A stretch of 64,000 nt of DNA from Polytrichum commune. Its lineage: Eukaryota > Streptophyta > Polytrichopsida > Polytrichales > Polytrichaceae. Positions 1 through 64,000 of this stretch are shown here, in pieces (position 1 is the stretch's first letter; every line of letters starts with the position of its first letter). The notes under the pieces were generated by a model. That model was not told the origin of the DNA and searched no databases. It was given only the letters and a program-made list of their open reading frames with translations. The stretch spans positions 43,176,758 through 43,240,757 of the forward strand of contig OX485805.1 of NCBI GenBank assembly GCA_950295325.1, in the 5' to 3' direction. Position numbers and translations under genes: made by a program.

Positions 1-332
1 AAGGAAGAAGATCAAGAGGTGGGCGGCACCGAGAGGGAGAATCCAGTTCGGAGTCGGATTGAGGCACTCCCTCTTCTTCTGAGTTTGCAACCTTCTTGCA
101 TACGAAATGGGATTTAGGCAACACAATAGTGCATAGGGGAGAACTTAGTGTAGCACCATGCACACGATACGAAATACCGACACAATTTTGACATTTTGAT
201 TCCAAGTAGCACACAACATAGACATGGAAATGACAATGAGTGTGAAACCATATGTGTGTTGGAAATGGAAAACATCTTAGATGCCATCCACGATTAAAGC
301 GAATGTATTTTGTATCCACCTCGTTTTCAAAT

Positions 333-817
333 TCAATGCCAAATGTTGCAAGTATGAAACAATTTGGTTCCCATCTTCAATGCCACCACAAATTTCTTGG
401 CTAGTTTACATGAAGAAGAAGAATAATCCGAAAGTATGTGCACCTGTGGATGGAGATCCCGAATAGCGGAGCCCACTGCTGCCAGCCTCTCCCTGACAAC
501 ATCGAATGGGTTGGTCTGTGACATTGGGCGTACGCGTTGCGGCAAATTATTCAAACCCATATCGTCATCCCGAACCATAAACAAAAGCGAGCGCCCCAAT
601 TCATGCGCTTCCAACTCCAGTTCGGAGTCAAACCTGAGCATGAGAGCCTGAAGGTTGCTGCAGTCCTCTTCCAACTCCCACTTGCAGTACATCTCCACAA
701 GAGGTAGAAGTTGCATGCATGTAGTGCGGAGCAAATGATGGGAGGGAAGAGGCAACCCAGAATGTCGTCGCCACACAAGTTGCCCTTCGCAAACTTAGCC
801 ATTGCGGAGGCCCTCAA
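333..817 (-). pseudogene. possible gene fragment, unrecognised
   Basis: Two overlapping open frames on the minus strand look like one broken coding stretch. The upstream frame begins near 802 (MAKFAKGNLCGDDILGC) and the longer frame continues with a plausible soluble, Leu/Glu-rich sequence (for example LQALMLRFDSELELEAHELG) down to 333. Joining them needs a frameshift near 700–770. No family is recognised and no catalytic motif is visible. It could be the edge of a gene or an old element fragment, or it could be chance. Confidence 0.3.
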
Positions 818-2531
818 AAGCTACACACAACATCGATTCATAGGAGCCCGGAAAAGAAGAAAGAACCAAAAACAACCACAAAAAAACAATTCAATGGAGA
901 AAAATCACGAACCCAATTTGGATTGCTGAAATTCATATTCGTGTTGGAACGAATGCGAATAGTATGCGTAGCAAAACAACTTGTACCCTTCCCAATAATC
1001 CTCCACTCTGCAAACATATATCGAAAAGATCACAAACCAAAAAATCGAACATGTTGACTTCACGGGGCACTTTCATAGCATGCAGACCCACAATCGAGTG
1101 AGACTGGACAACGGGTTTTTTTGGGTTGAGGTTTTGGCCACTGTGGTTTCCTAAACTGTGGTTGAGTCAAAACAACCTTTTGGACAAGATCATGTCGGTG
1201 TCCAGGGAGATTTGTGGGCATAATAGGTGAAAATCCTAGTGTTTCCAGGTCCAACAGGTTACATGTTGTGATCTTTCGGATTTCTTTGTTAATTTGACGT
1301 ACATTCCATAGATTCCTCTTAAACTTATGGTAAGTTACCTGAAGTCTTGAACTTCAACCGGTTCAGCTGTGTGGACCGGTCAGTTCTCCCCGTACACTGG
1401 ACCATGTATTTGATGGAATGCACGTTTTGCGAATCTACACGTACTGTAGAAGGCTCTCAGTTCCAACGAAGAAATGTAAGTATTCTCCCCCTCAAACTTT
1501 TCCACGTTTCACTCGTACATTGGGTGATACGTAACTGAATTCCATGTAGAAACTATAGTCCGGCACTGATAAAGATGAAATAAGGAGCGCTCTACAGTAT
1601 GATTCTCGAATCTCAAATCAAATGTCATCTTTAATACGAATGTTTGTCATGGGGCATTTGTGGCTTCTTGCCTGCCAAGGTCATGGACCTAGTTGCTTCT
1701 GTTCTTGTTGCAACACATAAGGTATCACTCACAGGACCACCAAGGTTTTGTTGATGTAAATGTAACTGTGATGTCGTAATTTCAGAGTCCCTTGTTTGCC
1801 AAAGCTTGGTCAACAAGAACACAGATGAAATCGTAGAACGGGGAGAACCAACCACTAGCTACAGGTGAAACCAGTTGAGTTTGAGAAATAACCGGTCGAA
1901 TTTCCAGAATGCAGGAAAATTACTGATCATTTTAGAGGCGTCCATAGAATATACCTCAACTCAATAAAGAAAAACGGAAAGATGTCGACATGAAAACGGA
2001 AGGACTTGGAAACACAAAAATCTTGACTGATTATGTCCAAAAATCTTCCCAGCAAACCTCATGAAATGGCAAAAGTCATTTAGAGATGTCTACTCTTCAC
2101 ATTACTCAGGTCATAACTACATAGTTGCGACCAAATTGCTCGAGCTCCGTATCTACACACTCTACTTATGGGCTATTGACAGAATGGATTTGGGAAATTG
2201 TGGGCACTTCCAACTCCACAGACAACTTTTGGTCGAGGAAGTCTCATCTGGTAGCAAATGCGGATTATGAAAAGTATCACAATTCGAGTTTGGGAAGCAA
2301 ACATCATAACAGGTCCAAGTGAACACTCTCTTCATCTTCAAAGCACATGTGTTAACTATGTATTGAACCTAGAATGATGTCTGTATGTTGATCACATACT
2401 CCAACTTCATTGGTACACATGTAGTGTCCATCCTTGACTACAAACCTTACCTTACCATACACCACTCAAAGATTGGTATCCAATTAAGGAGGTTGACCAC
2501 ATAAATCCCACATACATTTCTTGTACAATAA
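818..2531. other. no gene recognised; dispersed repeat at about 1,190–1,370
   Basis: Short open frames here show no protein-like composition. The stretch 1,190–1,370 is related to 20,030–20,180 and 53,155–53,330. All three share a core reading roughly GTGTTTCCA(A/G)GTCCA followed by a (G/C)AGTTACAT-like string, and the 53-kb copy extends the similarity through CATTCCATA and CTTCAAC. This suggests an old dispersed repeat of unknown class. Confidence 0.45.
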
Positions 2532-2577
2532 CACTATATTCGTTAATTGGAGACTTTGGAAAGTCTCAAAATAAATT
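2532..2577 (-). repeat. conserved 3' terminus of R1
   Basis: On the plus strand it starts CACTATATTCGTTAA, followed by GGAGACTTT. It includes a small hairpin (GAGACTTT, two bases, AAAGTCTC). On the minus strand it matches the ends of cassettes A and C. Confidence 0.6.
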
Positions 2578-3186
2578 GGACCCGTAGTTTCGGATGCGAA
2601 TATTGTGAACGTAGGGAACATGGGGAACAATGGCAACATAATGTTCGAAAGATCCATATGTGATGAATATATATGTTTCTAAATATAGTAATTATTTGGG
2701 GGATAATCAAAACTACGCCAACACAATATTCCAATGTCACAAATTCACAATTATTTTGTATTTTTGATTTTGTATTGAACAAAATTAACGAATCTATAAA
2801 TAGCCATCTGATTTTATATCTAGGGACTCTTGGATGCGTATCCCAAACATAACATCTTAGGCAATTGTGGGTGAATTGAACGGCACATCCCAAACGCAAC
2901 AATATTAAAATAATTTGACAGTGTGTATAAGAAATTGCAAATTAGCATTTGCAATATAATTATATAGTTTGGACTCCACATCCGTAAACACAAACATATA
3001 AAAAACATTTGATAGCGCATGTGAAGTTGGATTCCACATCCGTAAATCAATACAATCATGATATATAATTGTAATCTATAAAATTGCTATAAAATGTGTC
3101 TAATATAGTATTTGACCCCAATGTCATATATTTCATGAAAAACCAAGACACATTTCAAATAATTGTGGTCCAACCCTACGTCAATA

Positions 3187-4709
3187 TCATTCTCCATCTT
3201 CATCTTCAGCTTCATTTCCATTCTCGACATCGTTTTCTGCAGCAGCAATACGTGCCAAGTTGTCTTTGGCAAAATCTATATGTTTTTGGGGGATGGTCAT
3301 TGTCTCTGATTTGGAACCTTTGCGTGGTTTCCAAGCACAAAGTATGGTATCTGTGTTTATCCATATTGGTTCGTATGCTGAGTCCATTGTCCATTTGAAA
3401 CCTTTTTTGGTGTCCCACCCTAAATATGTGCGGAGCACATTTTGATCTTTGGTGCTAGGACGGCAATATTCCACCTCAATTTGATGAAAATTTGGGCTAG
3501 TTGGAACAAAATTTGGTGATGACAATGCTTTTACCAACCAAATCGGTTTAGGGTGCTCCTCATCTCCAGGACGTACGAGGATCATATACCCTTTGTAGCA
3601 ATCAACAGCCACACGAAATGATGGAGCCGGATGATTACGAGCTGGGCCAACATAATGGTCGTCCGCTGCGAACTCTTCACGGATGTCCCCATTGTCGAAG
3701 AACATGGCCTCAGATTCCACGATTGTCACTCGGCTTTGTGGCCAAAAACCTTGTGTCAAACATGAATGTGTTTCGACATCGGGTGCTAGCAATGCTTAGC
3801 GAATGCGATCCCAGTACGTAATCAATGGTTCGTGGGTATCCCGAACACGCCTTGTGATGTCTTCCTCGCACAATTCTTTCCAATATTGGATGAATCCGGA
3901 TATACCTTTGATGATTTCTGGTCCATTCCTCATGGGGTTGGGTTTGCAAGGCTTCGGCTCCCCATCAGGTAGCATACATTTGCCCTCTTCGTTTTGGCAC
4001 CATACGAGTATCCCTTCCTCTGGACCCCAATCCGGGGAAGTGCACAAAACTTTGAATTGCATGGCCGGCAAACCATCATCACGCATATAGAATCGGAATT
4101 GTTGAGCCTTGGTATGGCCCACTAAACGGTCACCTCCCTTAAGAATGAATGGTTCGATAAACGCTTTGAAATCGGGCACTTCTTCAATCAAATGCGGGAT
4201 GACTGGCACATTATCCAAATCCATGTATGATTTCATGAGAAGAGGAATCGTCGGAAAATCCTCCTCGTGCAACTTCATACTCCAACGTCCAAATGAAGCG
4301 TCAATGTCATCATGCGTGTGGCCAACCATCAAAAAAGACACAAACACTTCTTTGAAAATGCCCTTGGCTACGAGCAATGACCAAAAACAAAACACGTATC
4401 GACATTTGTTGTCTTTGGCACAATTGTCCAGTTGCACATGTAGAGTTGGAGGCAAAGGTTTAGCAAGAACGGTTTGTTCAGGCGGTTCTTGCAGTGACGA
4501 TAGACATACTTCTTTCCCCTCTAGCACAGCCTCATAAATCGGTGTTGTTCCACATCCAACAAAAAGAGCGCGAGAAGATGATGTTGGCGGACTCTCAAGA
4601 TCTCGTAGAAGTTTTGCAAAAGACCCTACGGTATGATTGGCGTCGCCTGGATAGAAATCCAAGCCATAATGTGCATACTTGACATCCACATGGCCATGTG
4701 CGATCATAC
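3187..4709 (-). pseudogene. DUF7869-type protein, second exon and C-terminal part (in-frame stop)
   Basis: The exon follows acceptor TTAATTCAG and joins the upstream exon in phase 1 (ISVT|GMIAHGHV). The conserved block reads QLDNCAKDNK ... FLMVGHTHDDIDASFGRWS, the hallmark of the DUF7869 family found in many eukaryotes and often repeated in genomes. The conserved Asp/Glu and HTHDDID pattern suggests an RNase H-like or transposase-like role, but I cannot prove that. An in-frame TAA at 3,796–3,798 separates the main block from a C-terminal segment (KPIWLVKALSSPNF, IEVEYCRP) that is clearly the same protein. The final residues are acidic (EAEDEDGE). The copy is therefore broken, although the frame is otherwise open for about 500 codons. 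Confidence 0.6.
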
Positions 4710-4806
4710 CTGAATTAAGACATACAAATGAGAAGTACATTCCAATATCATTTATGATAAGGAAATTCAATTTTTCCGCAAGCAGGCCAAGAAAATGAAC
4801 AAACAC

Positions 4807-4826
4807 TTACGGATGTACATCCGTAA
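4807..4826. repeat. palindrome in R1 intron (A-type variant)
   Basis: TTACGGATGT followed by its perfect reverse complement. Compared with the A-type half-site TTTACGGACG, the C-to-T change is mirrored in the other arm, so symmetry is kept. It lies in the intron 4,710–4,878. Confidence 0.75.
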
Positions 4827-4878
4827 CTCTTAACGATGAGTATGTGGGTTTGCAAAAAAAATGTGAAAACCAACGAAC

Positions 4879-6275
4879 CTGTGACAGATATTGGGAGCTT
4901 GAAATATCCATCTGTAGCCTTTATTTTCCGTGCATAACAAGGGCACGCAGTCTTCGCATGGTCCATTTTGTCATGAATGATTGTCAAAACCTCATTCGGC
5001 CTCATTATCGATAATGCGCGATTCTTGTAGTAGTCTTGACGGTGTGCCTCTTGGTTGTTGACATGCTCAATGTATTCCGTTGATGTCTATTGTACGACTC
5101 AGTCCCTATGGGATGTGCATCTCGAAGGCCCTTGTATTTCTCACAAGCAAACTTATCCCCAGGCCTCTTCGTAATGTACTCTGCAAATTGTTGATTCTTG
5201 ATCACACTCAATTTTGACAACGAAATCGGCCCACATCCAGCCTTTTCGCCAACCTCATTAACATCCATAAGTATGTTCTTCCATTTTGTCCCTGTAGGCA
5301 AAACCATCTGGACAACCTTTTCCCCCGACGGCAGAGTCCGTGTCTTGTGTGGCATCGCATCTGCTAATGGCATAATGATGGTTGATAGTGTTGCAGCTGC
5401 TTGGAGTGTTGCCTCCCTGGGCTTCTTTGTACCAGAGTTGCCATGGAACCGAGAACGCCGTCCTTGCAGCGAGTAGTTCCGGAACCTATAAAAATCTGCC
5501 TTTGAAACTGCATGTATAATGTACCATGCCGTGCAGCATACCTCTATATTTTCCAAGGTCACAACCTTACGACCTTCGGCATCAAAGTGCATGTTGCGAT
5601 GGACTTCAAGTTTCTTTGCAGATCACATCCGAAAGTCCGCAAGCCACATCTCTTGTCTCAAAGATTTGATTTTGTCACGGGGAAATAGTTGGCAACACAT
5701 TTTTGCACAACAATCCTTTGTTGCTACGGACCTAATAGATGTGTCTCCCAATGTTAGATCTCGACGACGTTGCGTGGGTTCACGGGGCACGCGAACGGAA
5801 TCATATTTACGCCGACCTTGTCTAGGACGCATTGTGGCGAACAAAGTCTTTTGTATTTCCTCAAAACGACGTGCATGATTCCACAAGCTGACACCATCGT
5901 GAAGAACACTTCGCAACGGCCATCGACGAAGAGAGAATCTCCAACCAGGAGGTACTTCCAATGGATGTAAGGAGTTCAAAATGCACACCCCAACATCTTC
6001 CTCCCCAAGGGGATTTGCATCAATACAGTCCATAGGATTTGAGTTCCTACAAACACCATTGGCCACGGGGACGCCGTATCCATTGACTATGACAACATCA
6101 AGATCAATCCATTGTTCCCGCGAATAACCCTCACATGTTGGTATGAAATCATCCTCTGCATTGGCGACACCAATTGTAGTTTCATGTTCCATGACACCTT
6201 CAAATTCGCTAGCATAGCTTGACGCTTCCGAAGAGAACTCGAATGCACTATCTCGGACGTTGGAATCCATAGTCA
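4879..6275 (-). pseudogene. DUF7869-type protein, first coding exon (stop and frameshift)
   Basis: The acceptor (CACTTGTAG) lies just before a start codon at 6,270 giving MDSNVRDSAFEFSS. The N-terminus is acidic, then basic (RPRQGRRKYDSVRVPREPTQRRR), then carries the family-like MWLADFRM...KKLEVHRNMHFDAEGRK. A TGA at 5,623–5,625 interrupts the frame inside this motif. A one-base frameshift near 5,085–5,100 shifts to the frame encoding EYIEHVNNQEAHRQDYYK and then MRPNEVLTIIHDKMDHAKT. The exon ends at donor ACAG|GTTCG. An alternative upstream ATG is at 6,330, but it lies before the predicted acceptor. The gene is decayed, and its leader holds the palindrome array. Confidence 0.55.
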
Positions 6276-6409
6276 CTACAAGTGACCCACATGAAGAGTA
6301 TGTCAAAATATCCCATTCAATAAATGTCATGGATAGTCCTAACGCTTCTTGTCAATGAAACACAATGTCAACAATAGTGGATTTCATGGCCTGGAAACAA
6401 AGACACATT

Positions 6410-6960
6410 GGTATACGAACGCGCGTACGTATATCTCCATGTAACAACATTATCAGTGCAAGCACGCGCATACATATGTCTTTATTTGTTCATAGTCGGC
6501 GGAAAGGTCCAGACAACAAAAACATGACAGTTTTATGGGCGCGCACCCGTAAATCTCTTCGTGGTCAAAGAGGTCAATATCATGCGCAAATGTTTTCGCA
6601 AACTATACAACATAGATATACGGACGTGCGTCCGCAAACATCCGAATGTCAAAAGTCAGTGTTGTGCAAGACACACAGAGGTTTAGGAAACCAAGATGTC
6701 CAGGTGCCAGGTTCCTACTGTGTATTATGAATGTCAAAATATTATACTATGACACATAGGGTGATGTAAGCTTAGGGTTTAGGGATCTTATACCTCCATT
6801 GACCGTACAGTCTCAATGTAATATTCTATATGGCACATAGTGAAAAGTATGGAACCAAAGGTTTGCAGGTTTACGGATGCGCGTCCGTAAACCTCTCTGT
6901 ACCTCATTACTAGCACAAATAGGTTTAGGTTACTGGACGTGAGTCAGAAAATTTTCATGA
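6410..6960. repeat. degenerate A-type palindromes in R1 leader
   Basis: A series of imperfect copies: near 6,418 (ACGAACGCGCGTACGT), 6,538 (GGCGCGCACCCGTAAA), 6,619 (ACGGACGTGCGTCCGC), a good copy at 6,868–6,893 (TTTACGGATG/CGCGTCCGTAAA), and a decayed one near 6,931 (TGGACGTGAGTCAG). They lie upstream of the R1 start codon on its strand. Confidence 0.6.
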
Positions 6961-7051
6961 CAATACAGTCTCGTTGGTATACTATACATGGCAAGTGGTC
7001 ATGATGTCAGCTCAGGTGCAATACCGAACAATGGAACAAAAAGGTGCAAAA

Positions 7052-7455
7052 GTTTACGGACGCGCGTCCGTAAACCTCAATGTAGATGAAATAGGTCAAG
7101 TATAATTCTCACTGCAATAGATATCCAATCAAGCAAGAGGTTAAAGGTTTACGGACGCGCGTCCGTAAACCTTAATGTACATGAAATAGCTGAAGTATAA
7201 TTCTCACAACAATAGATATCCAATCAAGCAAGAGGTTTAAGGTTTACGGACGCGCGTTCGTAAACCTCAATGTAAATGAAATAACTCAAGTATAATTCTC
7301 ACAGAAATACATATCCAATCAAGCAAGAGGTTTAAGGTTTACGGACGCGCGTCTGTAAACCTCAATGTACATGAAATAGCTCAAGTGCAATTCTCACAGA
7401 AATAGATATCCAACCAAGCAAGAGGTTTAAGGTTTACGGACGCACGTCCGTAAAC
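7052..7455. repeat. 95-bp tandem array, five A-type palindromes
   Basis: The 24-bp palindrome (G + TTTACGGACG, CG, mirror) recurs at 7,052, 7,147, 7,242, 7,337 and 7,432, exactly 95 bp apart. The intervening spacer (AATGTACATGAAATAGCT... TATCCAATCAAGCAAGAGG) is also conserved. Copies 3, 4 and 5 have single-base decay in an arm. The array lies in the leader of the minus-strand R1 gene, the position occupied by arrays in cassettes A, B and C. Confidence 0.85.
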
Positions 7456-10400
7456 CTCCGTGATTTGCGGCGCCATAATAGGACCATTTCACCAGGAATG
7501 ATACTTGCCATAAACAAAAATCAATCACTATAAGGATCCAGACAGTGCAATCCACATAAAAATTGGCTCCACTAATGGGTTTATGGCTTGGAATTTAGTG
7601 TTTAGGGTATAAAAGGTCCATTGCAATAGGATCTGTACCTGCATGAAATAAACATCCAGAACACTACAAGGGTCCAAGCAGCGCAACCCACATCTGAGAT
7701 GCAAAAAGAGTCCCTTGGTGGAGGGGTGTCCCCTTAAGTACTGATCGTTTCCCTTGGATCCGTTTTCCAACATAGGATTCTAGCCACCATCTACGTCCTA
7801 TAAATAAAAACCTAACATTACTACATTCCGTGTGCCAGCCTTACAATGGAATGTGTATTCATAGTGGACAACATGCATAGACGATGAGTCCACATAATGA
7901 CAAAGCAAAAGGCATCTACGTATTTATGGTGGACAACAAAGAAAATAGGCTAATAATATATGAGCATTGAACATTGTTGAGGGGTGGTTTATAATATTGA
8001 AGTACCTAATATTGAGAGGTCATTGTAGAACTAGGAGACAGAAAATTATAGTGTCGTGTGAAACATCAACCACAACAACAACAATAGTACATGGAGTATA
8101 AAAATACGTGTCATTCAAAATTAAACTAGCATCTATTTTATTGTTTTGCATACGATGTAATGATATTCACTCCAATATCATGTTATCTCCTCTCATCTAG
8201 CATTTAAACTAGTAATTACATTTGCCACCACCCTACCATCCAACCCGTTTAATTTACCCACTTTTACACACCTATACATAATTATATTAATACGTACACA
8301 AACTTTGAGCGCCTAGATGCCATGAAAATAGCACATCTATTGTCATAGGCACTATGGGTTGCTTTAAAATCAATATTCTCAATTTCCTCTCTTAACCTTA
8401 GGGCCCCCTTCAATACATCAACATTTATTTCAAAAAAAATAATACTAGCATTCTTAATGTACTATACGTGAGACAAAAAACAATTTTTAGTACCCCATGT
8501 ACATTATCTACAATATTGACTCAAACAATAGCAGTTGTTGTTCTAAGTAACATTATGAGCCCAACAAAGCATAATGGAGAGAAGGGGAGGGTAGGGTATC
8601 CAAATATTATAAAGGCAAGCAATTTTAAGTTGGTGACAGAAGGGGGATACTCTCATTAGTTCATACGTGGTACCCTAAATCCTAAACCCTAAACCCTAAA
8701 CACTATACCCTATACCCTATACCCTATAACCGCCCACCCCTGAACAAACACAACGACATACGGTACGCATGGTTAACTGAATAACTCCCAATACATGTGT
8801 AGCCTTAAGTGGAAGTAATTCAAAACTATATGACTACCTTTAAATTTTGTAAAATAAAACCATAAACATTTCAAATGTGAAGCAAATTTAGGGGTAACCT
8901 TACCTTTCATTTTTTTAAATCTTTCTTTGGCTTTAAACCATTTGCTTTAAACATATACTTTTGATGAAAGGTTTTGAAGATCGTATATTGGTATTCTATA
9001 ATCGAGTCCTAAACACAACTCACCACCGAAAGAAAACTCCAAATATAAACAAGTTTGCTACTACTTATAAGCGATAATACAAGCTGAGGCCTATGTGTGG
9101 AAGGATTGGATGGATCCGAAAGGTTGTTTAATGTACAAGAGGGATGTACATTCAACACATACCCATGCATTTTGTTTTAATACAAGCTTAGACCTATGTG
9201 TGGAGGGATTGAATTAATCCGTAATGTTGTTTAAGGTATTACAAGCATATGAATTCTCCCCATATCTCGATGTTTCGGTTTTGTTAATTGCGTTTCACAA
9301 CTTATTGCAATAATTAAGGGATTCACAAGTATTTCTTGGCAAAGTTTCATGAGAATTTGTGGCCAATTGGTATATTGCCCCAATTGCATTTGAATCCCAC
9401 CTTTGAGAAGAAAAAGAATTCTTATACTGAAGTTAATCAACAAGACATCCTTTTATTGAATATTATTACTATTCTCGAAATATAGAGTCCCCTCCATAGC
9501 TCGGGGGGTGCACTGTACTAAACATGTACGAGTTATACGTGAGTGCACAGGAGGGGTATTGATTTGGACCTTGCCGTATTGCATATACATATGGTATACA
9601 TGTTATAATTTATAGTTACGTACATATATGGAAGGCCTTTAAAAAGTATAGAATAATTGTACTTGTATGGTATTGTTACTATACTATATATCATAAGTGT
9701 TCATATTGGATAAGTTTTCATAAGGTTTGGTTTGTTGGGAGAGTTTATAGGATGCGGAGGAAGTTTGGTAATCGTTGGGTGGAGTATAGGGATCCATTTG
9801 ACTTGATGGACCGTCCATCAAACGTGGAGATTGGTTTATGTTGGTATCAAAAGGGGCTAACAACAAGTGGACATATGATCTTATTGATCATTCCATGGTA
9901 GACTTAGAGACAATAATTGCATTTGTATACTTATGTTAATGACTCTCGGGGGGGGGGGGGGGGCAGTCATTGGTTGGAGTAGCAATATACGTGCAAACAA
10001 ATGATAGGGTATTTTAAAAACATGGGGGCAAAAAATTATAAATGGACTTAAGAGTAATATAGGGTATCAAAAATGGCACTGGACATCTTTAAAGTAGTAT
10101 AGGGTATGGAATAATTGGTAATTTGGAATTATAAGTAATGCAAGCCATTTTTCTATTAACCCAAAGTAGAAATTTATATAATGATAGCATGTGAAAAAAA
10201 TAAGAGAATTGAAAGTAATACCCCCCTATATCCTTATTTTTTTAACACACTGCCCCCCCGAGTAATGACTAATATATATGAATGGATGTTTTTTTGTGTA
10301 TACATATTGTCGCTTGTATATTTATTGTTGCAATTGTATGTGTATTACTTCATTTCACAAAAAATCACTTGTATATATTAGGGGGTTTTTAGAGTATGCA

Positions 10401-10780
10401 GTGAACGCACGTGATTCTAGGTTTTAATGAAAGGTGCTCCCCCACTCTCCATAGAGGCCACACTAGAAATTGTAGTTAGTTTCTCTCATTGTTTGGAGTT
10501 CCAAAATGATATTATTATTATTATTGATGTCATTTAATTTTTGACAATGACATAATAATTTACTCAACCTCACACCCTAATATAATTTCCTAAAATAATG
10601 AATACTTTCTAGAGCTCGTATGAATATTTCACTCATTATCAAAAGTGAAGAGAAGAGGCAACGAGATGGCTCATTTTATATTTAGAGTGACATTTAGTGT
10701 GACTTTTAACTTGCCTTAGCATAAACATAAGATGTTATTATGACATAATATGATAATAAAATCACCAAACTAAGTATAAA
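7456..10780. other. no gene recognised; telomere-like tract
   Basis: AT-rich DNA with no supported coding region. At 8,672–8,730 there is a short CCCTAAA-type interstitial telomeric tract grading into CCCTATA repeats. A 16-base G run lies at 9,948–9,963. The 5' boundary of cassette A is not visible here. Confidence 0.5.
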
Positions 10781-10839
10781 TTAAACCCCTATTTCAATAC
10801 CAAATATAGACCAGTAGGGTGATGCCACGTAAGGGTATA

Positions 10840-11450
10840 GGCCGGCGATTGGGCGCGACGTTTGGGGTAGGGACACGTGGAGGCACGCCATTGTTTTAGG
10901 GTTCCAAGTACTCCAGCACCCTTTCGCCCTCGCTCTTCGTGCTTTTCCTTCCTTCTCTATCATATCTTCCTTCCGTTCCTTCTACTGTTGCTCTTGCTTC
11001 TCTTGCTTTAGGGTTATAGGGTTTCAAAGTACACCAGCTCCCTTTTGCCCTCCTCTTCGTGCTTTTGCTTCCTTCTCTTGCAACTCTTGTTTCTCTTGTT
11101 TCTCTTGTTTCTCTTGCTCATCTGCTCTTGCTTCTCTTGCTCATTTGCTCATCTTCTCTTGCTCATCTGCTCTTGCTCATCTTCTCTTGCTCATCTTCTC
11201 TTGCTCATCTACTCTTCTTCTCTTGCTCATCTTCTCTTGCTCAACTTCTCATCTTCTCTTGCTCATCTGCTCATCTTCTTTTGCTTCTTTTGCTTCTCTT
11301 CGCTTTCTTCTCTTGTTTCTCTTGCTTCTTACCCTTATCTTCACTTTCTTCTCTCTCTTCTCTTGCTTCCCTTGCTGGTCTTGCTTCTCTTTCCTCACAA
11401 TGCAAAACTCATTCTTATTGGTCAATTGCTGACGCGCGTCAGAGCTAGAG
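10840..11450 (+). promoter_or_regulatory. probable promoter and first leader exon of cassette A
   Basis: An ACACGTGG G-box-like element is at about 10,872, TTTAGGG teloboxes are at about 10,894 and 11,007, and a partial duplication of about 121 bp follows (AAGTACTCCAGC at 10,907, AAGTACACCAGC at 11,028). A long pyrimidine tract of TCTTGC/CATCT type then runs to 11,400. A short palindrome CTGACGCGCGTCAG at 11,429–11,442 shares the GACGCGCGTC core of the A-type site. Long open frames in the pyrimidine tract are low-complexity and are not taken as coding. Transcription start is inferred only. Confidence 0.4.
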
Positions 11451-11831
11451 TAAGTTCTCCTTGTTTGCTGCTCATTTGCTTATTAGCTCATTAGCTCATT
11501 AGTAAGTTTTGCTTGCTGCTTGCTTGCTGCTCATTAGATCATTAGGATGCTCATTGTTGCTTGCTACTGCTCATTAGGTTGTTTTCAGTTGTTGATCTCA
11601 GTTGTTGCAAGGGTAATTAGTGTTTCAGATGTTGCTCATTAGGGTTTCAGTTGTAGCTTCACCATGTAGTTCATTATATTTTTTGCATACAAATCAATAG
11701 TTTCCTTTCACTTGTGTTGCATGAATCTGATTTATGAGCAACTTTTTTTGAGTAGTTCTCAATGTTGAATCATGCATGTGCACATTGAATTACTAGAGGT
11801 TTCTGACCTCAATTTTATTGTTCATTTGCAG

Positions 11832-12174
11832 TTGGTATTAGCTGCAGCAGGAGCAGCTAGTTGTGGTTTAGGAGCAAACACTCTAGAAAGGTAAGTTTTT
11901 TAGAACATTGCAATTGCATTTTGTATGATTGCAATTTTGGGTTGTTGTGGTTTAGGGCTTAAGGTTAGCATGACAGAATGTGAGATTCCAGTTTCAAGGA
12001 ATTCTGAATTTGTTTAGTACTTTGTCTATGGCTACATTCTAAGAATCATTTAGTTATGGACATGTCAGTGTTCTGAAAGTGCCTTATGTTGTCAATCTGC
12101 AGTGCAGTGTTTGCTATTGCAGTGAAGTAAGATTGCATTCTTATTTGGAGGGCAAAACCATATTGGACGACAAG
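11832..12174 (+). other. two predicted non-coding leader exons, cassette A
   Basis: Exon 11,832–11,890 sits between acceptor TTTGCAG and donor AAAG|GTAAGT. Exon 12,123–12,174 sits between TTGCAG and ACAAG|GTAAAG. Neither contains ATG, consistent with 5' untranslated exons. The following intron, 12,175–13,013, holds the palindrome array. Confidence 0.4.
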
Positions 12175-12250
12175 GTAAAGTCCCGAAAAACACGGAGCAT
12201 TAATGAAAACATTGGAATACGCAAACATTACAATAGCCTTTATAATCCTC

Positions 12251-12733
12251 AAAGTTTACGGACGCGCGTCCGTAAACTTTGTGGATCTTTGTGTAGGTGA
12301 GAGACAAGCCTTTCAAACAACATATTACGCAAACGAAGCCAAATATTGTAATATTAGGCATATTAAAATAGCCTTTATAATACTCAAAGTTTACGGACGC
12401 GCGTCCGTAAACTTTGTGGATCTTTGTGTAGGTGAGAAACAAGACTCTCAAACCGCATATTACGCAAACGAAGCCAAATATTGTAATATTAGGCATATTA
12501 AAATAACCTTTATAATACTCAAAGTTTACGGACGCGCGTCCGTAAACTTTGTGGATCTTTGGGTAGGTGAGAGACAAGCCTCTCAAACAATATATTACGC
12601 AAACGAAGCCAAATATTGTAATATTAGGCATATTAAAATAGCCTTTATAATACTCAAAGTTTACGGACGCGCGTCCGTAAACTTTGTGGATCTTTGTGTA
12701 GGTGAGAAACAAGACTCTCAAAAATATATGTAG
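12251..12733. repeat. 135-bp tandem array, four 30-bp A-type palindromes
   Basis: Perfect 30-bp palindromes (AAAG + TTTACGGACG, CG, mirror) start at 12,251, 12,386, 12,521 and 12,656, exactly 135 bp apart. The spacer repeats as TTTGTGGATCTTTGTGTAGG and onwards. Because 135 is a multiple of three, both strands stay open for over 170 codons. These frames are artefacts. The array lies in the leader intron before the start-codon exon. Confidence 0.9.
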
Positions 12734-12810
12734 GTGAGAAACAAGACTCTCAAAAAAATATTAACCGTAACTTGAATACATTGATATTTACCACCATACT
12801 ATCTTTGCGA

Positions 12811-12960
12811 AGTTTACGGACGCGCGTCCGTAACTTATAGAGATATTTGAGTATATAATATACGCGTTATGCGTATTTGGAAGAAATGTATCTTTTCATT
12901 TGGATCCAAAAATGTAATTGAGACAATTTGGAAAACTTTACGAACGCGCATTCGTAAAGT
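12811..12960. repeat. two further A-type sites before the start exon
   Basis: One site at about 12,811–12,835 has a one-base deletion in the right flank. The second, at about 12,935–12,960, reads CTTTACGAACG with mirror CATTCGTAAAG. The G-to-A change in one arm is matched by C-to-T in the other. Confidence 0.7.
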
Positions 12961-13013
12961 ATGATCTATATCTTTTGCCAAGAATTCTAACTTATCTATC
13001 TTATCATTTGCAG

Positions 13014-14301
13014 ATGGCATCTAAAAAGAGACATGCAATTGAGATGTTCGCAGAAGCTCTCATTCCTCCGCTACCAGAAGCCATCAAAGACATAAGTCCC
13101 AACGACCATTACAAGCCACAAGATGAAATTGTGGATAATTGGACAGTATTGGTAGAAAAGGACGAGAAAGAAATATTTGTGCTTAGATTTGCATATCAAA
13201 TGAAGACGGGCATAGATGAAGCTGAGAAGTGGATAAAGCTTAAATCGTGGACAGTAGAGTGTGCAGTGGCACAAGGGGATTATGTAGTAATAGACCTTGA
13301 GAAGAAAGAAGATCGGGTCACTTTCATTTTGCACGAATCCTACCACCCCTTCAACAAAAATGAGTGTGAGAATGCTAGTACAGATGCGGCTTGCTTCAAT
13401 CTCCAGACGGAGTTCCAAGACTATGCATGCAATGCACCTTGGACGGGTAAGCGGCTTGAACGACTCTTGAACAATGTAACAAGAGTAAATGGAGCCTTGC
13501 TAGAGGCCAGAAAGGGGAAAGATAAGAAAACAAATCGTTCCTGAACGACCCAAGCGTGTGCCTAAACCAGTGCCGGAATCCTCAAGGCCCTCGCAGAGTG
13601 GTGCATCAAGAGGGAGCAGACAGGCGAGTAAACGCTCTCACTCGCAGATGGACTCTGGACTAACAGAGGGTCCGGATGTCAGCTCTACACTGACTGTCGC
13701 TCCACTCCTCAAAAAGGGTCAACGCCCTGACGCCGAACTCTCAACAAAAATATTCCAAGAGTTCGATGAGAAGACGAAGGGATGCTGGCCCCTTGGCAGG
13801 TATTTTACTTTCGAAGTAGACGTCTACAAATGCCACAAGGGCACCGAAAGTATGAATACCAGAGCAAAAGAAGAAAGCGGTGTATGGTGGCAAATGAACA
13901 ACATCATGAACAACCCCAAGTTTGACAGGCAAACCATTTGTGTGACACCAAAGGATCCTATCGTTGAAGTCAACGAAAAAAATTGGCCGATTCTCAAGAA
14001 TGGAGAGTTCTACATTGTCCACGGCCAACATAGTGTAATGGCTGCAAAAGCTCTCCTTGAAGACGACGAGTGGAAAAGCCCATTAAAGGAGACAATCCGA
14101 TATTGGAAGGCATTCGTCGTGCATTCCAAGGACTCGAACCAACTCATAGCAATATCTGCCTTCATGAACCAGGGGAATAAAGTGAGGCAGTTCGAGGCTT
14201 CATGGGCAGCCAACATCGTGGCTGGGAGGACCTTGTGGGTGGAGCACGAATGTCCCCCAAAAGAAAGAGATAATGCTGTCGTGAAGAACCCAAAATGGCA
14301 G
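13014..14301 (+). pseudogene. cassette A exon 1: N-terminal domain plus ParB-like segment (one frameshift)
   Basis: The ATG follows directly on acceptor TTTGCAG and gives MASKKRHAIEMF. About 165 residues of a domain with no recognised family follow, then a Ser-rich linker. The second half carries RQTICVTP, KNGEFYIVHGQHSVMAAK (GQHS at 14,023–14,034) and KAFVVHSKDSNQ. The layout resembles ParB/sulfiredoxin-fold or DGQHR proteins, where the G-x-(H/R)-R region binds nucleotide or DNA; the usual Arg is Ser here. The exon is one base too long (1,288 nt). The frame must shift around the A-run near 13,524–13,531, where removing one A gives KKQIVPERPKRVPKP. It ends KNPKWQ at donor GGCAG|GTATGT, phase 0. 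Cassettes B and C have homologous exons. The frameshift could be a real lesion or an assembly indel. Confidence 0.6.
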
Positions 14302-14318
14302 GTATGTTACTCAAATAG

Positions 14319-14342
14319 ATTTACGGACGTGCGTCCGTAAAT
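14319..14342. repeat. A-type site in intron 1
   Basis: ATTTACGGACG, TG, CGTCCGTAAAT, starting 17 nt after the donor. The homologous intron of cassettes B and C holds their own site types at the same place. Confidence 0.85.
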
Positions 14343-14433
14343 GTGGCCCTTCTCCTCCCACTGATTCAAATATTTGAATTTAATTTGTACTGAATTCAAT
14401 GTTCTGATTTCTTGCAATTCGCGCCTCTTGCAG

Positions 14434-15753
14434 ACATTCAGCAATGCCATATTGACAAAGTTCTCGAGTATAGACATGAAGACAAGCGGCATGAAAACAG
14501 TGCATGAATTAAAAGGCGAACTCAAGCTCATCACTGCAACAGAAGAGACGTGGTCAATATGGTTGCGACTTTTCGATGCCCACAACAACGGCGACCTTGT
14601 CAATCCAGATACGGAGAACACCTACAAGAGCGACTCAAAAGTTAAGGTACCACCAATCCTGCGAGAGTTCTTTCGTCCCCTCCAAGGATTGATGGACTCG
14701 GAGCTGTACAGGGCAGCAGAACACATTCTTCTAGAAACTCCTAAAAGAACTCTGCCCTATCCCAAAATCTTTCTGAAGCGGCCGAAGCACATGAAGCCAT
14801 CCACGTACCACATTAAGGAATGGTGCGATTACAGAAAGAAGAAGACCATGGCTGTAAGGGAGATTAGCAAATTGCTACCCACCCACAACCTCATTAATAG
14901 TGATGGTGAGATCGTGTGGGAGAATTGGAGGAAGCTGAAGGGTGAATACCACATCAATGGCGTCTCAATGCGAGCTTTGATAAGAGGGGCATCATCCTTC
15001 CTTGCCCAACGATCCAGAAGGAACGAAAAGAAGGGATCCATCGACGAGAGGGAGGCAGGGTTGTATGTTCACTTTCTCGATAGGAAAAAGAACGCGAAAT
15101 TTGGAGGGTTTGCAAGATTCTGCACGGTCGCAAAGGGCATGAAGTTCGGCGCATGGGACACCCATGCTTCAAGAGCCTCTGTGAGAGATGACCCCAGGGG
15201 TTGCCTTTTCGCCATTTTTTATTTTCGTGCAATTCCCGGAGCATGGAAGCAAGACGTTGCGGGAGCACCCTTCTACGAGCCCTTCTTAAAAGCCTTCAAG
15301 AGCTATCGCTCGCCTGCCCTCTTCGAGCCTCATGTGTGGTTATGGATTGTAGAGCAAGAGAGGTCCACATCCATTGTCCATCTGTACACATCAACGATGG
15401 ACCTCGAATACGATATGTACCACAGCACCTACATCCCAGCGAAGACAGAAGGGATCACTTTCATTCAAGAGGCAAGGGGGGTGAAGCAAGTGGGAGCTGT
15501 GCAGCTTTATTTCTTAACACGCAAGTCTTCCCCAACTGGGCGATTGCCCATTAAACCACACGAGGTGTTCAGGAAAGTCTATTCGTTGCCGCCACCACAT
15601 CCCAAGGAGCTTGTTGAGGAGACAATGCATGCAATCTATCCGGCGTTCGAGCTCCGGATGGACTTTTATATAGGGGTCTTGAAGGCTTTAACTGTCATGA
15701 GTGAGACAGTTTACAACGTCTTCGGAGGCACGAAGTTTATGTATGCAGCACTG
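14434..15753 (+). CDS. cassette A exon 2: domain resembling a degenerate beta-class DNA methyltransferase
   Basis: The exon is 440 codons, phase 0 at both ends (TTGCAG|ACA, CTG|GTGAGT). It starts TFSNAILTKFSSID. Conserved landmarks shared with cassette C are FFR(P/T)LQGL, KKK, PFYEPFL (from about 15,265), (V/I)WLWIVE, and ELRM(D/E)FY...NVFGG(T/S)K...A at the end (motif 15,715–15,732). The order of a PFY motif, then a target-recognition-like stretch, then FxGG followed by MLGL...(E/D)D in the next exon, mimics beta-class amino-methyltransferases (DPPY, then DPFxGSGT). The catalytic Asp of DPPY and the Asp before Pro-Phe are missing, so activity is doubtful. ParB–methyltransferase fusions exist in phages and plasmids, which supports the reading. 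The exon is intact. Confidence 0.55.
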
Positions 15754-15799
15754 GTGAGTATTTGTTTGTCTTTCAACCCACCTATCTTTTGCATAGTTA

Positions 15800-15915
15800 T
15801 TTTACGGATGCGCGTCCGTAAAAACCCAGTATCAGGTGCATGTGAATTTTACGACCGTGCGTCCGTAAAATTGTCCAACTTTTGAGTGGTGGTTTTACGG
15901 ACGCGCGTCCGTATA
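15800..15915. repeat. three A-type sites in intron 2
   Basis: Sites at about 15,800–15,823 (one C-to-T change), 15,845–15,872 (AATTTTACGACCG, TG, CGTCCGTAAAATT) and 15,893–15,915. All lie between donor 15,754 and acceptor 15,989. Open frames crossing this intron are not coding. Confidence 0.8.
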
Positions 15916-15989
15916 ACGTGTTGACATCTAGCCTCATTTATATGCAATCACCACTATTGTTCTTATCTAATTTTCTTGTTATGGTCCAG

Positions 15990-17405
15990 ATGCTTGGCTT
16001 GCAGGTGAATTCTTTTGTGCAGGATTCCGACTACGATGACGCCCATACTCACAGGGTAATGGCCTCCAAAATGGATATCCAGGACATCATGGACGTCCTT
16101 ACACCCCATCCTGTTGTGCCTCTTTCTTCTAGAGAAGAGGCAATGCCCGGAATGGAGACAGACCCTGAAGAGGACCAAGATCCCAGTTCCCCAAGAGCGC
16201 AACCCTCCACACAGGAGCCTTTACACGGCCTTGTTCGCGACCCAATTAATCCAAGTGCTTTCCTGCTGGGAACAGACGACACGGATGCGCAGGAGGCACG
16301 CGTGAACTTCACTCTGATAAGGGTCCCTCATACCCCTGTTCTCTCACCTTTTGGGATTCCCACCTCTCGAGTTGGATTTCCCTCAACTGCGGGTCCATCT
16401 CGTGCTCCAAGAGTTATGGCCGAGAAGGATGTGGACCTTGCGGCAGAAGGCGGATGCACCGCTTCATCTGGAGGGGGATCTCAACATTCAGATCTACCCC
16501 CTATGGAGGGGAGGGATGTGCTGGAGTTGATATTGAGGCCTGATATCTCTCTATATCGTGAGAGTCGACGAAAGAGGAACAAGACGCCATACAACGAATA
16601 CCCTGAAGGCGCGGTCTTGGAGCTCTCCGATGAAGACGAGGATGAGATTAGGATTCACAATGCCATCTCTGCCTTGCCTACGGAACCTGGCAAGGTGAAG
16701 AAAGAGCCGATGTCAGTGTCCGAATTGGACGAGAAGATGGAGAGGCGAATGAAGGAAGAGCTTGACCAACGGCTTCGAGAAGCTAACGAGGAGCACGCCA
16801 AAAAGATGGCCGCCATCCAAGCTGAGATGGAGCAAGCTAGGTTGGAGTCTGCTCGAAGGCACGCCGATCTCATGGCCCAAAATCAACAGTTCTTGGCCCA
16901 AAGTCAACAATTTATGAGCCTGATGCAGAGCTTGCAGGCAAGACCCCCTGTAGTCTATACAGCTCCCGATGCCGTCATGTCTATGCCCCCCACTCTCATG
17001 CGGCCTCCGTCTAGTAGCCATGCGGTGTATATACCCGAGCATACTTATCCAGCCCCCGCGTTGATTGTCCCGCCCTCTCCCCTTGTTGTCGCCACTCCAG
17101 AGGAGCCCTCCTCTCATCCTACAGGAGTGGAGGAGATACCGGCACGTGACATGGCGGGTGCCGCCGAGACAGATGTCAATGAAGGCAATGCCCCCATCGG
17201 CGATGAAGATGTACATATGCGGGGCAGCCAAGACTCCACAGATGAGGATCAGCCTTACGTGGATACTCAAGGGTCGCAAGCGGCTGGAGACACCTTGTTG
17301 GTGGTCGAAGATCTGGACAATTTTGCGGACGCGCGTCCGGATCCTGTGCCCATGACGGGGCCAGGTGAGGGAGGCACTACTGGCACGGACCTCGCCCTTG
17401 AAGAG
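15990..17405 (+). CDS. cassette A exon 3: end of methyltransferase-like segment, acidic linker, coiled coil
   Basis: The exon is 472 codons, phase 0. It opens MLGLQVNSFVQDSDYDD, completing the motif-I/II-like segment of exon 2. A disordered, Pro/Ser/Glu-rich region follows, containing RRKRNKTPYNEYPEG and AVLELSDEDEDE (16,611–16,640), a hydrophobic core plus acidic run like a SUMO-interacting motif. A coiled coil of about 60 residues (EKMERRMKEELDQRLREANE and onwards, 16,730–16,900) then runs into Gln/Met and Pro-rich sequence. Near the end an A-type palindrome lies inside the coding sequence and encodes DARPD. The donor is GAAGAG|GTAATC. Reading on gives VINL and a stop in the intron. Cassettes B and C have the same exon with only short conserved patches. 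Confidence 0.65.
17326..17339. repeat. A-type palindrome core inside coding exon 3
   Basis: CGGACGC followed by its mirror, 14 bp, with decayed outer arms. It is read in frame as part of NFADARPDP. Confidence 0.75.
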
Positions 17406-17434
17406 GTAATCAACCTTTGAGCATGCCTCCCATG

Positions 17435-17450
17435 TTACGGACGCGCGTCC
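17435..17450. repeat. A-type site in intron 3, right arm decayed
   Basis: GTTACGGACG, CG, CGTCC, then AAAAC replaces GTAAAC. It lies 29 nt after the donor at 17,406. Confidence 0.7.
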
Positions 17451-17745
17451 AAAACTTCCTTGTCTGCCTCCTTCGTGGCGTGTGTATATTATCGAGTTCA
17501 ATCCTCGACTTCGCCCGGCGGGTGGATACAATTTTGTTAGCATAGATTCCATTAACTTCAACAAATATTTTTTGCGACAATGTATATTATTCACCAAATG
17601 TATATCACCAATTACATTAATACCAATTTTTCAACTAGATGGTTCGGATTATTTTTGGCCTTATAATTTGTGTTGAGTTTATCCATGCTTGTCAATTGGT
17701 TTTCTTGAGTAGTACCATTTACCTAGATAGAATGTTCCATCACAG

Positions 17746-18513
17746 GGTCCGTCGGAGATATGTCGCAACCCCGCGGAAAAACCAAGCGCGCCCATGATGA
17801 AACCGTTCATAATATTTGACCTCAATGGGGTGCTTTGTCAATCCAAACATATCTCGAATAGTGCGTCCAAAGGGCCCTTCCGTAGTCCACAAGACATGGA
17901 TTACGGCGGACATTTCGATACTCTCATAAATAAGAAGGTTGTACGTGCCCGCCCCGGTTTGAGGAGCTTCCTTCGTGAGGTCCTTGGCTTCGCCCATGTC
18001 ATCATCTGGAGCTCTATGCTCATGGACAACACGAAGGCCATCGTCGGTTTCCTTTTCCGAGAACTCGCAATGCCATGCTTGCTTCTCGGTCAAGAACACT
18101 GCGATGACCTCTATGACCGTAGTGGCAATATTGTACCCAAGGTCGGAGGAGGTCGTGGGCCTCAATTCTTAAAGGTCCTGAGGAAGAACCTCTGGGTGGG
18201 CGTCCCTATGTTGGAGGGGGTTCCCCACGGTTGTTGGCCCACCCCGGATAACACACTCCTCATTGACGACAGCCCGGCAAAGAGTATTCTCAATCCCCCG
18301 GGCAATTGCATATTCCCGGATCCTTGGGAAAGCGATAGAAATGACAACTTTCTAGAGAGTGAACTAGGACCCTACATTAGGAGGCTTGCCTATCACCCCG
18401 GAAGTGTCCCGGATTTTGTGCTCTCCAACCCAATTGGCAATAGGCCTCTAGGCCCACAAGATGAGGAATTTAGGAGATTGTACGGCTACGCTAGACTCAA
18501 TAAATTAATATGA
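17746..18513 (+). CDS. cassette A exon 4: FCP1/NLI-type HAD phosphatase domain
   Basis: The exon begins after acceptor ATCACAG and joins exon 3 in phase 0 (LALEE|GPSEICRNP). It then encodes about 255 residues to a TGA. Motif I is FIIFDLNGVL (residues 21–30 of the exon), motif II VIIWSSM, and the late motif LLIDDSPAKS with LNPPGN. This is the plant FCP1-homology/NLI-interacting-factor type of HAD hydrolase, normally a phosphoprotein phosphatase in the nucleus. The second catalytic Asp of DxDxT is Asn. The nucleophile Asp and the DD pair are kept, so the domain may bind rather than turn over a phosphoprotein. It ends YARLNKLI, and cassette C ends YNKLI, so the stop is conserved. The start of the exon could also be used as its own gene (MMKPFIIFDL). 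Confidence 0.75.
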   Translation, partial: GPSEICRNPAEKPSAPMMKPFIIFDLNGVLCQSKHISNSASKGPFRSPQDMDYGGHFDTLINKKVVRARPGLRSFLREVLGFAHVIIWSSMLMDNTKAIVGFLFRELAMPCLLLGQEHCDDLYDRSGNIVPKVGGGRGPQFLKVLRKNLWVGVPMLEGVPHGCWPTPDNTLLIDDSPAKSILNPPGNCIFPDPWESDRNDNFLESELGPYIRRLAYHPGSVPDFVLSNPIGNRPLGPQDEEFRRLYGYARLNKLI

Positions 18514-18605
18514 AAACTTTGATGATTTTGGGTTTGTACTTGGACTCTCCATGTAAATATCTAACATTTCTCCCCTTATCTTTGTAATGTATTTTTGTGT
18601 CTTAG

Positions 18606-19004
18606 TTGCCTCACCAAGCACCCAAAAGTGTCGTCAATGGCATGTCTGCATCTCAGGCAGACACCGGCTCCCTTTCCCTTGGTATGAGCGACGTTGCAAT
18701 GCCTTCACTATTCCAATATTCGGCCGTCGATGCTGCCTCTGCTGTTGATTACTCCAAAGACTCCGGGTTTGAAGACGGAGTCGTGGATAGCCCTCCTGCA
18801 AAGGTTGCAAAACTCAATTACTCTCCAAGTCCATCTCCATCTCCCCTCCGCAGTGAGAAGCACGTCCGTAACCCACGGTCGACCAGACGCCTTTGCATGG
18901 ATGAACCCCAAATTGATGTCCCGGCGTTTGCGAACGTCCCTCTCGGGCTTGTATCTACACCCGTCGATGTCCCAAAAGCTCTAACCAGCGCCCCAAAGGC
19001 GAAG
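18606..19004 (+). CDS. cassette A exon 5: Ser/Pro-rich terminal exon
   Basis: Acceptor TGTCTTAG precedes it and donor GCGAAG|GTGCCC ends it. It is 399 nt, phase 0 at both ends. It encodes a disordered segment with VDAASAVDYSKDSGFEDG, VDSPPAK and SPSPSPSPLRSEKH, homologous to C exon 5 (YDAASTIDYSKEP, VIDSPPPK, SPSPSPLKG). The SP pairs look like proline-directed phosphosites next to the HAD domain. It has no ATG needed for translation. Exon 3 also ends in phase 0, so exon 3 could splice either to exon 4 or to this exon. A separate gene with an unseen first exon is the alternative. Confidence 0.5.
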
Positions 19005-19154
19005 GTGCCCAACTATTGGCATTCTCAAGTTTTTCCTTGATGATTTCCGTGTATTAGTGCATTTCAACTTCTTGGGTTTTTCGGACTTCCATCCATAACT
19101 TGTAACCACTTATACTAACCCACTTCATTATATATATTTATGGTCATTGTTCAG

Positions 19155-19502
19155 ACCCCAATGTACACGAATGTGGGCCGGGCATCATCGACTTCGTCAT
19201 TGGATAGGCGAACACTGAAGACAGCTTCTTGCGAGTCTGATCGTTGTTTGGCCCTACGGAAGAGTGCAAGACGTTCGGTTTCCCAAACGCATTCGTATTC
19301 CACTTATTCGGAAGGGGGTCGGCAAATATGGGCAAATGGCGCATATTCGGGGTCAACAAATAAACAAGGTTACAGCCGCGGACCCGAGATCTTTAGAGCC
19401 ATGGAGGCCATGAAAGCAAAGGAACGTGAAACGGCCGTAAATGCTAATAATAGTATTGCAAAAGCAAAAGTAGTGAGTCGTAATCATGATCCGAACGTAT
19501 AG
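19155..19502 (+). CDS. cassette A exon 6: C-terminal tail
   Basis: Acceptor TTGTTCAG, start TPMYTNVGRASS, phase 0, 115 codons. A basic Ser-rich part (LRKSARRSVSQTHSYS) is followed by KQGYSRGPEIFRAMEAMKAKE. The GYSRG(P/A)EIFR..EAM(K/R)AKE block is shared with cassette C exon 6, so the exon is real. Function unknown. Confidence 0.55.
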   Translation, partial: TPMYTNVGRASSTSSLDRRTLKTASCESDRCLALRKSARRSVSQTHSYSTYSEGGRQIWANGAYSGSTNKQGYSRGPEIFRAMEAMKAKERETAVNANNSIAKAKVVSRNHDPNV

Positions 19503-19767
19503 GCTATATTAACATACATGTAGTTGTGGAATTATGTTTCTAGGACTTTCGCCTAATATTGGATATTCCACTTGCATTTTGTACTTCAACCCCTATTCAA
19601 TAAATATGATATTGATTTTCCATATGCAAATGTTTTCATATATCCCATTTTCTTATTGTTAATGTGTAGTTCCATGCATTTGAGTCTCTTATTTGTTTCC
19701 AAAATTGGGAACATAGCATATTTTTAGTGTTTTCATTCCTATAAATGTGAAAGCCACGTCCTTAAAT

Positions 19768-19810
19768 AGTCTCAAAATTAACAAAAAGTCTCCAAATAAC
19801 GAATATAGTG
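19768..19810 (+). repeat. conserved 3' terminus of cassette A
   Basis: AGTCTCAAAATTAAC, then AAAAAGTCTCCAA, then ATAACGAATATAGTG. It matches the ends of R1 and cassette C and marks the likely element edge, 308 bp after the last stop codon. Confidence 0.65.
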
Positions 19811-20629
19811 TTCAATAATCTTGAAGGCTTGATTCGTAAGGCCTATTTCATGCCCATTTCATGGTGTGCCTATCTGACTAATCTTGTAGAAGCTACCTTG
19901 CACACAAAGTAGATCCAGAAGTGTTGCCAAAGTTTCCAAGAACCACACAAATTTTGCGAATTCACGACAGCAATTACGCAATGAATAGTTTTTTCATTGA
20001 CATTTCCCGATGGAAACTTTGCAAAACATCAGACCAGTTCAATCATCTGATATTTTGAATGGCATTTTGTGAGACTGTTTGCCCTATAATGCCCCATGTC
20101 CGAGGAGATGTTGTGCACACAATCAGACGACATCCTAGTGTTTCCAAGTCCACCCAGTTACATATTGTCATCTTAAACCCTAAATTATAAACCCTAAACT
20201 CCACCCAAGCGAGCTCTCGTAGCTTCAAGCAGCTGTGTCAAATTTCAACCGTCGAACATTCTTCACGAACAATATTTGCGGTGACTTCGACAAGAGCTGA
20301 AAAAACTTTAAAACCAGAGTGTGGCCAAATAGGACTGCAAGAATGTAATTCCGGCACGGTCCGTTGGTCAATCGACATGTCTGTCTATCTGTCAGGTCTC
20401 CAGGTAATTCACCTCCGAAGAAGACTCAATATAAACCGCCACAGAATCTCAAGCTTCGCAATTGAAGCAGAACTCCAGAAAATCCACCGTGTGTACCTTC
20501 TGTGCAGATCCCCAGAAAATGCACTCTCTGCCTGGAGCCAATCTTAAAACAAACAAGCTCACGAGCTACCCAAAAAACCGCTAAACCCTTCACCCCCAAA
20601 AGCAGCTTCCGATTTCGAGAAGGGTGGCC
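19811..20629. other. no gene; dispersed repeat copy at about 20,030–20,180
   Basis: The copy is related to those near 1.2 kb and 53.2 kb (CATCCTAGTGTTTCCAAGTC). TAAACCCTAAA teloboxes occur near 20,170–20,195. Short open frames are not convincing. Confidence 0.4.
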
Positions 20630-22246
20630 CAGGGTTGTCTATTGTGTCGTGACGGAGGGTAATCCCGGCATAATGTCGTGCCGTCACGACACGTATCCGT
20701 CACGACATTATGCCGGATGCTGTCTTTATCCTGACGGACTTGAATTTTACCGATTTTTTTGTGTAATTACATTAACCCAATTCAGACACGTAGGATTTAC
20801 AATGTCCACGTGTGATGACATGTCAGCAAAGTAAAGGTAAAGTGGGGAAAAATTTACTAGAGCCCGTCCGCCCCCCCGTCCGCCCCTGTTCCCGACCCCG
20901 TCCGCTCTGTTCCCAACCCCGTACGCCCCGTTCCCCCCCCGTCCGCGCCCCGTTCCCCCCCCCGTCCGCCCCTCCGTCCGCTCCCCCGTCCGCCCCAGTT
21001 TTTTTTTTTTTTTTTTTCCCCCCCCCCTTCCCCGTCCGCCCCATTTAAAAAAAAAATTCCCCCCCCTCCGTCCGCCCCGTTCCCCCCCGTCCGCCCCTCC
21101 GTCCGCTCCCCCGTCCGCCCCAGTTTTTTTTTTTTTTTTTTTCCCCCCCCCCCTTCCCCGTCCGCCCCATTTTTAAAAAAAAAAATTTCCCCCCCCCTCC
21201 GTCCGCTCCCGTTCCCCCTCGTCCGCGCCCCGTTCCCCCCCGTCCGCCCCAGTTTTTTTTTTTTTTTTTCCCCCCCCCCTTCCCCGTCCGCCCCATTTTA
21301 AAAAAAAAAATTTCCCCCCCCTCCGTCCGCTCCCGTTCCCCCCCGTCCGCCCCGTTCCCAACCCCGTCCGCCCCGTTCCCCCCCGTCCGCGCCCCGTTCC
21401 CCCCCGTCCGCGCCCCGTTCCCCCCCGTCCGCGCCCCGTTCCCCCCCGTCCGCGCCCCGTTCCCCCCCGTCCGCGCCCCGTTCCCAACCCCGTCCGCCCC
21501 TCCGTCCGCTCCCCCGTCCGCCCCAGTTTTTTTTTTTTTTTTTTTTTTCCCCCCCCTTCCCCGTCCGCCCCTTTTTTTTTAAAAAAAATTCCCCCCCCCC
21601 CCGTCCGCCCCCATTCCCGACCCCGTCCGCCCCGTTCCCAACCCCGTCCGCCCCGTTCCCCCCCGTCCGCCCCGTTCCCCCCCGTCCGCCCCGTTCCCCC
21701 CCGTCCGCGCCCCGTTCCCCCCCCGTCCGCGCCCCGTTCCCCCCCGTCCACTCCCCCGTCCGCCCCAGTTTTTTTTTTTTCCCCCCCCCCCCTTCCCCGT
21801 CCGCCCCATTTTTAAAAAATAAAATTCCCCCCCTTCCGTCCGCCCCCGTTCCCCCCCCGTCCGCCCCCGTTCCCGACTCTGTCCGCTCCGTTCCCCCCCC
21901 CCCGTCCGCTCCGTTCCCGCCCCCCCCCCCACCCCCGTCCGCCCCACCCTCGTCCCCCGTCCGCCCCACACCCTCCTTAGTCGTTTTTTACTACTTTGAT
22001 TTTAACAAAATGGTAAACAAAATGGCAAAATGATTTACCTGGCGCTAGGCATATCCACGACCACGTCGGCGTTTTCTGCCACATAGGACGCCACCTTGGC
22101 AAGAAGGTAAGTATTTTACCCACCCTAGTCCGTTCCCCTTATGTTGACCCTACGTGGACCCTATTGTGTCGTGACGGAGGGGTCCGTCACGACATGACAC
22201 GACATGACGGCACGACACCGTCATGATGTCGCGATAGACAACCCTG
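20630..22246. mobile_element. hAT-like non-autonomous element with perfect 8-bp target duplication
   Basis: The terminal inverted repeats begin CAGGGTTGTCTAT and end ATAGACAACCCTG. The flanks are GGGTGGCC at 20,622–20,629 and again at 22,247–22,254, a perfect 8-bp target duplication. CAGGG ends plus an 8-bp duplication are diagnostic of hAT transposons. Subterminal GTCGTGACGG/CCGTCACGAC strings occur in both orientations at each end (20,640–20,715; 22,165–22,225). There is no transposase frame; the middle is a minisatellite. The element is 1,617 bp. Confidence 0.88.
20862..21972. repeat. C-rich minisatellite (CCCCGTCCGCCCCGTTCC type) with T and A runs
   Basis: About 1.1 kb of irregular repeats of GTCCGCCCC/GTTCCC, with blocks of T15–20, C8–12 and A8–11 recurring about every 120–250 bp. 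The plus strand is nearly free of G outside CG. Long Gly/Arg-rich open frames on the minus strand are a consequence and are not coding. Confidence 0.9.
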
Positions 22247-22254
22247 GGGTGGCC

Positions 22255-23140
22255 GAATCCTATTTGCAAGAATGCGTTTTGTAAACACGGTCGACTCACA
22301 AGTGGTCAATTTTACCTCCAAACCTTCACCAAACTCCAATATAGCCGCCACAGGTTCCCCCACAGGAACAGCCGACAATCCAGCCAAAAACGAACGCCCA
22401 ATATCTTCGTTTCACAAATCTCCTCACTAAAACCCAGACGATTCTTCTTCACAACACAAACATTGGTTCTGAAGAAAGATTGACAGGGAATTCTCTAGGA
22501 CCAGCACACTTCTCTCAGGATATGAAATCGCTTCCAACTCAACCCCAAAGAAATGCGGAAGCACAAAACAGTGCGAGGTTACAGAAATCCAACTTTGAAG
22601 CTTAAATGCATCGTTATCCATGAAACATTACCCAAATCACAGCTGTCGGAGCTCCGTGTCAATCGCAGTTGCATGCTCCATCAACCTCAGTCAACGCGGA
22701 TCTTGGAGCGTGGGAGAAAAGAGAGCGGAGCGTGGGAGAGAAGAGAGCGGAGCTTGGGAAGCGACAGAAAACTGCGGATGAATGTGGAGGCTCTCCGGCA
22801 CATACCCAGCCGGTGCGGACTCCGACCCGGACCCGCCACTAGGGGATGGCCAGCCTCCCTACCCGGTTGGGAGTTTCCGGGTAGGCCTTGGCCCGCACCG
22901 GTTCCGGGCTGGCACCCCCGTGTGCGGCCAGGCCCTAAGTACTAACAATTATCATACCAATAGGGCCAACCTTACAAGTACTAATAATTTTTTATCGATA
23001 CCTCCTAATACCATCATACCGCCCACCCCCCCGCCTAATCGTACTTTAGCCGCCAAATCGCACATCCCTTCGCTTCCCGAGATTTCCTCCGTCATGTCCC
23101 TTCGTACTAATGCGTCATTATGTTTCATTTTACTTCCACC
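22255..23140. other. upstream region of cassette B; no gene recognised
   Basis: Non-coding sequence with a short GC-rich stretch (22,790–22,935) containing mirrored strings such as ACCCGGTTGGGAG and CCGCACCGGTTCC. Open frames across it lack family resemblance. It may contain the promoter of cassette B. Confidence 0.35.
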
Positions 23141-23149
23141 CGCTTGTCA

Positions 23150-23519
23150 TTATGACGCTTGTTGTTTCGCACCCTCTCTCTCCCTCTCTCTCATTCTCTC
23201 ATTCTCCTCTCCCAATTCTTCCTCTCTTTTCTTCACCTCTCTCCACTTTTCTGGAATCTTGTTGCAAAACTCTACTCCATCAATTCTGCACTTGCTTTGC
23301 TTCTCTTCATTCTCTTCATTCTCCTCCTTCTCTTCCTTCTACTCATTTTCTTGTTTTTCTTCTCCACAAAACCCTGGAATAGATTCTGGTAGTAGTTTCT
23401 TGCTAAATGTTGTTGTTTCTTGCTCAATCCAGCATGTGCTCCTGGTGGAATGTGGAAGGCGACCAAGAAGCAAGTAGATTTCAAGTTCAATTCATGAAGT
23501 TTTGAGAACCCACAAGCTT
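23150..23519 (+). promoter_or_regulatory. pyrimidine-rich first leader exon of cassette B (predicted)
   Basis: A CTCTCTCCCTCTC tract is followed by TTCTCTTCATTCTCC repeats, much like the cassette A leader, and the exon ends at donor AGCTT|GTAAGT. Open frames through the tract are compositional. Confidence 0.4.
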
Positions 23520-23987
23520 GTAAGTATCTGAACTTTTCCAATCTTGCATTCTCTATCAATGTTTTGCACTCTCTTGCATTCTTTTGCATTCTCTTTCAAT
23601 TTCATGCATGTTCTTGCTTGCATTGTAATGCTTGTGGCTATAAATTGTTGTATGTTGTGAATCAGACAAGAATCATGAATGTCTGGAATGAGTTGTCACT
23701 TGTTGCATAACATATTCAATCTCTGGTGCATTAGGGTTTGAATTGCTTGAACAATTTCAAACCCAGAAATGTTAGACATTTTCAAGAGAGTTGTGTGATG
23801 CTTGGGTGTGAAGAATTGATTGAAATGTGAGAAGAATGCTCAAACCATAATGCAAGAATAATGCCATCAGGTTTTATTCATAAAAATGTGAGACCAGAAT
23901 CCTTGTGTTTAGATGTTTGAAAGTACGAATGTGTTGCACATGTAGGCATTGTTTGAAACACATGCTTTTGTGTTTTGATTTGTGCAG

Positions 23988-24040
23988 GAACCTAAAGGAG
24001 ATTTGAACAATATTTGTCATGGTCCCAACAAAGAAACCTG
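23988..24040 (+). CDS. cassette B candidate start exon a (MVPTKKP)
   Basis: Acceptor TTGTGCAG, ATG at 24,019, then VPTKKP and donor CCTG|GTGAGT in phase 1. The basic start resembles MAPKKRP (C) and MASKKRH (A). Joining to exon 1 at 25,235 keeps the frame. Joining to the exon at 25,061 gives an immediate stop, so the two start exons look mutually exclusive. Confidence 0.4.
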
Positions 24041-24115
24041 GTGAGTATCCCTAAAACTCTTCCTAGTTTGGTTGTAGGTGTGAAAGGGGTTTTTTCAAAG
24101 CGGATATTTCAAGTG

Positions 24116-24421
24116 CCCACGGGTGTTCACCCGTGGACTGTGCACTCGCCAAGTGCAGAGGCCCACGGGTGAACACCCGTGGGCGTCTCCACTCATCTGG
24201 TTGGAAGTGCCCACGGGTGTTCACCCATGGGCCTGACCACTCACCAAGTGGAGAAACCCACGGGTGAACACCCGTGGGCGTCTCCACTCATGTGGTTGGA
24301 AGTGCCCACGGGTGTTCACCCGTGGGCCCTGGCACTCACCTGGTGGGGAGGCTCACGGGTGAACACCCGTGGGCACTTCCAACCAGATGAGTGGGGACGC
24401 CCACGGGTGAACACCCGTGGG
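24116..24421. repeat. B-type array, seven sites at 46–48 bp
   Basis: Inverted repeats CCCACGGGTG, two bases, CACCCGTGGG start at 24,116, 24,162, 24,210, 24,257, 24,305, 24,352 and 24,400. The asymmetric centre alternates TT and AA for the first six sites, so neighbouring sites point in opposite directions. It lies in the leader intron. Confidence 0.9.
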
Positions 24422-24757
24422 CCTCTCCACTCATGAAAGTTTGAGAAGGGGACTTCATCAAATTCTAATCCACCTCCATAATGAATTTGATACGAGCGTA
24501 AAACATTGATTTTGCGTAATCTTATTGGTGTGGAGTCAAGGTTGTTATGTTATTTCATATTAATTTATTTCAAAATGGCATATTCTTGCCATTCACACCT
24601 TTCCCAAAGTTTTAAAACTTTTAGATTTATTTCATTTCTCTATATGAAATTATAAAGTTCAATAAGTCCACTCATGCAATAGTCAAAAGCATTAATCCAC
24701 GTTCCAACTTGCATCTTTGATTTTTTCATTTTCCAACCACCCATGTGGTGGGAAGAG

Positions 24758-24920
24758 CCCACGGGTGGTCACCCGTGGGCCTTGGCACTCACCAGGTGGA
24801 GAGGCCCACGGGTGAACACCCATGGGCCCTGGCACTCACCTGGTGGGGAGACTCACGGGTGAACACCCGTGGGCTTTACACTCACCTGGTTGGAAGTGCT
24901 CACGGGTGTTCACCCGTGGG
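24758..24920. repeat. B-type array, four sites at 47 bp
   Basis: Sites at 24,758, 24,805, 24,852 and 24,899, exactly 47 bp apart, with centres GG, AA, AA and TT. Single-base decay is seen in some arms (CATGGG, CTCACGG). Confidence 0.88.
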
Positions 24921-25060
24921 CCTGTGCACTCACCAAGTGGAGAAGCCATGGTTTGATAACTTTCTCTTGGTTTTTTTATGTACACATAGTTGTTAGGTCT
25001 TTGCATACATTTGAAGGTTCTAGACATAATCATGTGATAGACAGTTGGTGTTTCATTCAG

Positions 25061-25131
25061 GTGCATAGAGGTGTCGAAGTGATATCTCATTTGAATAGAG
25101 ATGGCAAGAACTAAGCAAACAACTCGTAAAG
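25061..25131 (+). CDS. cassette B candidate start exon b: histone H3 tail mimic (MARTKQTTRK)
   Basis: Acceptor TTCATTCAG, ATG at 25,101, then ARTKQTTRK and donor AAAG|GTATAA in phase 1. Spliced to the next exon (25,235) it reads MARTKQTTRK-VSGGAGRAV. Histone H3 begins ARTKQTARKSTGGKAPRK. Residues 1–6, 8–9 and 12–13 coincide in register, including the K4 and K9 positions. No histone fold follows, so this is not an H3 gene. The exon has both splice signals, but use of this ATG depends on start exon a being absent or bypassed. Confidence 0.45.
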
Positions 25132-25234
25132 GTATAACCACAATACCTATGTGCACATGAATGTTATATGATTTATACAATTCGTGATCATATTAAAATG
25201 CGCGGGGTACTAACACGTGCATGTTCTTCTACAG

Positions 25235-26535
25235 TATCTGGAGGTGCAGGCAGAGCGGTGAGTTACGATATTGAAGTTTTGAGCCCCGATTTGCAATGGT
25301 TCATACAGTACAGTGGTTTCGGGGAGACAACTGTACTCTCGCTGTACACGAAGAGTGGCCCTAATTCCACATGGAGAAAGTACCTGAAGGCAAAGCATGT
25401 ATTGGACATTCAAGCGGATGGGAACTGTGTATTGATAATGTGCAAGTCGTTAGAACGGAAGAAGGAGTTCAAGGTTGCAGGATTCGTGGAGGCTTTTTCA
25501 TATGCGGAGGTGAATGAAGAGCTCAACACCGAGGGAGAGAACATCCGCTTATTGAACGGTGAATTTCTCACCTATTGTATAGAATATTCTGAGACAAATG
25601 AGCACACCAAGACCGTTGAGGAGAGATCAGCAATGATCGAGCAAGACTACAAGTCTGCTCTACGACGAGTGAAGGTTATAGTTGAGGAGGCAAAGGCGGC
25701 AAGGTTGGAAGCAGCTTTGAAGAAGAAGCAAATCCGCGATGGGAAGAAGAAGGATCCTGCTGATGTTCGTGCAGCCTCGTCTAGGAAGAAGACGAGACCC
25801 GATGAAGGACAGGAATTAATTGTTGAAGACACTCCCAGCGAGGACGTTGTAACCAAGAGAGGCAAAAAGAAAGCAGCCGACGATAGTCCCTTTCTTGAAC
25901 TCGAGAAGATTCCGAAGCGATCAATGCATGGGCCTCCAGACAAATCGGTTGGAGACAGGTTGATGGATATGGACTTGTTCAAGAACAAGTACAATAGGGT
26001 GTGGATCTTCGGGGAAGGCGTGAATGAATTTGTGAATATTGACAATATAGAGCGTGGAGATGCATGGTATAATTGCCGACCCATATCCGAGGCGCATTTG
26101 AAGGAGATGAAGACATGGTTATTCAACTATGCATTCATTCCGAAGATTCACCCCAACTTCCTGACAATCGTTCCTTCGGATAGGCGAAGAAAACCGACAA
26201 ATTTTGAGGAGGTGAAGGACAAATCGTTCCACGTGATAAATGGACAACACACGTTAGCCGCCTGTCTTGAGTATGTAAATGACCCCAGCAACACAGACGA
26301 GGTGAAGAGGTTTTTCTCGAAATGGCCCTGTAATATGGTCTGGGCACCTGAAGGTGATGACGACCCTCTGTTCCACCTTTCTGGCGTTCTGAACTTGGAT
26401 AGTGAATACATGAAGCATTTTCCATCATTTACGGAGTGCATTTAGTACGCTAGAAAGACTTGGATTAGGCGAGGAAGACCTGACCGAACGGTACGCGAGA
26501 AGTCCAACAACACGGAAGTTTTTAAGAGATGGAAG
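25235..26535 (+). pseudogene. cassette B exon 1: N-terminal domain plus ParB-like segment (in-frame stop)
   Basis: After acceptor TTCTACAG the exon reads SGGAGRAVSYDIEV, then a domain of about 130 residues, a Lys-rich linker (AALKKKQIRDGKKKDP) and the ParB-like part. This part is the clearest of the three copies: NCRPISEAHLKEMKTWL, PKIHPNFLTIVP, then FHVINGQHTLAACLEY (GQHT at 26,242–26,253). It matches the ParB order of R-P-I..., a helix, then G-x-H-x-x-A-A. An in-frame TAG at 26,443–26,445 interrupts (TECI*YARKTW), where A has NIVAGRTLW and C has NIMASREVW. The frame then continues to RWK|GTATAT, phase 0. Confidence 0.6.
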
Positions 26536-26580
26536 GTATATTTCAAACGTGTAACTTTTGAATTTCTCATTTGTGTGAGT

Positions 26581-26602
26581 CCCACGGGTGTTCACTCGTG
26601 GG
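26581..26602. repeat. B-type site in intron 1
   Basis: CCCACGGGTG, TT, CACTCGTGGG: one mismatch, 45 nt after the donor. Confidence 0.85.
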
Positions 26603-26684
26603 CGACTATCATGTTGTTGGTGATTGATAGAAATACATGAAGGTTTTTTCATAGAGATTGAAACATGGCCGGTGTTTGATACAG

Positions 26685-27963
26685 GCATTCATTACGTGCA
26701 TCATGTGGACGTTCCGCGTGGAGAAGGAGACCAACCTGATCATGAAGCACGTCTTGCCTGTATTGAGCGATGACATTTGGAGGAAGTGGGAGCGGATATT
26801 CAAGGATTACAAGAGTGGTGACTATGTAGACCCGAAGACCGGAGCTCTCATGAAAGAGACTAAGGGTTTTAAATCGAAGGTGGTCAGAGTTTAGGGTTTT
26901 AAATCGAAGGTGGTCAAGAACGATCTGAAGCAATTTCGGGGATAGACGGAGATTGAGCTCGACATGGCAACGGATCAAATCCTCACCACCGAAGATGGAC
27001 AGGAGCACCCTCGGCATACCTTGAAGACTGTGCGCGATTGGGTGGTGAATAGGAAGAAGAAGAATAAAACCTATATCGCAATGGCACATTGTCTAGACCC
27101 GACCCCATTGTATATAGTTAACGTTGATCAGAAGGAGACCATTGATCGGGATTGTTGGAGATTGTGGAAGCTTGCGAATAATTTTGGTAAACTCCAGCGA
27201 GAACGACTTGTGGATTTGCTTGGATCGGAGTACCTTCTTGGCGCTATGAATCCCGCAAGGAAAAGAATACCTATTCCTGACCGGTTTAAAGAAGGAGTGA
27301 GAAACATACTAGGTACGCATAACACCGAGGTTATGCCAGAGCATGTCGTGTTGTCTATTGACAACAACTACAAGTTCAATGGTGGGACAGTGCTTGCACG
27401 CGTACGTGGACACAAGGTTTGTCCCCGGAGTCCAGGTGGGAATAGACACTGGAGGGCGTGTGAATGATGCTTTGGATTCCACTCTACAAGGTCTTCGTCG
27501 TGATTTCCCAGGCATTTTGAACTCCCCCCAGTTGTGGACTGTGATTTCGGAATATCCCGATCGGCATTTCATTCACAATGTACTGAAGACGTATCTACCG
27601 AGCACCGTCCGATTTTGTGATGCCTTCTACCATGGCACTAAAGAGGAGAAAATTGCATCTCGTGATTGCTTCTTCGAGTCGAATGCTCTTCGTGTTACAA
27701 CCTGCATTTTTCCCTATAGAGGCGAATCAAGTTCGGAGGTGGCTGTGCGGCTCTGTGGAGGTCGGAAGATGTTGGACGTCCATGATCCGGGGCGATATAA
27801 ACGGTATTCAGTGAAAAAGGCGTATTCCAATAAGGAGGCCAAGAGTTTATTCAAGGGGGAGTTGAGGATGCAGACCTACATTGATATCATCAAGCCTTCA
27901 TGTCTTGAGGGGTCATTTTTTTTGAATATTTGTGGAGGCAATAAGGCGCATATAGTGGCACAT
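26685..27963 (+). pseudogene. cassette B exon 2: methyltransferase-like segment, several lesions, GC donor
   Basis: Acceptor GATACAG, start AFITCIMWTF, aligning with A (TFSNAILTKF). Lesions: a 30-bp tandem duplication (GGTTTTAAATCGAAGG at 26,864 and 26,894) bringing a TAG at 26,892; another TAG at 26,943; and a frameshift around 27,400–27,415 (ORF ending RGHKVCP, next frame DTRFVPGVQVGID). The end reads GELRMQTYIDIIK...LNICGGNKAHIVAH, homologous to ELRMDFYIGVLK...NVFGGTK in A. The donor is CAT|GCAAGT, a GC-type 5' splice site where A and C have GTGAGT and GTAAGT. This is the most damaged exon of the three cassettes. Confidence 0.55.
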
Positions 27964-28069
27964 GCAAGTATTGAGCATTTTTTCCCCTTATTGTTTATTG
28001 AATTTCGCGGTATTATCGTTAGTTTGGATGATGTACTAGATAACCTAAACCACAAACCGAGTGGAGAGG

Positions 28070-28091
28070 CCCACGGGTCAACACCCGTGGG
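28070..28091. repeat. B-type site in intron 2
   Basis: CCCACGGGTC, AA, CACCCGTGGG. It is followed by three to four CACCTGGTTGATAG-like repeats. Confidence 0.85.
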
Positions 28092-28301
28092 CCTAGACAT
28101 CCACCTGGTTGGAATCCACGTGCACTATATCCACATGGTTGATAGCCACCTGGTTGATAGCCACCTGGTTTATAGGTTTCCAAAAAATTGGTTGGTTGAC
28201 AGTCAACAAGTTGAGAGCGTTGGTTTGATGATTTTCATTTCGCTTTTGATGTAGACAAATTTGATTGAGAAGTTTGTTTTGTCATTCCTTGGTTTTTGCA
28301 G

Positions 28302-30035
28302 GCCTTGGGTATGAAGGTTTTGAATATTGTGCCGGTGGAGATGCTAGAGGTGGCAAAGACGAAAATGATTTCCGCAATTGACTGGAGCCTACAAAGGTGG
28401 AATGAAGAAGGAAAAGTCGTTGCCCAGGACATGGAAGAGGAAGAAGGACGTATCGTGGGGAGAAGCGAGCATGCCAGGGACACAGTTGAAGAGGAGGAAG
28501 AGGAGGAGGAGGAAGAGGAAGAGGTGGAGGACGAAGATAGCCCAATTGTTGTCCTAGGGGAGTCTGAAGAGGAAGAGGAAGAGGAAGAGGAGGAGGAGGA
28601 GGATGATGTCATGGACGAGGTACTTGCGGAGGCCATGGCGGAGGCGGAGGAAGAGGCCTTCAATTACAAGGTATCGGCCATGGCCATGTCCCCGGAGGAG
28701 GTTCCCCACGGGTGTTCACCCGTGGGGGAGGGGGAGGGGGAGGACAAGGACGAGCGGCAAGAGGATGCTTCCAACCTAGAGGAAGTTGTTCGTCCACAGT
28801 CCGAGCACAGTGTCTGTCTCCCTATGGGATCTATCTCGTCCGGGATCCCATCTACACCCGGCCGCGGGTTTGTACAAGTGGATACATCTAGACGAAGTGA
28901 AGAACAACCAGATGTTCAACCTATGGAAGAATCTAACGAGGATGAGCGTCCGCGGTCAGCAGAAGCAGATCAAGTGGGGGCTAATCCTGTTGGAAGGTCT
29001 ACATCGAAACCGTCTGCAAGGAAGAAAATGAAAGCTCCCCGAAGGGGAAGGTCATCTCTACGTCCCCCTAGAGTTGGAGATCATTCACGGTCTTCGGAGG
29101 CAATGGAGCATTCTGGGCTTCATACCGAGGTTGAATTTGGCCAAGTAGCGGATGTGCAGGATGTTCCGCGTGATGCAATCATGTCTGAAGCTGTGCATGT
29201 TGAAGGGGCAAGCACAGATTTGAATGTCAGCTCACCTGTGGAGGACGTTGCCGCTGCCGTTCTCGAGGTCCTAGGCCATGGGCGATCACACCGACATTCC
29301 CCTGATGTTGTGGATGCAGAAGAGCCTACTGTAGCGGCACCATCCAATGAAGCAGAGGAGGTTATTCGAACCGAAGTCATATGCTTGGATAGTGATGACG
29401 ATGTGCCCGAAAGATGCGTAGAACTAGATGTGAGGGTGAAGGTGAGAGATCGAGTTCCACATCGGGTTCGGGGGACGTTTGCTGACTACATGACGGATGA
29501 TTCCGAGGATGAGGATTATGGGAAACCCGGGTACAACAGAGTAAAACTCAACTTTGTTGATGACCCTCACCCGGTGTTTGCTGGGAGACCTAACATGGGC
29601 AAGGAATCGGATGGGAAGGACAAGGTGCATGTTGCCCCATTTGTGGACAAATATTTGGTAGACGTACCCGAGAATGTGCGATTGAATCTGGCGCATTTGT
29701 ACAAGTCGTACGACTATCACAAGATGTTCACTTATCTCTCCACTCCAGCGTTTTGTGAAGCAGTGAAGGTGAAACATATTCTTCATGCTGCTGCATTAAA
29801 GAAAATGAGAAAGAGATGGACAGCGTTCGAAGCTCCCAAACATCGTGAAGAACGAGGTCAATTCGCGGGGTCCTCAGCCGCTCAAGCCGGCAGTGTTGTG
29901 GACTCTACGTTGGAGATCATTGACATTAGTGGAGTGCCAGAGTCTCCAAGGAGGGAAGTCAATGTTGCAGTTGCGGAGTCCTCAAGCCCTCATGTCGAAC
30001 GTGTTGCTGAGGGTCAACCGGCATCGTCCGAAATG
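28302..30035 (+). CDS. cassette B exon 3: acidic linker with SUMO-interaction-like motif
   Basis: 578 codons, phase 0 (TTTTGCAG|GCC ... GAAATG|GTAATA). The start ALGMKVLNIVPVEM aligns with MLGLQVNSF (A) and MLGLKMYSY (C). Two long Glu tracts follow (28,480–28,610). A B-type palindrome at 28,705 is translated as VPHGCSPVGEG. EVICLDSDDDVPE (29,376–29,402) is a strong SUMO-interacting-motif candidate. A more ordered segment follows (RGTFADYMTDDSEDEDYGKP, VKLNFVDDPHPVFAGRPN, VPENVRLNLAHLYKSYDYHK, AALKKMRKRW), which is not clearly present in A or C. Intact. Nuclear, chromatin-linked action is plausible but inferred. Confidence 0.6.
28705..28726. repeat. B-type palindrome inside coding exon 3
   Basis: Perfect arms CCCACGGGTG and CACCCGTGGG with centre TT, read in frame. 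Confidence 0.9.
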
Positions 30036-30120
30036 GTAATACATACTACCTTTCCAATGCAATATTGTGTTTATCTTGGAAGCAAAGTCGTCAAGATTTC
30101 TAAAAGTGTCTTCGCAATAG

Positions 30121-30212
30121 GTGTTGGTTGCGACAGAACGGGATGTCATTCCACCGAGTTCTCATGACGACCCTGCACATGGTGGGGATCCCCCCCCAAG
30201 CCAAACTCAAGG
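30121..30212 (+). CDS. cassette B small linker exon (predicted)
   Basis: Between acceptor TCGCAATAG and donor CTCAAG|GTATCA, reading VLVATERDVIPPSSHDDPAH. Cassettes A and C have no separate exon here. The 92-nt length does not keep the frame to the HAD exon, so an alternative acceptor (after GCGACAG) together with another small exon near 30,426–30,457 is possible. Uncertain. Confidence 0.3.
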
Positions 30213-30245
30213 TATCATATATAGTGTTATTTGAATGCAATTGGT

Positions 30246-30370
30246 CCCACGGGTGAACACCCGTGGGGCCACCTGGTTATACTTTTCAATTTCCATACAA
30301 ATTGTTATCTCTCGAGTAATATTTATATAAGGGATTTTTGATATTGTGCCCACGGGTGTTCACCCGTGGG
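30246..30370. repeat. two B-type sites before the HAD exon
   Basis: 30,246–30,267 (centre AA) and 30,349–30,370 (centre TT), both with perfect arms and in opposite orientation. Confidence 0.88.
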
Positions 30371-30630
30371 AGATTATGGGTTTGAGCGTGTGGATCTCAT
30401 AAGTCATGTGTGCATGTGGTCACAGGTCATACAGCCACTGCCGGAATACCACCTTCGGTACGATATTTTACTCGATCTCGCAGAACTAATCCATAAATGT
30501 GGAGGCATTATTTTATCTTGCATACTGATGTGTACCCAACGTGTTGTTTCATTCGATAAAAATCATGTAGAATATACATTTTCCTTAGATAGAAATCCTT
30601 TACAATGACTTTCAATTTTGTCATCGCCAG

Positions 30631-31413
30631 ATCCTCACCTCTCCAACCACTGTTGTCCATCGGAGAGAGAAGATATGGTTAGTGCTGGATGTGAACGGGA
30701 TCTTGGTGAGGTCAACAAAGTGCGACAATGTCAACACCAGGAAGACTCTTGAATCACAACATAGCCCTCAGATAACTGGGGAGTTGGCTCCACTCTTTCT
30801 CCCATATAGTGCCCTCATACCTAGGAAAGGACTGGGACGCTTTCTGCGTTTTGTTCTTTCAAACTTCCATGTCGTCATCTGGTCGTCGAAGCTTATGAAG
30901 AATCTTCAGCCAATTGTCCGGCACTTCTTCAATGGTTGTAGACATCCAGAGTATGTGTTTGGGCAAGAATTGTGTCACACTCTGAAGGATGAGAGAGGAC
31001 AAGTTCTTCCTAGTCCTATGAATGCTGATTCAAGCTTCTTCATGAAAGACCTGTGCGCATTTTTTGAGTGGAGCCGGACGCATCCAGTGCCGCATACGAA
31101 GCAACCCAGTCATAGGACTACATTACTTGTTGATGACTCCCCTTACAAATGCATCCCAAACCCTCCTGGGAGCTACATTAACCCTCCCCCATTTATGTCA
31201 ACCCAAAGCTTGGATACTTTGCATAGTTACCTGCAAAGGCTCTTGAGTTCTCAACAGTATGTGCCAGATTTTGTGGGGAGCAACCCTTATCCATCAGGAC
31301 AGGGACCCTTCAATTTAGAGCTGCCAAGTTCTCAAATTTATAAGCAATCATTAGCTAGACATAAAATACTGACTTCTGCCCGTATGGTTCCAGAGGCTCA
31401 GATGTTAATGTAG
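30631..31413 (+). CDS. cassette B exon 4: FCP1/NLI-type HAD phosphatase domain
   Basis: Acceptor ATCGCCAG, then ILTSPTTVVHRREK and motif I WLVLDVNGILV, motif II VVIWSSKLM, late motif LLVDDSPYKC with NPPGSY. The domain is complete and open to the stop at 31,411. Motif I has Asn in place of the second Asp, as in A and C. The C-terminus (SLARHKILTSARM) is longer than in A and C. An ATG at 30,682 (MLDVNGIL) lies inside motif I and cannot be the start. This is the best preserved exon of cassette B. Confidence 0.75.
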   Translation: MLTSPTTVVHRREKIWLVLDVNGILVRSTKCDNVNTRKTLESQHSPQITGELAPLFLPYSALIPRKGLGRFLRFVLSNFHVVIWSSKLMKNLQPIVRHFFNGCRHPEYVFGQELCHTLKDERGQVLPSPMNADSSFFMKDLCAFFEWSRTHPVPHTKQPSHRTTLLVDDSPYKCIPNPPGSYINPPPFMSTQSLDTLHSYLQRLLSSQQYVPDFVGSNPYPSGQGPFNLELPSSQIYKQSLARHKILTSARMVPEAQMLM

Positions 31414-31655
31414 ATTCCCTATTGGGGCCGCCTATAGTGCACATTTGCACTATCGGTACATTGTATTTGAAATAAGTGGATCTGAAACTTTGTTGCCTTT
31501 CAACTTCATTTGAAACTTGTTTTGGTTTTGTGGATTTTCTTCATGCAAACATGTCATGGTCATGAATGTATCTCACTGGGATTCTACTACTTTGCAACAC
31601 TGCGGTGTTAGAGAATACCCGACTATTTCCAACCACAGTGAATGTCTGGCATTGT

Positions 31656-31677
31656 CCCACGGGTGTTCACCCGTGGC
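31656..31677. repeat. B-type site downstream of the HAD exon
   Basis: CCCACGGGTG, TT, CACCCGTGGC. Confidence 0.82.
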
Positions 31678-31826
31678 AATGTGGTAGTTGATGCAATGAA
31701 TGTATCAGGCCACTTGGACAATGTTAGTTGTGATTTTGGGAATTATGGTTGTCATAGCGAATTTTAATATGTAGGACTTAGTCGGCTATAATTCATATGT
31801 TTTGAACATGTTCATCTTTACTACAG

Positions 31827-32008
31827 GGCAACGGACGGGCTCCTCTTGCACATAATGTCCTTCTTCCATGGACTCTTATGTTATTGTATCCTAACAGCAT
31901 TCCCCATTCCAAACGTGACCTAAGAACTATATTGCCAGTCCACCATGTCGACAACGTCCTCCGGATGCTAACGCCGACTTCGCCGAAGTGACATCTCCAT
32001 GCCCTGAG
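31827..32008 (+). pseudogene. cassette B exon 5 (shifted)
   Basis: Acceptor TACTACAG, donor CCTGAG|GTAATT. The 182-nt length is one short of a codon multiple. The first frame runs to VDNVLRMLTP; another frame gives DANADFAEVTSPCPE near the end, resembling DAASAVDYSK...VDSPPAK in A. Probably a one-base lesion. Confidence 0.35.
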
Positions 32009-32095
32009 GTAATTCATTTTCCATATGAATCCCAATTTTTTTAGTTGTGTTTCATCGACGGGATTCTAATATCAATTTGTCGTTTGTTGTGTTAG

Positions 32096-32482
32096 ACACA
32101 TATGCTCCAAACACGCGATGTTGCGCTCGCGGTTGCGGTGGCTGTTCCGGTCGTGGTTGAGGAGGCTGTTCCGGTCGATGTTGCGGGTCCGGTCACACGC
32201 GCTCGGGTGAAGAGACACCTTTCTCTCCAAACCACTCACCCCAGTGAGCCCACGGGCTCGGGAAATAGTTCTGGATGTTGGAGGTGTAGTTCACCCAATA
32301 CCACCTCATCCATGTCTGATTACGTGGCTGCAAGGGTGAAACAACTTCGAGAAGCTATAGTTTTGATGGAGGAGAAAAAACGGCTTGAAGAAGTCAAGCG
32401 CAAGCAATGTACTATAGCTCAAAGACAACCTCATGACAAGATGTTGAAAATGATTAAGGATTCATACTCCTCTTGTAGATAG
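32096..32482 (+). CDS. cassette B exon 6: C-terminal tail
   Basis: Acceptor TGTGTTAG, start THMLQTRDVALAV (A starts TPMYTNVGRAS), phase 0. A Val/Ala-rich stretch is followed by basic, Ser-rich TRARVKRHLSLQTTHPSEP and a helical end (YVAARVKQLREAIVLMEEKK). Position and splice layout match exon 6 of A and C. Sequence similarity is weak. Confidence 0.45.
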   Translation, partial: THMLQTRDVALAVAVAVPVVVEEAVPVDVAGPVTRARVKRHLSLQTTHPSEPTGSGNSSGCWRCSSPNTTSSMSDYVAARVKQLREAIVLMEEKKRLEEVKRKQCTIAQRQPHDKMLKMIKDSYSSCR

Positions 32483-32506
32483 CCGGACCTTTATGGTGAT
32501 AGATTT

Positions 32507-33060
32507 TCCACGGGTGTTCACCCGTGGATACAACAATTCATATACTTTGTTCACATTTTTTGTGCCCACTGTGGCATCTATGATTCATTCAAATGATTTT
32601 TTGACCCTCATTTGTGTAGTCGGATATGACATGTAGACCTTCCTTCATGTGTTATGGATCTTGCATCGTGTGTTGCATGGCGTTGATTGTTCACGGGCGT
32701 TCACTCGTGGTTAGATGTATTTGTATTCTCTGAGTAGTATTAAGTGCCCATGATAGCTTTTATGATTAGACCCATTATATTTGCATACATTTGTTGACAT
32801 GCGCATGGTTGTTCCTTAGTGGTGTCGACTTATGTTGTATTATGGATATAGGCTCATCTGTTGCGGGGTGTTGGTTGGTCACGAGTGAACACCCGTGGTG
32901 ACAACTGGGCTAAGTTTTTATGTGGGCTAGAATATGCATTATTTTAGCTTATATATATACACCAATGTGCATGAAATAGTGTGTTAGTCTATGTTGATGA
33001 CCTTCCTCTTGTTCTAAACCTTGTCAATGATGGCAATTCACGGGTATTTACTCGTGAACC
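32507..33060. repeat. decaying B-type sites in the 3' flank
   Basis: A good copy at 32,507–32,528 is followed by weaker ones near 32,690 (TTCACGGGCGTTCACTCGTG), 32,879 (TCACGAGTGAACACCCGTGG) and 33,039 (TTCACGGGTATTTACTCGTG). Decay increases away from the gene. Confidence 0.7.
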
Positions 33061-34499
33061 ACGTTCCCAATGCACGTTCCCATCGGTACGAATTGTCTCA
33101 TAATGGCCCAATTGGCTCATTTTAGTTAATATCCCCATAAACTCTTAAAGCTCACAATATGTCAATTGTAAAGTGTGCACACAACATTACTCCATTCTCA
33201 AGCATGCAACTATGACAATGACTAACCTTTGTGGAAGTCATTAATGAAATTTCAAGCACAAATGTCACATTCTAGTTCATTCTTCCAAGGATGTTTGAAC
33301 CTATCCTCAAATACAATTTATTCTTAGCATTGTTTATGAGCAAAACATGCAAAGTTGGGAATGTATGTCCTCATAACATTCACAAAATCAAATGTTCCTT
33401 TCATTAGTATATAATGTGTAATTATTTCAAATAACATATTCACATGATAAAGATCGTATGTACTATAACCTTGTTATTAGTCTCCACGTACTAAGGATGA
33501 CCTGATTATGACCACTATATCACATGTTCGCTTTAGTGAGTTTAGACCCTAAACGTTCACACAACCGTATTTCTCATCCTCCAATTTAAATGTTGTCATG
33601 ACTACAAAAATTTGTATTTAAATTTACAAGCACTAAGGCCCTGTCATTTGACATACGTGCCAATCATTTATGGCTTGTGGTGCAACAAGTCCCAATTTAT
33701 TGTTTTTATTTGAACTTGCTTTACCTCTGCCAACAAACCCTAAACCCTAAACCCTAAACCCTAATATATGTTGTTTAATGTATGTGGAGCGACCATTGAC
33801 CAATAAAGTGTTTACTTGAATGGCTTCAGATGATGTTGAACTCATGGGGGTGTAGGGATTACATTTGTAATCATTATGCTTCTCATGTCTTCCATATAAA
33901 TATATTAATGTTTCATAGTATAAATCAAACAACCGATTTTTCTGTTTTTCCCAAAAAAACTATGACAAGTTGTCAATACATTTTGCCTAATTCCATATTA
34001 TAATAATTGACGATACATAAACTTGTGTAATTGAGTTAGTGTAATGCTACTTATTAGGGGATCTCTGATAGGCTATAGCCTTGTCCTCCAACATTAAACA
34101 ACATAGAAATTACAATACGTATTCATATTATCAAACCATGTAAATGGTTACCATACTAATAATATTAAACATTGTAATTGCCTTTGAGCATTTGTGATTC
34201 CATATGTCTACACATGCACAATTATAAAACATATCATGGCTTAATCTCAATGTTAGCAATTCCAATTAAGGACCATTCAATTCAATACATTGAAATCAGA
34301 GTTGGGAAAGATGTTCAACTAAGATGACATAGTTCAATGTGAAATGAATTGTGTTCTTTATCTAAAGTCTCTAAACGGCTTAGAAGCCAATAAGTTGAAG
34401 TACTTTGGAAAATTAAAGATTTTGTGCAATACCTTAGGCTATGGACATGTTTCGGAACAAATTAAATGCCGCTAAAGGAAGTGTGGTAAGGGTTTAGGA
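33061..34499. other. no gene; interstitial telomeric repeat at 33,735–33,764
   Basis: AT-rich sequence without coding support. Four CCCTAAA units lie in tandem at 33,735–33,764. No copy of the TAGTG terminus was found for cassette B. Confidence 0.5.
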
Positions 34500-35562
34500 T
34501 TAGGGCTGCCCCGTAACCCTATTTGCGTGGATGCCCTAATCCAATGGGCACCCTAAAGCCGAGTTGTAGGACCTTTGCCCAAGGGCAACAAAACCCGAAA
34601 GGTCGCCCTTTCCGGGTCTTTTTCACCTCTTCGCACCAAGTGAGCTCCGCGCCGCTCCTGGAAGCGCCGCCTCCACAAAGCGACGCGTGCTTTCGCACAT
34701 TCTCCTCCTCCCTCCTTTCTGTTTCATTAGCGTGTAGTTTCCACTTCCATGCGCCATAGTTTGTGAGTTTAGGGTGTTGATAGCTTGAGTGATTCTTGTG
34801 TGATTCCTCTCTTTGTTGTGGGGTTCAGAGTGTTGTGGGTTTGAGAGTGTTAAGGGTTTCAAAGTGTTGAGGGTTTCAAAGGGTTTGAAAGTGTTGTGGG
34901 TTTGAGAGTGTTGATAGCTTCAAAGTGTTGAGGGTTGAGGTTTGAGAGTGTTGATAGCTTCAGAGTGTTGAGGGTTGAGGGTTTCAGAGTGTTGATAGCT
35001 TCAGAGTGTTGAGGGTTGAGGGTTTCAGAGTGTTGATAGATTCAGAGTGTTGAGGTTTTAGAGTGTTGATAGATTCAAAGTGTTGAGGTTTTAGAGTGTT
35101 GATAGATTCAAAGTGTTGAGGTTCTAGAGTGTTGATAGATTCAAAGTGTTTGAGGGCTTTAGAGTGGTGATAGATTCAGAGTGTTGAGGGTTTTAAAGTG
35201 TTCATAGATTCAGAGTGTTGAGGGTTTTATATTGTTGATAGATTCAGAGTGTAGGTGGTTGTGAGATTAAGAGTGTTGATAGATTCAGAGTGTAGATGGT
35301 TGTGAGTTTGTGAAATTGTGATATTGAGATTCTTAAGGGATTCTGATATTCATAGTATTTGTGAACTTGAAATTCTCTATAAACTTTACAGTGTTGAATG
35401 TTCTAAAATTCTTCATATTGTCTCGTGTTTGTGAGATTCAATTGTAATACAGAGCACAACTGCTTCTGAGATTACATTGCAATACAAAGCACAACTGCTT
35501 GTGAGATTTCACTCACAAGAATAACTTGCAATAAAAGCTTATTGTTAAGCTTGCAACAACAG
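34500..35562 (+). promoter_or_regulatory. leader of cassette C with minisatellite (about 34,755–35,330)
   Basis: GC-richer DNA (34,505–34,740) is followed by an irregular minisatellite built from GAGTGTTGATAGATTCA and GAGTGTTGAGGGTTT units. A leader exon is predicted to end at donor CAACAG|GTAATT (35,562), opening a 1.7-kb intron that reaches the start codon exon at 37,255. Promoter location is inferred from layout only. Confidence 0.45.
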
Positions 35563-35750
35563 GTAATTTTTTTCTTTCATAAACATGTCTTTCTTATACT
35601 AACCACAAGCATTCTATATTAAGCATTCTATATATTAAGAATTCTATTTTAAGCATGATAGATTAAGCATTATATATTTGAACATTGACACAACAAAAAT
35701 TAAATGAAGGTACCTAGAATCTACAACTAATTGTTTTTGTTCCAGTACTA

Positions 35751-35843
35751 GTTTGGGTCGAACGACCCAAACCAAAGAGTTAGTTTGGGTCGAGCGACCC
35801 AAACCCAACAGCCGACAGCTGGTTTGGGTCGAGCGACCCAAAC
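35751..35843. repeat. three C-type sites in the leader intron
   Basis: GTTTGGGTCG, two bases, CGACCCAAAC at 35,751 (AA), 35,783 (AG) and 35,822 (AG), with repeated CCAACAGC spacers. Confidence 0.9.
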
Positions 35844-35858
35844 CCAACAGCTGGTTTG

Positions 35859-36831
35859 TGTCGCGCACCTCTCCATGAGGAGTGCCCGAAACACCATGGG
35901 CACAAGGGGGACCCCGGAGTGACACCCGGGACTTGTGGCGCTGTTGGTGAGAGGGCCCAAGTGATCCTAGTGTGGGTGAGGGCCCCGGGCGTTGGGAACG
36001 CCTCCCACCCACGAAGACTAGTAGGCATGAGGGTAAGGCCATGAGCTATGTGTAGCTCATGGCGTGGTGATTCTAGAAAGCTCAAGAACACCTCAATCGG
36101 AGGTGTGAGGTAGGAGTTATGGCCATTTGAGTGGGGCGCTGTCCCGGGACAGCGCCCTGGTACAGCAGTGCCTGGGAGTGATTCCCGGGACTGCCAAGGT
36201 TCAAACAGGCATAGCGTCCTCAATACTTGTCCGAATGGGGCAAGTGAGGAGTCCATCGGCATCTACGTGAAGCGTAGATGAAGATGGAGTGGTTGGTTGT
36301 TATGATCAGACATCATACAAGGAAGTTATGATGGTCTGAAGCTGCTAGGGGGTTCTAGGCCCAGCAGCTAAAGGAAAATGTCCACTTGGCCCCAACTCTT
36401 GGTGGAGAGACAAGAGGTTGGTTGACGGTGGGGTAGGGGCCCCGCGTGAAGTCCTAGAGGCTTATATGGGTGAGGTGGTGTGGCCTCACCCACCTGAGGC
36501 CGAACGGCATGGCCTCCATGGGCATTGGCCCATTGTGAGGCCATAGTTGCCTAGTATGGTTCGGGTTGTTGTAGTGTTGCTCCGGCAACGCGATGATCAA
36601 CATAGGATTGGACTTCCATGGATGGAAGTCCACATCTAGGAATGGGTTACCGATTAAGGGGTGAGTCCCGAAAGTAAAGTAGGAGGGTTGGTTCCCTCCT
36701 ATGAACTATAAGGTCCGGGGTAGGAGGAGCTAACCATTAGCATGGCGGAATGCGAATGGTTAGCGCTCGTAACCTTTGCTAGAATTGAAAATTGGCAAGA
36801 TTGTCAAGGGAGGCTAGCAAGGGTTGCGACA
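35859..36831. mobile_element. LTR-like insertion within the C-type array
   Basis: This 973-bp block interrupts the array; identical CCCAAACCCAACAGCTGGTTTG flanks occur on both sides. It begins TGTCGCGCACC and ends GGTTGCGACA (TG...CA with TGTCGC/GCGACA inverted ends), as in a solo LTR or a TRIM. The flanking pentamers GTTTG and AATTG match at only three of five positions, so a target duplication is not proven. It contains no coding region; open frames are unconvincing. Confidence 0.5.
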
Positions 36832-37229
36832 AATTGGGTCGAGCGACCCAAACCCAACAGCTGGTTTGGGTCGAGCGACCCAAACCATGGAAAAACATAT
36901 TCATATCGATCCAATAAAATTAAATCTCATGAAACAAATTTATTATACAGATCTATTTTGGGATGTACACTTATATCTAAAAAATATGAAAGTTACCAAA
37001 AAACAAAGCACTAATAATTATTTGACCTACTATCTCAAAATTTGTATTGCACGATCGAGCTAATTTCATACAGCAGATAATTGTTGCCAATTATCAAACC
37101 CACTACTGGCTTGTGTTTGGGTCGATCTACCCAAACCTGCCAATTCGTGACCTCAACATATATGACATCGGTAATTCCCGTCAACATGCTAATATACATT
37201 TGTAATAGTTTGGGTCGAACGACCGAAAC
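36832..37229. repeat. four C-type sites in the leader intron, right of the insertion
   Basis: Sites at 36,832 (left arm AATTGGGTCG), 36,864 (perfect), 37,115 (centre AT, right arm CTACCCAAAC) and 37,208 (centre AA, right arm CGACCGAAAC). The last lies 25 nt before the start codon exon. Confidence 0.85.
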
Positions 37230-37254
37230 TAATAGCGTTGTGGTTTTCTTGCAG

Positions 37255-38583
37255 ATGGCCCCCAAAAAAAGACCTGGAGAGAGATGGTTTATGATCGCAC
37301 CAGATGTGGTTTGGCAGGAACACAAAACACCTGAAGATGAATCTTATGTGCCTAAGGATGGGCTGGTGATTGCGTGGTCTCTCCAAGTGGTGAAGGCATC
37401 TCAATTCAAGATCCTCTTTGTGGTGAAAATTGGGACAGTGGATCAAAACACATGGGCAACTTTGACGGGGTGGGAGGTGGCGTCAGTACAGGCTCTAGGT
37501 GACTACGTGGACGTCATACTCGAGAATTCTGCAATGCAGAATGCGCACATGTTCATGCATCAATTCTCCGAGGCATTTGACCCCCTGTACGTAAAAGAAA
37601 CTTGCATTGAGCGAGAGGTTATTAAACCAGAGTCTATCTTCATAGATGGAAGCATTTCAAACACAAAGGTGGCAACCAGGTTTACAAAGCTTAAGCAAGC
37701 AATCAACGCATTAAACAAGGCTCAACAGAGCAAGTCAAAATCACAACAGCTGGTGAGGAGGAAGGCCACAACAGAAGAAGGCGCGGGCTCGTCGAGACCT
37801 CAAACAGTGAGGAAGCTGCGGGCGGTTCCAGCTGACTCAAGAAGAACCATGCCTACGGCAACACCGGCGGATAGTGAGACACCCACGCCATCAAACAACC
37901 GTCAGACAACTCCTTCAAAGAGGCAAAGAAAATCGGCATCAGTTATGACGGACGAGCCAGTTTCCCCAGAACTGCGTATGCCAAAGCCCGGATAAGAAGT
38001 GGATGCGTCTGAGATCCAAAGAATCGTGAACAATTTCACGACCAAGTGTTCTCACTGTTTCTTCATGGGTAGGGATTTCAAATTTGACATCAATATTGCT
38101 CAGTGTCACCTAGCCCCACCAGAAAAGTGTGTTCGGGCAAAGGAAGATGCCTACGTCGATTGGATAATCGCCCAGATAGTGAGCGAGCAATTCAAAGACA
38201 ATAGGCAAACTATTGTAGTCATGCCCCAGGGACACGAAAGAATGCCCACTCCGGATATGTGGCCGTCAATTCAAAAAGGCGATTTTTGGCTAATTGACGG
38301 ACAACACAGCGTGGAAGCGTCGAAGAAAATCCAACTCATGGCCGAGTGGGATGATCCCAATAACCAAAAAGATAAATTGAAGGTGTGGAAGGCCTTGGTG
38401 GTGTGGTCAGATGACGAAACCAGACTCAGTGACATCTCCCGCTACTTCAATATGGGGAACAAGAAACGGGCATACCAAGCTTCGTGGATTCGCAACATCA
38501 TGGCCTCACGCGAGGTGTGGGAGTTCTACGGCAGGCCTCCCAAGGAGAGGGAGAATGCGAAGGACAAGAATCCAAAGTGGGAG
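37255..38583 (+). pseudogene. cassette C exon 1: N-terminal domain plus ParB-like segment (in-frame stop)
   Basis: The ATG follows directly on acceptor TTCTTGCAG: MAPKKRPGERWF. An N-terminal domain of about 160 residues is followed by a long Ser/Thr/Lys-rich linker (KATTEEGAGSSRPQ ... SKRQRKSASVMTD). A TAA at 37,993–37,995 interrupts, and the same frame continues VDASEIQRIVNNF to the ParB-like part: NRQTIVVMPQ, KGDFWLIDGQHSVEASKK (GQHS 38,299–38,310), KVWKALVVWSDDE, YFNMGNKKRAYQASW. The exon ends NPKWE at donor GAG|GTGAGT, phase 0. It is 443 codons, close to cassette A (429). Confidence 0.6.
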
Positions 38584-38592
38584 GTGAGTGTG

Positions 38593-38614
38593 GTTTGGGT
38601 CGATCGACCCAAAC
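38593..38614. repeat. C-type site in intron 1, fully palindromic
   Basis: GTTTGGGTCG, AT, CGACCCAAAC, nine nt after the donor. Confidence 0.9.
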
Positions 38615-38715
38615 CCTTGTAAGAGTTAATATTCACGGTTTTTCATCTAAGCAAATGTCCAACTAACATATACATATCTAACATGCATTTCTATGTTTAT
38701 GTGCAATATTTCAAG

Positions 38716-40038
38716 TACCAAATGATCAATAAGTTCTCCTCCATTGACAATGCGAGTCACAAGCAAAAGAAATATAACGAGTTGCGAGGAGAAATTTATT
38801 TGATAACAGCATCCGACCATGTCTGGTTGAAGTGGAAGAACGTGTTCGAGAAGCACGAGACGGGGGACCTGATGGATCCCGACACAGGCCTGCTTTTCAA
38901 CTCGACCGCACGTTTCAAGCAGCTCAAGCCTTTGATGAGAAAATTCTTTCGAACACTCCAAGGGCTTTCGGAGACAGACATGGGGAAGGCGGCCACGCAC
39001 ATCCTGCACGTCGAGCCCACGGCAAAGAGATGTTGGGTGCACCCAAAGATAGTCTTCTCCAAGCCTAAATCATTCATTCCTTCATGCTACACCATGAAGG
39101 AATGGACGGAGAATAAGAAGAAGAAGAACACCATCGTCCAAGAGTTGCACAAGATAGTCCCCGAAATGAACCTTTTTGTGGATGGCGAGGTCCACGACGC
39201 AAACTGGAAAGCATTCAAGGCGGAGTACAAGTTCACAAGTGCATCTATGGCGGCTCTCATCAGGGAAGCGGGGGAAGACTTCCTGCGGTCTAAGCTGGTG
39301 AAAGGTGGGAAGAATCGGGCACTTCCCGATCACACAGCGCGTGTCTTCTCGAATTTCATAAAGGAGAAGAGAATAGTCAGTTTTGAGGGGGACGCGCATT
39401 TCAACCTTGTCACCCTGGAGCCTCTAAAAATCCAGGGGTGGCCTGGCGTTGAGGCTCGCAAGACGATAAGGACGAATGCTGGGGATCGATTCCCCTTTGG
39501 GATGATAGACTTCAGGAACATTCCTGGAAGTTCGTTTGAGGGTACTATGAGCACCCCCTTCTATGAGCCCTTCTTATCAAAGTTCGTCGACTATGCAAGT
39601 CCCAAATTTAGGGAGGTCGACATTTGGTTGTGAATAGTCGAGGATAGGAAGGCGGAGCAGGTATATGAGATTGCGAGGAAATTGCAACCTGATTATGCTG
39701 TCTCTAAATCTCATTACATTGTTGCACCGGCGGAGGGGTCTTACTCGACGTTGAAGGACAAAAAAACAAAGCTTGTCGACGTATTGTGTTTGTACTTTGT
39801 ATACAAAGCGAACTTGCTGAAGGTCGACAACCACCCCATAAACCGGATGGAAAAACTCTTCCAAGTACCAGAGGGGTTGGGTGCCAGCAAGAGCCTCTAC
39901 GACGAGGCCAAGTACGCGAACTATACTGCCGGCGAGCTGCGGATGGAGTTCTACTTACGGATAATGAGGGCCTTGACAAGAAGAGGGGATTCTATTTTCA
40001 ACGTCTTCGGGGGTTCCAAACCTATCTATGCTGGCATG
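38716..40038 (+). pseudogene. cassette C exon 2: methyltransferase-like segment (Trp codon changed to stop)
   Basis: Acceptor TTTCAAG, start YQMINKFSSID (three residues shorter than A). It aligns with A along its whole length: FFRTLQGL, KKKK, SMAALIREAG, TPFYEPFL (39,553–39,573), GELRMEFYLRIMRAL and IFNVFGGSKPIYAGM. At 39,631–39,633 TGA stands where A has TGG (DIWL*IVED against VWLWIVEQ), a clear G-to-A nonsense change; the frame is open on both sides. The donor is ATG|GTAAGT, phase 0. The motif-I-like end continues in exon 3 as MLGLKMYSYIEDND, which fits the Gly-rich loop and acidic residue of a Rossmann methyltransferase. Confidence 0.6.
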
Positions 40039-40067
40039 GTAAGTAACTTCAAAATAGTTGGTTTATA

Positions 40068-40233
40068 ATTTGGGTCGAGCGACCCAAACTTGCCACAGTG
40101 AAGGTTTGGGTCGAGCGACCCAAACTTGCCACAGTGATGGTTTGGGTCGAGCGACCCAAACTTGACACAGTGAAGGTTTGGGTCGAGCGACCCAAACTTG
40201 ACACAGTGAAGGTTTGGGTCGAGCGACCCAAAC
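40068..40233. repeat. 36-bp tandem array, five C-type sites, intron 2
   Basis: Sites start at 40,068, 40,104, 40,140, 40,176 and 40,212, exactly 36 bp apart, all with centre AG. Spacer TTG(C/A)CACAGTGA(A/T)G. Frames on both strands stay open because 36 is a multiple of three. Confidence 0.92.
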
Positions 40234-40327
40234 CTTTTGTATTGGTTTTCTCTTATTGTTTCTTTTTCTTGTTCTTGGTGTAATTTAATGAGCATATCTC
40301 TTATCCAAGTTCTTTTTGAATGTCCAG

Positions 40328-41803
40328 ATGTTGGGTTTGAAAATGTACTCCTATATAGAGGACAATGATTTTCAATTTTACAAAACCCAAAAAGCCCTAG
40401 CCAAGAAGATGGACATCCTCGATTGGATCCCGGGGAGCTACATGGAGGAGATTGTAGAGGGGGGTGAAAACCCGATGGATATGGCAAGGCGTGTCAACCC
40501 TGCAGAATTTGCCACGAGTGCTCCAGTTGGAGCACCCGAACCACTCGTAGGATTGCATCCGGGTACCTCATCTCGGGGGCCAGGTGACGAGGTGGAGGAG
40601 GAGGAGGAACAAGAGGACCATAAGGCGGAAGGGGAGGTAGAAGAAGGAGCAACGGGTTACACGCAAGAATCAGAAGCCCCCCAATGGAAGAAAGCTATGC
40701 GGGTGGCAACCCCGCAAAGCAAGTTGGTGCCCGTCCTCACGGTGGACGATGCTAGAGACATGTACTCCAGGGACGCGACAGCAACGTTCAGGGAGAGGAG
40801 GAAGTTGAAGGGGAAGAAGCTCTACAGCGACTACGCAAGGGAGGAGACCATCGCCATAAGCAGCGAGGACGAGGACGATATGGAGCTCGCCAAACGGCTC
40901 AGATCGGATCCCCCCTCCCCGACATCGTTCGCAGGCATGGTTAGGGTGAAACCAGAAGTCCTGACTGTGGAGGAGGCGAACGAGAAGATGCGGAGGGACG
41001 AGGAGCAGCGAGTCCGCATGCAGAAGGTTGCCGTAGAAGAACCCTCAATGCGGAACGAGCTAGCAGAGTTGAGGGCTCTCCTATTGGAGCAGGAGCGACA
41101 AAGGGCGATGGCCCAACCTCCATCCAGCGCCGAGCTGATATCGCAGGTCATTCAAGGAATGTGGGCGCAAGGATTGGTGGTGGCTCCCTCGAGCGCCTTT
41201 CCGCACTTGCCCGCCGGCTTCCCTGCCCAGAGCATTCCTCAACAGTCTGTGCCGCAAGCGTCATTCAGCTTCCAACACATGATGCGGCCACACAATGTCC
41301 CCTACGCCCCGGTCCAGCAAGTGGACGATCCCAACATCTGGCGTGTCTCTGGAGCCTCCTCTCCTTTGGGGCCTCCACCACTTCGGCCCCCCATAGTGAT
41401 GGCGCCCCCTCACCAGCATGACGACCCCCGAATGTTTGGGTCGGATGACCCAAACACACCCCCCTGTGTAGTGCCACAAGGGAACTACCCCGATGCAGGA
41501 CAATTTGGGTCGGGTGACCCAAACCTTGGTGCAGGACAGTCGTCCCTTGACCAACATGGGTGTGAAAAAGACACAACCATGTTAGATGTTGAAGGCCTGC
41601 AAGGGCCTGGTGATACCTCTACTCCTAACCAAGTCGATGAACCCATGCATGATGCACATGCGGAGATTGGTTTAGGACAAGGGCCTGATCCTGGACCTTT
41701 GCAGGAGAAGGTTGCTGATGTCGTTGAAGAAGGCGTTGGAGAGAGAGGAGGGGCAGCGCAGACGATGGAGCCCTCCACGGCATCGAGACATGACCAGGGC
41801 GAG
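40328..41803 (+). CDS. cassette C exon 3: acidic linker and coiled coil
   Basis: 492 codons, phase 0 (ATGTCCAG|ATG ... GGCGAG|GTAATA). MLGLKMYSYIEDNDFQF completes the motif-I-like region. Then come a Glu-rich stretch, RERRKLKGKKLYSDYAREE and TIAISSEDEDDMEL (40,850–40,880), the positional equivalent of the SUMO-interaction-like motif of A and B. A coiled coil (MRNELAELRALLLEQERQR) and a Pro/Gln/Met-rich tail follow. Two C-type palindromes are translated as FGSDDPN and FGSGDPN. Intact. Confidence 0.65.
41434..41524. repeat. two C-type palindromes inside coding exon 3
   Basis: 41,434–41,455 (GTTTGGGTCG, GA, TGACCCAAAC) and 41,503–41,524 (ATTTGGGTCG, GG, TGACCCAAAC). Both are read in the same frame as FGS(D/G)DPN. 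Confidence 0.88.
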
Positions 41804-41824
41804 GTAATACACTGAAACCTCTCA

Positions 41825-41846
41825 GTTTGGGTCGATCAACCCAAAC
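41825..41846. repeat. C-type site in intron 3
   Basis: GTTTGGGTCG, AT, CAACCCAAAC, 21 nt after the donor. Confidence 0.85.
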
Positions 41847-42287
41847 CTCCTGGGTCATTGTCTTGTTGGCGTGGTCTTGTCCCCCTAGCTAGGAGGAACT
41901 GCACCCCGGCCTTCCGATGCCCATATGTCCAATACCTGCGCCCTTTCAGTGCCCCCCTTCGCGATCATTTCGTCACCCTACACTCGACTACGCTCGATAT
42001 TGCGCGGCGCTTACAGGCAATTTTGTAGATGCACAGTTAGGATAGTGTGAATGGCTAGTTCACCGCGGTTCACCCCCCATCAAATTGTACATAGAGATTT
42101 GTAACAATAAAATTATTATTTTTGGCGCCCATATGTTTGCATCCGTGTCCCAATGTATGTTGTTCGCCTTGTATGTTTTTGTTGCCACCAATGGTCCAAT
42201 TATTGTGTTTGCACAAAATTTCCGTTCTGCTTGAGATGGACATAGCATAACATAGTCCTCGCCGCCTTCTCTCGCTCGTCGCCGCAG

Positions 42288-43100
42288 GGTTCGGAGCATA
42301 GCGTCGCGGCTCCCCACCGATCCTCTCCGAGAAGTGTGGAGGACAGCGCGGTGGTCCCCCTGATTTTGCCCTCGCCACCTTCGCCTCCCAAGACCCGGTT
42401 CCTGGTGCTAGACCTCAACGGGGTCCTTGTCCAGTGCGTGCATTGTCCGAGGGTCCCCACGGTGCCTTTCTGCAAGCCCGAGGACGCCAACTACGATGGA
42501 CCCTCCGCGTACATCAAAAGCAAGCTAGTGTACCTCCGCCCGTCCCTTCGGCGATTCCTACAGGTCGCCCTATCCAAATGGTGGGTGATCATTTGGAGCT
42601 CCATGAAGTCCGAGAATACCCAGGCCGTCGTGGAGTTCATCTTCAAGGGACTCTAACCCCCGTGTTTGGTCCTAGGACAGGATTCTTGTAAAACATTGTA
42701 CACCCCCGAGGGCAGGGTTGTGAAGAAGCCCAGCAACCCCGCCGTAAACCAATTTCTTAAGGTCTTGAAGCCAGTCGTATGGGACCAGCGTCCGACCATG
42801 GTCGGCTGTCCCTACGACGTGCGCCCCACCCGTGACAACACGTTGATGGTGGACGACAGCGCTTCCAAAAACATTTTGAACCCGACCTCGAACTTCATAG
42901 TTTGCCTGACGTGGACGGTCGAGAAGGTCCGAGACCGCTTTTTGTTAGACCTACTTAAGTACATTCAAACGCTCGTGGGGAGCGGACTACCCGTGCCCCG
43001 GTTCCTTAGTTGTAATCCGATAGGCGAAAGATACATGGATCCGAAGGACTATATGTACAGAGAGTTGTACGCTCACGCGAAATATAATAAACTCATTTGA
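42288..43100 (+). pseudogene. cassette C exon 4: FCP1/NLI-type HAD domain (in-frame stop)
   Basis: Acceptor TCGCCGCAG, joined to exon 3 in phase 0 (DQGE|GSEHSVAAPHRSS). Motif I is FLVLDLNGVLV, motif II VIIWSSM, and the late motif is LMVDDSASKN with LNPTSN. TAA at 42,654–42,656 falls between FIFKGL and PPCLVLGQDSC, where A reads FRELAMPCLLLGQE. The second catalytic Asp is Asn, and the usual Pro after DDS is Ala. It ends HAKYNKLI at the stop conserved with A. It appears to be a recently damaged copy. Confidence 0.7.
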
Positions 43101-43240
43101 GATACTACATGGTGTGCCATTGTGTGTGATATTTTATGCCTCAATTGTATATCGATTTTCACATGCCCCCCCCCTCCCCTTGGATTTTGTTTGTTTTAAT
43201 TTTGCCATTAACGTTTGGAGCCCTCGATTGAGATCGTCAG

Positions 43241-43564
43241 CGAATCAAACTTGGGGGCTTCTTCTACAAGACCGTCTACGATGCCGCGTCCACCATCGAC
43301 TACTCCAAGGAGCCTATTGACGCCGGTGTCATCGATAGCCCCCCACCCAAGCAAATCTTCCGGCGATCTCCGTCCCCGTCGCCGCTCAAGGGCATAAATC
43401 GCAAATGCGTCCGGACATCCCCCTCTCGGCCCGGCGGCAGTAGTACACCTCAACGGCGGCTGCGGATGGACGCTCGGCCTACGAAGAGTGGCACCCTTCC
43501 TATTCCTTTGCGGGACGCATTGCCCCTCCTCGCCAACTCCGACGGGAACGCCTCCGGTGACAAG
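43241..43564 (+). CDS. cassette C exon 5: Ser/Pro-rich terminal exon
   Basis: Acceptor ATCGTCAG, donor GACAAG|GTGAAC, 324 nt, phase 0 at both ends. It reads FFYKTVYDAASTIDYSKEP, VIDSPPPK, SPSPSPLKG and ends SDGNASGDK. It has no ATG, so it must be an internal or terminal exon. Homologous to A exon 5. Confidence 0.55.
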
Positions 43565-43642
43565 GTGAACCCCCCCCCCCCCCAAAACATGGTTAACCGC
43601 GCATTACAATCATCCGGCACTTAAAAAATGAACGTGTGACAC

Positions 43643-43664
43643 GTTTGGGTCTTCCTCCCTAAAC
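43643..43664. repeat. decayed C-type site in intron 5
   Basis: GTTTGGGTCT, TC, CTCCCTAAAC. Confidence 0.6.
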
Positions 43665-43697
43665 TAACACGTGTGTTCTTGCATTCACGCGTTGCAG

Positions 43698-44015
43698 GTT
43701 GCTCCCACCCGTAAACCTATGCGGGCTAGTACGTCCGTCGAGTTGGAGCGTTTCTACTCCATGACCAGAAATGCAAGACAGTCCACTTCATCGTATTCGA
43801 ATTCTTCGTCGTATAATTCGGGCGGCCGACGGAATCCAAAATGTGTTATTGATGGCGGTCACCCCAAGAATGGCTATAGTCGCGGGGCGGAGATTTTCAG
43901 GAATGTTGAAGCAATGCGAGCAAAAGAAGCCGCAGCAAAAGAAAAAGAGGCAAAAGAAAAAGAGGCAAAAGAAAAAAAAGCAAAAGAAAAAGAGGCACTC
44001 TCCGAGGCTAGATAG
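43698..44015 (+). CDS. cassette C exon 6: C-terminal tail
   Basis: Acceptor GCGTTGCAG, phase 0, 105 codons: VAPTRKPMRASTSVELERFY, a Ser-rich basic part, then NGYSRGAEIFRNVEAMRAKE and a run of (K/E)KEAKE repeats ending SEAR. The GYSRG-EIFR block is shared with A exon 6. Confidence 0.6.
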   Translation, partial: VAPTRKPMRASTSVELERFYSMTRNARQSTSSYSNSSSYNSGGRRNPKCVIDGGHPKNGYSRGAEIFRNVEAMRAKEAAAKEKEAKEKEAKEKKAKEKEALSEAR

Positions 44016-44159
44016 GCCATAGTAGGCGTAGGGTTTTGGGCCATAGGCAAGAACATTTTGGGTCGCACTATCCAATGGATGTGTGGTGTTAGCATGCTAT
44101 GCATTTTACATGCCATACTTTGTATGTTCTATTTGCAATAATATAAGTGTCACATGATT

Positions 44160-44400
44160 TCCCCTTCCATATGGTCTAAGGTTTGGATTGCCCTACCTAA
44201 ACCATCACAAATATGAATTTGGAATATTTTGTATGCAATATTATATTGGTTAACATATTAACCCTTCAATAAGGTCTATGGTTTGGATTGCCCTACCTAA
44301 ACCATATTCATACAAGCTCTAATATTTTGTGTGCAATAATATGAATGTTTTAAGGTTTCCCCTTCAATTTGGTCTAAGGTTTGGGTTGCCCACCCTAAAC
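44160..44400. repeat. 100-bp repeats with decayed C-type sites
   Basis: At 44,181, 44,281 and 44,379: GTTTGGATTG, CC, CTACCTAAAC (twice) and GTTTGGGTTG, CC, CACCCTAAAC. The surrounding GGTCTA(A/T)GG and TATGCAATATTAT-like spacer repeats too. Confidence 0.75.
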
Positions 44401-44517
44401 CATCACAAATATGAGTTATATATGGGGTTCTTGGTCTAAACACCCGCTTCAAAGTGTTCGCATCTTACAACTTTCTCCAATATGTGTTCCATTTATCCTT
44501 GTTCTTATTTATGTGAA

Positions 44518-44560
44518 TGTCTCAAAATGCCCAAAAAGTCTCAATTTAACGAATATAGTG
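44518..44560 (+). repeat. conserved 3' terminus of cassette C
   Basis: TGTCTCAAAATGCCC, then AAAAAGTCTCAATT, then TAACGAATATAGTG, matching R1 and cassette A. Confidence 0.65.
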
Positions 44561-46793
44561 TTAGGGGTAGAATGATTCTTGTGTAGTCCAAATGGCTAAT
44601 TGTAAAAGTGGTGGCATGAAAAGGATGCAGTGGTAGGCCATATAGGTGTTGTTTCACATCACTTGCGATATCACTTTTGGGTGCCATTGACTTAACCAGT
44701 TTGTGTGAATTTGTATGCGGAGTAGGATGATTTGATGCTCATATTAGGGATACTGTAGTGTACAAATAGGGGGTTTGATTTACTTTCCTCTATGGAAAAA
44801 TGTAACTAGACATTTATAGGGAATAAAATTGCAAATCACCTTACATTCTTCATCATTTCCTCTACTCCATCTCTGAAAAATTTAGGAGCGTCACCATGTT
44901 TTTGAAGTGTTTGCTTTAGGCTCACATACTTTAATAGTGGCATGGTTTTTCTATTAAGAAAAGAGGGGGCGGGTCAAATTTTTTGGTTCTCCACACATGA
45001 CCCAAACCTGAATTTGTGAAAAATGGTTACTTTGTTCACCTTAACTTGAGCATTTTAATTGACTTGAATAGTTTTTTCTTTTTGAAAAATTAGATAGTTT
45101 TTGTATAAATAAAAAGGAAGGCATTATATCTGAATAAGATGTAATTCAATGGCCATTCTCTATCTTGGTATTATATAGTATATCGTTATGCTTGCCTTAT
45201 GTTTAGTGTTTCCATTGATTCCAATGAACTGGATATGGACGCTTAGAATGTCAAATATCTGCATGTTAAGAAAAAGATTTGTGAGTTAATCACGCTTCTT
45301 AGATTTTGAACCTTATTAAAATTTCAATTTTTTTTTAAATTATTGAAAAGCTCTTGACTGTACATGGTTGAAGAATATTTGTTATTTGTCACTATGATGA
45401 TATGGATTGAATTATAAAGTCATTCAAAATCATGCTAAATCATTCAAAATGCGATAGAAAAAATGTATAAGATGTTTACATTAGTCCTCCCACCCATAAA
45501 TTGTCATGATAATAGAAACACCACAAGGCTCACACTCCCTAGAAACTAGAAACTACGTGCGGCCAAAGATAGGGTCCTTTTAATGATGGTATCACAAACT
45601 GAAGAGGTTTAAAAATAAAATAAGCCCCACACAATATGTGACTTTGAGTTCAAAATAATGTAGGGTGTTATAAATTCCATGAAATTAGGTTTATATTGTT
45701 TCTAAGATACCATGGTATTAATTTTTTTTTGCAAAAGGGTTGTAGTTTATGCATTTCCCCTCTCCCGCCCATAGTGGGTGAAAATTTGTCGACAGATGAA
45801 AAATTTGTTTAAGAACGTTGGATGATGGGTTTAGGTTAGGAATGTGGAAGAGATTGGTGTAGGTCATGGCGTTGCAATATGAGAGTTTGGTGTATGCAAA
45901 CAATGAGGTTGGTTTATGTTGCAGGACATTCTAGGTACCCAAGCAAGATCATTGTAAACTCTCTTCAATTTCAAGGTGGATTTCCCTCGATTTCATGTTT
46001 CTATGTCTTCATGTTTCAAATTTTAGCTTTTAGATTTTAGATTTCAAGTCTCTATGTCTTTCAAGTTCCTCTATCTTCTTGTGATTCCACAAGCTCTTCA
46101 TTGTGGTTTCATAGTTTTTGGTGATGTCATGTAAAAGCTAACACTTATTAAAATTTCTACTACTTATAAATAAGATAGGGTGATCAAAATTATGCGGCTC
46201 TTAAATTTATATATAACGATAGGTTGATAGAAAGTACCATCCAGTAGAACTTTAGCTACTTATAGGGTGGAAAATATTCAACGAAGGAAGGTAAATACCC
46301 CCCCCCCCCATTAAATAGGCGGTTCTCGCGTGTGTATACATGAATCAAGTGTAGGTGCACCCCCCGTGTCAAAAACACAATTGCATACATACATGCAACA
46401 CTTGAACACAACCAAACAACATCAGCCTTCTTTGCTAAGCATTCTAGAATTTGTTGGGAGTCATAGACAAAATCTAGGTCAACCTACGTCTTAATGTGGG
46501 ACACTTTTCATATGGAACTTCAGTGGCGGTATCCACAACGGTGCAGATCGAATGTAAGGCTAGAGTTCCCTGCCATTCTCCATCCTTACAACAGATTGAT
46601 GGCCTCCATGTTTTGAAAGGAAGGTAAGTGTCAGAGGGCATGTCTTGTTATAATACTCCAGCTATGATCTCCGATTGAGCTTATCTCTCAAATGCAATTT
46701 GTAGGAACGGAATTCACAACGGTGTAGATAGAATGCAAAACTGTACTTCTCTGATATTTCCTATCTTGATCTCCATGTTTGTAAGGATACTAA
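44561..46793. other. no gene recognised
   Basis: AT-rich DNA. Two similar strings, CACAACGGTGCAGATCGAATG (near 46,537) and ACAACGGTGTAGATAGAATG (near 46,713), point to an old internal duplication. No coding region can be supported. Confidence 0.45.
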
Positions 46794-47155
46794 GGGCCGG
46801 TTCACACTATGCCCAAGTCGAGAGGAGAAGCGTCACTTTTCTAGACCAAACTATGTCGAGAGGAGAAGCCTTTGGGTTGAAAAAGTATATTAAAACAATC
46901 CACGGCTAAAAATATTCGGCCTCTCGACGGAAGTTTGGGTCGAGCATTTTGCTCGACCCAAACTTGGCTTGAGAGGCCGAACTCTTGGCGCCATAACTTC
47001 CTAAAAGTGTTGCCACCTAGGCTCTTTTGGAGGCGACGTCCTTTGGACTTCGGCCTCTAGTGTGAAGGCCGAGAGGACGGACTTTGGACATTTATGCATT
47101 TCCATTGGTCCAAATGCTTCTCCTCTCGAAGTTTGGCCATAGTGTGAACCGGCCC
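46794..47155. mobile_element. Harbinger-like MITE with TAA target duplication
   Basis: Perfect 18-bp terminal inverted repeats (GGGCCGGTTCACACTATG), extended imperfectly, with TAA on each side (46,791–46,793 and 47,156–47,158). It is 362 bp with no open frame of note. G-rich ends plus a TAA/TTA trinucleotide duplication fit PIF/Harbinger MITEs. Inside, GGCCTCTCGAC/GAGAGGCCGA inverted segments surround the hairpin 46,931–46,965. Confidence 0.85.
46931..46965. repeat. hairpin in the MITE carrying the C-type half-site
   Basis: Arms AAGTTTGGGTCGAGC and its reverse complement separated by ATTTT. The half-site GTTTGGGTCG is identical to that of cassette C. Confidence 0.85.
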
Positions 47156-47158
47156 TAA

Positions 47159-50100
47159 AGTCTTGTTATGAAATTCAAGCATACCCAGCTTCCCAAAAGC
47201 AATACTTTCGGCCACAACATCAAGCTGTTCAAAACCCAAAAACTTCACTGAGCGGATTGTTTGGTTTGGGCAAACCAATGAGGGGGCTATGCATGAGCTC
47301 CACTTTAACTTCGAATGATGTAGTGATGGTTTCCTGACATCATCCTTGTTACATGCCTCCCTTATTAAGCATTTGGAGTTGCTGAAGGCCGTAAGATAAA
47401 ATTCATGTGGGTCATATATTGGGTCATAGCTGCTAGGATATGCAAATCTCGTTGCAGTGGATTGAAAAAGCGCCAAGAAAGCCTATGGTGTTCGTTAGCG
47501 TGTTGTTCACAGAATTCCAGTTCCAGAGCAGTTGTATTGAACCTCTGAATGTTCATGGGACGAGAAAATATCTTTCATGGCAAGAATCACCAATTGCAAG
47601 CTCGCTCATGAAAGAGAAGAAACATACAATCCATGCTAGGAAACCCCAAAAATCGTTATGGCATCCGTAAAGATCCAGGCTACATTTTCCCTTTGTAATC
47701 TGAGGTACCCTTACTTTGAGTAAATGTACCCCATGTATTTCGGAGTGAAAATTTACGTTTTAGGGCAGGGCATTACACAATACTTAATGCATTCAGGTGG
47801 GTGAAGGTGCATCATGGGGAATAAGGACGCTGATTAAAGTATAGGTGTACGTGTTCACCATAATGCACTCCCTTGAATGCATTACTGAAAGTAAAGGTCT
47901 GGGGATGGATTTCAACAGCTCTACTTCGTTGGAGAAACATATAAACCTGATATTTTTTCGTTCTTTGGAATTTGTCCGTCATTTAGTAGAATCCACTCAT
48001 TTCAAGTGACAATGCATTATGATCCATGTAATGTCTACCATATAGTGTTTTACACCACAAAGCTTGTTGTACATGATCTTTATGCAATGCCAATGCATTA
48101 TGGCCTGCGTAATGCTTGATATACAATGCTTTGTGACATTATGCACTTTGTACACAATCTTAATGCAATGGAATGCTCTTCAGCGTCGTGCATTCCATAG
48201 TGCCCAAAAATCTTGGAATGCACTCCCCTCAAGTGATTCTCCTACACGAAATCATGTTATTTAACCTCCGTTTAAACAACCCTTTGCCAAGTCCGCCACA
48301 TGCGAATGGCTCCTTCTACACATATTTCAACAATTTCTCATCTCCCGACATAACCTCTCTCTCTCCACCCCAACCCCTCCACCTTAATTATTCAAAATTA
48401 TGATGCCGCTCAATTAGTTGCCACCTCAACATCCAGATTCCTTTGTTTTGGAATGTCCCGTGACTAGCTTTGTTCACACACAAACATCCGATGGGGGGAC
48501 CACAAGTGGGAATTTTATTTCAACCCAAGTTTCCCTGCACAATCAAATTTTGTAGAACATGGCTCTAAAGAGGTAAATTGCTTCCAGCCAAATTTTCTCC
48601 AGTAGGCCAAAAATCACTTGCAACTTGTAAGGAAATTCCGCATTGAAGTGTTCATCCACACAAAAAATTAAGCAAAACCCAATCTTCTATCAAAAATGTA
48701 AAAATTGAATTTTAAAAAAAAAAAAACAATGACTATCAAATCTGCAGGTTCAAACCAAATTTGAAGAAAGTAGCCTGGACCGAGCATAGGCTATGCGATA
48801 TGGGTAAATTTGGAGCACAAAGGTGCCACCGGTCCTTGATGTTTTATCACGTGGCAGTCTTTTATTTCTTGTGACCCATTCAAATCACACCAAAAAGACA
48901 TTTGTGCAAAACAAATTGGACTACATACTCATTGAATTGTTAACCATTCTAAGCTGAGTGGGCAACTTACATAATTGCGGGATTTAAGTGGTTCATTGAC
49001 AGTTGTGGTAGGAATTTTTCAGATTTTTGAGTTACAATAAAAATATAGTGTGAAAATGAGACGGAAGAACTAGATAATCAATTGACATGTGCTAAGATAG
49101 AGACAATCCTCTAGGAGATAGGAAAAGTTGTGCCTAATAGAGAAAGGCATATGTAGGGAGGATAAAAGGGAAGGGAAAGTAAGCGAAGAGAGAGATTTTT
49201 TGATGAACAGTAAACAGTCTCAGCTCAGGATCTGAGTTACTTCTTTAGGCCTTGGGAGTGATTCCCTGGTCCATAGTCTATCTTGAATTTCCAAATATCT
49301 CCTTGCTCAAGGATTAGTCAATTATCTGAGCATGTGAAGTTGTGCAAAGCCTGTACTTGGATTGTGTATAATGAAATGTGATCACGAGCCGCGTTTGCTG
49401 AGAGACTAATTGTTCTGTCTCTATTTATGTATGATCATTGAAGGACTACAAACAGTTATCACAGGGTGTCTATGGACTGGGAATAAAAGTAGCAAGTCAA
49501 GAGTAAGGGTTGGCTATGGCCAGCCGGTTCAGGTTGAGCCTATAGCCTCACCATAACAGGTCATGAGATTATCCACGTAATTTGGGAAAATACATGAGAT
49601 AATCGACTGACACAAATGTATGGAGCAAATCTGATTTGTCATGAAGGTGCAAATAAGGAGAGAATTGCAGAGGAATGGGCGCGAACACCGCCCTCTCATA
49701 ATTGACGAAGACTAATGAATTCTTTAAGTGCCACCAGGTTATGTAATGAGGAAGTCTAAACAGTTCCAGTAAGACTAGGTGGGAAGTATTGCAGAAGGCA
49801 ACCTTCTTCTACTCTCTGTCTTGTTGATTGATGCACTCAGAACCAGATTGAATTAGGGTAGACCTTAATGAGTATTGAACCTGGTAATCCCTTGCCTTCA
49901 ATATGATGTCTTGGGTAAGAATGAGTAGTCCAAGGTCCGGGTCAATTCCACCCGAAGAGATGGAGGATGAACGGTCAATCGTCTAAGGATCTGAAGGGGA
50001 GCTGAAGTCCAGACCTTTGGAGCATCATCAAAGAGTTCCGAGACATTAAACAAGCAAGTACACTTCATTATATAAAAGGAGTCCCTGAGGGGATTAGGCC

Positions 50101-53100
50101 TAGGAATTTCACTATTTCTTAGAATTGCATATTACTTTGTTTCAAAATAGGTTGGGAAGAATTAAACAACTCATTTTCAATTATTACTTGTTTATTCAAT
50201 CATAATAAGGAAAATGACCTTTCAAGTTACATTAAAATTAATCAAGTAATCTCAAACTATTGTTTAACACCAAAGAGTCCTTGACTTTGGCAATCAGGCA
50301 GTCACAAACTACTTTCCGAGATTATTGACCATGGTTGTGCATGTGCTTGTGCACCGCACTTGGTCCAATTAAAATGAACTCACTCCCAGACTATTGACTG
50401 GAAAATTAGAGCGAGGTGAGTGACCGCCACTTTTGTGTGCACTAACACTGAGGGATTATACCAGTTTTATTCTTTCCACACCAACCAATGTCAGTCCTAA
50501 TCTGAAACAAAGTGTAATAACCCTGGGTTTCCTTTAATAAACCTTATATGAGACACCTAGATGAAATACAAATCACCTTTTAAGTCTACCCTGAGTGATT
50601 CCCTGGGTTTTGATCTTAACCAAAAAATAAACTATAACAATATACCTTGAAAATGATAATAAATTGGGATTAGCTCCAATCCCTTATGGGATTCATCTTG
50701 GCCTCTTCATATAAAATTGTGAATGCAAAAAGTTTTGACATTTTGAATCTAACTAGTATAAGGTAGGAAACATCAAAACGTATCCAAATTAAGCCTATCT
50801 GCCTCACCAAAATAATTATAAAGTTAAGAATATAAGGAGGGGGAAAAAATGGAGAAACAGAAAGAAACGTCATGTAAAGTAGGTAGCCTAAAATGATTAC
50901 TAGCCTCACTACAAGGATCACGTGGTCAAGTCATTGGCATATTGATCAATTTTAAAGGTGGAAATGGTGCATATCATCCGTCTATTTACGTAGTGTCATA
51001 TAGTATAGTGCAGTGGGACGGAACCAATGATGGCACCCACCAACAATGCAACTTTAACTTGAGAAAGTTTGCATATAATTAGAATAATTGCAATCATTAG
51101 CCCAATTAAAAACCGCCTAGTTAATAAGTTTATGTTAGGGTTTGTCATCGTATGGTGTGCGATCTCTCTAGGCTTGCACAACTATGTTAGTGAGGCTAAC
51201 CAAGAATTTTGAACATGAGACTTCACCACTGGCCCAACCACCAAGTCCACCCATGACACATGCACATAATGAGGAGCCTTGTTAACCAATTTATTGAACA
51301 CTTTAAAATTGACATGCTTAAAGTGAGATATCAAGTGGCCATAAAATGAGAGACCGAACTCATTGAGGTACACACCAAGTTCTCCTATTAGTGTGGGCCA
51401 CAATAATAATACTTCCACATCAACCAACTATAAGCTCATTTGACAAGCTCAAATGAGCTCAAAAGTGGTGAATCCCTACCTTGGGAGCCATCTTTGAGCT
51501 CAAATGAGTTCAAAAGTAGTTTCTTACCATGGGAACTATCTCCTCAAAGTCTAAGCATTTCTTTCACATTTAAATGATGTTATGTAAGGGACAATATTCT
51601 TTTATTTCATCACTACTTTTATACATGTATTGACATAGTTCACATCACTAGGCCTTTTAATTGGGGAACATATAGTGGGATGATCATGTGATCTTTATGA
51701 TGTCTTAAATGGCCAAGGATCTATGTCATCATTCATGTAAGTTGAACCCTTATAGCTTTCAAATTTTCTTCTAACAAGTTTGACCCCCAAAGTAGCATCA
51801 CAAACCTTGAATTAGTCCAATGAATTAGATGGGATAAATCAACATAAACTATCACATGATAGGTTTGTACAAACCACCTTACATGGATGGCATGAATCCT
51901 AGGCCACCTTATGTGCTTTCCAATGAATAAATACATATCAAAAAAAAAATTCAAAAAAAAATTATGAGCAACACTTCAACAATTTAAATGAAAATTTACT
52001 TTACTTTAATGGAGTATGTAATACAATTAAAAGAAAATTTCTTTCCTAAAATAGAGATAGGTGGTCTAAAGGTGTGCCTAAAGTGATTGGTGAACTTAGA
52101 TGGTTTGTGACAAATAAGGAGATTACTCTAACATGTTTCATGTTTTGAGTTTTAATTGATGTTCATTCTTGAATTTTGTCCATGGCACTCTTACATTCAG
52201 ACCCATACAACTCACATATGAAAATTATACTTTGGCATTGTAAAAGACAAATCAAAAACACCTTCCCATACTATAATTTGGCTTTTGTGCATATCACCTA
52301 AGAAATGGTCACATTTGGAGAGTCTTATGATGTGTGGTTGGTTTAATCCCTACACGCTTAAGCCTTCACATTTCATTTTCACGCAATTCCAGCACCAATA
52401 TTGACATTTTTTGCTCTGTAGGAAAAAGATGTAGAAAAAACAAGTGTATAGATGTGACCTAGACTACCTTTTATTCTTGCTATGAAAATTTGAAGTCAAT
52501 CAGACCACATCGGCTAGGTTAGATGACATATAACAATTCACTTTATGGGTGGGGCAACCCTAAATATTTTGCAAACTTTCCATTTGATGCCATATTGGTC
52601 AAGGGTGACATTCTCAAAAGTTTGCAATTTGGCCATTTGTATAATGTGCTTGTCAAAGTAGTTGCTCCCAAAAACTTGGATTATTTTAGTGAATTTAGAT
52701 GAGGTTCGTCACCCTCAAAGTTGAAAGCCCAAATATGGACCTAAAAGTTGATTCATCCTTTGACTATGAGAAATCAACCCTTCCACTCAAAATTGACCAA
52801 GTCCGTCCAGTGGAGTCATACGCATATGTCCTCTAAATTTAGCCATTTAATTTATTATAGGACTAAGTTTTGAGCTCCAAATATAGTGCCTACCTAGTGG
52901 ACAGGTGCCAATGGACGCCAATCCAATTGACTTGCCCAAAATAAATGGGCAGTCAGTCAGGTGCAGCCAGGCCCACCCTCCCCCACCGCTAGTCGAGCTC
53001 TTGAATGGCCCGGTGCTAGCTCCCACGTCGAGGGACCTGCATGGGCGGTCAAGGTCTGCTAGCTTACCCATGCATGACCCTAACTTTGCGGTGGGGGTCT

Positions 53101-54239
53101 GCAAGGCTCCTTCCACCCCATATCATATGCTTGCTACTATCTACTCTGGAGACATGTGTGTGGGAAGATTTTTGGGCGTAATTGGTCAAAATACTTGTGT
53201 TTCCAACCAATACCACTTATATGTTGTAACCTTGAACTTTTCCTTCACTAATTTGAGGCATATTCCATACATTTCTCTAAAATGATGGTTAATTTTCCGA
53301 AAGCCTTCAACTTCAACCAGTTATTTCTCTAAGCAATTCATCTGTAGCTACACTATTTTGATTAATTGGTGTGGGTTACGATTTGAGTTACACATTGCTA
53401 CAAAATTTTGCTGAGAATGTCTTTTCCTACCTGAATAACATAAGTAGTTAGTATACACACTGACAAATATGATATAACTTAGTTGGTGAAAAATGAAAAT
53501 ATATGTAAAAACGTTATAGCGACACATCTCTCCAAATGGTAACACACATTAATTGGAGAAAATAATGTAGTTGTCGGTTCTCCCCGCTTGTTGTAATCCC
53601 TTTCTTGCAACATGGAGGGAGGTGAAATTATCTCAGGGAGTGCACTATTCATTAAAACCAAGCATCACGTGCGTGCATGCCCCTTATTAAAATACCCCTG
53701 TATACATTTTATTTTTGCTAAAATCAAGCAATATACTTACAAATCTCATTGCTTCAAAATACATTTCCATACGTACACAACGGTCCAAAAACAAATACAG
53801 AAATTGTATATAACATGTGTACAAATGTTTGGAAATGCAAAAATATGGCCCTATTATATGTATAATATCAAATCATGGATTTTTAGTTATAAAGTCGTTA
53901 CTTAGTGGATGAAAAAACACATGATTCTTGGTCCAGGTCTGACTTGAACACGTAAATGCGTACTTTACATATATTTTTCTATAGCCTCATGTATATCTAC
54001 TTCTTGCTTAATAGCAATATGTCTCTTGTACGTACATTTTGTACATGCTTGTTTTAAATAATACCCCTTTTGTGCACCCACGTGTATAAATACAGTACTT
54101 GAACAGTGCACTCCCTGGGGAAATTATCTCATCACATTTGGAAGTGATCACTACGTTGGGAGGGAAAAAATAATGGTTACTAATTCTAAGCCTCCCTAAT
54201 TCTATTTTAATATTTTAAGTTTTGTCAAGTTGACAAAAC
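47159..54239. other. no gene recognised; diffuse repeats
   Basis: AT-rich. 47,770–48,230 holds several AATGCATTATG/CATAATGCA strings in both orientations, perhaps an old foldback element. 49,000–50,520 might be a decayed LTR: it has TATATAAAAGGAG at about 50,073 and a repeated GAGTGATTCCCTGG (49,255; 50,591), but no ends were found. 53,155–53,330 is the third copy of the dispersed repeat. Small open frames (for example 47,057–47,556, minus) are not convincing. Confidence 0.4.
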
Positions 54240-54902
54240 CTTACAGGATCATTTTCAATGCCCGACATGTCCCAAAATCGAGCTCCTCCAACGCTACGAG
54301 GTTGCTTACAACAACATGGAACTCCTCCAAAGCCTCACATTCAGACAAGTACAACATTTTCAATTTTGTCAAGTTCCCAAAGCTTTCAATGCCCTACATA
54401 TCTGGAAATGGAACTCCTCCAACGCTATCAGGTTGTTTATTCCATCAACAAACTCTTCCAAAGCCTTACATTCTTACATGCGCAGTATTTTGAGTTTCCT
54501 CAAGTTCCCAAAGCTTTCCGGAATTCTTTTCAATGCCCAACATGCCCCGAAATGGAGTTCCTCAAGGGCTACGAGGTTGCTTACTCGAACAGGGAACTCC
54601 TCCAAAGCCTGACATTCAAACATGCGCAGTATTTTCAATTTTGTCAAGTTGCCAAAGCTTTCCGGAATCCTTTTCAATGCCAAACATGTTGCGAAATGGA
54701 CCTCCTCAAGAGCAACAAGGTTGCTTACTCCAATAGGGAACTCCTCCAAAGCCTCACATTCACCCATGCACAGTATTTTCAGTTTTGTCAAGCTGCCAAA
54801 GCTTTCCAGGATCCTTCTCAATACCCGACATCTTGCAAAATGGAGGTTCTTAGGGCTACGAGGTTGCTTACTCCAACAGGGAACTCCTCCAAGGCCTCAC
54901 AT
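54240..54902 (-). pseudogene. decayed 3' LRR repeats of the receptor gene
   Basis: LRR units continue past the stop at 54,903. An extra C in the run 54,977–54,980 (other units have CCC) breaks the frame, and a one-base loss near 54,850 restores it. The frame 54,821–54,474 then reads LRR sequence (ESFGSLTKLKILCMGECEAL) to a TAA where other units have a Tyr, Phe or Ser codon. Still further units to about 54,240 are degenerate. The true end may be 54,474 if the two indels cancel. Confidence 0.65.
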
Positions 54903-57900
54903 TCAAACATGTGCAACATTTTCAGTTTTGTCAAGTTGGCAAAGCTTTTCGGGATCGTTTTCAATGCCCGGCATGTCCCCGAAATGGAGCTCCTCTAGGG
55001 CTACGAGGTTGCTTACTCCAACATGGAACTCCTCCAAAGCCTCACATTCAGATTTGTACAACATTTTCAGTTTTGTCAAGTTGCCAAAGCTTTCTGGGAT
55101 CCTTTTCAATCCCCGGCATGTCCCAAAATGGAGCTCCTCTAGGTCTACAAGGTTGCTTACTCCTATAGGGAACTCCTCCAAAGCCTCACATTCAGACATG
55201 TACAACATTTTCAGTTTCATTAAGTTGCCAAAGCTTTCTGGGATCTTTTTCAATGCCCGACATGTCCCGAAATGGAGCTCCTCAAGGGCTACGAGGTTGC
55301 TTACTCCAACAGGGAACTCCTCCAAAGCCTCGCATTCAAACATACGCAGTATCTTCAGTTTCGTCAAGTTGCCAAAGCTTTCCGGGATCGTTTTCAATGC
55401 TCGACATCTTGCGAAATGGAGCTCCTCCAAGGCTACGAGGTTGCTTACTCCAATAGGGAACTCCTCCAAAGCCTCACATTCAGACATGTACAACATTTTC
55501 AGTTTTGTCAAGTTGCCAAAGCTTTCCGGGATCCTTTTTAATGCCCGGCATGTCCCGAAATGGAGCTCCTCCAAGGCTACGAGGTTTCTTACTCCAACAG
55601 GAAACTCCTCCAAAGCCTCGCATTCAAACATGCGCAGTATCTTCAGTTTTGTGAAGTTCGCAAAGCTTTCCGGAATCCTTTTCAATACGGGACATCTCCC
55701 AAAATTGAGCTCCTCCAACACTATCAGATTGCTTACTCCAACAGGGAACTCCTCCAAAGCCTCGCATTCAAACATGCGGAGTATCTTCAGTTTCGTCAAG
55801 TTGCCAAAGCTTTCCGGGATCATTTTCAATGCTCGACATCTTGCGAAATGGAGCTCCTCCAGGGCTACGAGGTTGCTTACTCCAACAGGGAACTCCTCCA
55901 AAGCCTCACATTCAGAAATGTACAACATTTTCAATTTTGTCAAGTTGCCAAAGCTTTCAGGGATTGTTCTCAATGCCCGACATCTTGCGAAATGGAGCTC
56001 CTCCAAGGCTATCAAGTTGCTTACTCCAATAGGGAACTCCTCCAAAGCCTCACATTCAGACATGTACAACATTTTCAGTTTTGTCAAGTTGCCAAAGCTT
56101 TCCGGGATCCTTTTCAATGCCCGACATGTCCCGAAATGGAGTTCCTCTAGGGCTACGAGGTTGCTTACTCCAACAGGGAACTCCTCCAAAGCCTCACATT
56201 CAGACATGTACAACATTTTCAGTTTTGTCAAGTTGCCAAAGCTTTCCGGGATCCATTTCAATGCCCGGCATGTCCCGAAATGGAGCTCCTCTAGGTCTAC
56301 GAGGTTGCTTACTCCAACAGGGAACTCCTCCAAAGCCTCACATTCAGACATGTACAACATTTTCAATTTCGTCAAGTTGCCAAAGCTTTCCGGGATCCTT
56401 TTCAATGCTCGACATGTCGCAAAACTTAGCTCCTCCAACGCTATCAGGTTGTTTACTCCAACAGGGAACTCCTCCAAAGCCTCACATTCAAACAAACGCA
56501 GTATTTTCAGTTTCGTCAAGTTTCCAAAGCTTTCCTCGATCCTTTTCAATGCCCGACATCTTGCGAAATGGAGCTTCTCTAGGCCTACGAGGTCGCGTAC
56601 TCCAACAGGGAACTCCTCCAAAGCCTCACATTCAAACATGCACAACATTTTGAGTTTCGTCAAGTTGCCAAAGCTTTCTGGGATCGTTTTCAATGCCCGA
56701 CATGTCCCAAAATGGAGCTCCTCAAGGCCTACGAGGTTGCTTACTCCAATAGGGAACTCCTCCAAAGCCTCACATTCAAACATGTACAACATTTTCAGTT
56801 TCATCAAGTTGCCAAAGCTTTCCGGGATCGTTTTCAATGCCCGACATCTTGCGAAATGGAGCTCCTCTAGGGCTATGAGGTTGCTTACTCCAACAGGGAA
56901 CTCCTCCAAAGCCTCACATTCAGACATGTACAACATTTTCAATTTCGTCAAGTTGCCAAAGCTTTCCGGGATCGTTTTCAATGCTCGACATCTTGCGAAA
57001 TGGAGCTCCTCCAAGACTATCAAGTTGCTTACTCCAACAGGGAACTCCTCCAAAGCCTCACATTCAGACATGTACAACATTTTCAGTTTTGTCAAGTTGC
57101 CAAAGCTTTCGGGGATTGTTTTCAATGCCCGACATGTCTCGAAATGGAGCTCCTCCAGGGCTACAAGGTTGTTTATTCCAATAGGGAACTCCCCCAAAGC
57201 CTCGCATCCATACATGCGTAGTATTTTCAGTTTCGTCAAGTTCCCAAAGCTTTCCGGGATCCTTTTCAATACGCGACATCTCCCAAAATTGAGCTCCTCC
57301 AGGGCTACGAGGTTGCTTACTCCAACAGGGAACTCCTCCAAAGCCTCGCATTCATACATGGACAACCTTTTCAGTTTTGTCAAGTTCCCAAAGCTTTCCG
57401 GGATCCTTTTCAATGCTCGACATGTCGCAAAACTTAGCTCCTCCAACGCTATCAGGTTGCTTACTCCAACAGGGAACTCCTCCAAAGCCTCACATTCATA
57501 CATGTTCAATATTCTGAGTTTCGTCAGGTTGCCAAAGCCTTTTGGTATTGTTTTTAAACATGGACATTTGGAAAAGTATAATTTTTCCAAGGCTGTCAGG
57601 TTGGCTAGCTGAATAGAGGTGCCATCGAGGTCTTCGCAATTGTAGAAGCATAACTCTTCTAAGGTGATGAGTTTATCAACTCCAATGAGGAATTCATCCA
57701 ATTGTTCGCAATTTGAGAATGATAATTCCTGGATCTGCATCATATTCAAGTATTCACAAGAAATTGATCCCAACAAATTGCAATTGGACATCCCAAGGTA
57801 TCGCAACTTTTGGAGATTTTCTAGGGTATCAATGAAAAACTTCCCTATGAGTTGGTTTGTCAACATTGTAGAGTCAATACGTTTGGGTGAGAATTGGATG

Positions 57901-58076
57901 TCCAACCATTTAAGATTGGGTGATTTCTTCACAATAGCAGAAAGCAAGTTAACATTTTCACAAAATCGGACTTGGAGTAGACAAAGCTTTTCCATCGATT
58001 TTATGTCCACATCTCCTTCATACATTGAGTTATTTTCCAAATTTGTAATTGATAAGCCTTGGACAAGTTCTATGCC
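54903..58076 (-). CDS. kinase–NB-ARC–LRR receptor, exon 3: LRR domain
   Basis: The exon starts after acceptor GTATGTAG and joins exon 2 in phase 0 (CKEK|GIELVQGLSI). About 170 residues of diverged LRR come first. Then a highly regular array follows with a 144-bp period, two 24-residue LRRs per period (LEELHFARCRALKTIPESFG and NLTKLKMLYMSECEALEEFP). Around 20 periods are almost identical in DNA. The consensus is of the plant cytoplasmic (TIR-NB-LRR-like) type, for effector or protein recognition. A frameshift at 54,977–54,980 ends the frame 25 codons early of the next unit. The long antisense frame on the plus strand is a by-product of the repeats. Confidence 0.8.
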   Translation of the reverse strand, partial: GIELVQGLSITNLENNSMYEGDVDIKSMEKLCLLQVRFCENVNLLSAIVKKSPNLKWLDIQFSPKRIDSTMLTNQLIGKFFIDTLENLQKLRYLGMSNCNLLGSISCEYLNMMQIQELSFSNCEQLDEFLIGVDKLITLEELCFYNCEDLDGTSIQLANLTALEKLYFSKCPCLKTIPKGFGNLTKLRILNMYECEALEEFPVGVSNLIALEELSFATCRALKRIPESFGNLTKLKRLSMYECEALEEFPVGVSNLVALEELNFGRCRVLKRIPESFGNLTKLKILRMYGCEALGEFPIGINNLVALEELHFETCRALKTIPESFGNLTKLKMLYMSECEALEEFPVGVSNLIVLEELHFARCRALKTIPESFGNLTKLKMLYMSECEALEEFPVGVSNLIALEELHFARCRALKTIPESFGNLMKLKMLYMFECEALEEFPIGVSNLVGLEELHFGTCRALKTIPESFGNLTKLKMLCMFECEALEEFPVGVRDLVGLEKLHFARCRALKRIEESFGNLTKLKILRLFECEALEEFPVGVNNLIALEELSFATCRALKRIPESFGNLTKLKMLYMSECEALEEFPVGVSNLVDLEELHFGTCRALKWIPESFGNLTKLKMLYMSECEALEEFPVGVSNLVALEELHFGTCRALKRIPESFGNLTKLKMLYMSECEALEEFPIGVSNLIALEELHFARCRALRTIPESFGNLTKLKMLYISECEALEEFPVGVSNLVALEELHFARCRALKMIPESFGNLTKLKILRMFECEALEEFPVGVSNLIVLEELNFGRCPVLKRIPESFANFTKLKILRMFECEALEEFPVGVRNLVALEELHFGTCRALKRIPESFGNLTKLKMLYMSECEALEEFPIGVSNLVALEELHFARCRALKTIPESFGNLTKLKILRMFECEALEEFPVGVSNLVALEELHFGTCRALKKIPESFGNLMKLKMLYMSECEALEEFPIGVSNLVDLEELHFGTCRGLKRIPESFGNLTKLKMLYKSECEALEEFHVGVSNLVALEELHFGDMPGIENDPEKLCQLDKTENVAHV

Positions 58077-58230
58077 CTACATACACAACAAAACACATGA
58101 GTTGATTTGTTTTCATCTCGAATACAATGGATTTAGAGCTATTGGCATATTATATAACTTGTGCAATTTACTAGAACTTGTCAAGAAGTTAATAAGGAAT
58201 ATCAACTTGTACAAAACCCAAACTATATAC

Positions 58231-59292
58231 CTTTTCTTTACAACGATTGACAAATGTAGGGTAACTTATATTAAAAATTCGAGTCCCCGTAGAATCTTTT
58301 TCTGTAATCAAACGACCCATCTCACGCAATTGATCATGAATGTAAAAACCTTCGCAGTCGTTCACCTTCAACAATGATTTTTCTTGAAGTCTTTTCAAGA
58401 CATTTTTGGCAACCTCGATATCACCATCCAACATTCGAAGATATGATTCTTTTGTTGGATAAACATCATCAAGATATGTATCTTTACAAAAGAAGCATGC
58501 TATGTCTAGAAACATGTTTCTTTCTAGATCATTTAGCTCATCAAAGCTTATCCTCAATGTCTTCCAAATCTTCTCATCTGAACCTCCATCATGTCTTGCC
58601 CTCAACACCCTATACAATGTTCGCTCCCATATTCTCAATCGTGTTTCCCCTTGCATGCATTTGCCCATCACCTCCAAACTCAAAGGAAGCCCACAACATG
58701 CATCCACAATCTTTTCAACCACATGTTTTAAATGAGGTGAACATGATTGGTTGATCCCAAAAGCACACATTAAAAATAGCTCCATAGCTTGGTTCCCATC
58801 GAGGGTTTGCATGTCTACTTTACCACCCATGGGTACATGTTGTTCCAAGGAGTTCCAATCACGAGAACTTGCAATCAACCTACTGCCATTGACATTTTTG
58901 AATAGACCATCATCCAATAGTTGTTGTAGTTGATTTTGTTTGCTCACATTGTCCACCACAATGAGAATTGTTTTTGTTTTTTGAATATTTTTCAATATCT
59001 CTTGTGTCTTTATCAATGTTTTGGCTTGGGGACGTGAGTCTTGCATGCCTTTGGAGTTGTGTTGTACTTGCAATGTACAAGTTTCATCCTTCAAGTCGTA
59101 CACAAAACATGTTGCATCAAATCCCTTGGAGATGTGGTCACTCAAAGCCTTAGCCAACGTCGACTTGCCACTTCCGCCCATGCCAACAAGTCCTAGACAA
59201 TCAACACTTTGAAGTTGCCTTTCCAATTGGAAAACTTTGTCTTGGACTCCAATTAATTTGGAAAATCCTTTCATGTTGTCATCATTGTTGAC
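58231..59292 (-). CDS. kinase–NB-ARC–LRR receptor, exon 2: NB-ARC domain
   Basis: 354 codons, phase 0 at both ends (TTTTGTAG|GTCAAC ... AAAAG|GTATAT). In order: VG(L)VGMGGSGKSTLAKAL P-loop (exon residues 31–47), kinase-2 TILIVVDNVSKQ, RNBS-B GSRLIASSRDW, GLPL as CCGLPLSLEVMGK, RNBS-D as MFLDIACFF (TIR-class style), and FYIHDQLREMG at the MHD position. This is the ADP/ATP switch of plant intracellular immune receptors. All main motifs are intact. Kinase-2 has VVDN instead of the usual VLDD. Confidence 0.85.
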
Positions 59293-59423
59293 CTACAAAA
59301 TTTCCAACTTCTCAAATTTAGTGAGTGTTATTAACATGATAGAGTTGGTGAGGTCTCTTCAATTATCCCAAATAAAATTGAAATCTAAATAACTTCCATT
59401 TATAAACTCAACCACACGCTTAC

Positions 59424-61052
59424 CTTCATGAAAAATGGATTTGATGATGATCCATTAGAGACCTTTTGGGCGCTTGGAAATAAGGTTGGACGATTAACAT
59501 GTTTAAAATTGAATACAAACCATAAGTATCGGATCCAAGAGATCAAAACAAAGCATAAGTATGATAAAAAAACTTTCCATAAGGAGCCACGTGTATCATT
59601 TGTAGCTCCTCCAATTGTAACCACACCCTTGAGGATTGTAAGTCTTTTCAAACTTGTAAGTTTGTTGTGAATACCAAGAAATGTTGGTCTTTCCAAAGGG
59701 TCCGACGACCAACAATCATGCACCATTGATCTTAATCCTTCCGAATAGGATTTTGGCACCTTTGGTCTACTAGAATCTTCTAATATGTACTTTCGATATT
59801 CACGAAATGAACCAACAGGACATTTCTTTGCCGAAAGAACATCAGAACACAACATGCCAAAACTAAACACATCAGCTTTCAAAGCATCCACCTCTGATAA
59901 TTCATTCGCCATCATCTCTGGCGCCATGTATCCACAAGTTCCTATGTTTCGACCTGTGGGCACCTCCCCATAATCCTTCACTTCAACCTTTGAAATACCA
60001 AAATCAAGAAGTTTCACTTGTATGCACCCGAGATTAATCAACGTCGAATCATTTGGTAGACTCACAACAACATTACCAGGCTTTAGGTCACGATGTGCCA
60101 CCTTCATATCATGAAGGTAGCACATTCCATTTGCAATTTGTAACATAATGTCCACTGCATTTGTCTCTTCAAGAGGACCTTCTTCATTTAGATATTCTGA
60201 TAAGGTTTTCTTTCCACATTCCATAACAAGTTCAAATTGGTTTTCCACCTCAAGAAAACCACAACAATAAAACTTGATGATGTTTGGATGATTCAACCCT
60301 CCCAAAATACTTGCTTCTTTCCAAAGATGATTTATGTCCTTGGGATCACAAATGTCAAACACCTTTGTTGCAGACTCCAAACCCAACCAATTAGTCAAGA
60401 ACACACACATGTTGTTTGACCTTCCCAAAACCCTAGGTGGATTTCTTGTATATTTGGGGCGAGGATAATTGTAAGGAAAATAAATGTTGTCCAATCCACC
60501 ACCTTCAACATGTTGTAGACTCCTTAGATATTCCTTAAGGTATTGCGCAAGTTTGCAATCATCGCAATCCATGGTTGTGCATGAATCCAAACGCTTAGAA
60601 AACCTCCCACATATTGAAGTTTGATCCTCTTTAACTGCATCGATGGATGTTGGGTAGAATGTCATATCATTCCTGATTGCAAGAATTTTCGATTCTTGAG
60701 CCGGATGGTAAAGGCAAGATATGTCACAAATTGTATGGAAACCATTTTCAAAGTCCAAAAGGAGCTCTCTGAAGCCCTCTTTGTTGGTCAATTGTGTCAC
60801 TACAACACGACACCAATCTTCTCTGCAACAATCTTCAATTAGCACTTTTGCTCTGTATACAATTTGATAGAGATCTTCTTCTGCTTTGCAGAACACCTCG
60901 TTATGACCACTTGTGATGCTTTGCAATGCTTGCACACCATTTTGAAAGTTGAAGAACAAATTCTCGCATTGTCTTCTATTCAATACTTCATCCAACAATG
61001 ATATTGGGGGAAATTTCACACTCCCCATTGCTAGCCGCATAACATTTGCCAT
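59424..61052 (-). CDS. kinase–NB-ARC–LRR receptor, exon 1: N-terminal domain and protein kinase
   Basis: 543 codons from the ATG at 61,052 (MANVMRLAMGSVKF) to donor ATGAAG|GTAAGC, phase 0. Residues 1–200 form an alpha-helical, Cys-rich N-terminal region. The kinase domain spans about 210–455: degenerate Gly loop (LGRSNNMCVF), Lys in SATKVFDI, HRDLKPGN (about 319), DFG (about 349) and APE (about 375), so it looks catalytically competent. A protein kinase fused to NB-ARC-LRR is the class reported from mosses, which is the main clue to the organism. The gene probably acts in immune signalling in the cytoplasm. Confidence 0.85.
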
Positions 61053-64000
61053 TTTTAGACATATAATAAATGTTCACAATCTTGATTATGTTGTTGGAGG
61101 TATTGTATGCTTGAAGTATATATTGTAATGGATCAACCCCTATAGAACTCGAACCTATAAAAACCACAACAATCATCAAATGTTGATGCAAAAATTGAAT
61201 TAGAAAAACAAATTCTCATAAATTTTTAGTATAAAATGTTTCTTATACAACTCAGAATATGAGTAATGACAATTCTATCTTTAATATAATGGACATCAAC
61301 ATATGCATCCCCGAACAATCCTCTGACCACAAAAGAGTTCATATTCAAAGTATGGTGTGCACTTCCTTATCCTCTTTGGCATAAGCAAACATGTAATTGA
61401 TATTCAATTATGATAAGTTACAATTTGAGATGAAGGTCGTCAACTAGATTTAAACGAAACCTTTTAAAGTTGATATCAACTATGTATTTCATGTGGTTTA
61501 TATAGTGATAACTTCTTGATTAACAAAACAACAACTTTGCTTTAGCCAATGCTAATGCTACAAACATTAAGCCATGAAAATAATATAGGAAAGTGATCCA
61601 ACATTGAATTAGCACACGCGAACAATAGAATGATGTTTGAACATATCGTAAAGAGTATTTTGATTATTTTCATAATATGTAGGAACATCTACCTATAGAT
61701 TGAAATGAATAACACACAAAAGATGTGATAATTTCTAATTTTGAAATATGTACGTTAACAATAGGATGGGAAAGCCTTGCTAACATGTGAAAAGATAAGG
61801 GCCTTCAAGAATTTAGAGTTTGATCCCAAGTTTAAAATATTGTGAGTGACAAGAAATTCCAACAAACCTATTAAATGTAGCCCCAAATTAAATATTTGAA
61901 CCATATTCTATATTTCCATAACAAATTCTAATATCTTACCATATACAAAAAGGATTATGAAATTCATTAGAAACCATGTGTCACAAAGGTCACCCATTTA
62001 GTTCACTATTTTGACCTTCTTAACACATGCTTTCCTGACACTCAGAACTCGCATGGAATTAAATTTTACCCCTAAAGGCCAAAGTAAAACTGTCCAATCC
62101 AATTCAATAGCCTATTGAAGAAATTATGTACATCTTAATGTAGATATGATCATACCAATGACATCTTTGTAATGTCAGGATTGTATAGCTGACCATATGT
62201 CCAAAATCAAAATATTATAATGTAAGTGTTCTCACTAGAACGGTCAACGGTGACTTTTTAGAGAAATTTGCCTCAGGCTTTAGGGCTTAAGGCCGTAAGT
62301 CTTCTATGATGTTACCACAAGATATTACATGAATTTTCTTATCAACTAAGTTGCAATTGAGTCTAGACAAGAATCATGGATAGAAGTCGACATTGACTGC
62401 AATATGTTACTTCCAAGTTTGTTGATGATAACAATTCTAGAAGTGGACAATACAAGTGCAATTGAAGTGCATTGCCTCCTTCTGATTCATGAAATTGATT
62501 TGAAAGTGAGAACCCGAATTCATATGTTTTAGTCTTTAAGAATGCAATGAGCGTAGTCAACAAACCAATATCTTAAAAGTCAAAAGATATAAATCCTCGA
62601 AGCGTTGCCAACAATATTGGCAACATGCCATGACATTATTCAAGTAGCATACTAGATTCCCCAACTCTTAGAGGGAGATAACATACCTATGCATCAACGT
62701 AACCTCCTTATAATGGGGTCACCCTCTCAATGCACATCCAAAATTTCAGTAGACATCTTGAATCGATTTGAAAGAATCCGCATCATGTTTCATAATGTTG
62801 TAATTGAGTGAACAGTAACCATGGTGCTCTTTGCTCTCTGCATTCACAATATGAGTCACAATTTGAGAGACATATGCAACACAATCCAACACATGTGCAT
62901 GATGTCTACTTAAAGTGGTTGAGCATGTAGCTACATACTATTTCCATCATGCAAAAAGCAAGTCCCAAGCCTCTAGACCAACTTGGCTTGATGGATTAGC
63001 AATTTAGACCTACTCACTACCTCAAAAGGGATTCACTTCCTAAATGACACAATTCTTCTCACATGACCATGTCATTAAATTGGAGGACTAAACTTCCTAG
63101 CATTCATAACCCTAGTTGAGTTAGGTCATGTACCAATTACACTAAATAGCTGAAGTAATGTCGTCAAAAAATTAAAGTTAAAATAATTAGCGTGGCCATT
63201 ATTATTCTCTAGTTGGGTGAAAATAATGTGGGTGAAGACATTGTCTTGCTGAAGTTGGTCTTCCTTGAGACTTCCAACCAACACCTTATGTGATTAAAAA
63301 CATGACCCCCTGCAATATCCTAGAAAAACAATTAATGTGCCTCACACTAATTTTAATGTAGAAAATGGGCATGGATTAAGAATGAACACAACCTCGTTGC
63401 TTCTTCAAATGTGAATTGGTGTGAGCTCAAGGCAATTCCTACAAGCCACAATAATAGAATTATTTATCATAGCAAATGAGTCAATTTCCTTTAACCAACT
63501 GAAGTACATTATCATTTACAAAATTTTGAACTACCGTATTGTAATGTGTCGAGACATGGATCACCTCAAGTCGGGTAAACATCACATCATCATTCATCCG
63601 CAACTTATTCAATTTTGTCAAACATGATTCCCAAAAGCAATTGTAAGCTCATGCTGACATCGCAACCCAAAATTTTGGTTCACATATGACTATGACGGCT
63701 TGTAATGCAAACGCACTCTACTTAAGAAGTGTTTTATATTGGATTACAGTTTACTTTATAAAGGATTCTTAGAACCCAACAAATTGAAGTTCTTCAGTGT
63801 AGTATGCCAGGCTTCAACTGAATTGGGCATGTCTCCTCAGTACCAAAAAAATGGCATGGCAAGAAAAATCTAGATATTTTTTTATTACAATAGAGGGAAA
63901 TAGTTCATGTTTAACCTGGGGCCACTTCACACACAAGACTCAAGGCATGTGACCATTGCACTTCAAGCAAATCTCACTGCTGGAAGAGCTGGAGCCGGTC
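61053..64000. other. upstream of the receptor gene; no further gene recognised
   Basis: AT-rich. This should contain the receptor promoter on the minus strand, but no clear TATA or regulatory site can be assigned. Open frames of 60–70 codons lack support. Confidence 0.45.

Follow-up and report, generated by a model that had tools for sequence, protein, structure and literature searches.

Three transposon families at the locus

The window, a stretch of 64,000 nucleotides from Polytrichum commune, contains large DNA transposons of three families, A, B and C. An earlier note had described three paralogous cassettes at 10840–44560, a span that proved too narrow, as A runs from 2530 to 19812 and carries seven more strong sites at 6617–7433. 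The cassettes are also not three like units: A is one complete transposon, and B and C are truncated copies, with B nested within C. Element A is organized as follows:

2530–19812: element A, complete DNA transposon of 17,283 bp; terminal inverted repeat AACACTATATTCGTTA...; 4-bp target duplication CAAT
3190–6351, minus strand: DUF7869 transposase-like gene (ORFs 3190–3795, 3799–4806, 5008–5622, 5626–6351)
6617–7454: seven A-type palindromes upstream of the transposase-like gene, five in 95-bp repeats at 7053–7433
12255–12958: six A-type palindromes upstream of gene 1, four in 135-bp repeats
12918–17420, plus strand: gene 1 (exon ORFs 12918–13541, 13504–14337, 14365–15882, 15846–17417; exon bounds approximate)
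14320–14341: A-type palindrome in gene 1 intron 2, 18 bp 3' of the inferred GT donor
15801–15915: three A-type palindromes in gene 1 intron 3, flanks unrelated
17731–18513, plus strand: FCP1/NIF-like HAD-fold gene, motif DLNGVL (PF03031, E = 4.4e-13)
18606–19502, plus strand: two further ORFs (18606–19037, 19119–19499), each with 40% identity to C ORFs

PF25273 matched the A ORF at 3799–4806 (E = 1.1e-40) and was absent from 14 control genomes. DUF7869, which Pfam lists as a domain of unknown function, was the only domain above cut-off among the four ORFs of this gene, which probably acts as the transposase. A viral or prokaryotic origin was considered and rejected, as neither gene 1 exon 3 nor the transposase-like gene had a relative in IMG/VR. 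All five further A copies retrieved with both termini had the same ends (a sixth copy was without its left end), and all six insertions checked, the window copy included, had different 4-bp target duplications. Target duplications together with terminal inverted repeats were seen at these six A insertions and at one of B, and a 4-kb piece of A had 32 full-length genome matches at 95–100%, again including the window copy. Fixed ends, 4-bp duplications and many near-identical copies thus support mobility, and A, B and C are apparently families of large autonomous DNA transposons.

The window copies of B and C retain their right parts:

22935–33138: element B, right part only, matching the full B copy; right end inside element C
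24116–24920: eleven B-type palindromes upstream of gene 1, in two arrays of 47–48-bp repeats
25138–30167, plus strand: gene 1 of B, broken (25138–26442, 26946–27464, 27313–28251, 28269–30164)
30246–30370: two B-type palindromes ahead of the FCP1-like gene (site scan)
30589–31413, plus strand: FCP1/NIF-like gene of B (motif DVNGIL), 36% identical to its counterpart in A
33139–44562: element C, truncated to its right part; its right inverted end shares 16 identical bp with that of A
35751–37229: seven C-type palindromes upstream of the likely gene 1 start (site scan)
37081–41815, plus strand: gene 1 of C, interrupted by in-frame stops (37081–37992, 37996–38619, 38623–39630, 39634–40065, 40292–41812)
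38593–40233: C-type palindromes in gene 1 introns (38593; five in 36-bp repeats at 40068–40212)
41434–41846: C-type palindromes, at 41434 and 41503 within the last gene 1 ORF and at 41825 just past it
42246–43100, plus strand: FCP1/NIF-like gene of C, one in-frame stop, 42–45% identity to the A gene

A full-length B copy of 25 kb and a longer C copy (right end not located) were found elsewhere in the genome, and a related copy of C gene 1 has open frames. Element A, the full B copy and the longer C copy share a common layout, in which the DUF7869 transposase-like gene is followed by a divergent gene 1 and the FCP1-like gene. A gene 1 relative lay within 40 kb of 88 of 150 scored DUF7869 places (1490 candidates), 78 of the 88 being divergent (chance, about 6). 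Gene 1 relatives number up to ~1200 candidates in the genome, of which 85 were scored. The homology of exons in the same order that had been claimed for the cassettes holds clearly between A and C; in B the FCP1-like gene is clearly homologous, exon 3 weakly so (one short match), and exons 2–3 align at ~20% identity.

Family-specific palindromes and their placement

Each family has as its site a 22-bp palindrome of its own, in a 10-2-10 layout. Within element bounds and at up to three mismatches, we counted 17 sites in A, 18 in B and 16 in C, and the palindrome-studded cassettes of the earlier note (about 13, over 18 and about 17 sites) are therefore real. The genome-wide search for each site that the note had proposed returned 5172 A, 1323 B and 13295 C sites at two mismatches, compared with 0, 1 and 0 for the pattern read backwards. 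We then located sites (≤2 mismatches) in nine assembled stretches, comprising the window, six A copies, one B copy and one C copy. All 112 A sites fell inside A elements, many of them being the same site recurring in near-identical copies, and 36 of 37 B sites lay inside B, the remaining one being a variant palindrome in a separate array. For C, 48 of 81 sites were inside the two named copies (the right bound of one is estimated), and the other 33 were all in one flank, which is a diverged C element. As claimed before, no site of one type occurred inside another type's element among the A, B and C elements of the nine stretches; the correspondence between site type and gene 1 lineage covers these three families. 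A B-like copy at 69% identity, which is without intron 2, had no family-like 10-2-10 site in the 1.9 kb reaching from exon 2 into exon 5. A candidate fourth site type was also seen, with no link to a gene 1 established. The half-sites do align as reported, with GG at positions 6–7 and G at 10 in all three families, but such likeness has a chance P of ~0.02, and a shared origin of the sites is thus no more than suggested.

Sites lie mostly ahead of both transcription units and in introns. Coding ORFs fill about half of A and contain 0 of 16 A sites (exon bounds approximate). Three window sites fall within coding ORFs, namely the two in C listed above and one at 28705 in the last gene 1 ORF of B; comparison with the full B copy places two other B sites, at 26581 and 28070, in introns of gene 1, and additional B sites stand at 31656 and 32507. 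This promoter-proximal and intronic placement would suit cis-regulatory use by host transcription factors or chromatin proteins, without any element-encoded reader. We regard this explanation as quite unlikely, since three 20-bp specificities, each in one family only among the elements examined, are hard to explain by host factors.

Alternatively, the palindromes could be internal sites of the transposase itself, serving transposition or autoregulation. Arrays do precede the transposase-like gene in A, the full B copy and the longer C copy, and the full B copy has sites 0.2 kb from its left end (3 mismatches) and 0.6 kb from its right end. In A, however, the outermost sites (≤3 mismatches) lie 4.1 kb inside the left end and 3.9 kb inside the right one, although 4-mismatch traces occur at 4806 and 17322–17434. 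Many sites are intronic in gene 1. Moreover, A and C have transposases that are 56–70% identical and termini that share 16 identical bases, yet their palindromes are wholly different, so the sites are not simply the target of an end-binding transposase. We consider this explanation unlikely, although it has the strongest claim among the alternatives.

Constraint on the sites

Information content at arm positions was 1.1–2.0 bits each, mostly near 2, and the highest single values outside the site were 1.4 bits (A), 0.6 (B) and 0.9 (C). The flanks around the site fall into 10 unrelated contexts in A, 13 in the full B copy and 8 in the longer C copy. We further compared two C subfamilies of ~73% nucleotide identity at six position-matched sites, where 115 of 120 arm positions (96%) were identical versus 487 of 633 flank positions (77%; Fisher's test, P = 1.7e-7), and 7 of 12 centre positions were kept. 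This diverged pair is a better test of conservation than near-identical copies, in which arms were not clearly better conserved than flanks (B, P = 0.05; C, P = 0.15). The site is constrained beyond its flanks.

These data also bear on whether the palindromes are functionless repeats, spread by slippage or gene conversion or forming hairpins. Many sites do stand in tandem arrays, a hairpin built of C half-sites with a 5-nt loop occurs outside C elements, and the near-identical copies fit a lack of function. Such an origin is nonetheless the least probable of those considered: the same 22 bp recur in 8–13 unrelated contexts per long element, the arms exceed the flanks in identity, and the arm sequence itself is kept, beyond mere complementarity. 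The hairpin form is further opposed by the 2-nt spacer, which is too short for a hairpin loop.

Divergence and possible fold of gene 1

In gene 1, exon 2 may adopt a ParB/sulfiredoxin fold, exon 3 is large and the last exon looks disordered. Between A and C, dN was 0.66–0.67 for gene 1 exons 2–3 versus 0.22 for the transposase core, with synonymous sites saturated. The FCP1-like gene had a dN of 0.60, almost the gene 1 rate, so rate by itself fails to single out gene 1. For window B versus the full B copy, gene 1 dN/dS was 0.20–0.39; in C, two of six values were near 1, based on few changes. A search with A exon 3 gave 35 stop-free rows among the 37 best, whereas 41 of the 48 other rows carried stops. 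Judged from these sequence comparisons, gene 1 is under selection.

Sequence family scans recognized no HTH or other known DNA-binding domain and no C-terminal dimerization domain in gene 1, and neither PHROGs nor NCBIfam returned a convincing match. Exon 1 had a YEATS match below cut-off (E = 0.005). The structure model of exon 3 was unusable (pLDDT 37), and that of exon 2 was confident only across residues ~101–220. In Foldseek, 26 of the 29 best matches of the exon 2 model were ParB, Noc or sulfiredoxin chains, with E of 0.003–0.79 (none ≤0.001) and TM-scores of 0.20–0.30 by query and 0.27–0.62 by target. No ParB relatives of gene 1 were found in family scans or profile searches of PDB sequences, so the ParB claim depends on a single fold match made without a control. 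Exon 2 thus has a possible ParB/Srx fold. In the available parts of a survey of ParB-CTPase folds, sulfiredoxin is the commonest eukaryotic member, and ParB loads at parS and then spreads (PMC12704722).

On this basis, the palindromes might be parS-like loading sites, from which a ParB-fold, nucleotide-switched gene 1 dimer would spread over the element as a self mark, recruit the transposon-borne CTD-phosphatase-like protein and keep the element transcribed and unsilenced. Three reader–site specificities in one window would then imply at least two switches. The structural matches and the many palindromic sites per element are the likeness to ParB–parS and Noc. Against it, this is a eukaryotic transposon gene in which the P motif GxxR (Box II) reads GQHS in A and C and GQHT in B, the arginine being replaced by S or T; no HTH was recognized, and the Foldseek E and TM-scores are weak. 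We therefore view this specific version as rather improbable. If true, a eukaryotic transposon lineage would have built its own ParB–parS-like system.

A candidate self-recognition system

The sites are family-specific, palindromic, constrained apart from their flanks and mostly located ahead of both genes and in introns, and for these reasons the sequence-specific self-recognition by an element-encoded DNA-binding protein put forward earlier remains the best reading, with binding as a prediction. A fast-changing companion gene and a private palindrome per family suggest that each family may encode a protein recognizing its own DNA only. An element-encoded dimer, most likely the gene 1 product, would read the 22-bp palindromes and keep the element expressed or unsilenced, a proposal to which we give about an even chance. 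Against it stand the B-like copy with no family-like site over 1.9 kb, the three window sites inside gene 1 ORFs, the C dN/dS values near 1, the stops in most of the lower exon 3 rows, the nearly equal divergence of the FCP1-like gene, and the fact that family scans recognized no known DNA-binding domain in gene 1. Binding would mark DNA of the dimer's own family only, and the bound protein would keep the element genes transcribed or unsilenced, perhaps escaping host silencing and possibly through the FCP1-like partner; reader protein and site would change together as families diverge. If true, the three specificities and the up to ~1200 candidate gene 1 relatives (85 scored) would make reader–site co-evolution directly testable, and readers of 20-bp specificity may be useful as DNA-addressing tools.

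Comparison with known systems

The FCP1-like protein resembles FCP1/SCP-like (NIF) HAD phosphatases, with PF03031 above cut-off in A and the full B copy (E = 3.8e-11) and its match to the 3' half of the C gene below it (18.8 bits; cut-off 21.8). Classical FCP1/SCP proteins have DxDx(T/V) as motif I, whereas the genes here are transposon-borne and have D-x-N in A, B and C. Maize Spm/TnpA likewise combines an element-encoded protein, repeated binding sites within the element and an epigenetic role, but its sites are subterminal and 12 bp long, and superfamily and proteins differ. Fungal transposons encoding a TET/JBP dioxygenase are, in the excerpts available, also DNA transposons with a possible counter-silencing gene, although that enzyme acts on methylcytosine rather than through a family-specific site system (PMC12730594). 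The term DUF7869 was not found in the literature searched, and the search listings contained nothing linking ParB-like proteins or palindromes to plant transposons.

The earlier statement that no described eukaryotic element has this kind of feature was mistaken, given VANDAL/VANC in Arabidopsis: the accessible portions of that work describe tandemly arrayed motifs, specific to each family, ahead of the transposase and within introns (PMC5735166), with motif binding and methylation loss demonstrated for VANC (PMC5735166, PMC10398659). As far as those portions go, both systems carry short, family-specific, often tandem motifs in introns and in the noncoding DNA ahead of the transposase; the motif varies between related families, and the companion protein is less conserved than the transposase. 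VANDALs are Mutator-like, whereas the elements here have a DUF7869 gene and 4-bp duplications. VANDAL motifs, as described there, are 8–9 bp in one orientation rather than 22-bp palindromes, and VANC has DUF1985/DUF287, which had no match here at E up to 1 with exon ORFs scanned separately. Binding and methylation loss are shown there and inferred from sequence here. In the literature searched, so far as its text was available, sequence-specific anti-silencing by an element-encoded protein has been shown for VANDAL elements. The transposase, the proteins and the site type differ from those of VANDAL/VANC; if our proposal is true, this moss would provide a second case, with an unrelated transposase, possibly a ParB-fold protein and a palindromic site, and the strategy would have arisen more than once.

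Element structure and shared gene layout

The three cassettes described in an earlier note, each with its own 22-bp palindrome (10-2-10, two arms and a 2-nt centre), are transposons. A mismatch scan of the window confirmed the three palindrome types and located 17 A, 18 B and 16 C sites inside element bounds (≤3 mismatches); the span originally proposed had left out the left 8.3 kb of A, where a further seven strong sites and the transposase-like gene are found. The whole A unit is common to five of six other copies compared, the sixth being without its left end, and its termini are AACACTATATTCGTTA and its reverse complement. We found 4-bp target duplications in the flanks of all six A insertions, window included (CAAT in the window; ATGG, TATT, CTCA, TTGT and TATA in the other copies). 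In a genome search in which 37 of 290 candidates were scored, a 4-kb piece of A had at least 32 full-length matches at 95-100% identity, including that in the window. One full B copy spans 24.96 kb; its target duplication is ATCC, and its termini are ATGGGGATATTAAC and a near reverse complement of it. Of the window B only the right-hand part remains, and it ends within a remnant of C. The terminal 16 bp of the C family are those of A, with the right end seen in the window and the left end in another copy, neither copy showing both.

Features of the window
2530-19812: whole A unit
20841-21980: tandem repeats, rich in C and containing poly-T runs, in the interval from element A to the B remnant
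30589-31413: FCP1-like gene of B
46933-46963: 13-5-13 hairpin of two C half-sites, within another repeated element and outside any C element; also at 23155 in the A copy c7a
54906-61073: on the minus strand, a gene with successive kinase, NB-ARC and LRR domains, the LRR part consisting of a 144-bp unit repeated about 22 times; this domain combination suggests a moss

A, the full B copy and the long C copy share one gene layout: a DUF7869 gene is transcribed leftward, whereas gene 1 (the companion gene common to the three families) and an FCP1/NIF-like gene point rightward. The DUF7869 gene of A matched PF25273 (E 1.1e-40), and tblastn detected its relatives in B and C. The FCP1/NIF-like gene scored above the PF03031 cut-off in A and full B; that of C is 42-45% identical to A's, its scanned half falling below the cut-off. 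Among 150 scored DUF7869 places (of 1490 genome-wide candidates), 88 had a relative of gene 1 exon 3 within 40 kb, and the orientation was divergent in 78 of these 88 pairs (about 6 expected under random placement). The exon 3 places entering this test numbered 220 (85 A, 46 B, 89 C) and were drawn from 1196, 884 and 1231 candidates, respectively, the B places being the first 46 of 101 rows. Another stretch (L023:7033-9063) holds a further DUF7869 gene with about 51% identity to that of A.

Distribution of the palindromes

Across the 407.8-Mb host genome (forward strand, ≤2 mismatches), we counted 5172 A, 1323 B and 13295 C palindromes, compared with 0, 1 and 0 matches for the same patterns read backwards, which excludes chance as the source of their abundance. 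In nine assembled stretches, A elements held 112 of 112 A sites and B elements 36 of 37 B sites, while the 81 C sites were divided between two named C copies (48) and a diverged C element hosting an A copy (33). The suggestion of one site type per copy thus held throughout these stretches: no A, B or C element carried another type's site, even when nested. Among the first 100 matches listed for the first contig, A sites also adjoin three A-like copies with exon 3 identities of 73, 77 and 81%. No family-like palindrome was found over 1.9 kb of a B-like copy at 69% identity (L033), which tells against the site system being universal; this copy is without intron 2, which in B holds a site. Separately, the left flank of the A copy c7b (L021:2-1614) contains a fourth 10-2-10 palindrome, GAGGCCTCGG-NN-CCGAGGCCTC, in eleven exact copies within 307-bp repeats, amid which a B-like variant palindrome occurs at 221.

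Within elements, the palindromes lie 5' of the transposase-like gene, 5' of gene 1 and in gene 1 introns. B and C palindromes also adjoin the FCP1-like gene, where A has only 4-mismatch traces. None of 16 A sites (≤2 mismatches) fell in coding ORFs, which make up roughly half of A with approximate bounds; the last gene 1 ORF contains two C sites in C and one B site in B.

The 22-bp unit and its candidate reader

Information content is 1.1-2.0 bits at each arm position, mostly near 2, and falls just beyond 22 bp, the top single outside values being 1.4 (A, where copies of one tandem repeat have flanks in common), 0.6 (B) and 0.9 bits (C). Once sites with related flanks were grouped, the unrelated contexts numbered 10 (A), 13 (full B) and 8 (long C copy). 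One A copy is inserted in a C element that shares about 73% identity with the long C copy. At six position-matched sites (of 16 outside the main array), these two C subfamilies agree in 115/120 arm, 487/633 flank and 7/12 central columns (arm vs flank, Fisher p 1.7e-7). Their 79-bp arrays show arm agreement of 0.97 and gapped flank agreement of 0.66, and the consensus units are identical in 20/20 arm and 44/55 flank columns; between near-identical copies, the same contrast was not clear-cut (p 0.05 for B and 0.15 for C). The 2-nt spacer argues against an RNA hairpin, and the arms keep their sequence and not just their ability to pair, which makes a protein dimer the probable reader.

The transposase and the ends are the parts most closely shared across elements: A and C transposases are 56-70% identical and the terminal 16 bp identical, and the palindromes are unrelated. 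Gene 1 shows 25-40% identity between A and C, with dN of 0.66-0.67 in exons 2 and 3 and 0.22 in the transposase core (synonymous sites saturated). The FCP1-like gene diverges almost as fast (dN 0.60), and therefore rate alone cannot single out gene 1. Comparison of the window B with full B shows purifying selection on gene 1 (dN/dS 0.20-0.39); six C comparisons, with few changes each, gave 0.24-0.99. A exon 3 is stop-free in 35 of the 37 best rows, and 41 of the 48 remaining rows contain stops. We infer that gene 1 is the candidate reader of the palindromes. The two B copies are 97% identical in the FCP1-like gene and only 86-88% in gene 1, hinting at a possible exchange of modules between elements.

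Gene 1 had no match in the family libraries scanned. An AlphaFold model of exon 2, built from three window sequences, had a mean pLDDT of 56, with residues 101-220 at 69-90 per ten-residue block. In a Foldseek search with this model, ParB, Noc and sulfiredoxin made up 26 of the 29 first PDB rows, the other three being Atu1540 (E 0.003-0.79, none ≤0.001; TM-scores 0.20-0.30 by query and 0.27-0.62 by target length). In a survey of the ParB fold, sulfiredoxin is its commonest eukaryotic member and the P motif of ParB is GxxR (PMC12704722), whereas the matching strand in exon 2 is followed by GQHS or GQHT; sequence profile searches from gene 1 did not find ParB. Taken together, these results leave a ParB/sulfiredoxin-type fold plausible; action as a clamp of the ParB type is no more than a possibility.

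Comparison with known systems

The palindrome-tagged elements are real, well bounded and unusual. Literature listings on DUF7869, moss DNA transposons, ParB-like proteins with plant transposons, and anti-silencing with palindromes or bryophytes, in which subscription papers were thinly covered, showed no description of this system. In Arabidopsis, VANDAL elements encode VANC, which binds motifs of 8-9 bp that form arrays in noncoding regions (5' of the transposase and in introns) and causes DNA methylation loss; related families differ in motif, and the transposase is better conserved than VANC (PMC5735166). A, B and C are not VANDAL members, since the scans revealed no DUF1985, DUF287 or Mutator-type transposase and their sites, unlike the VANC motifs, are palindromic with 20-bp specificity. 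Recognition by each family of its own sites is the best reading; its likeliest purpose, by analogy, would be anti-silencing, and a ParB-like mechanism would be the boldest option. As far as DNA alone can tell, A, B and C resemble the VANDAL/VANC system.
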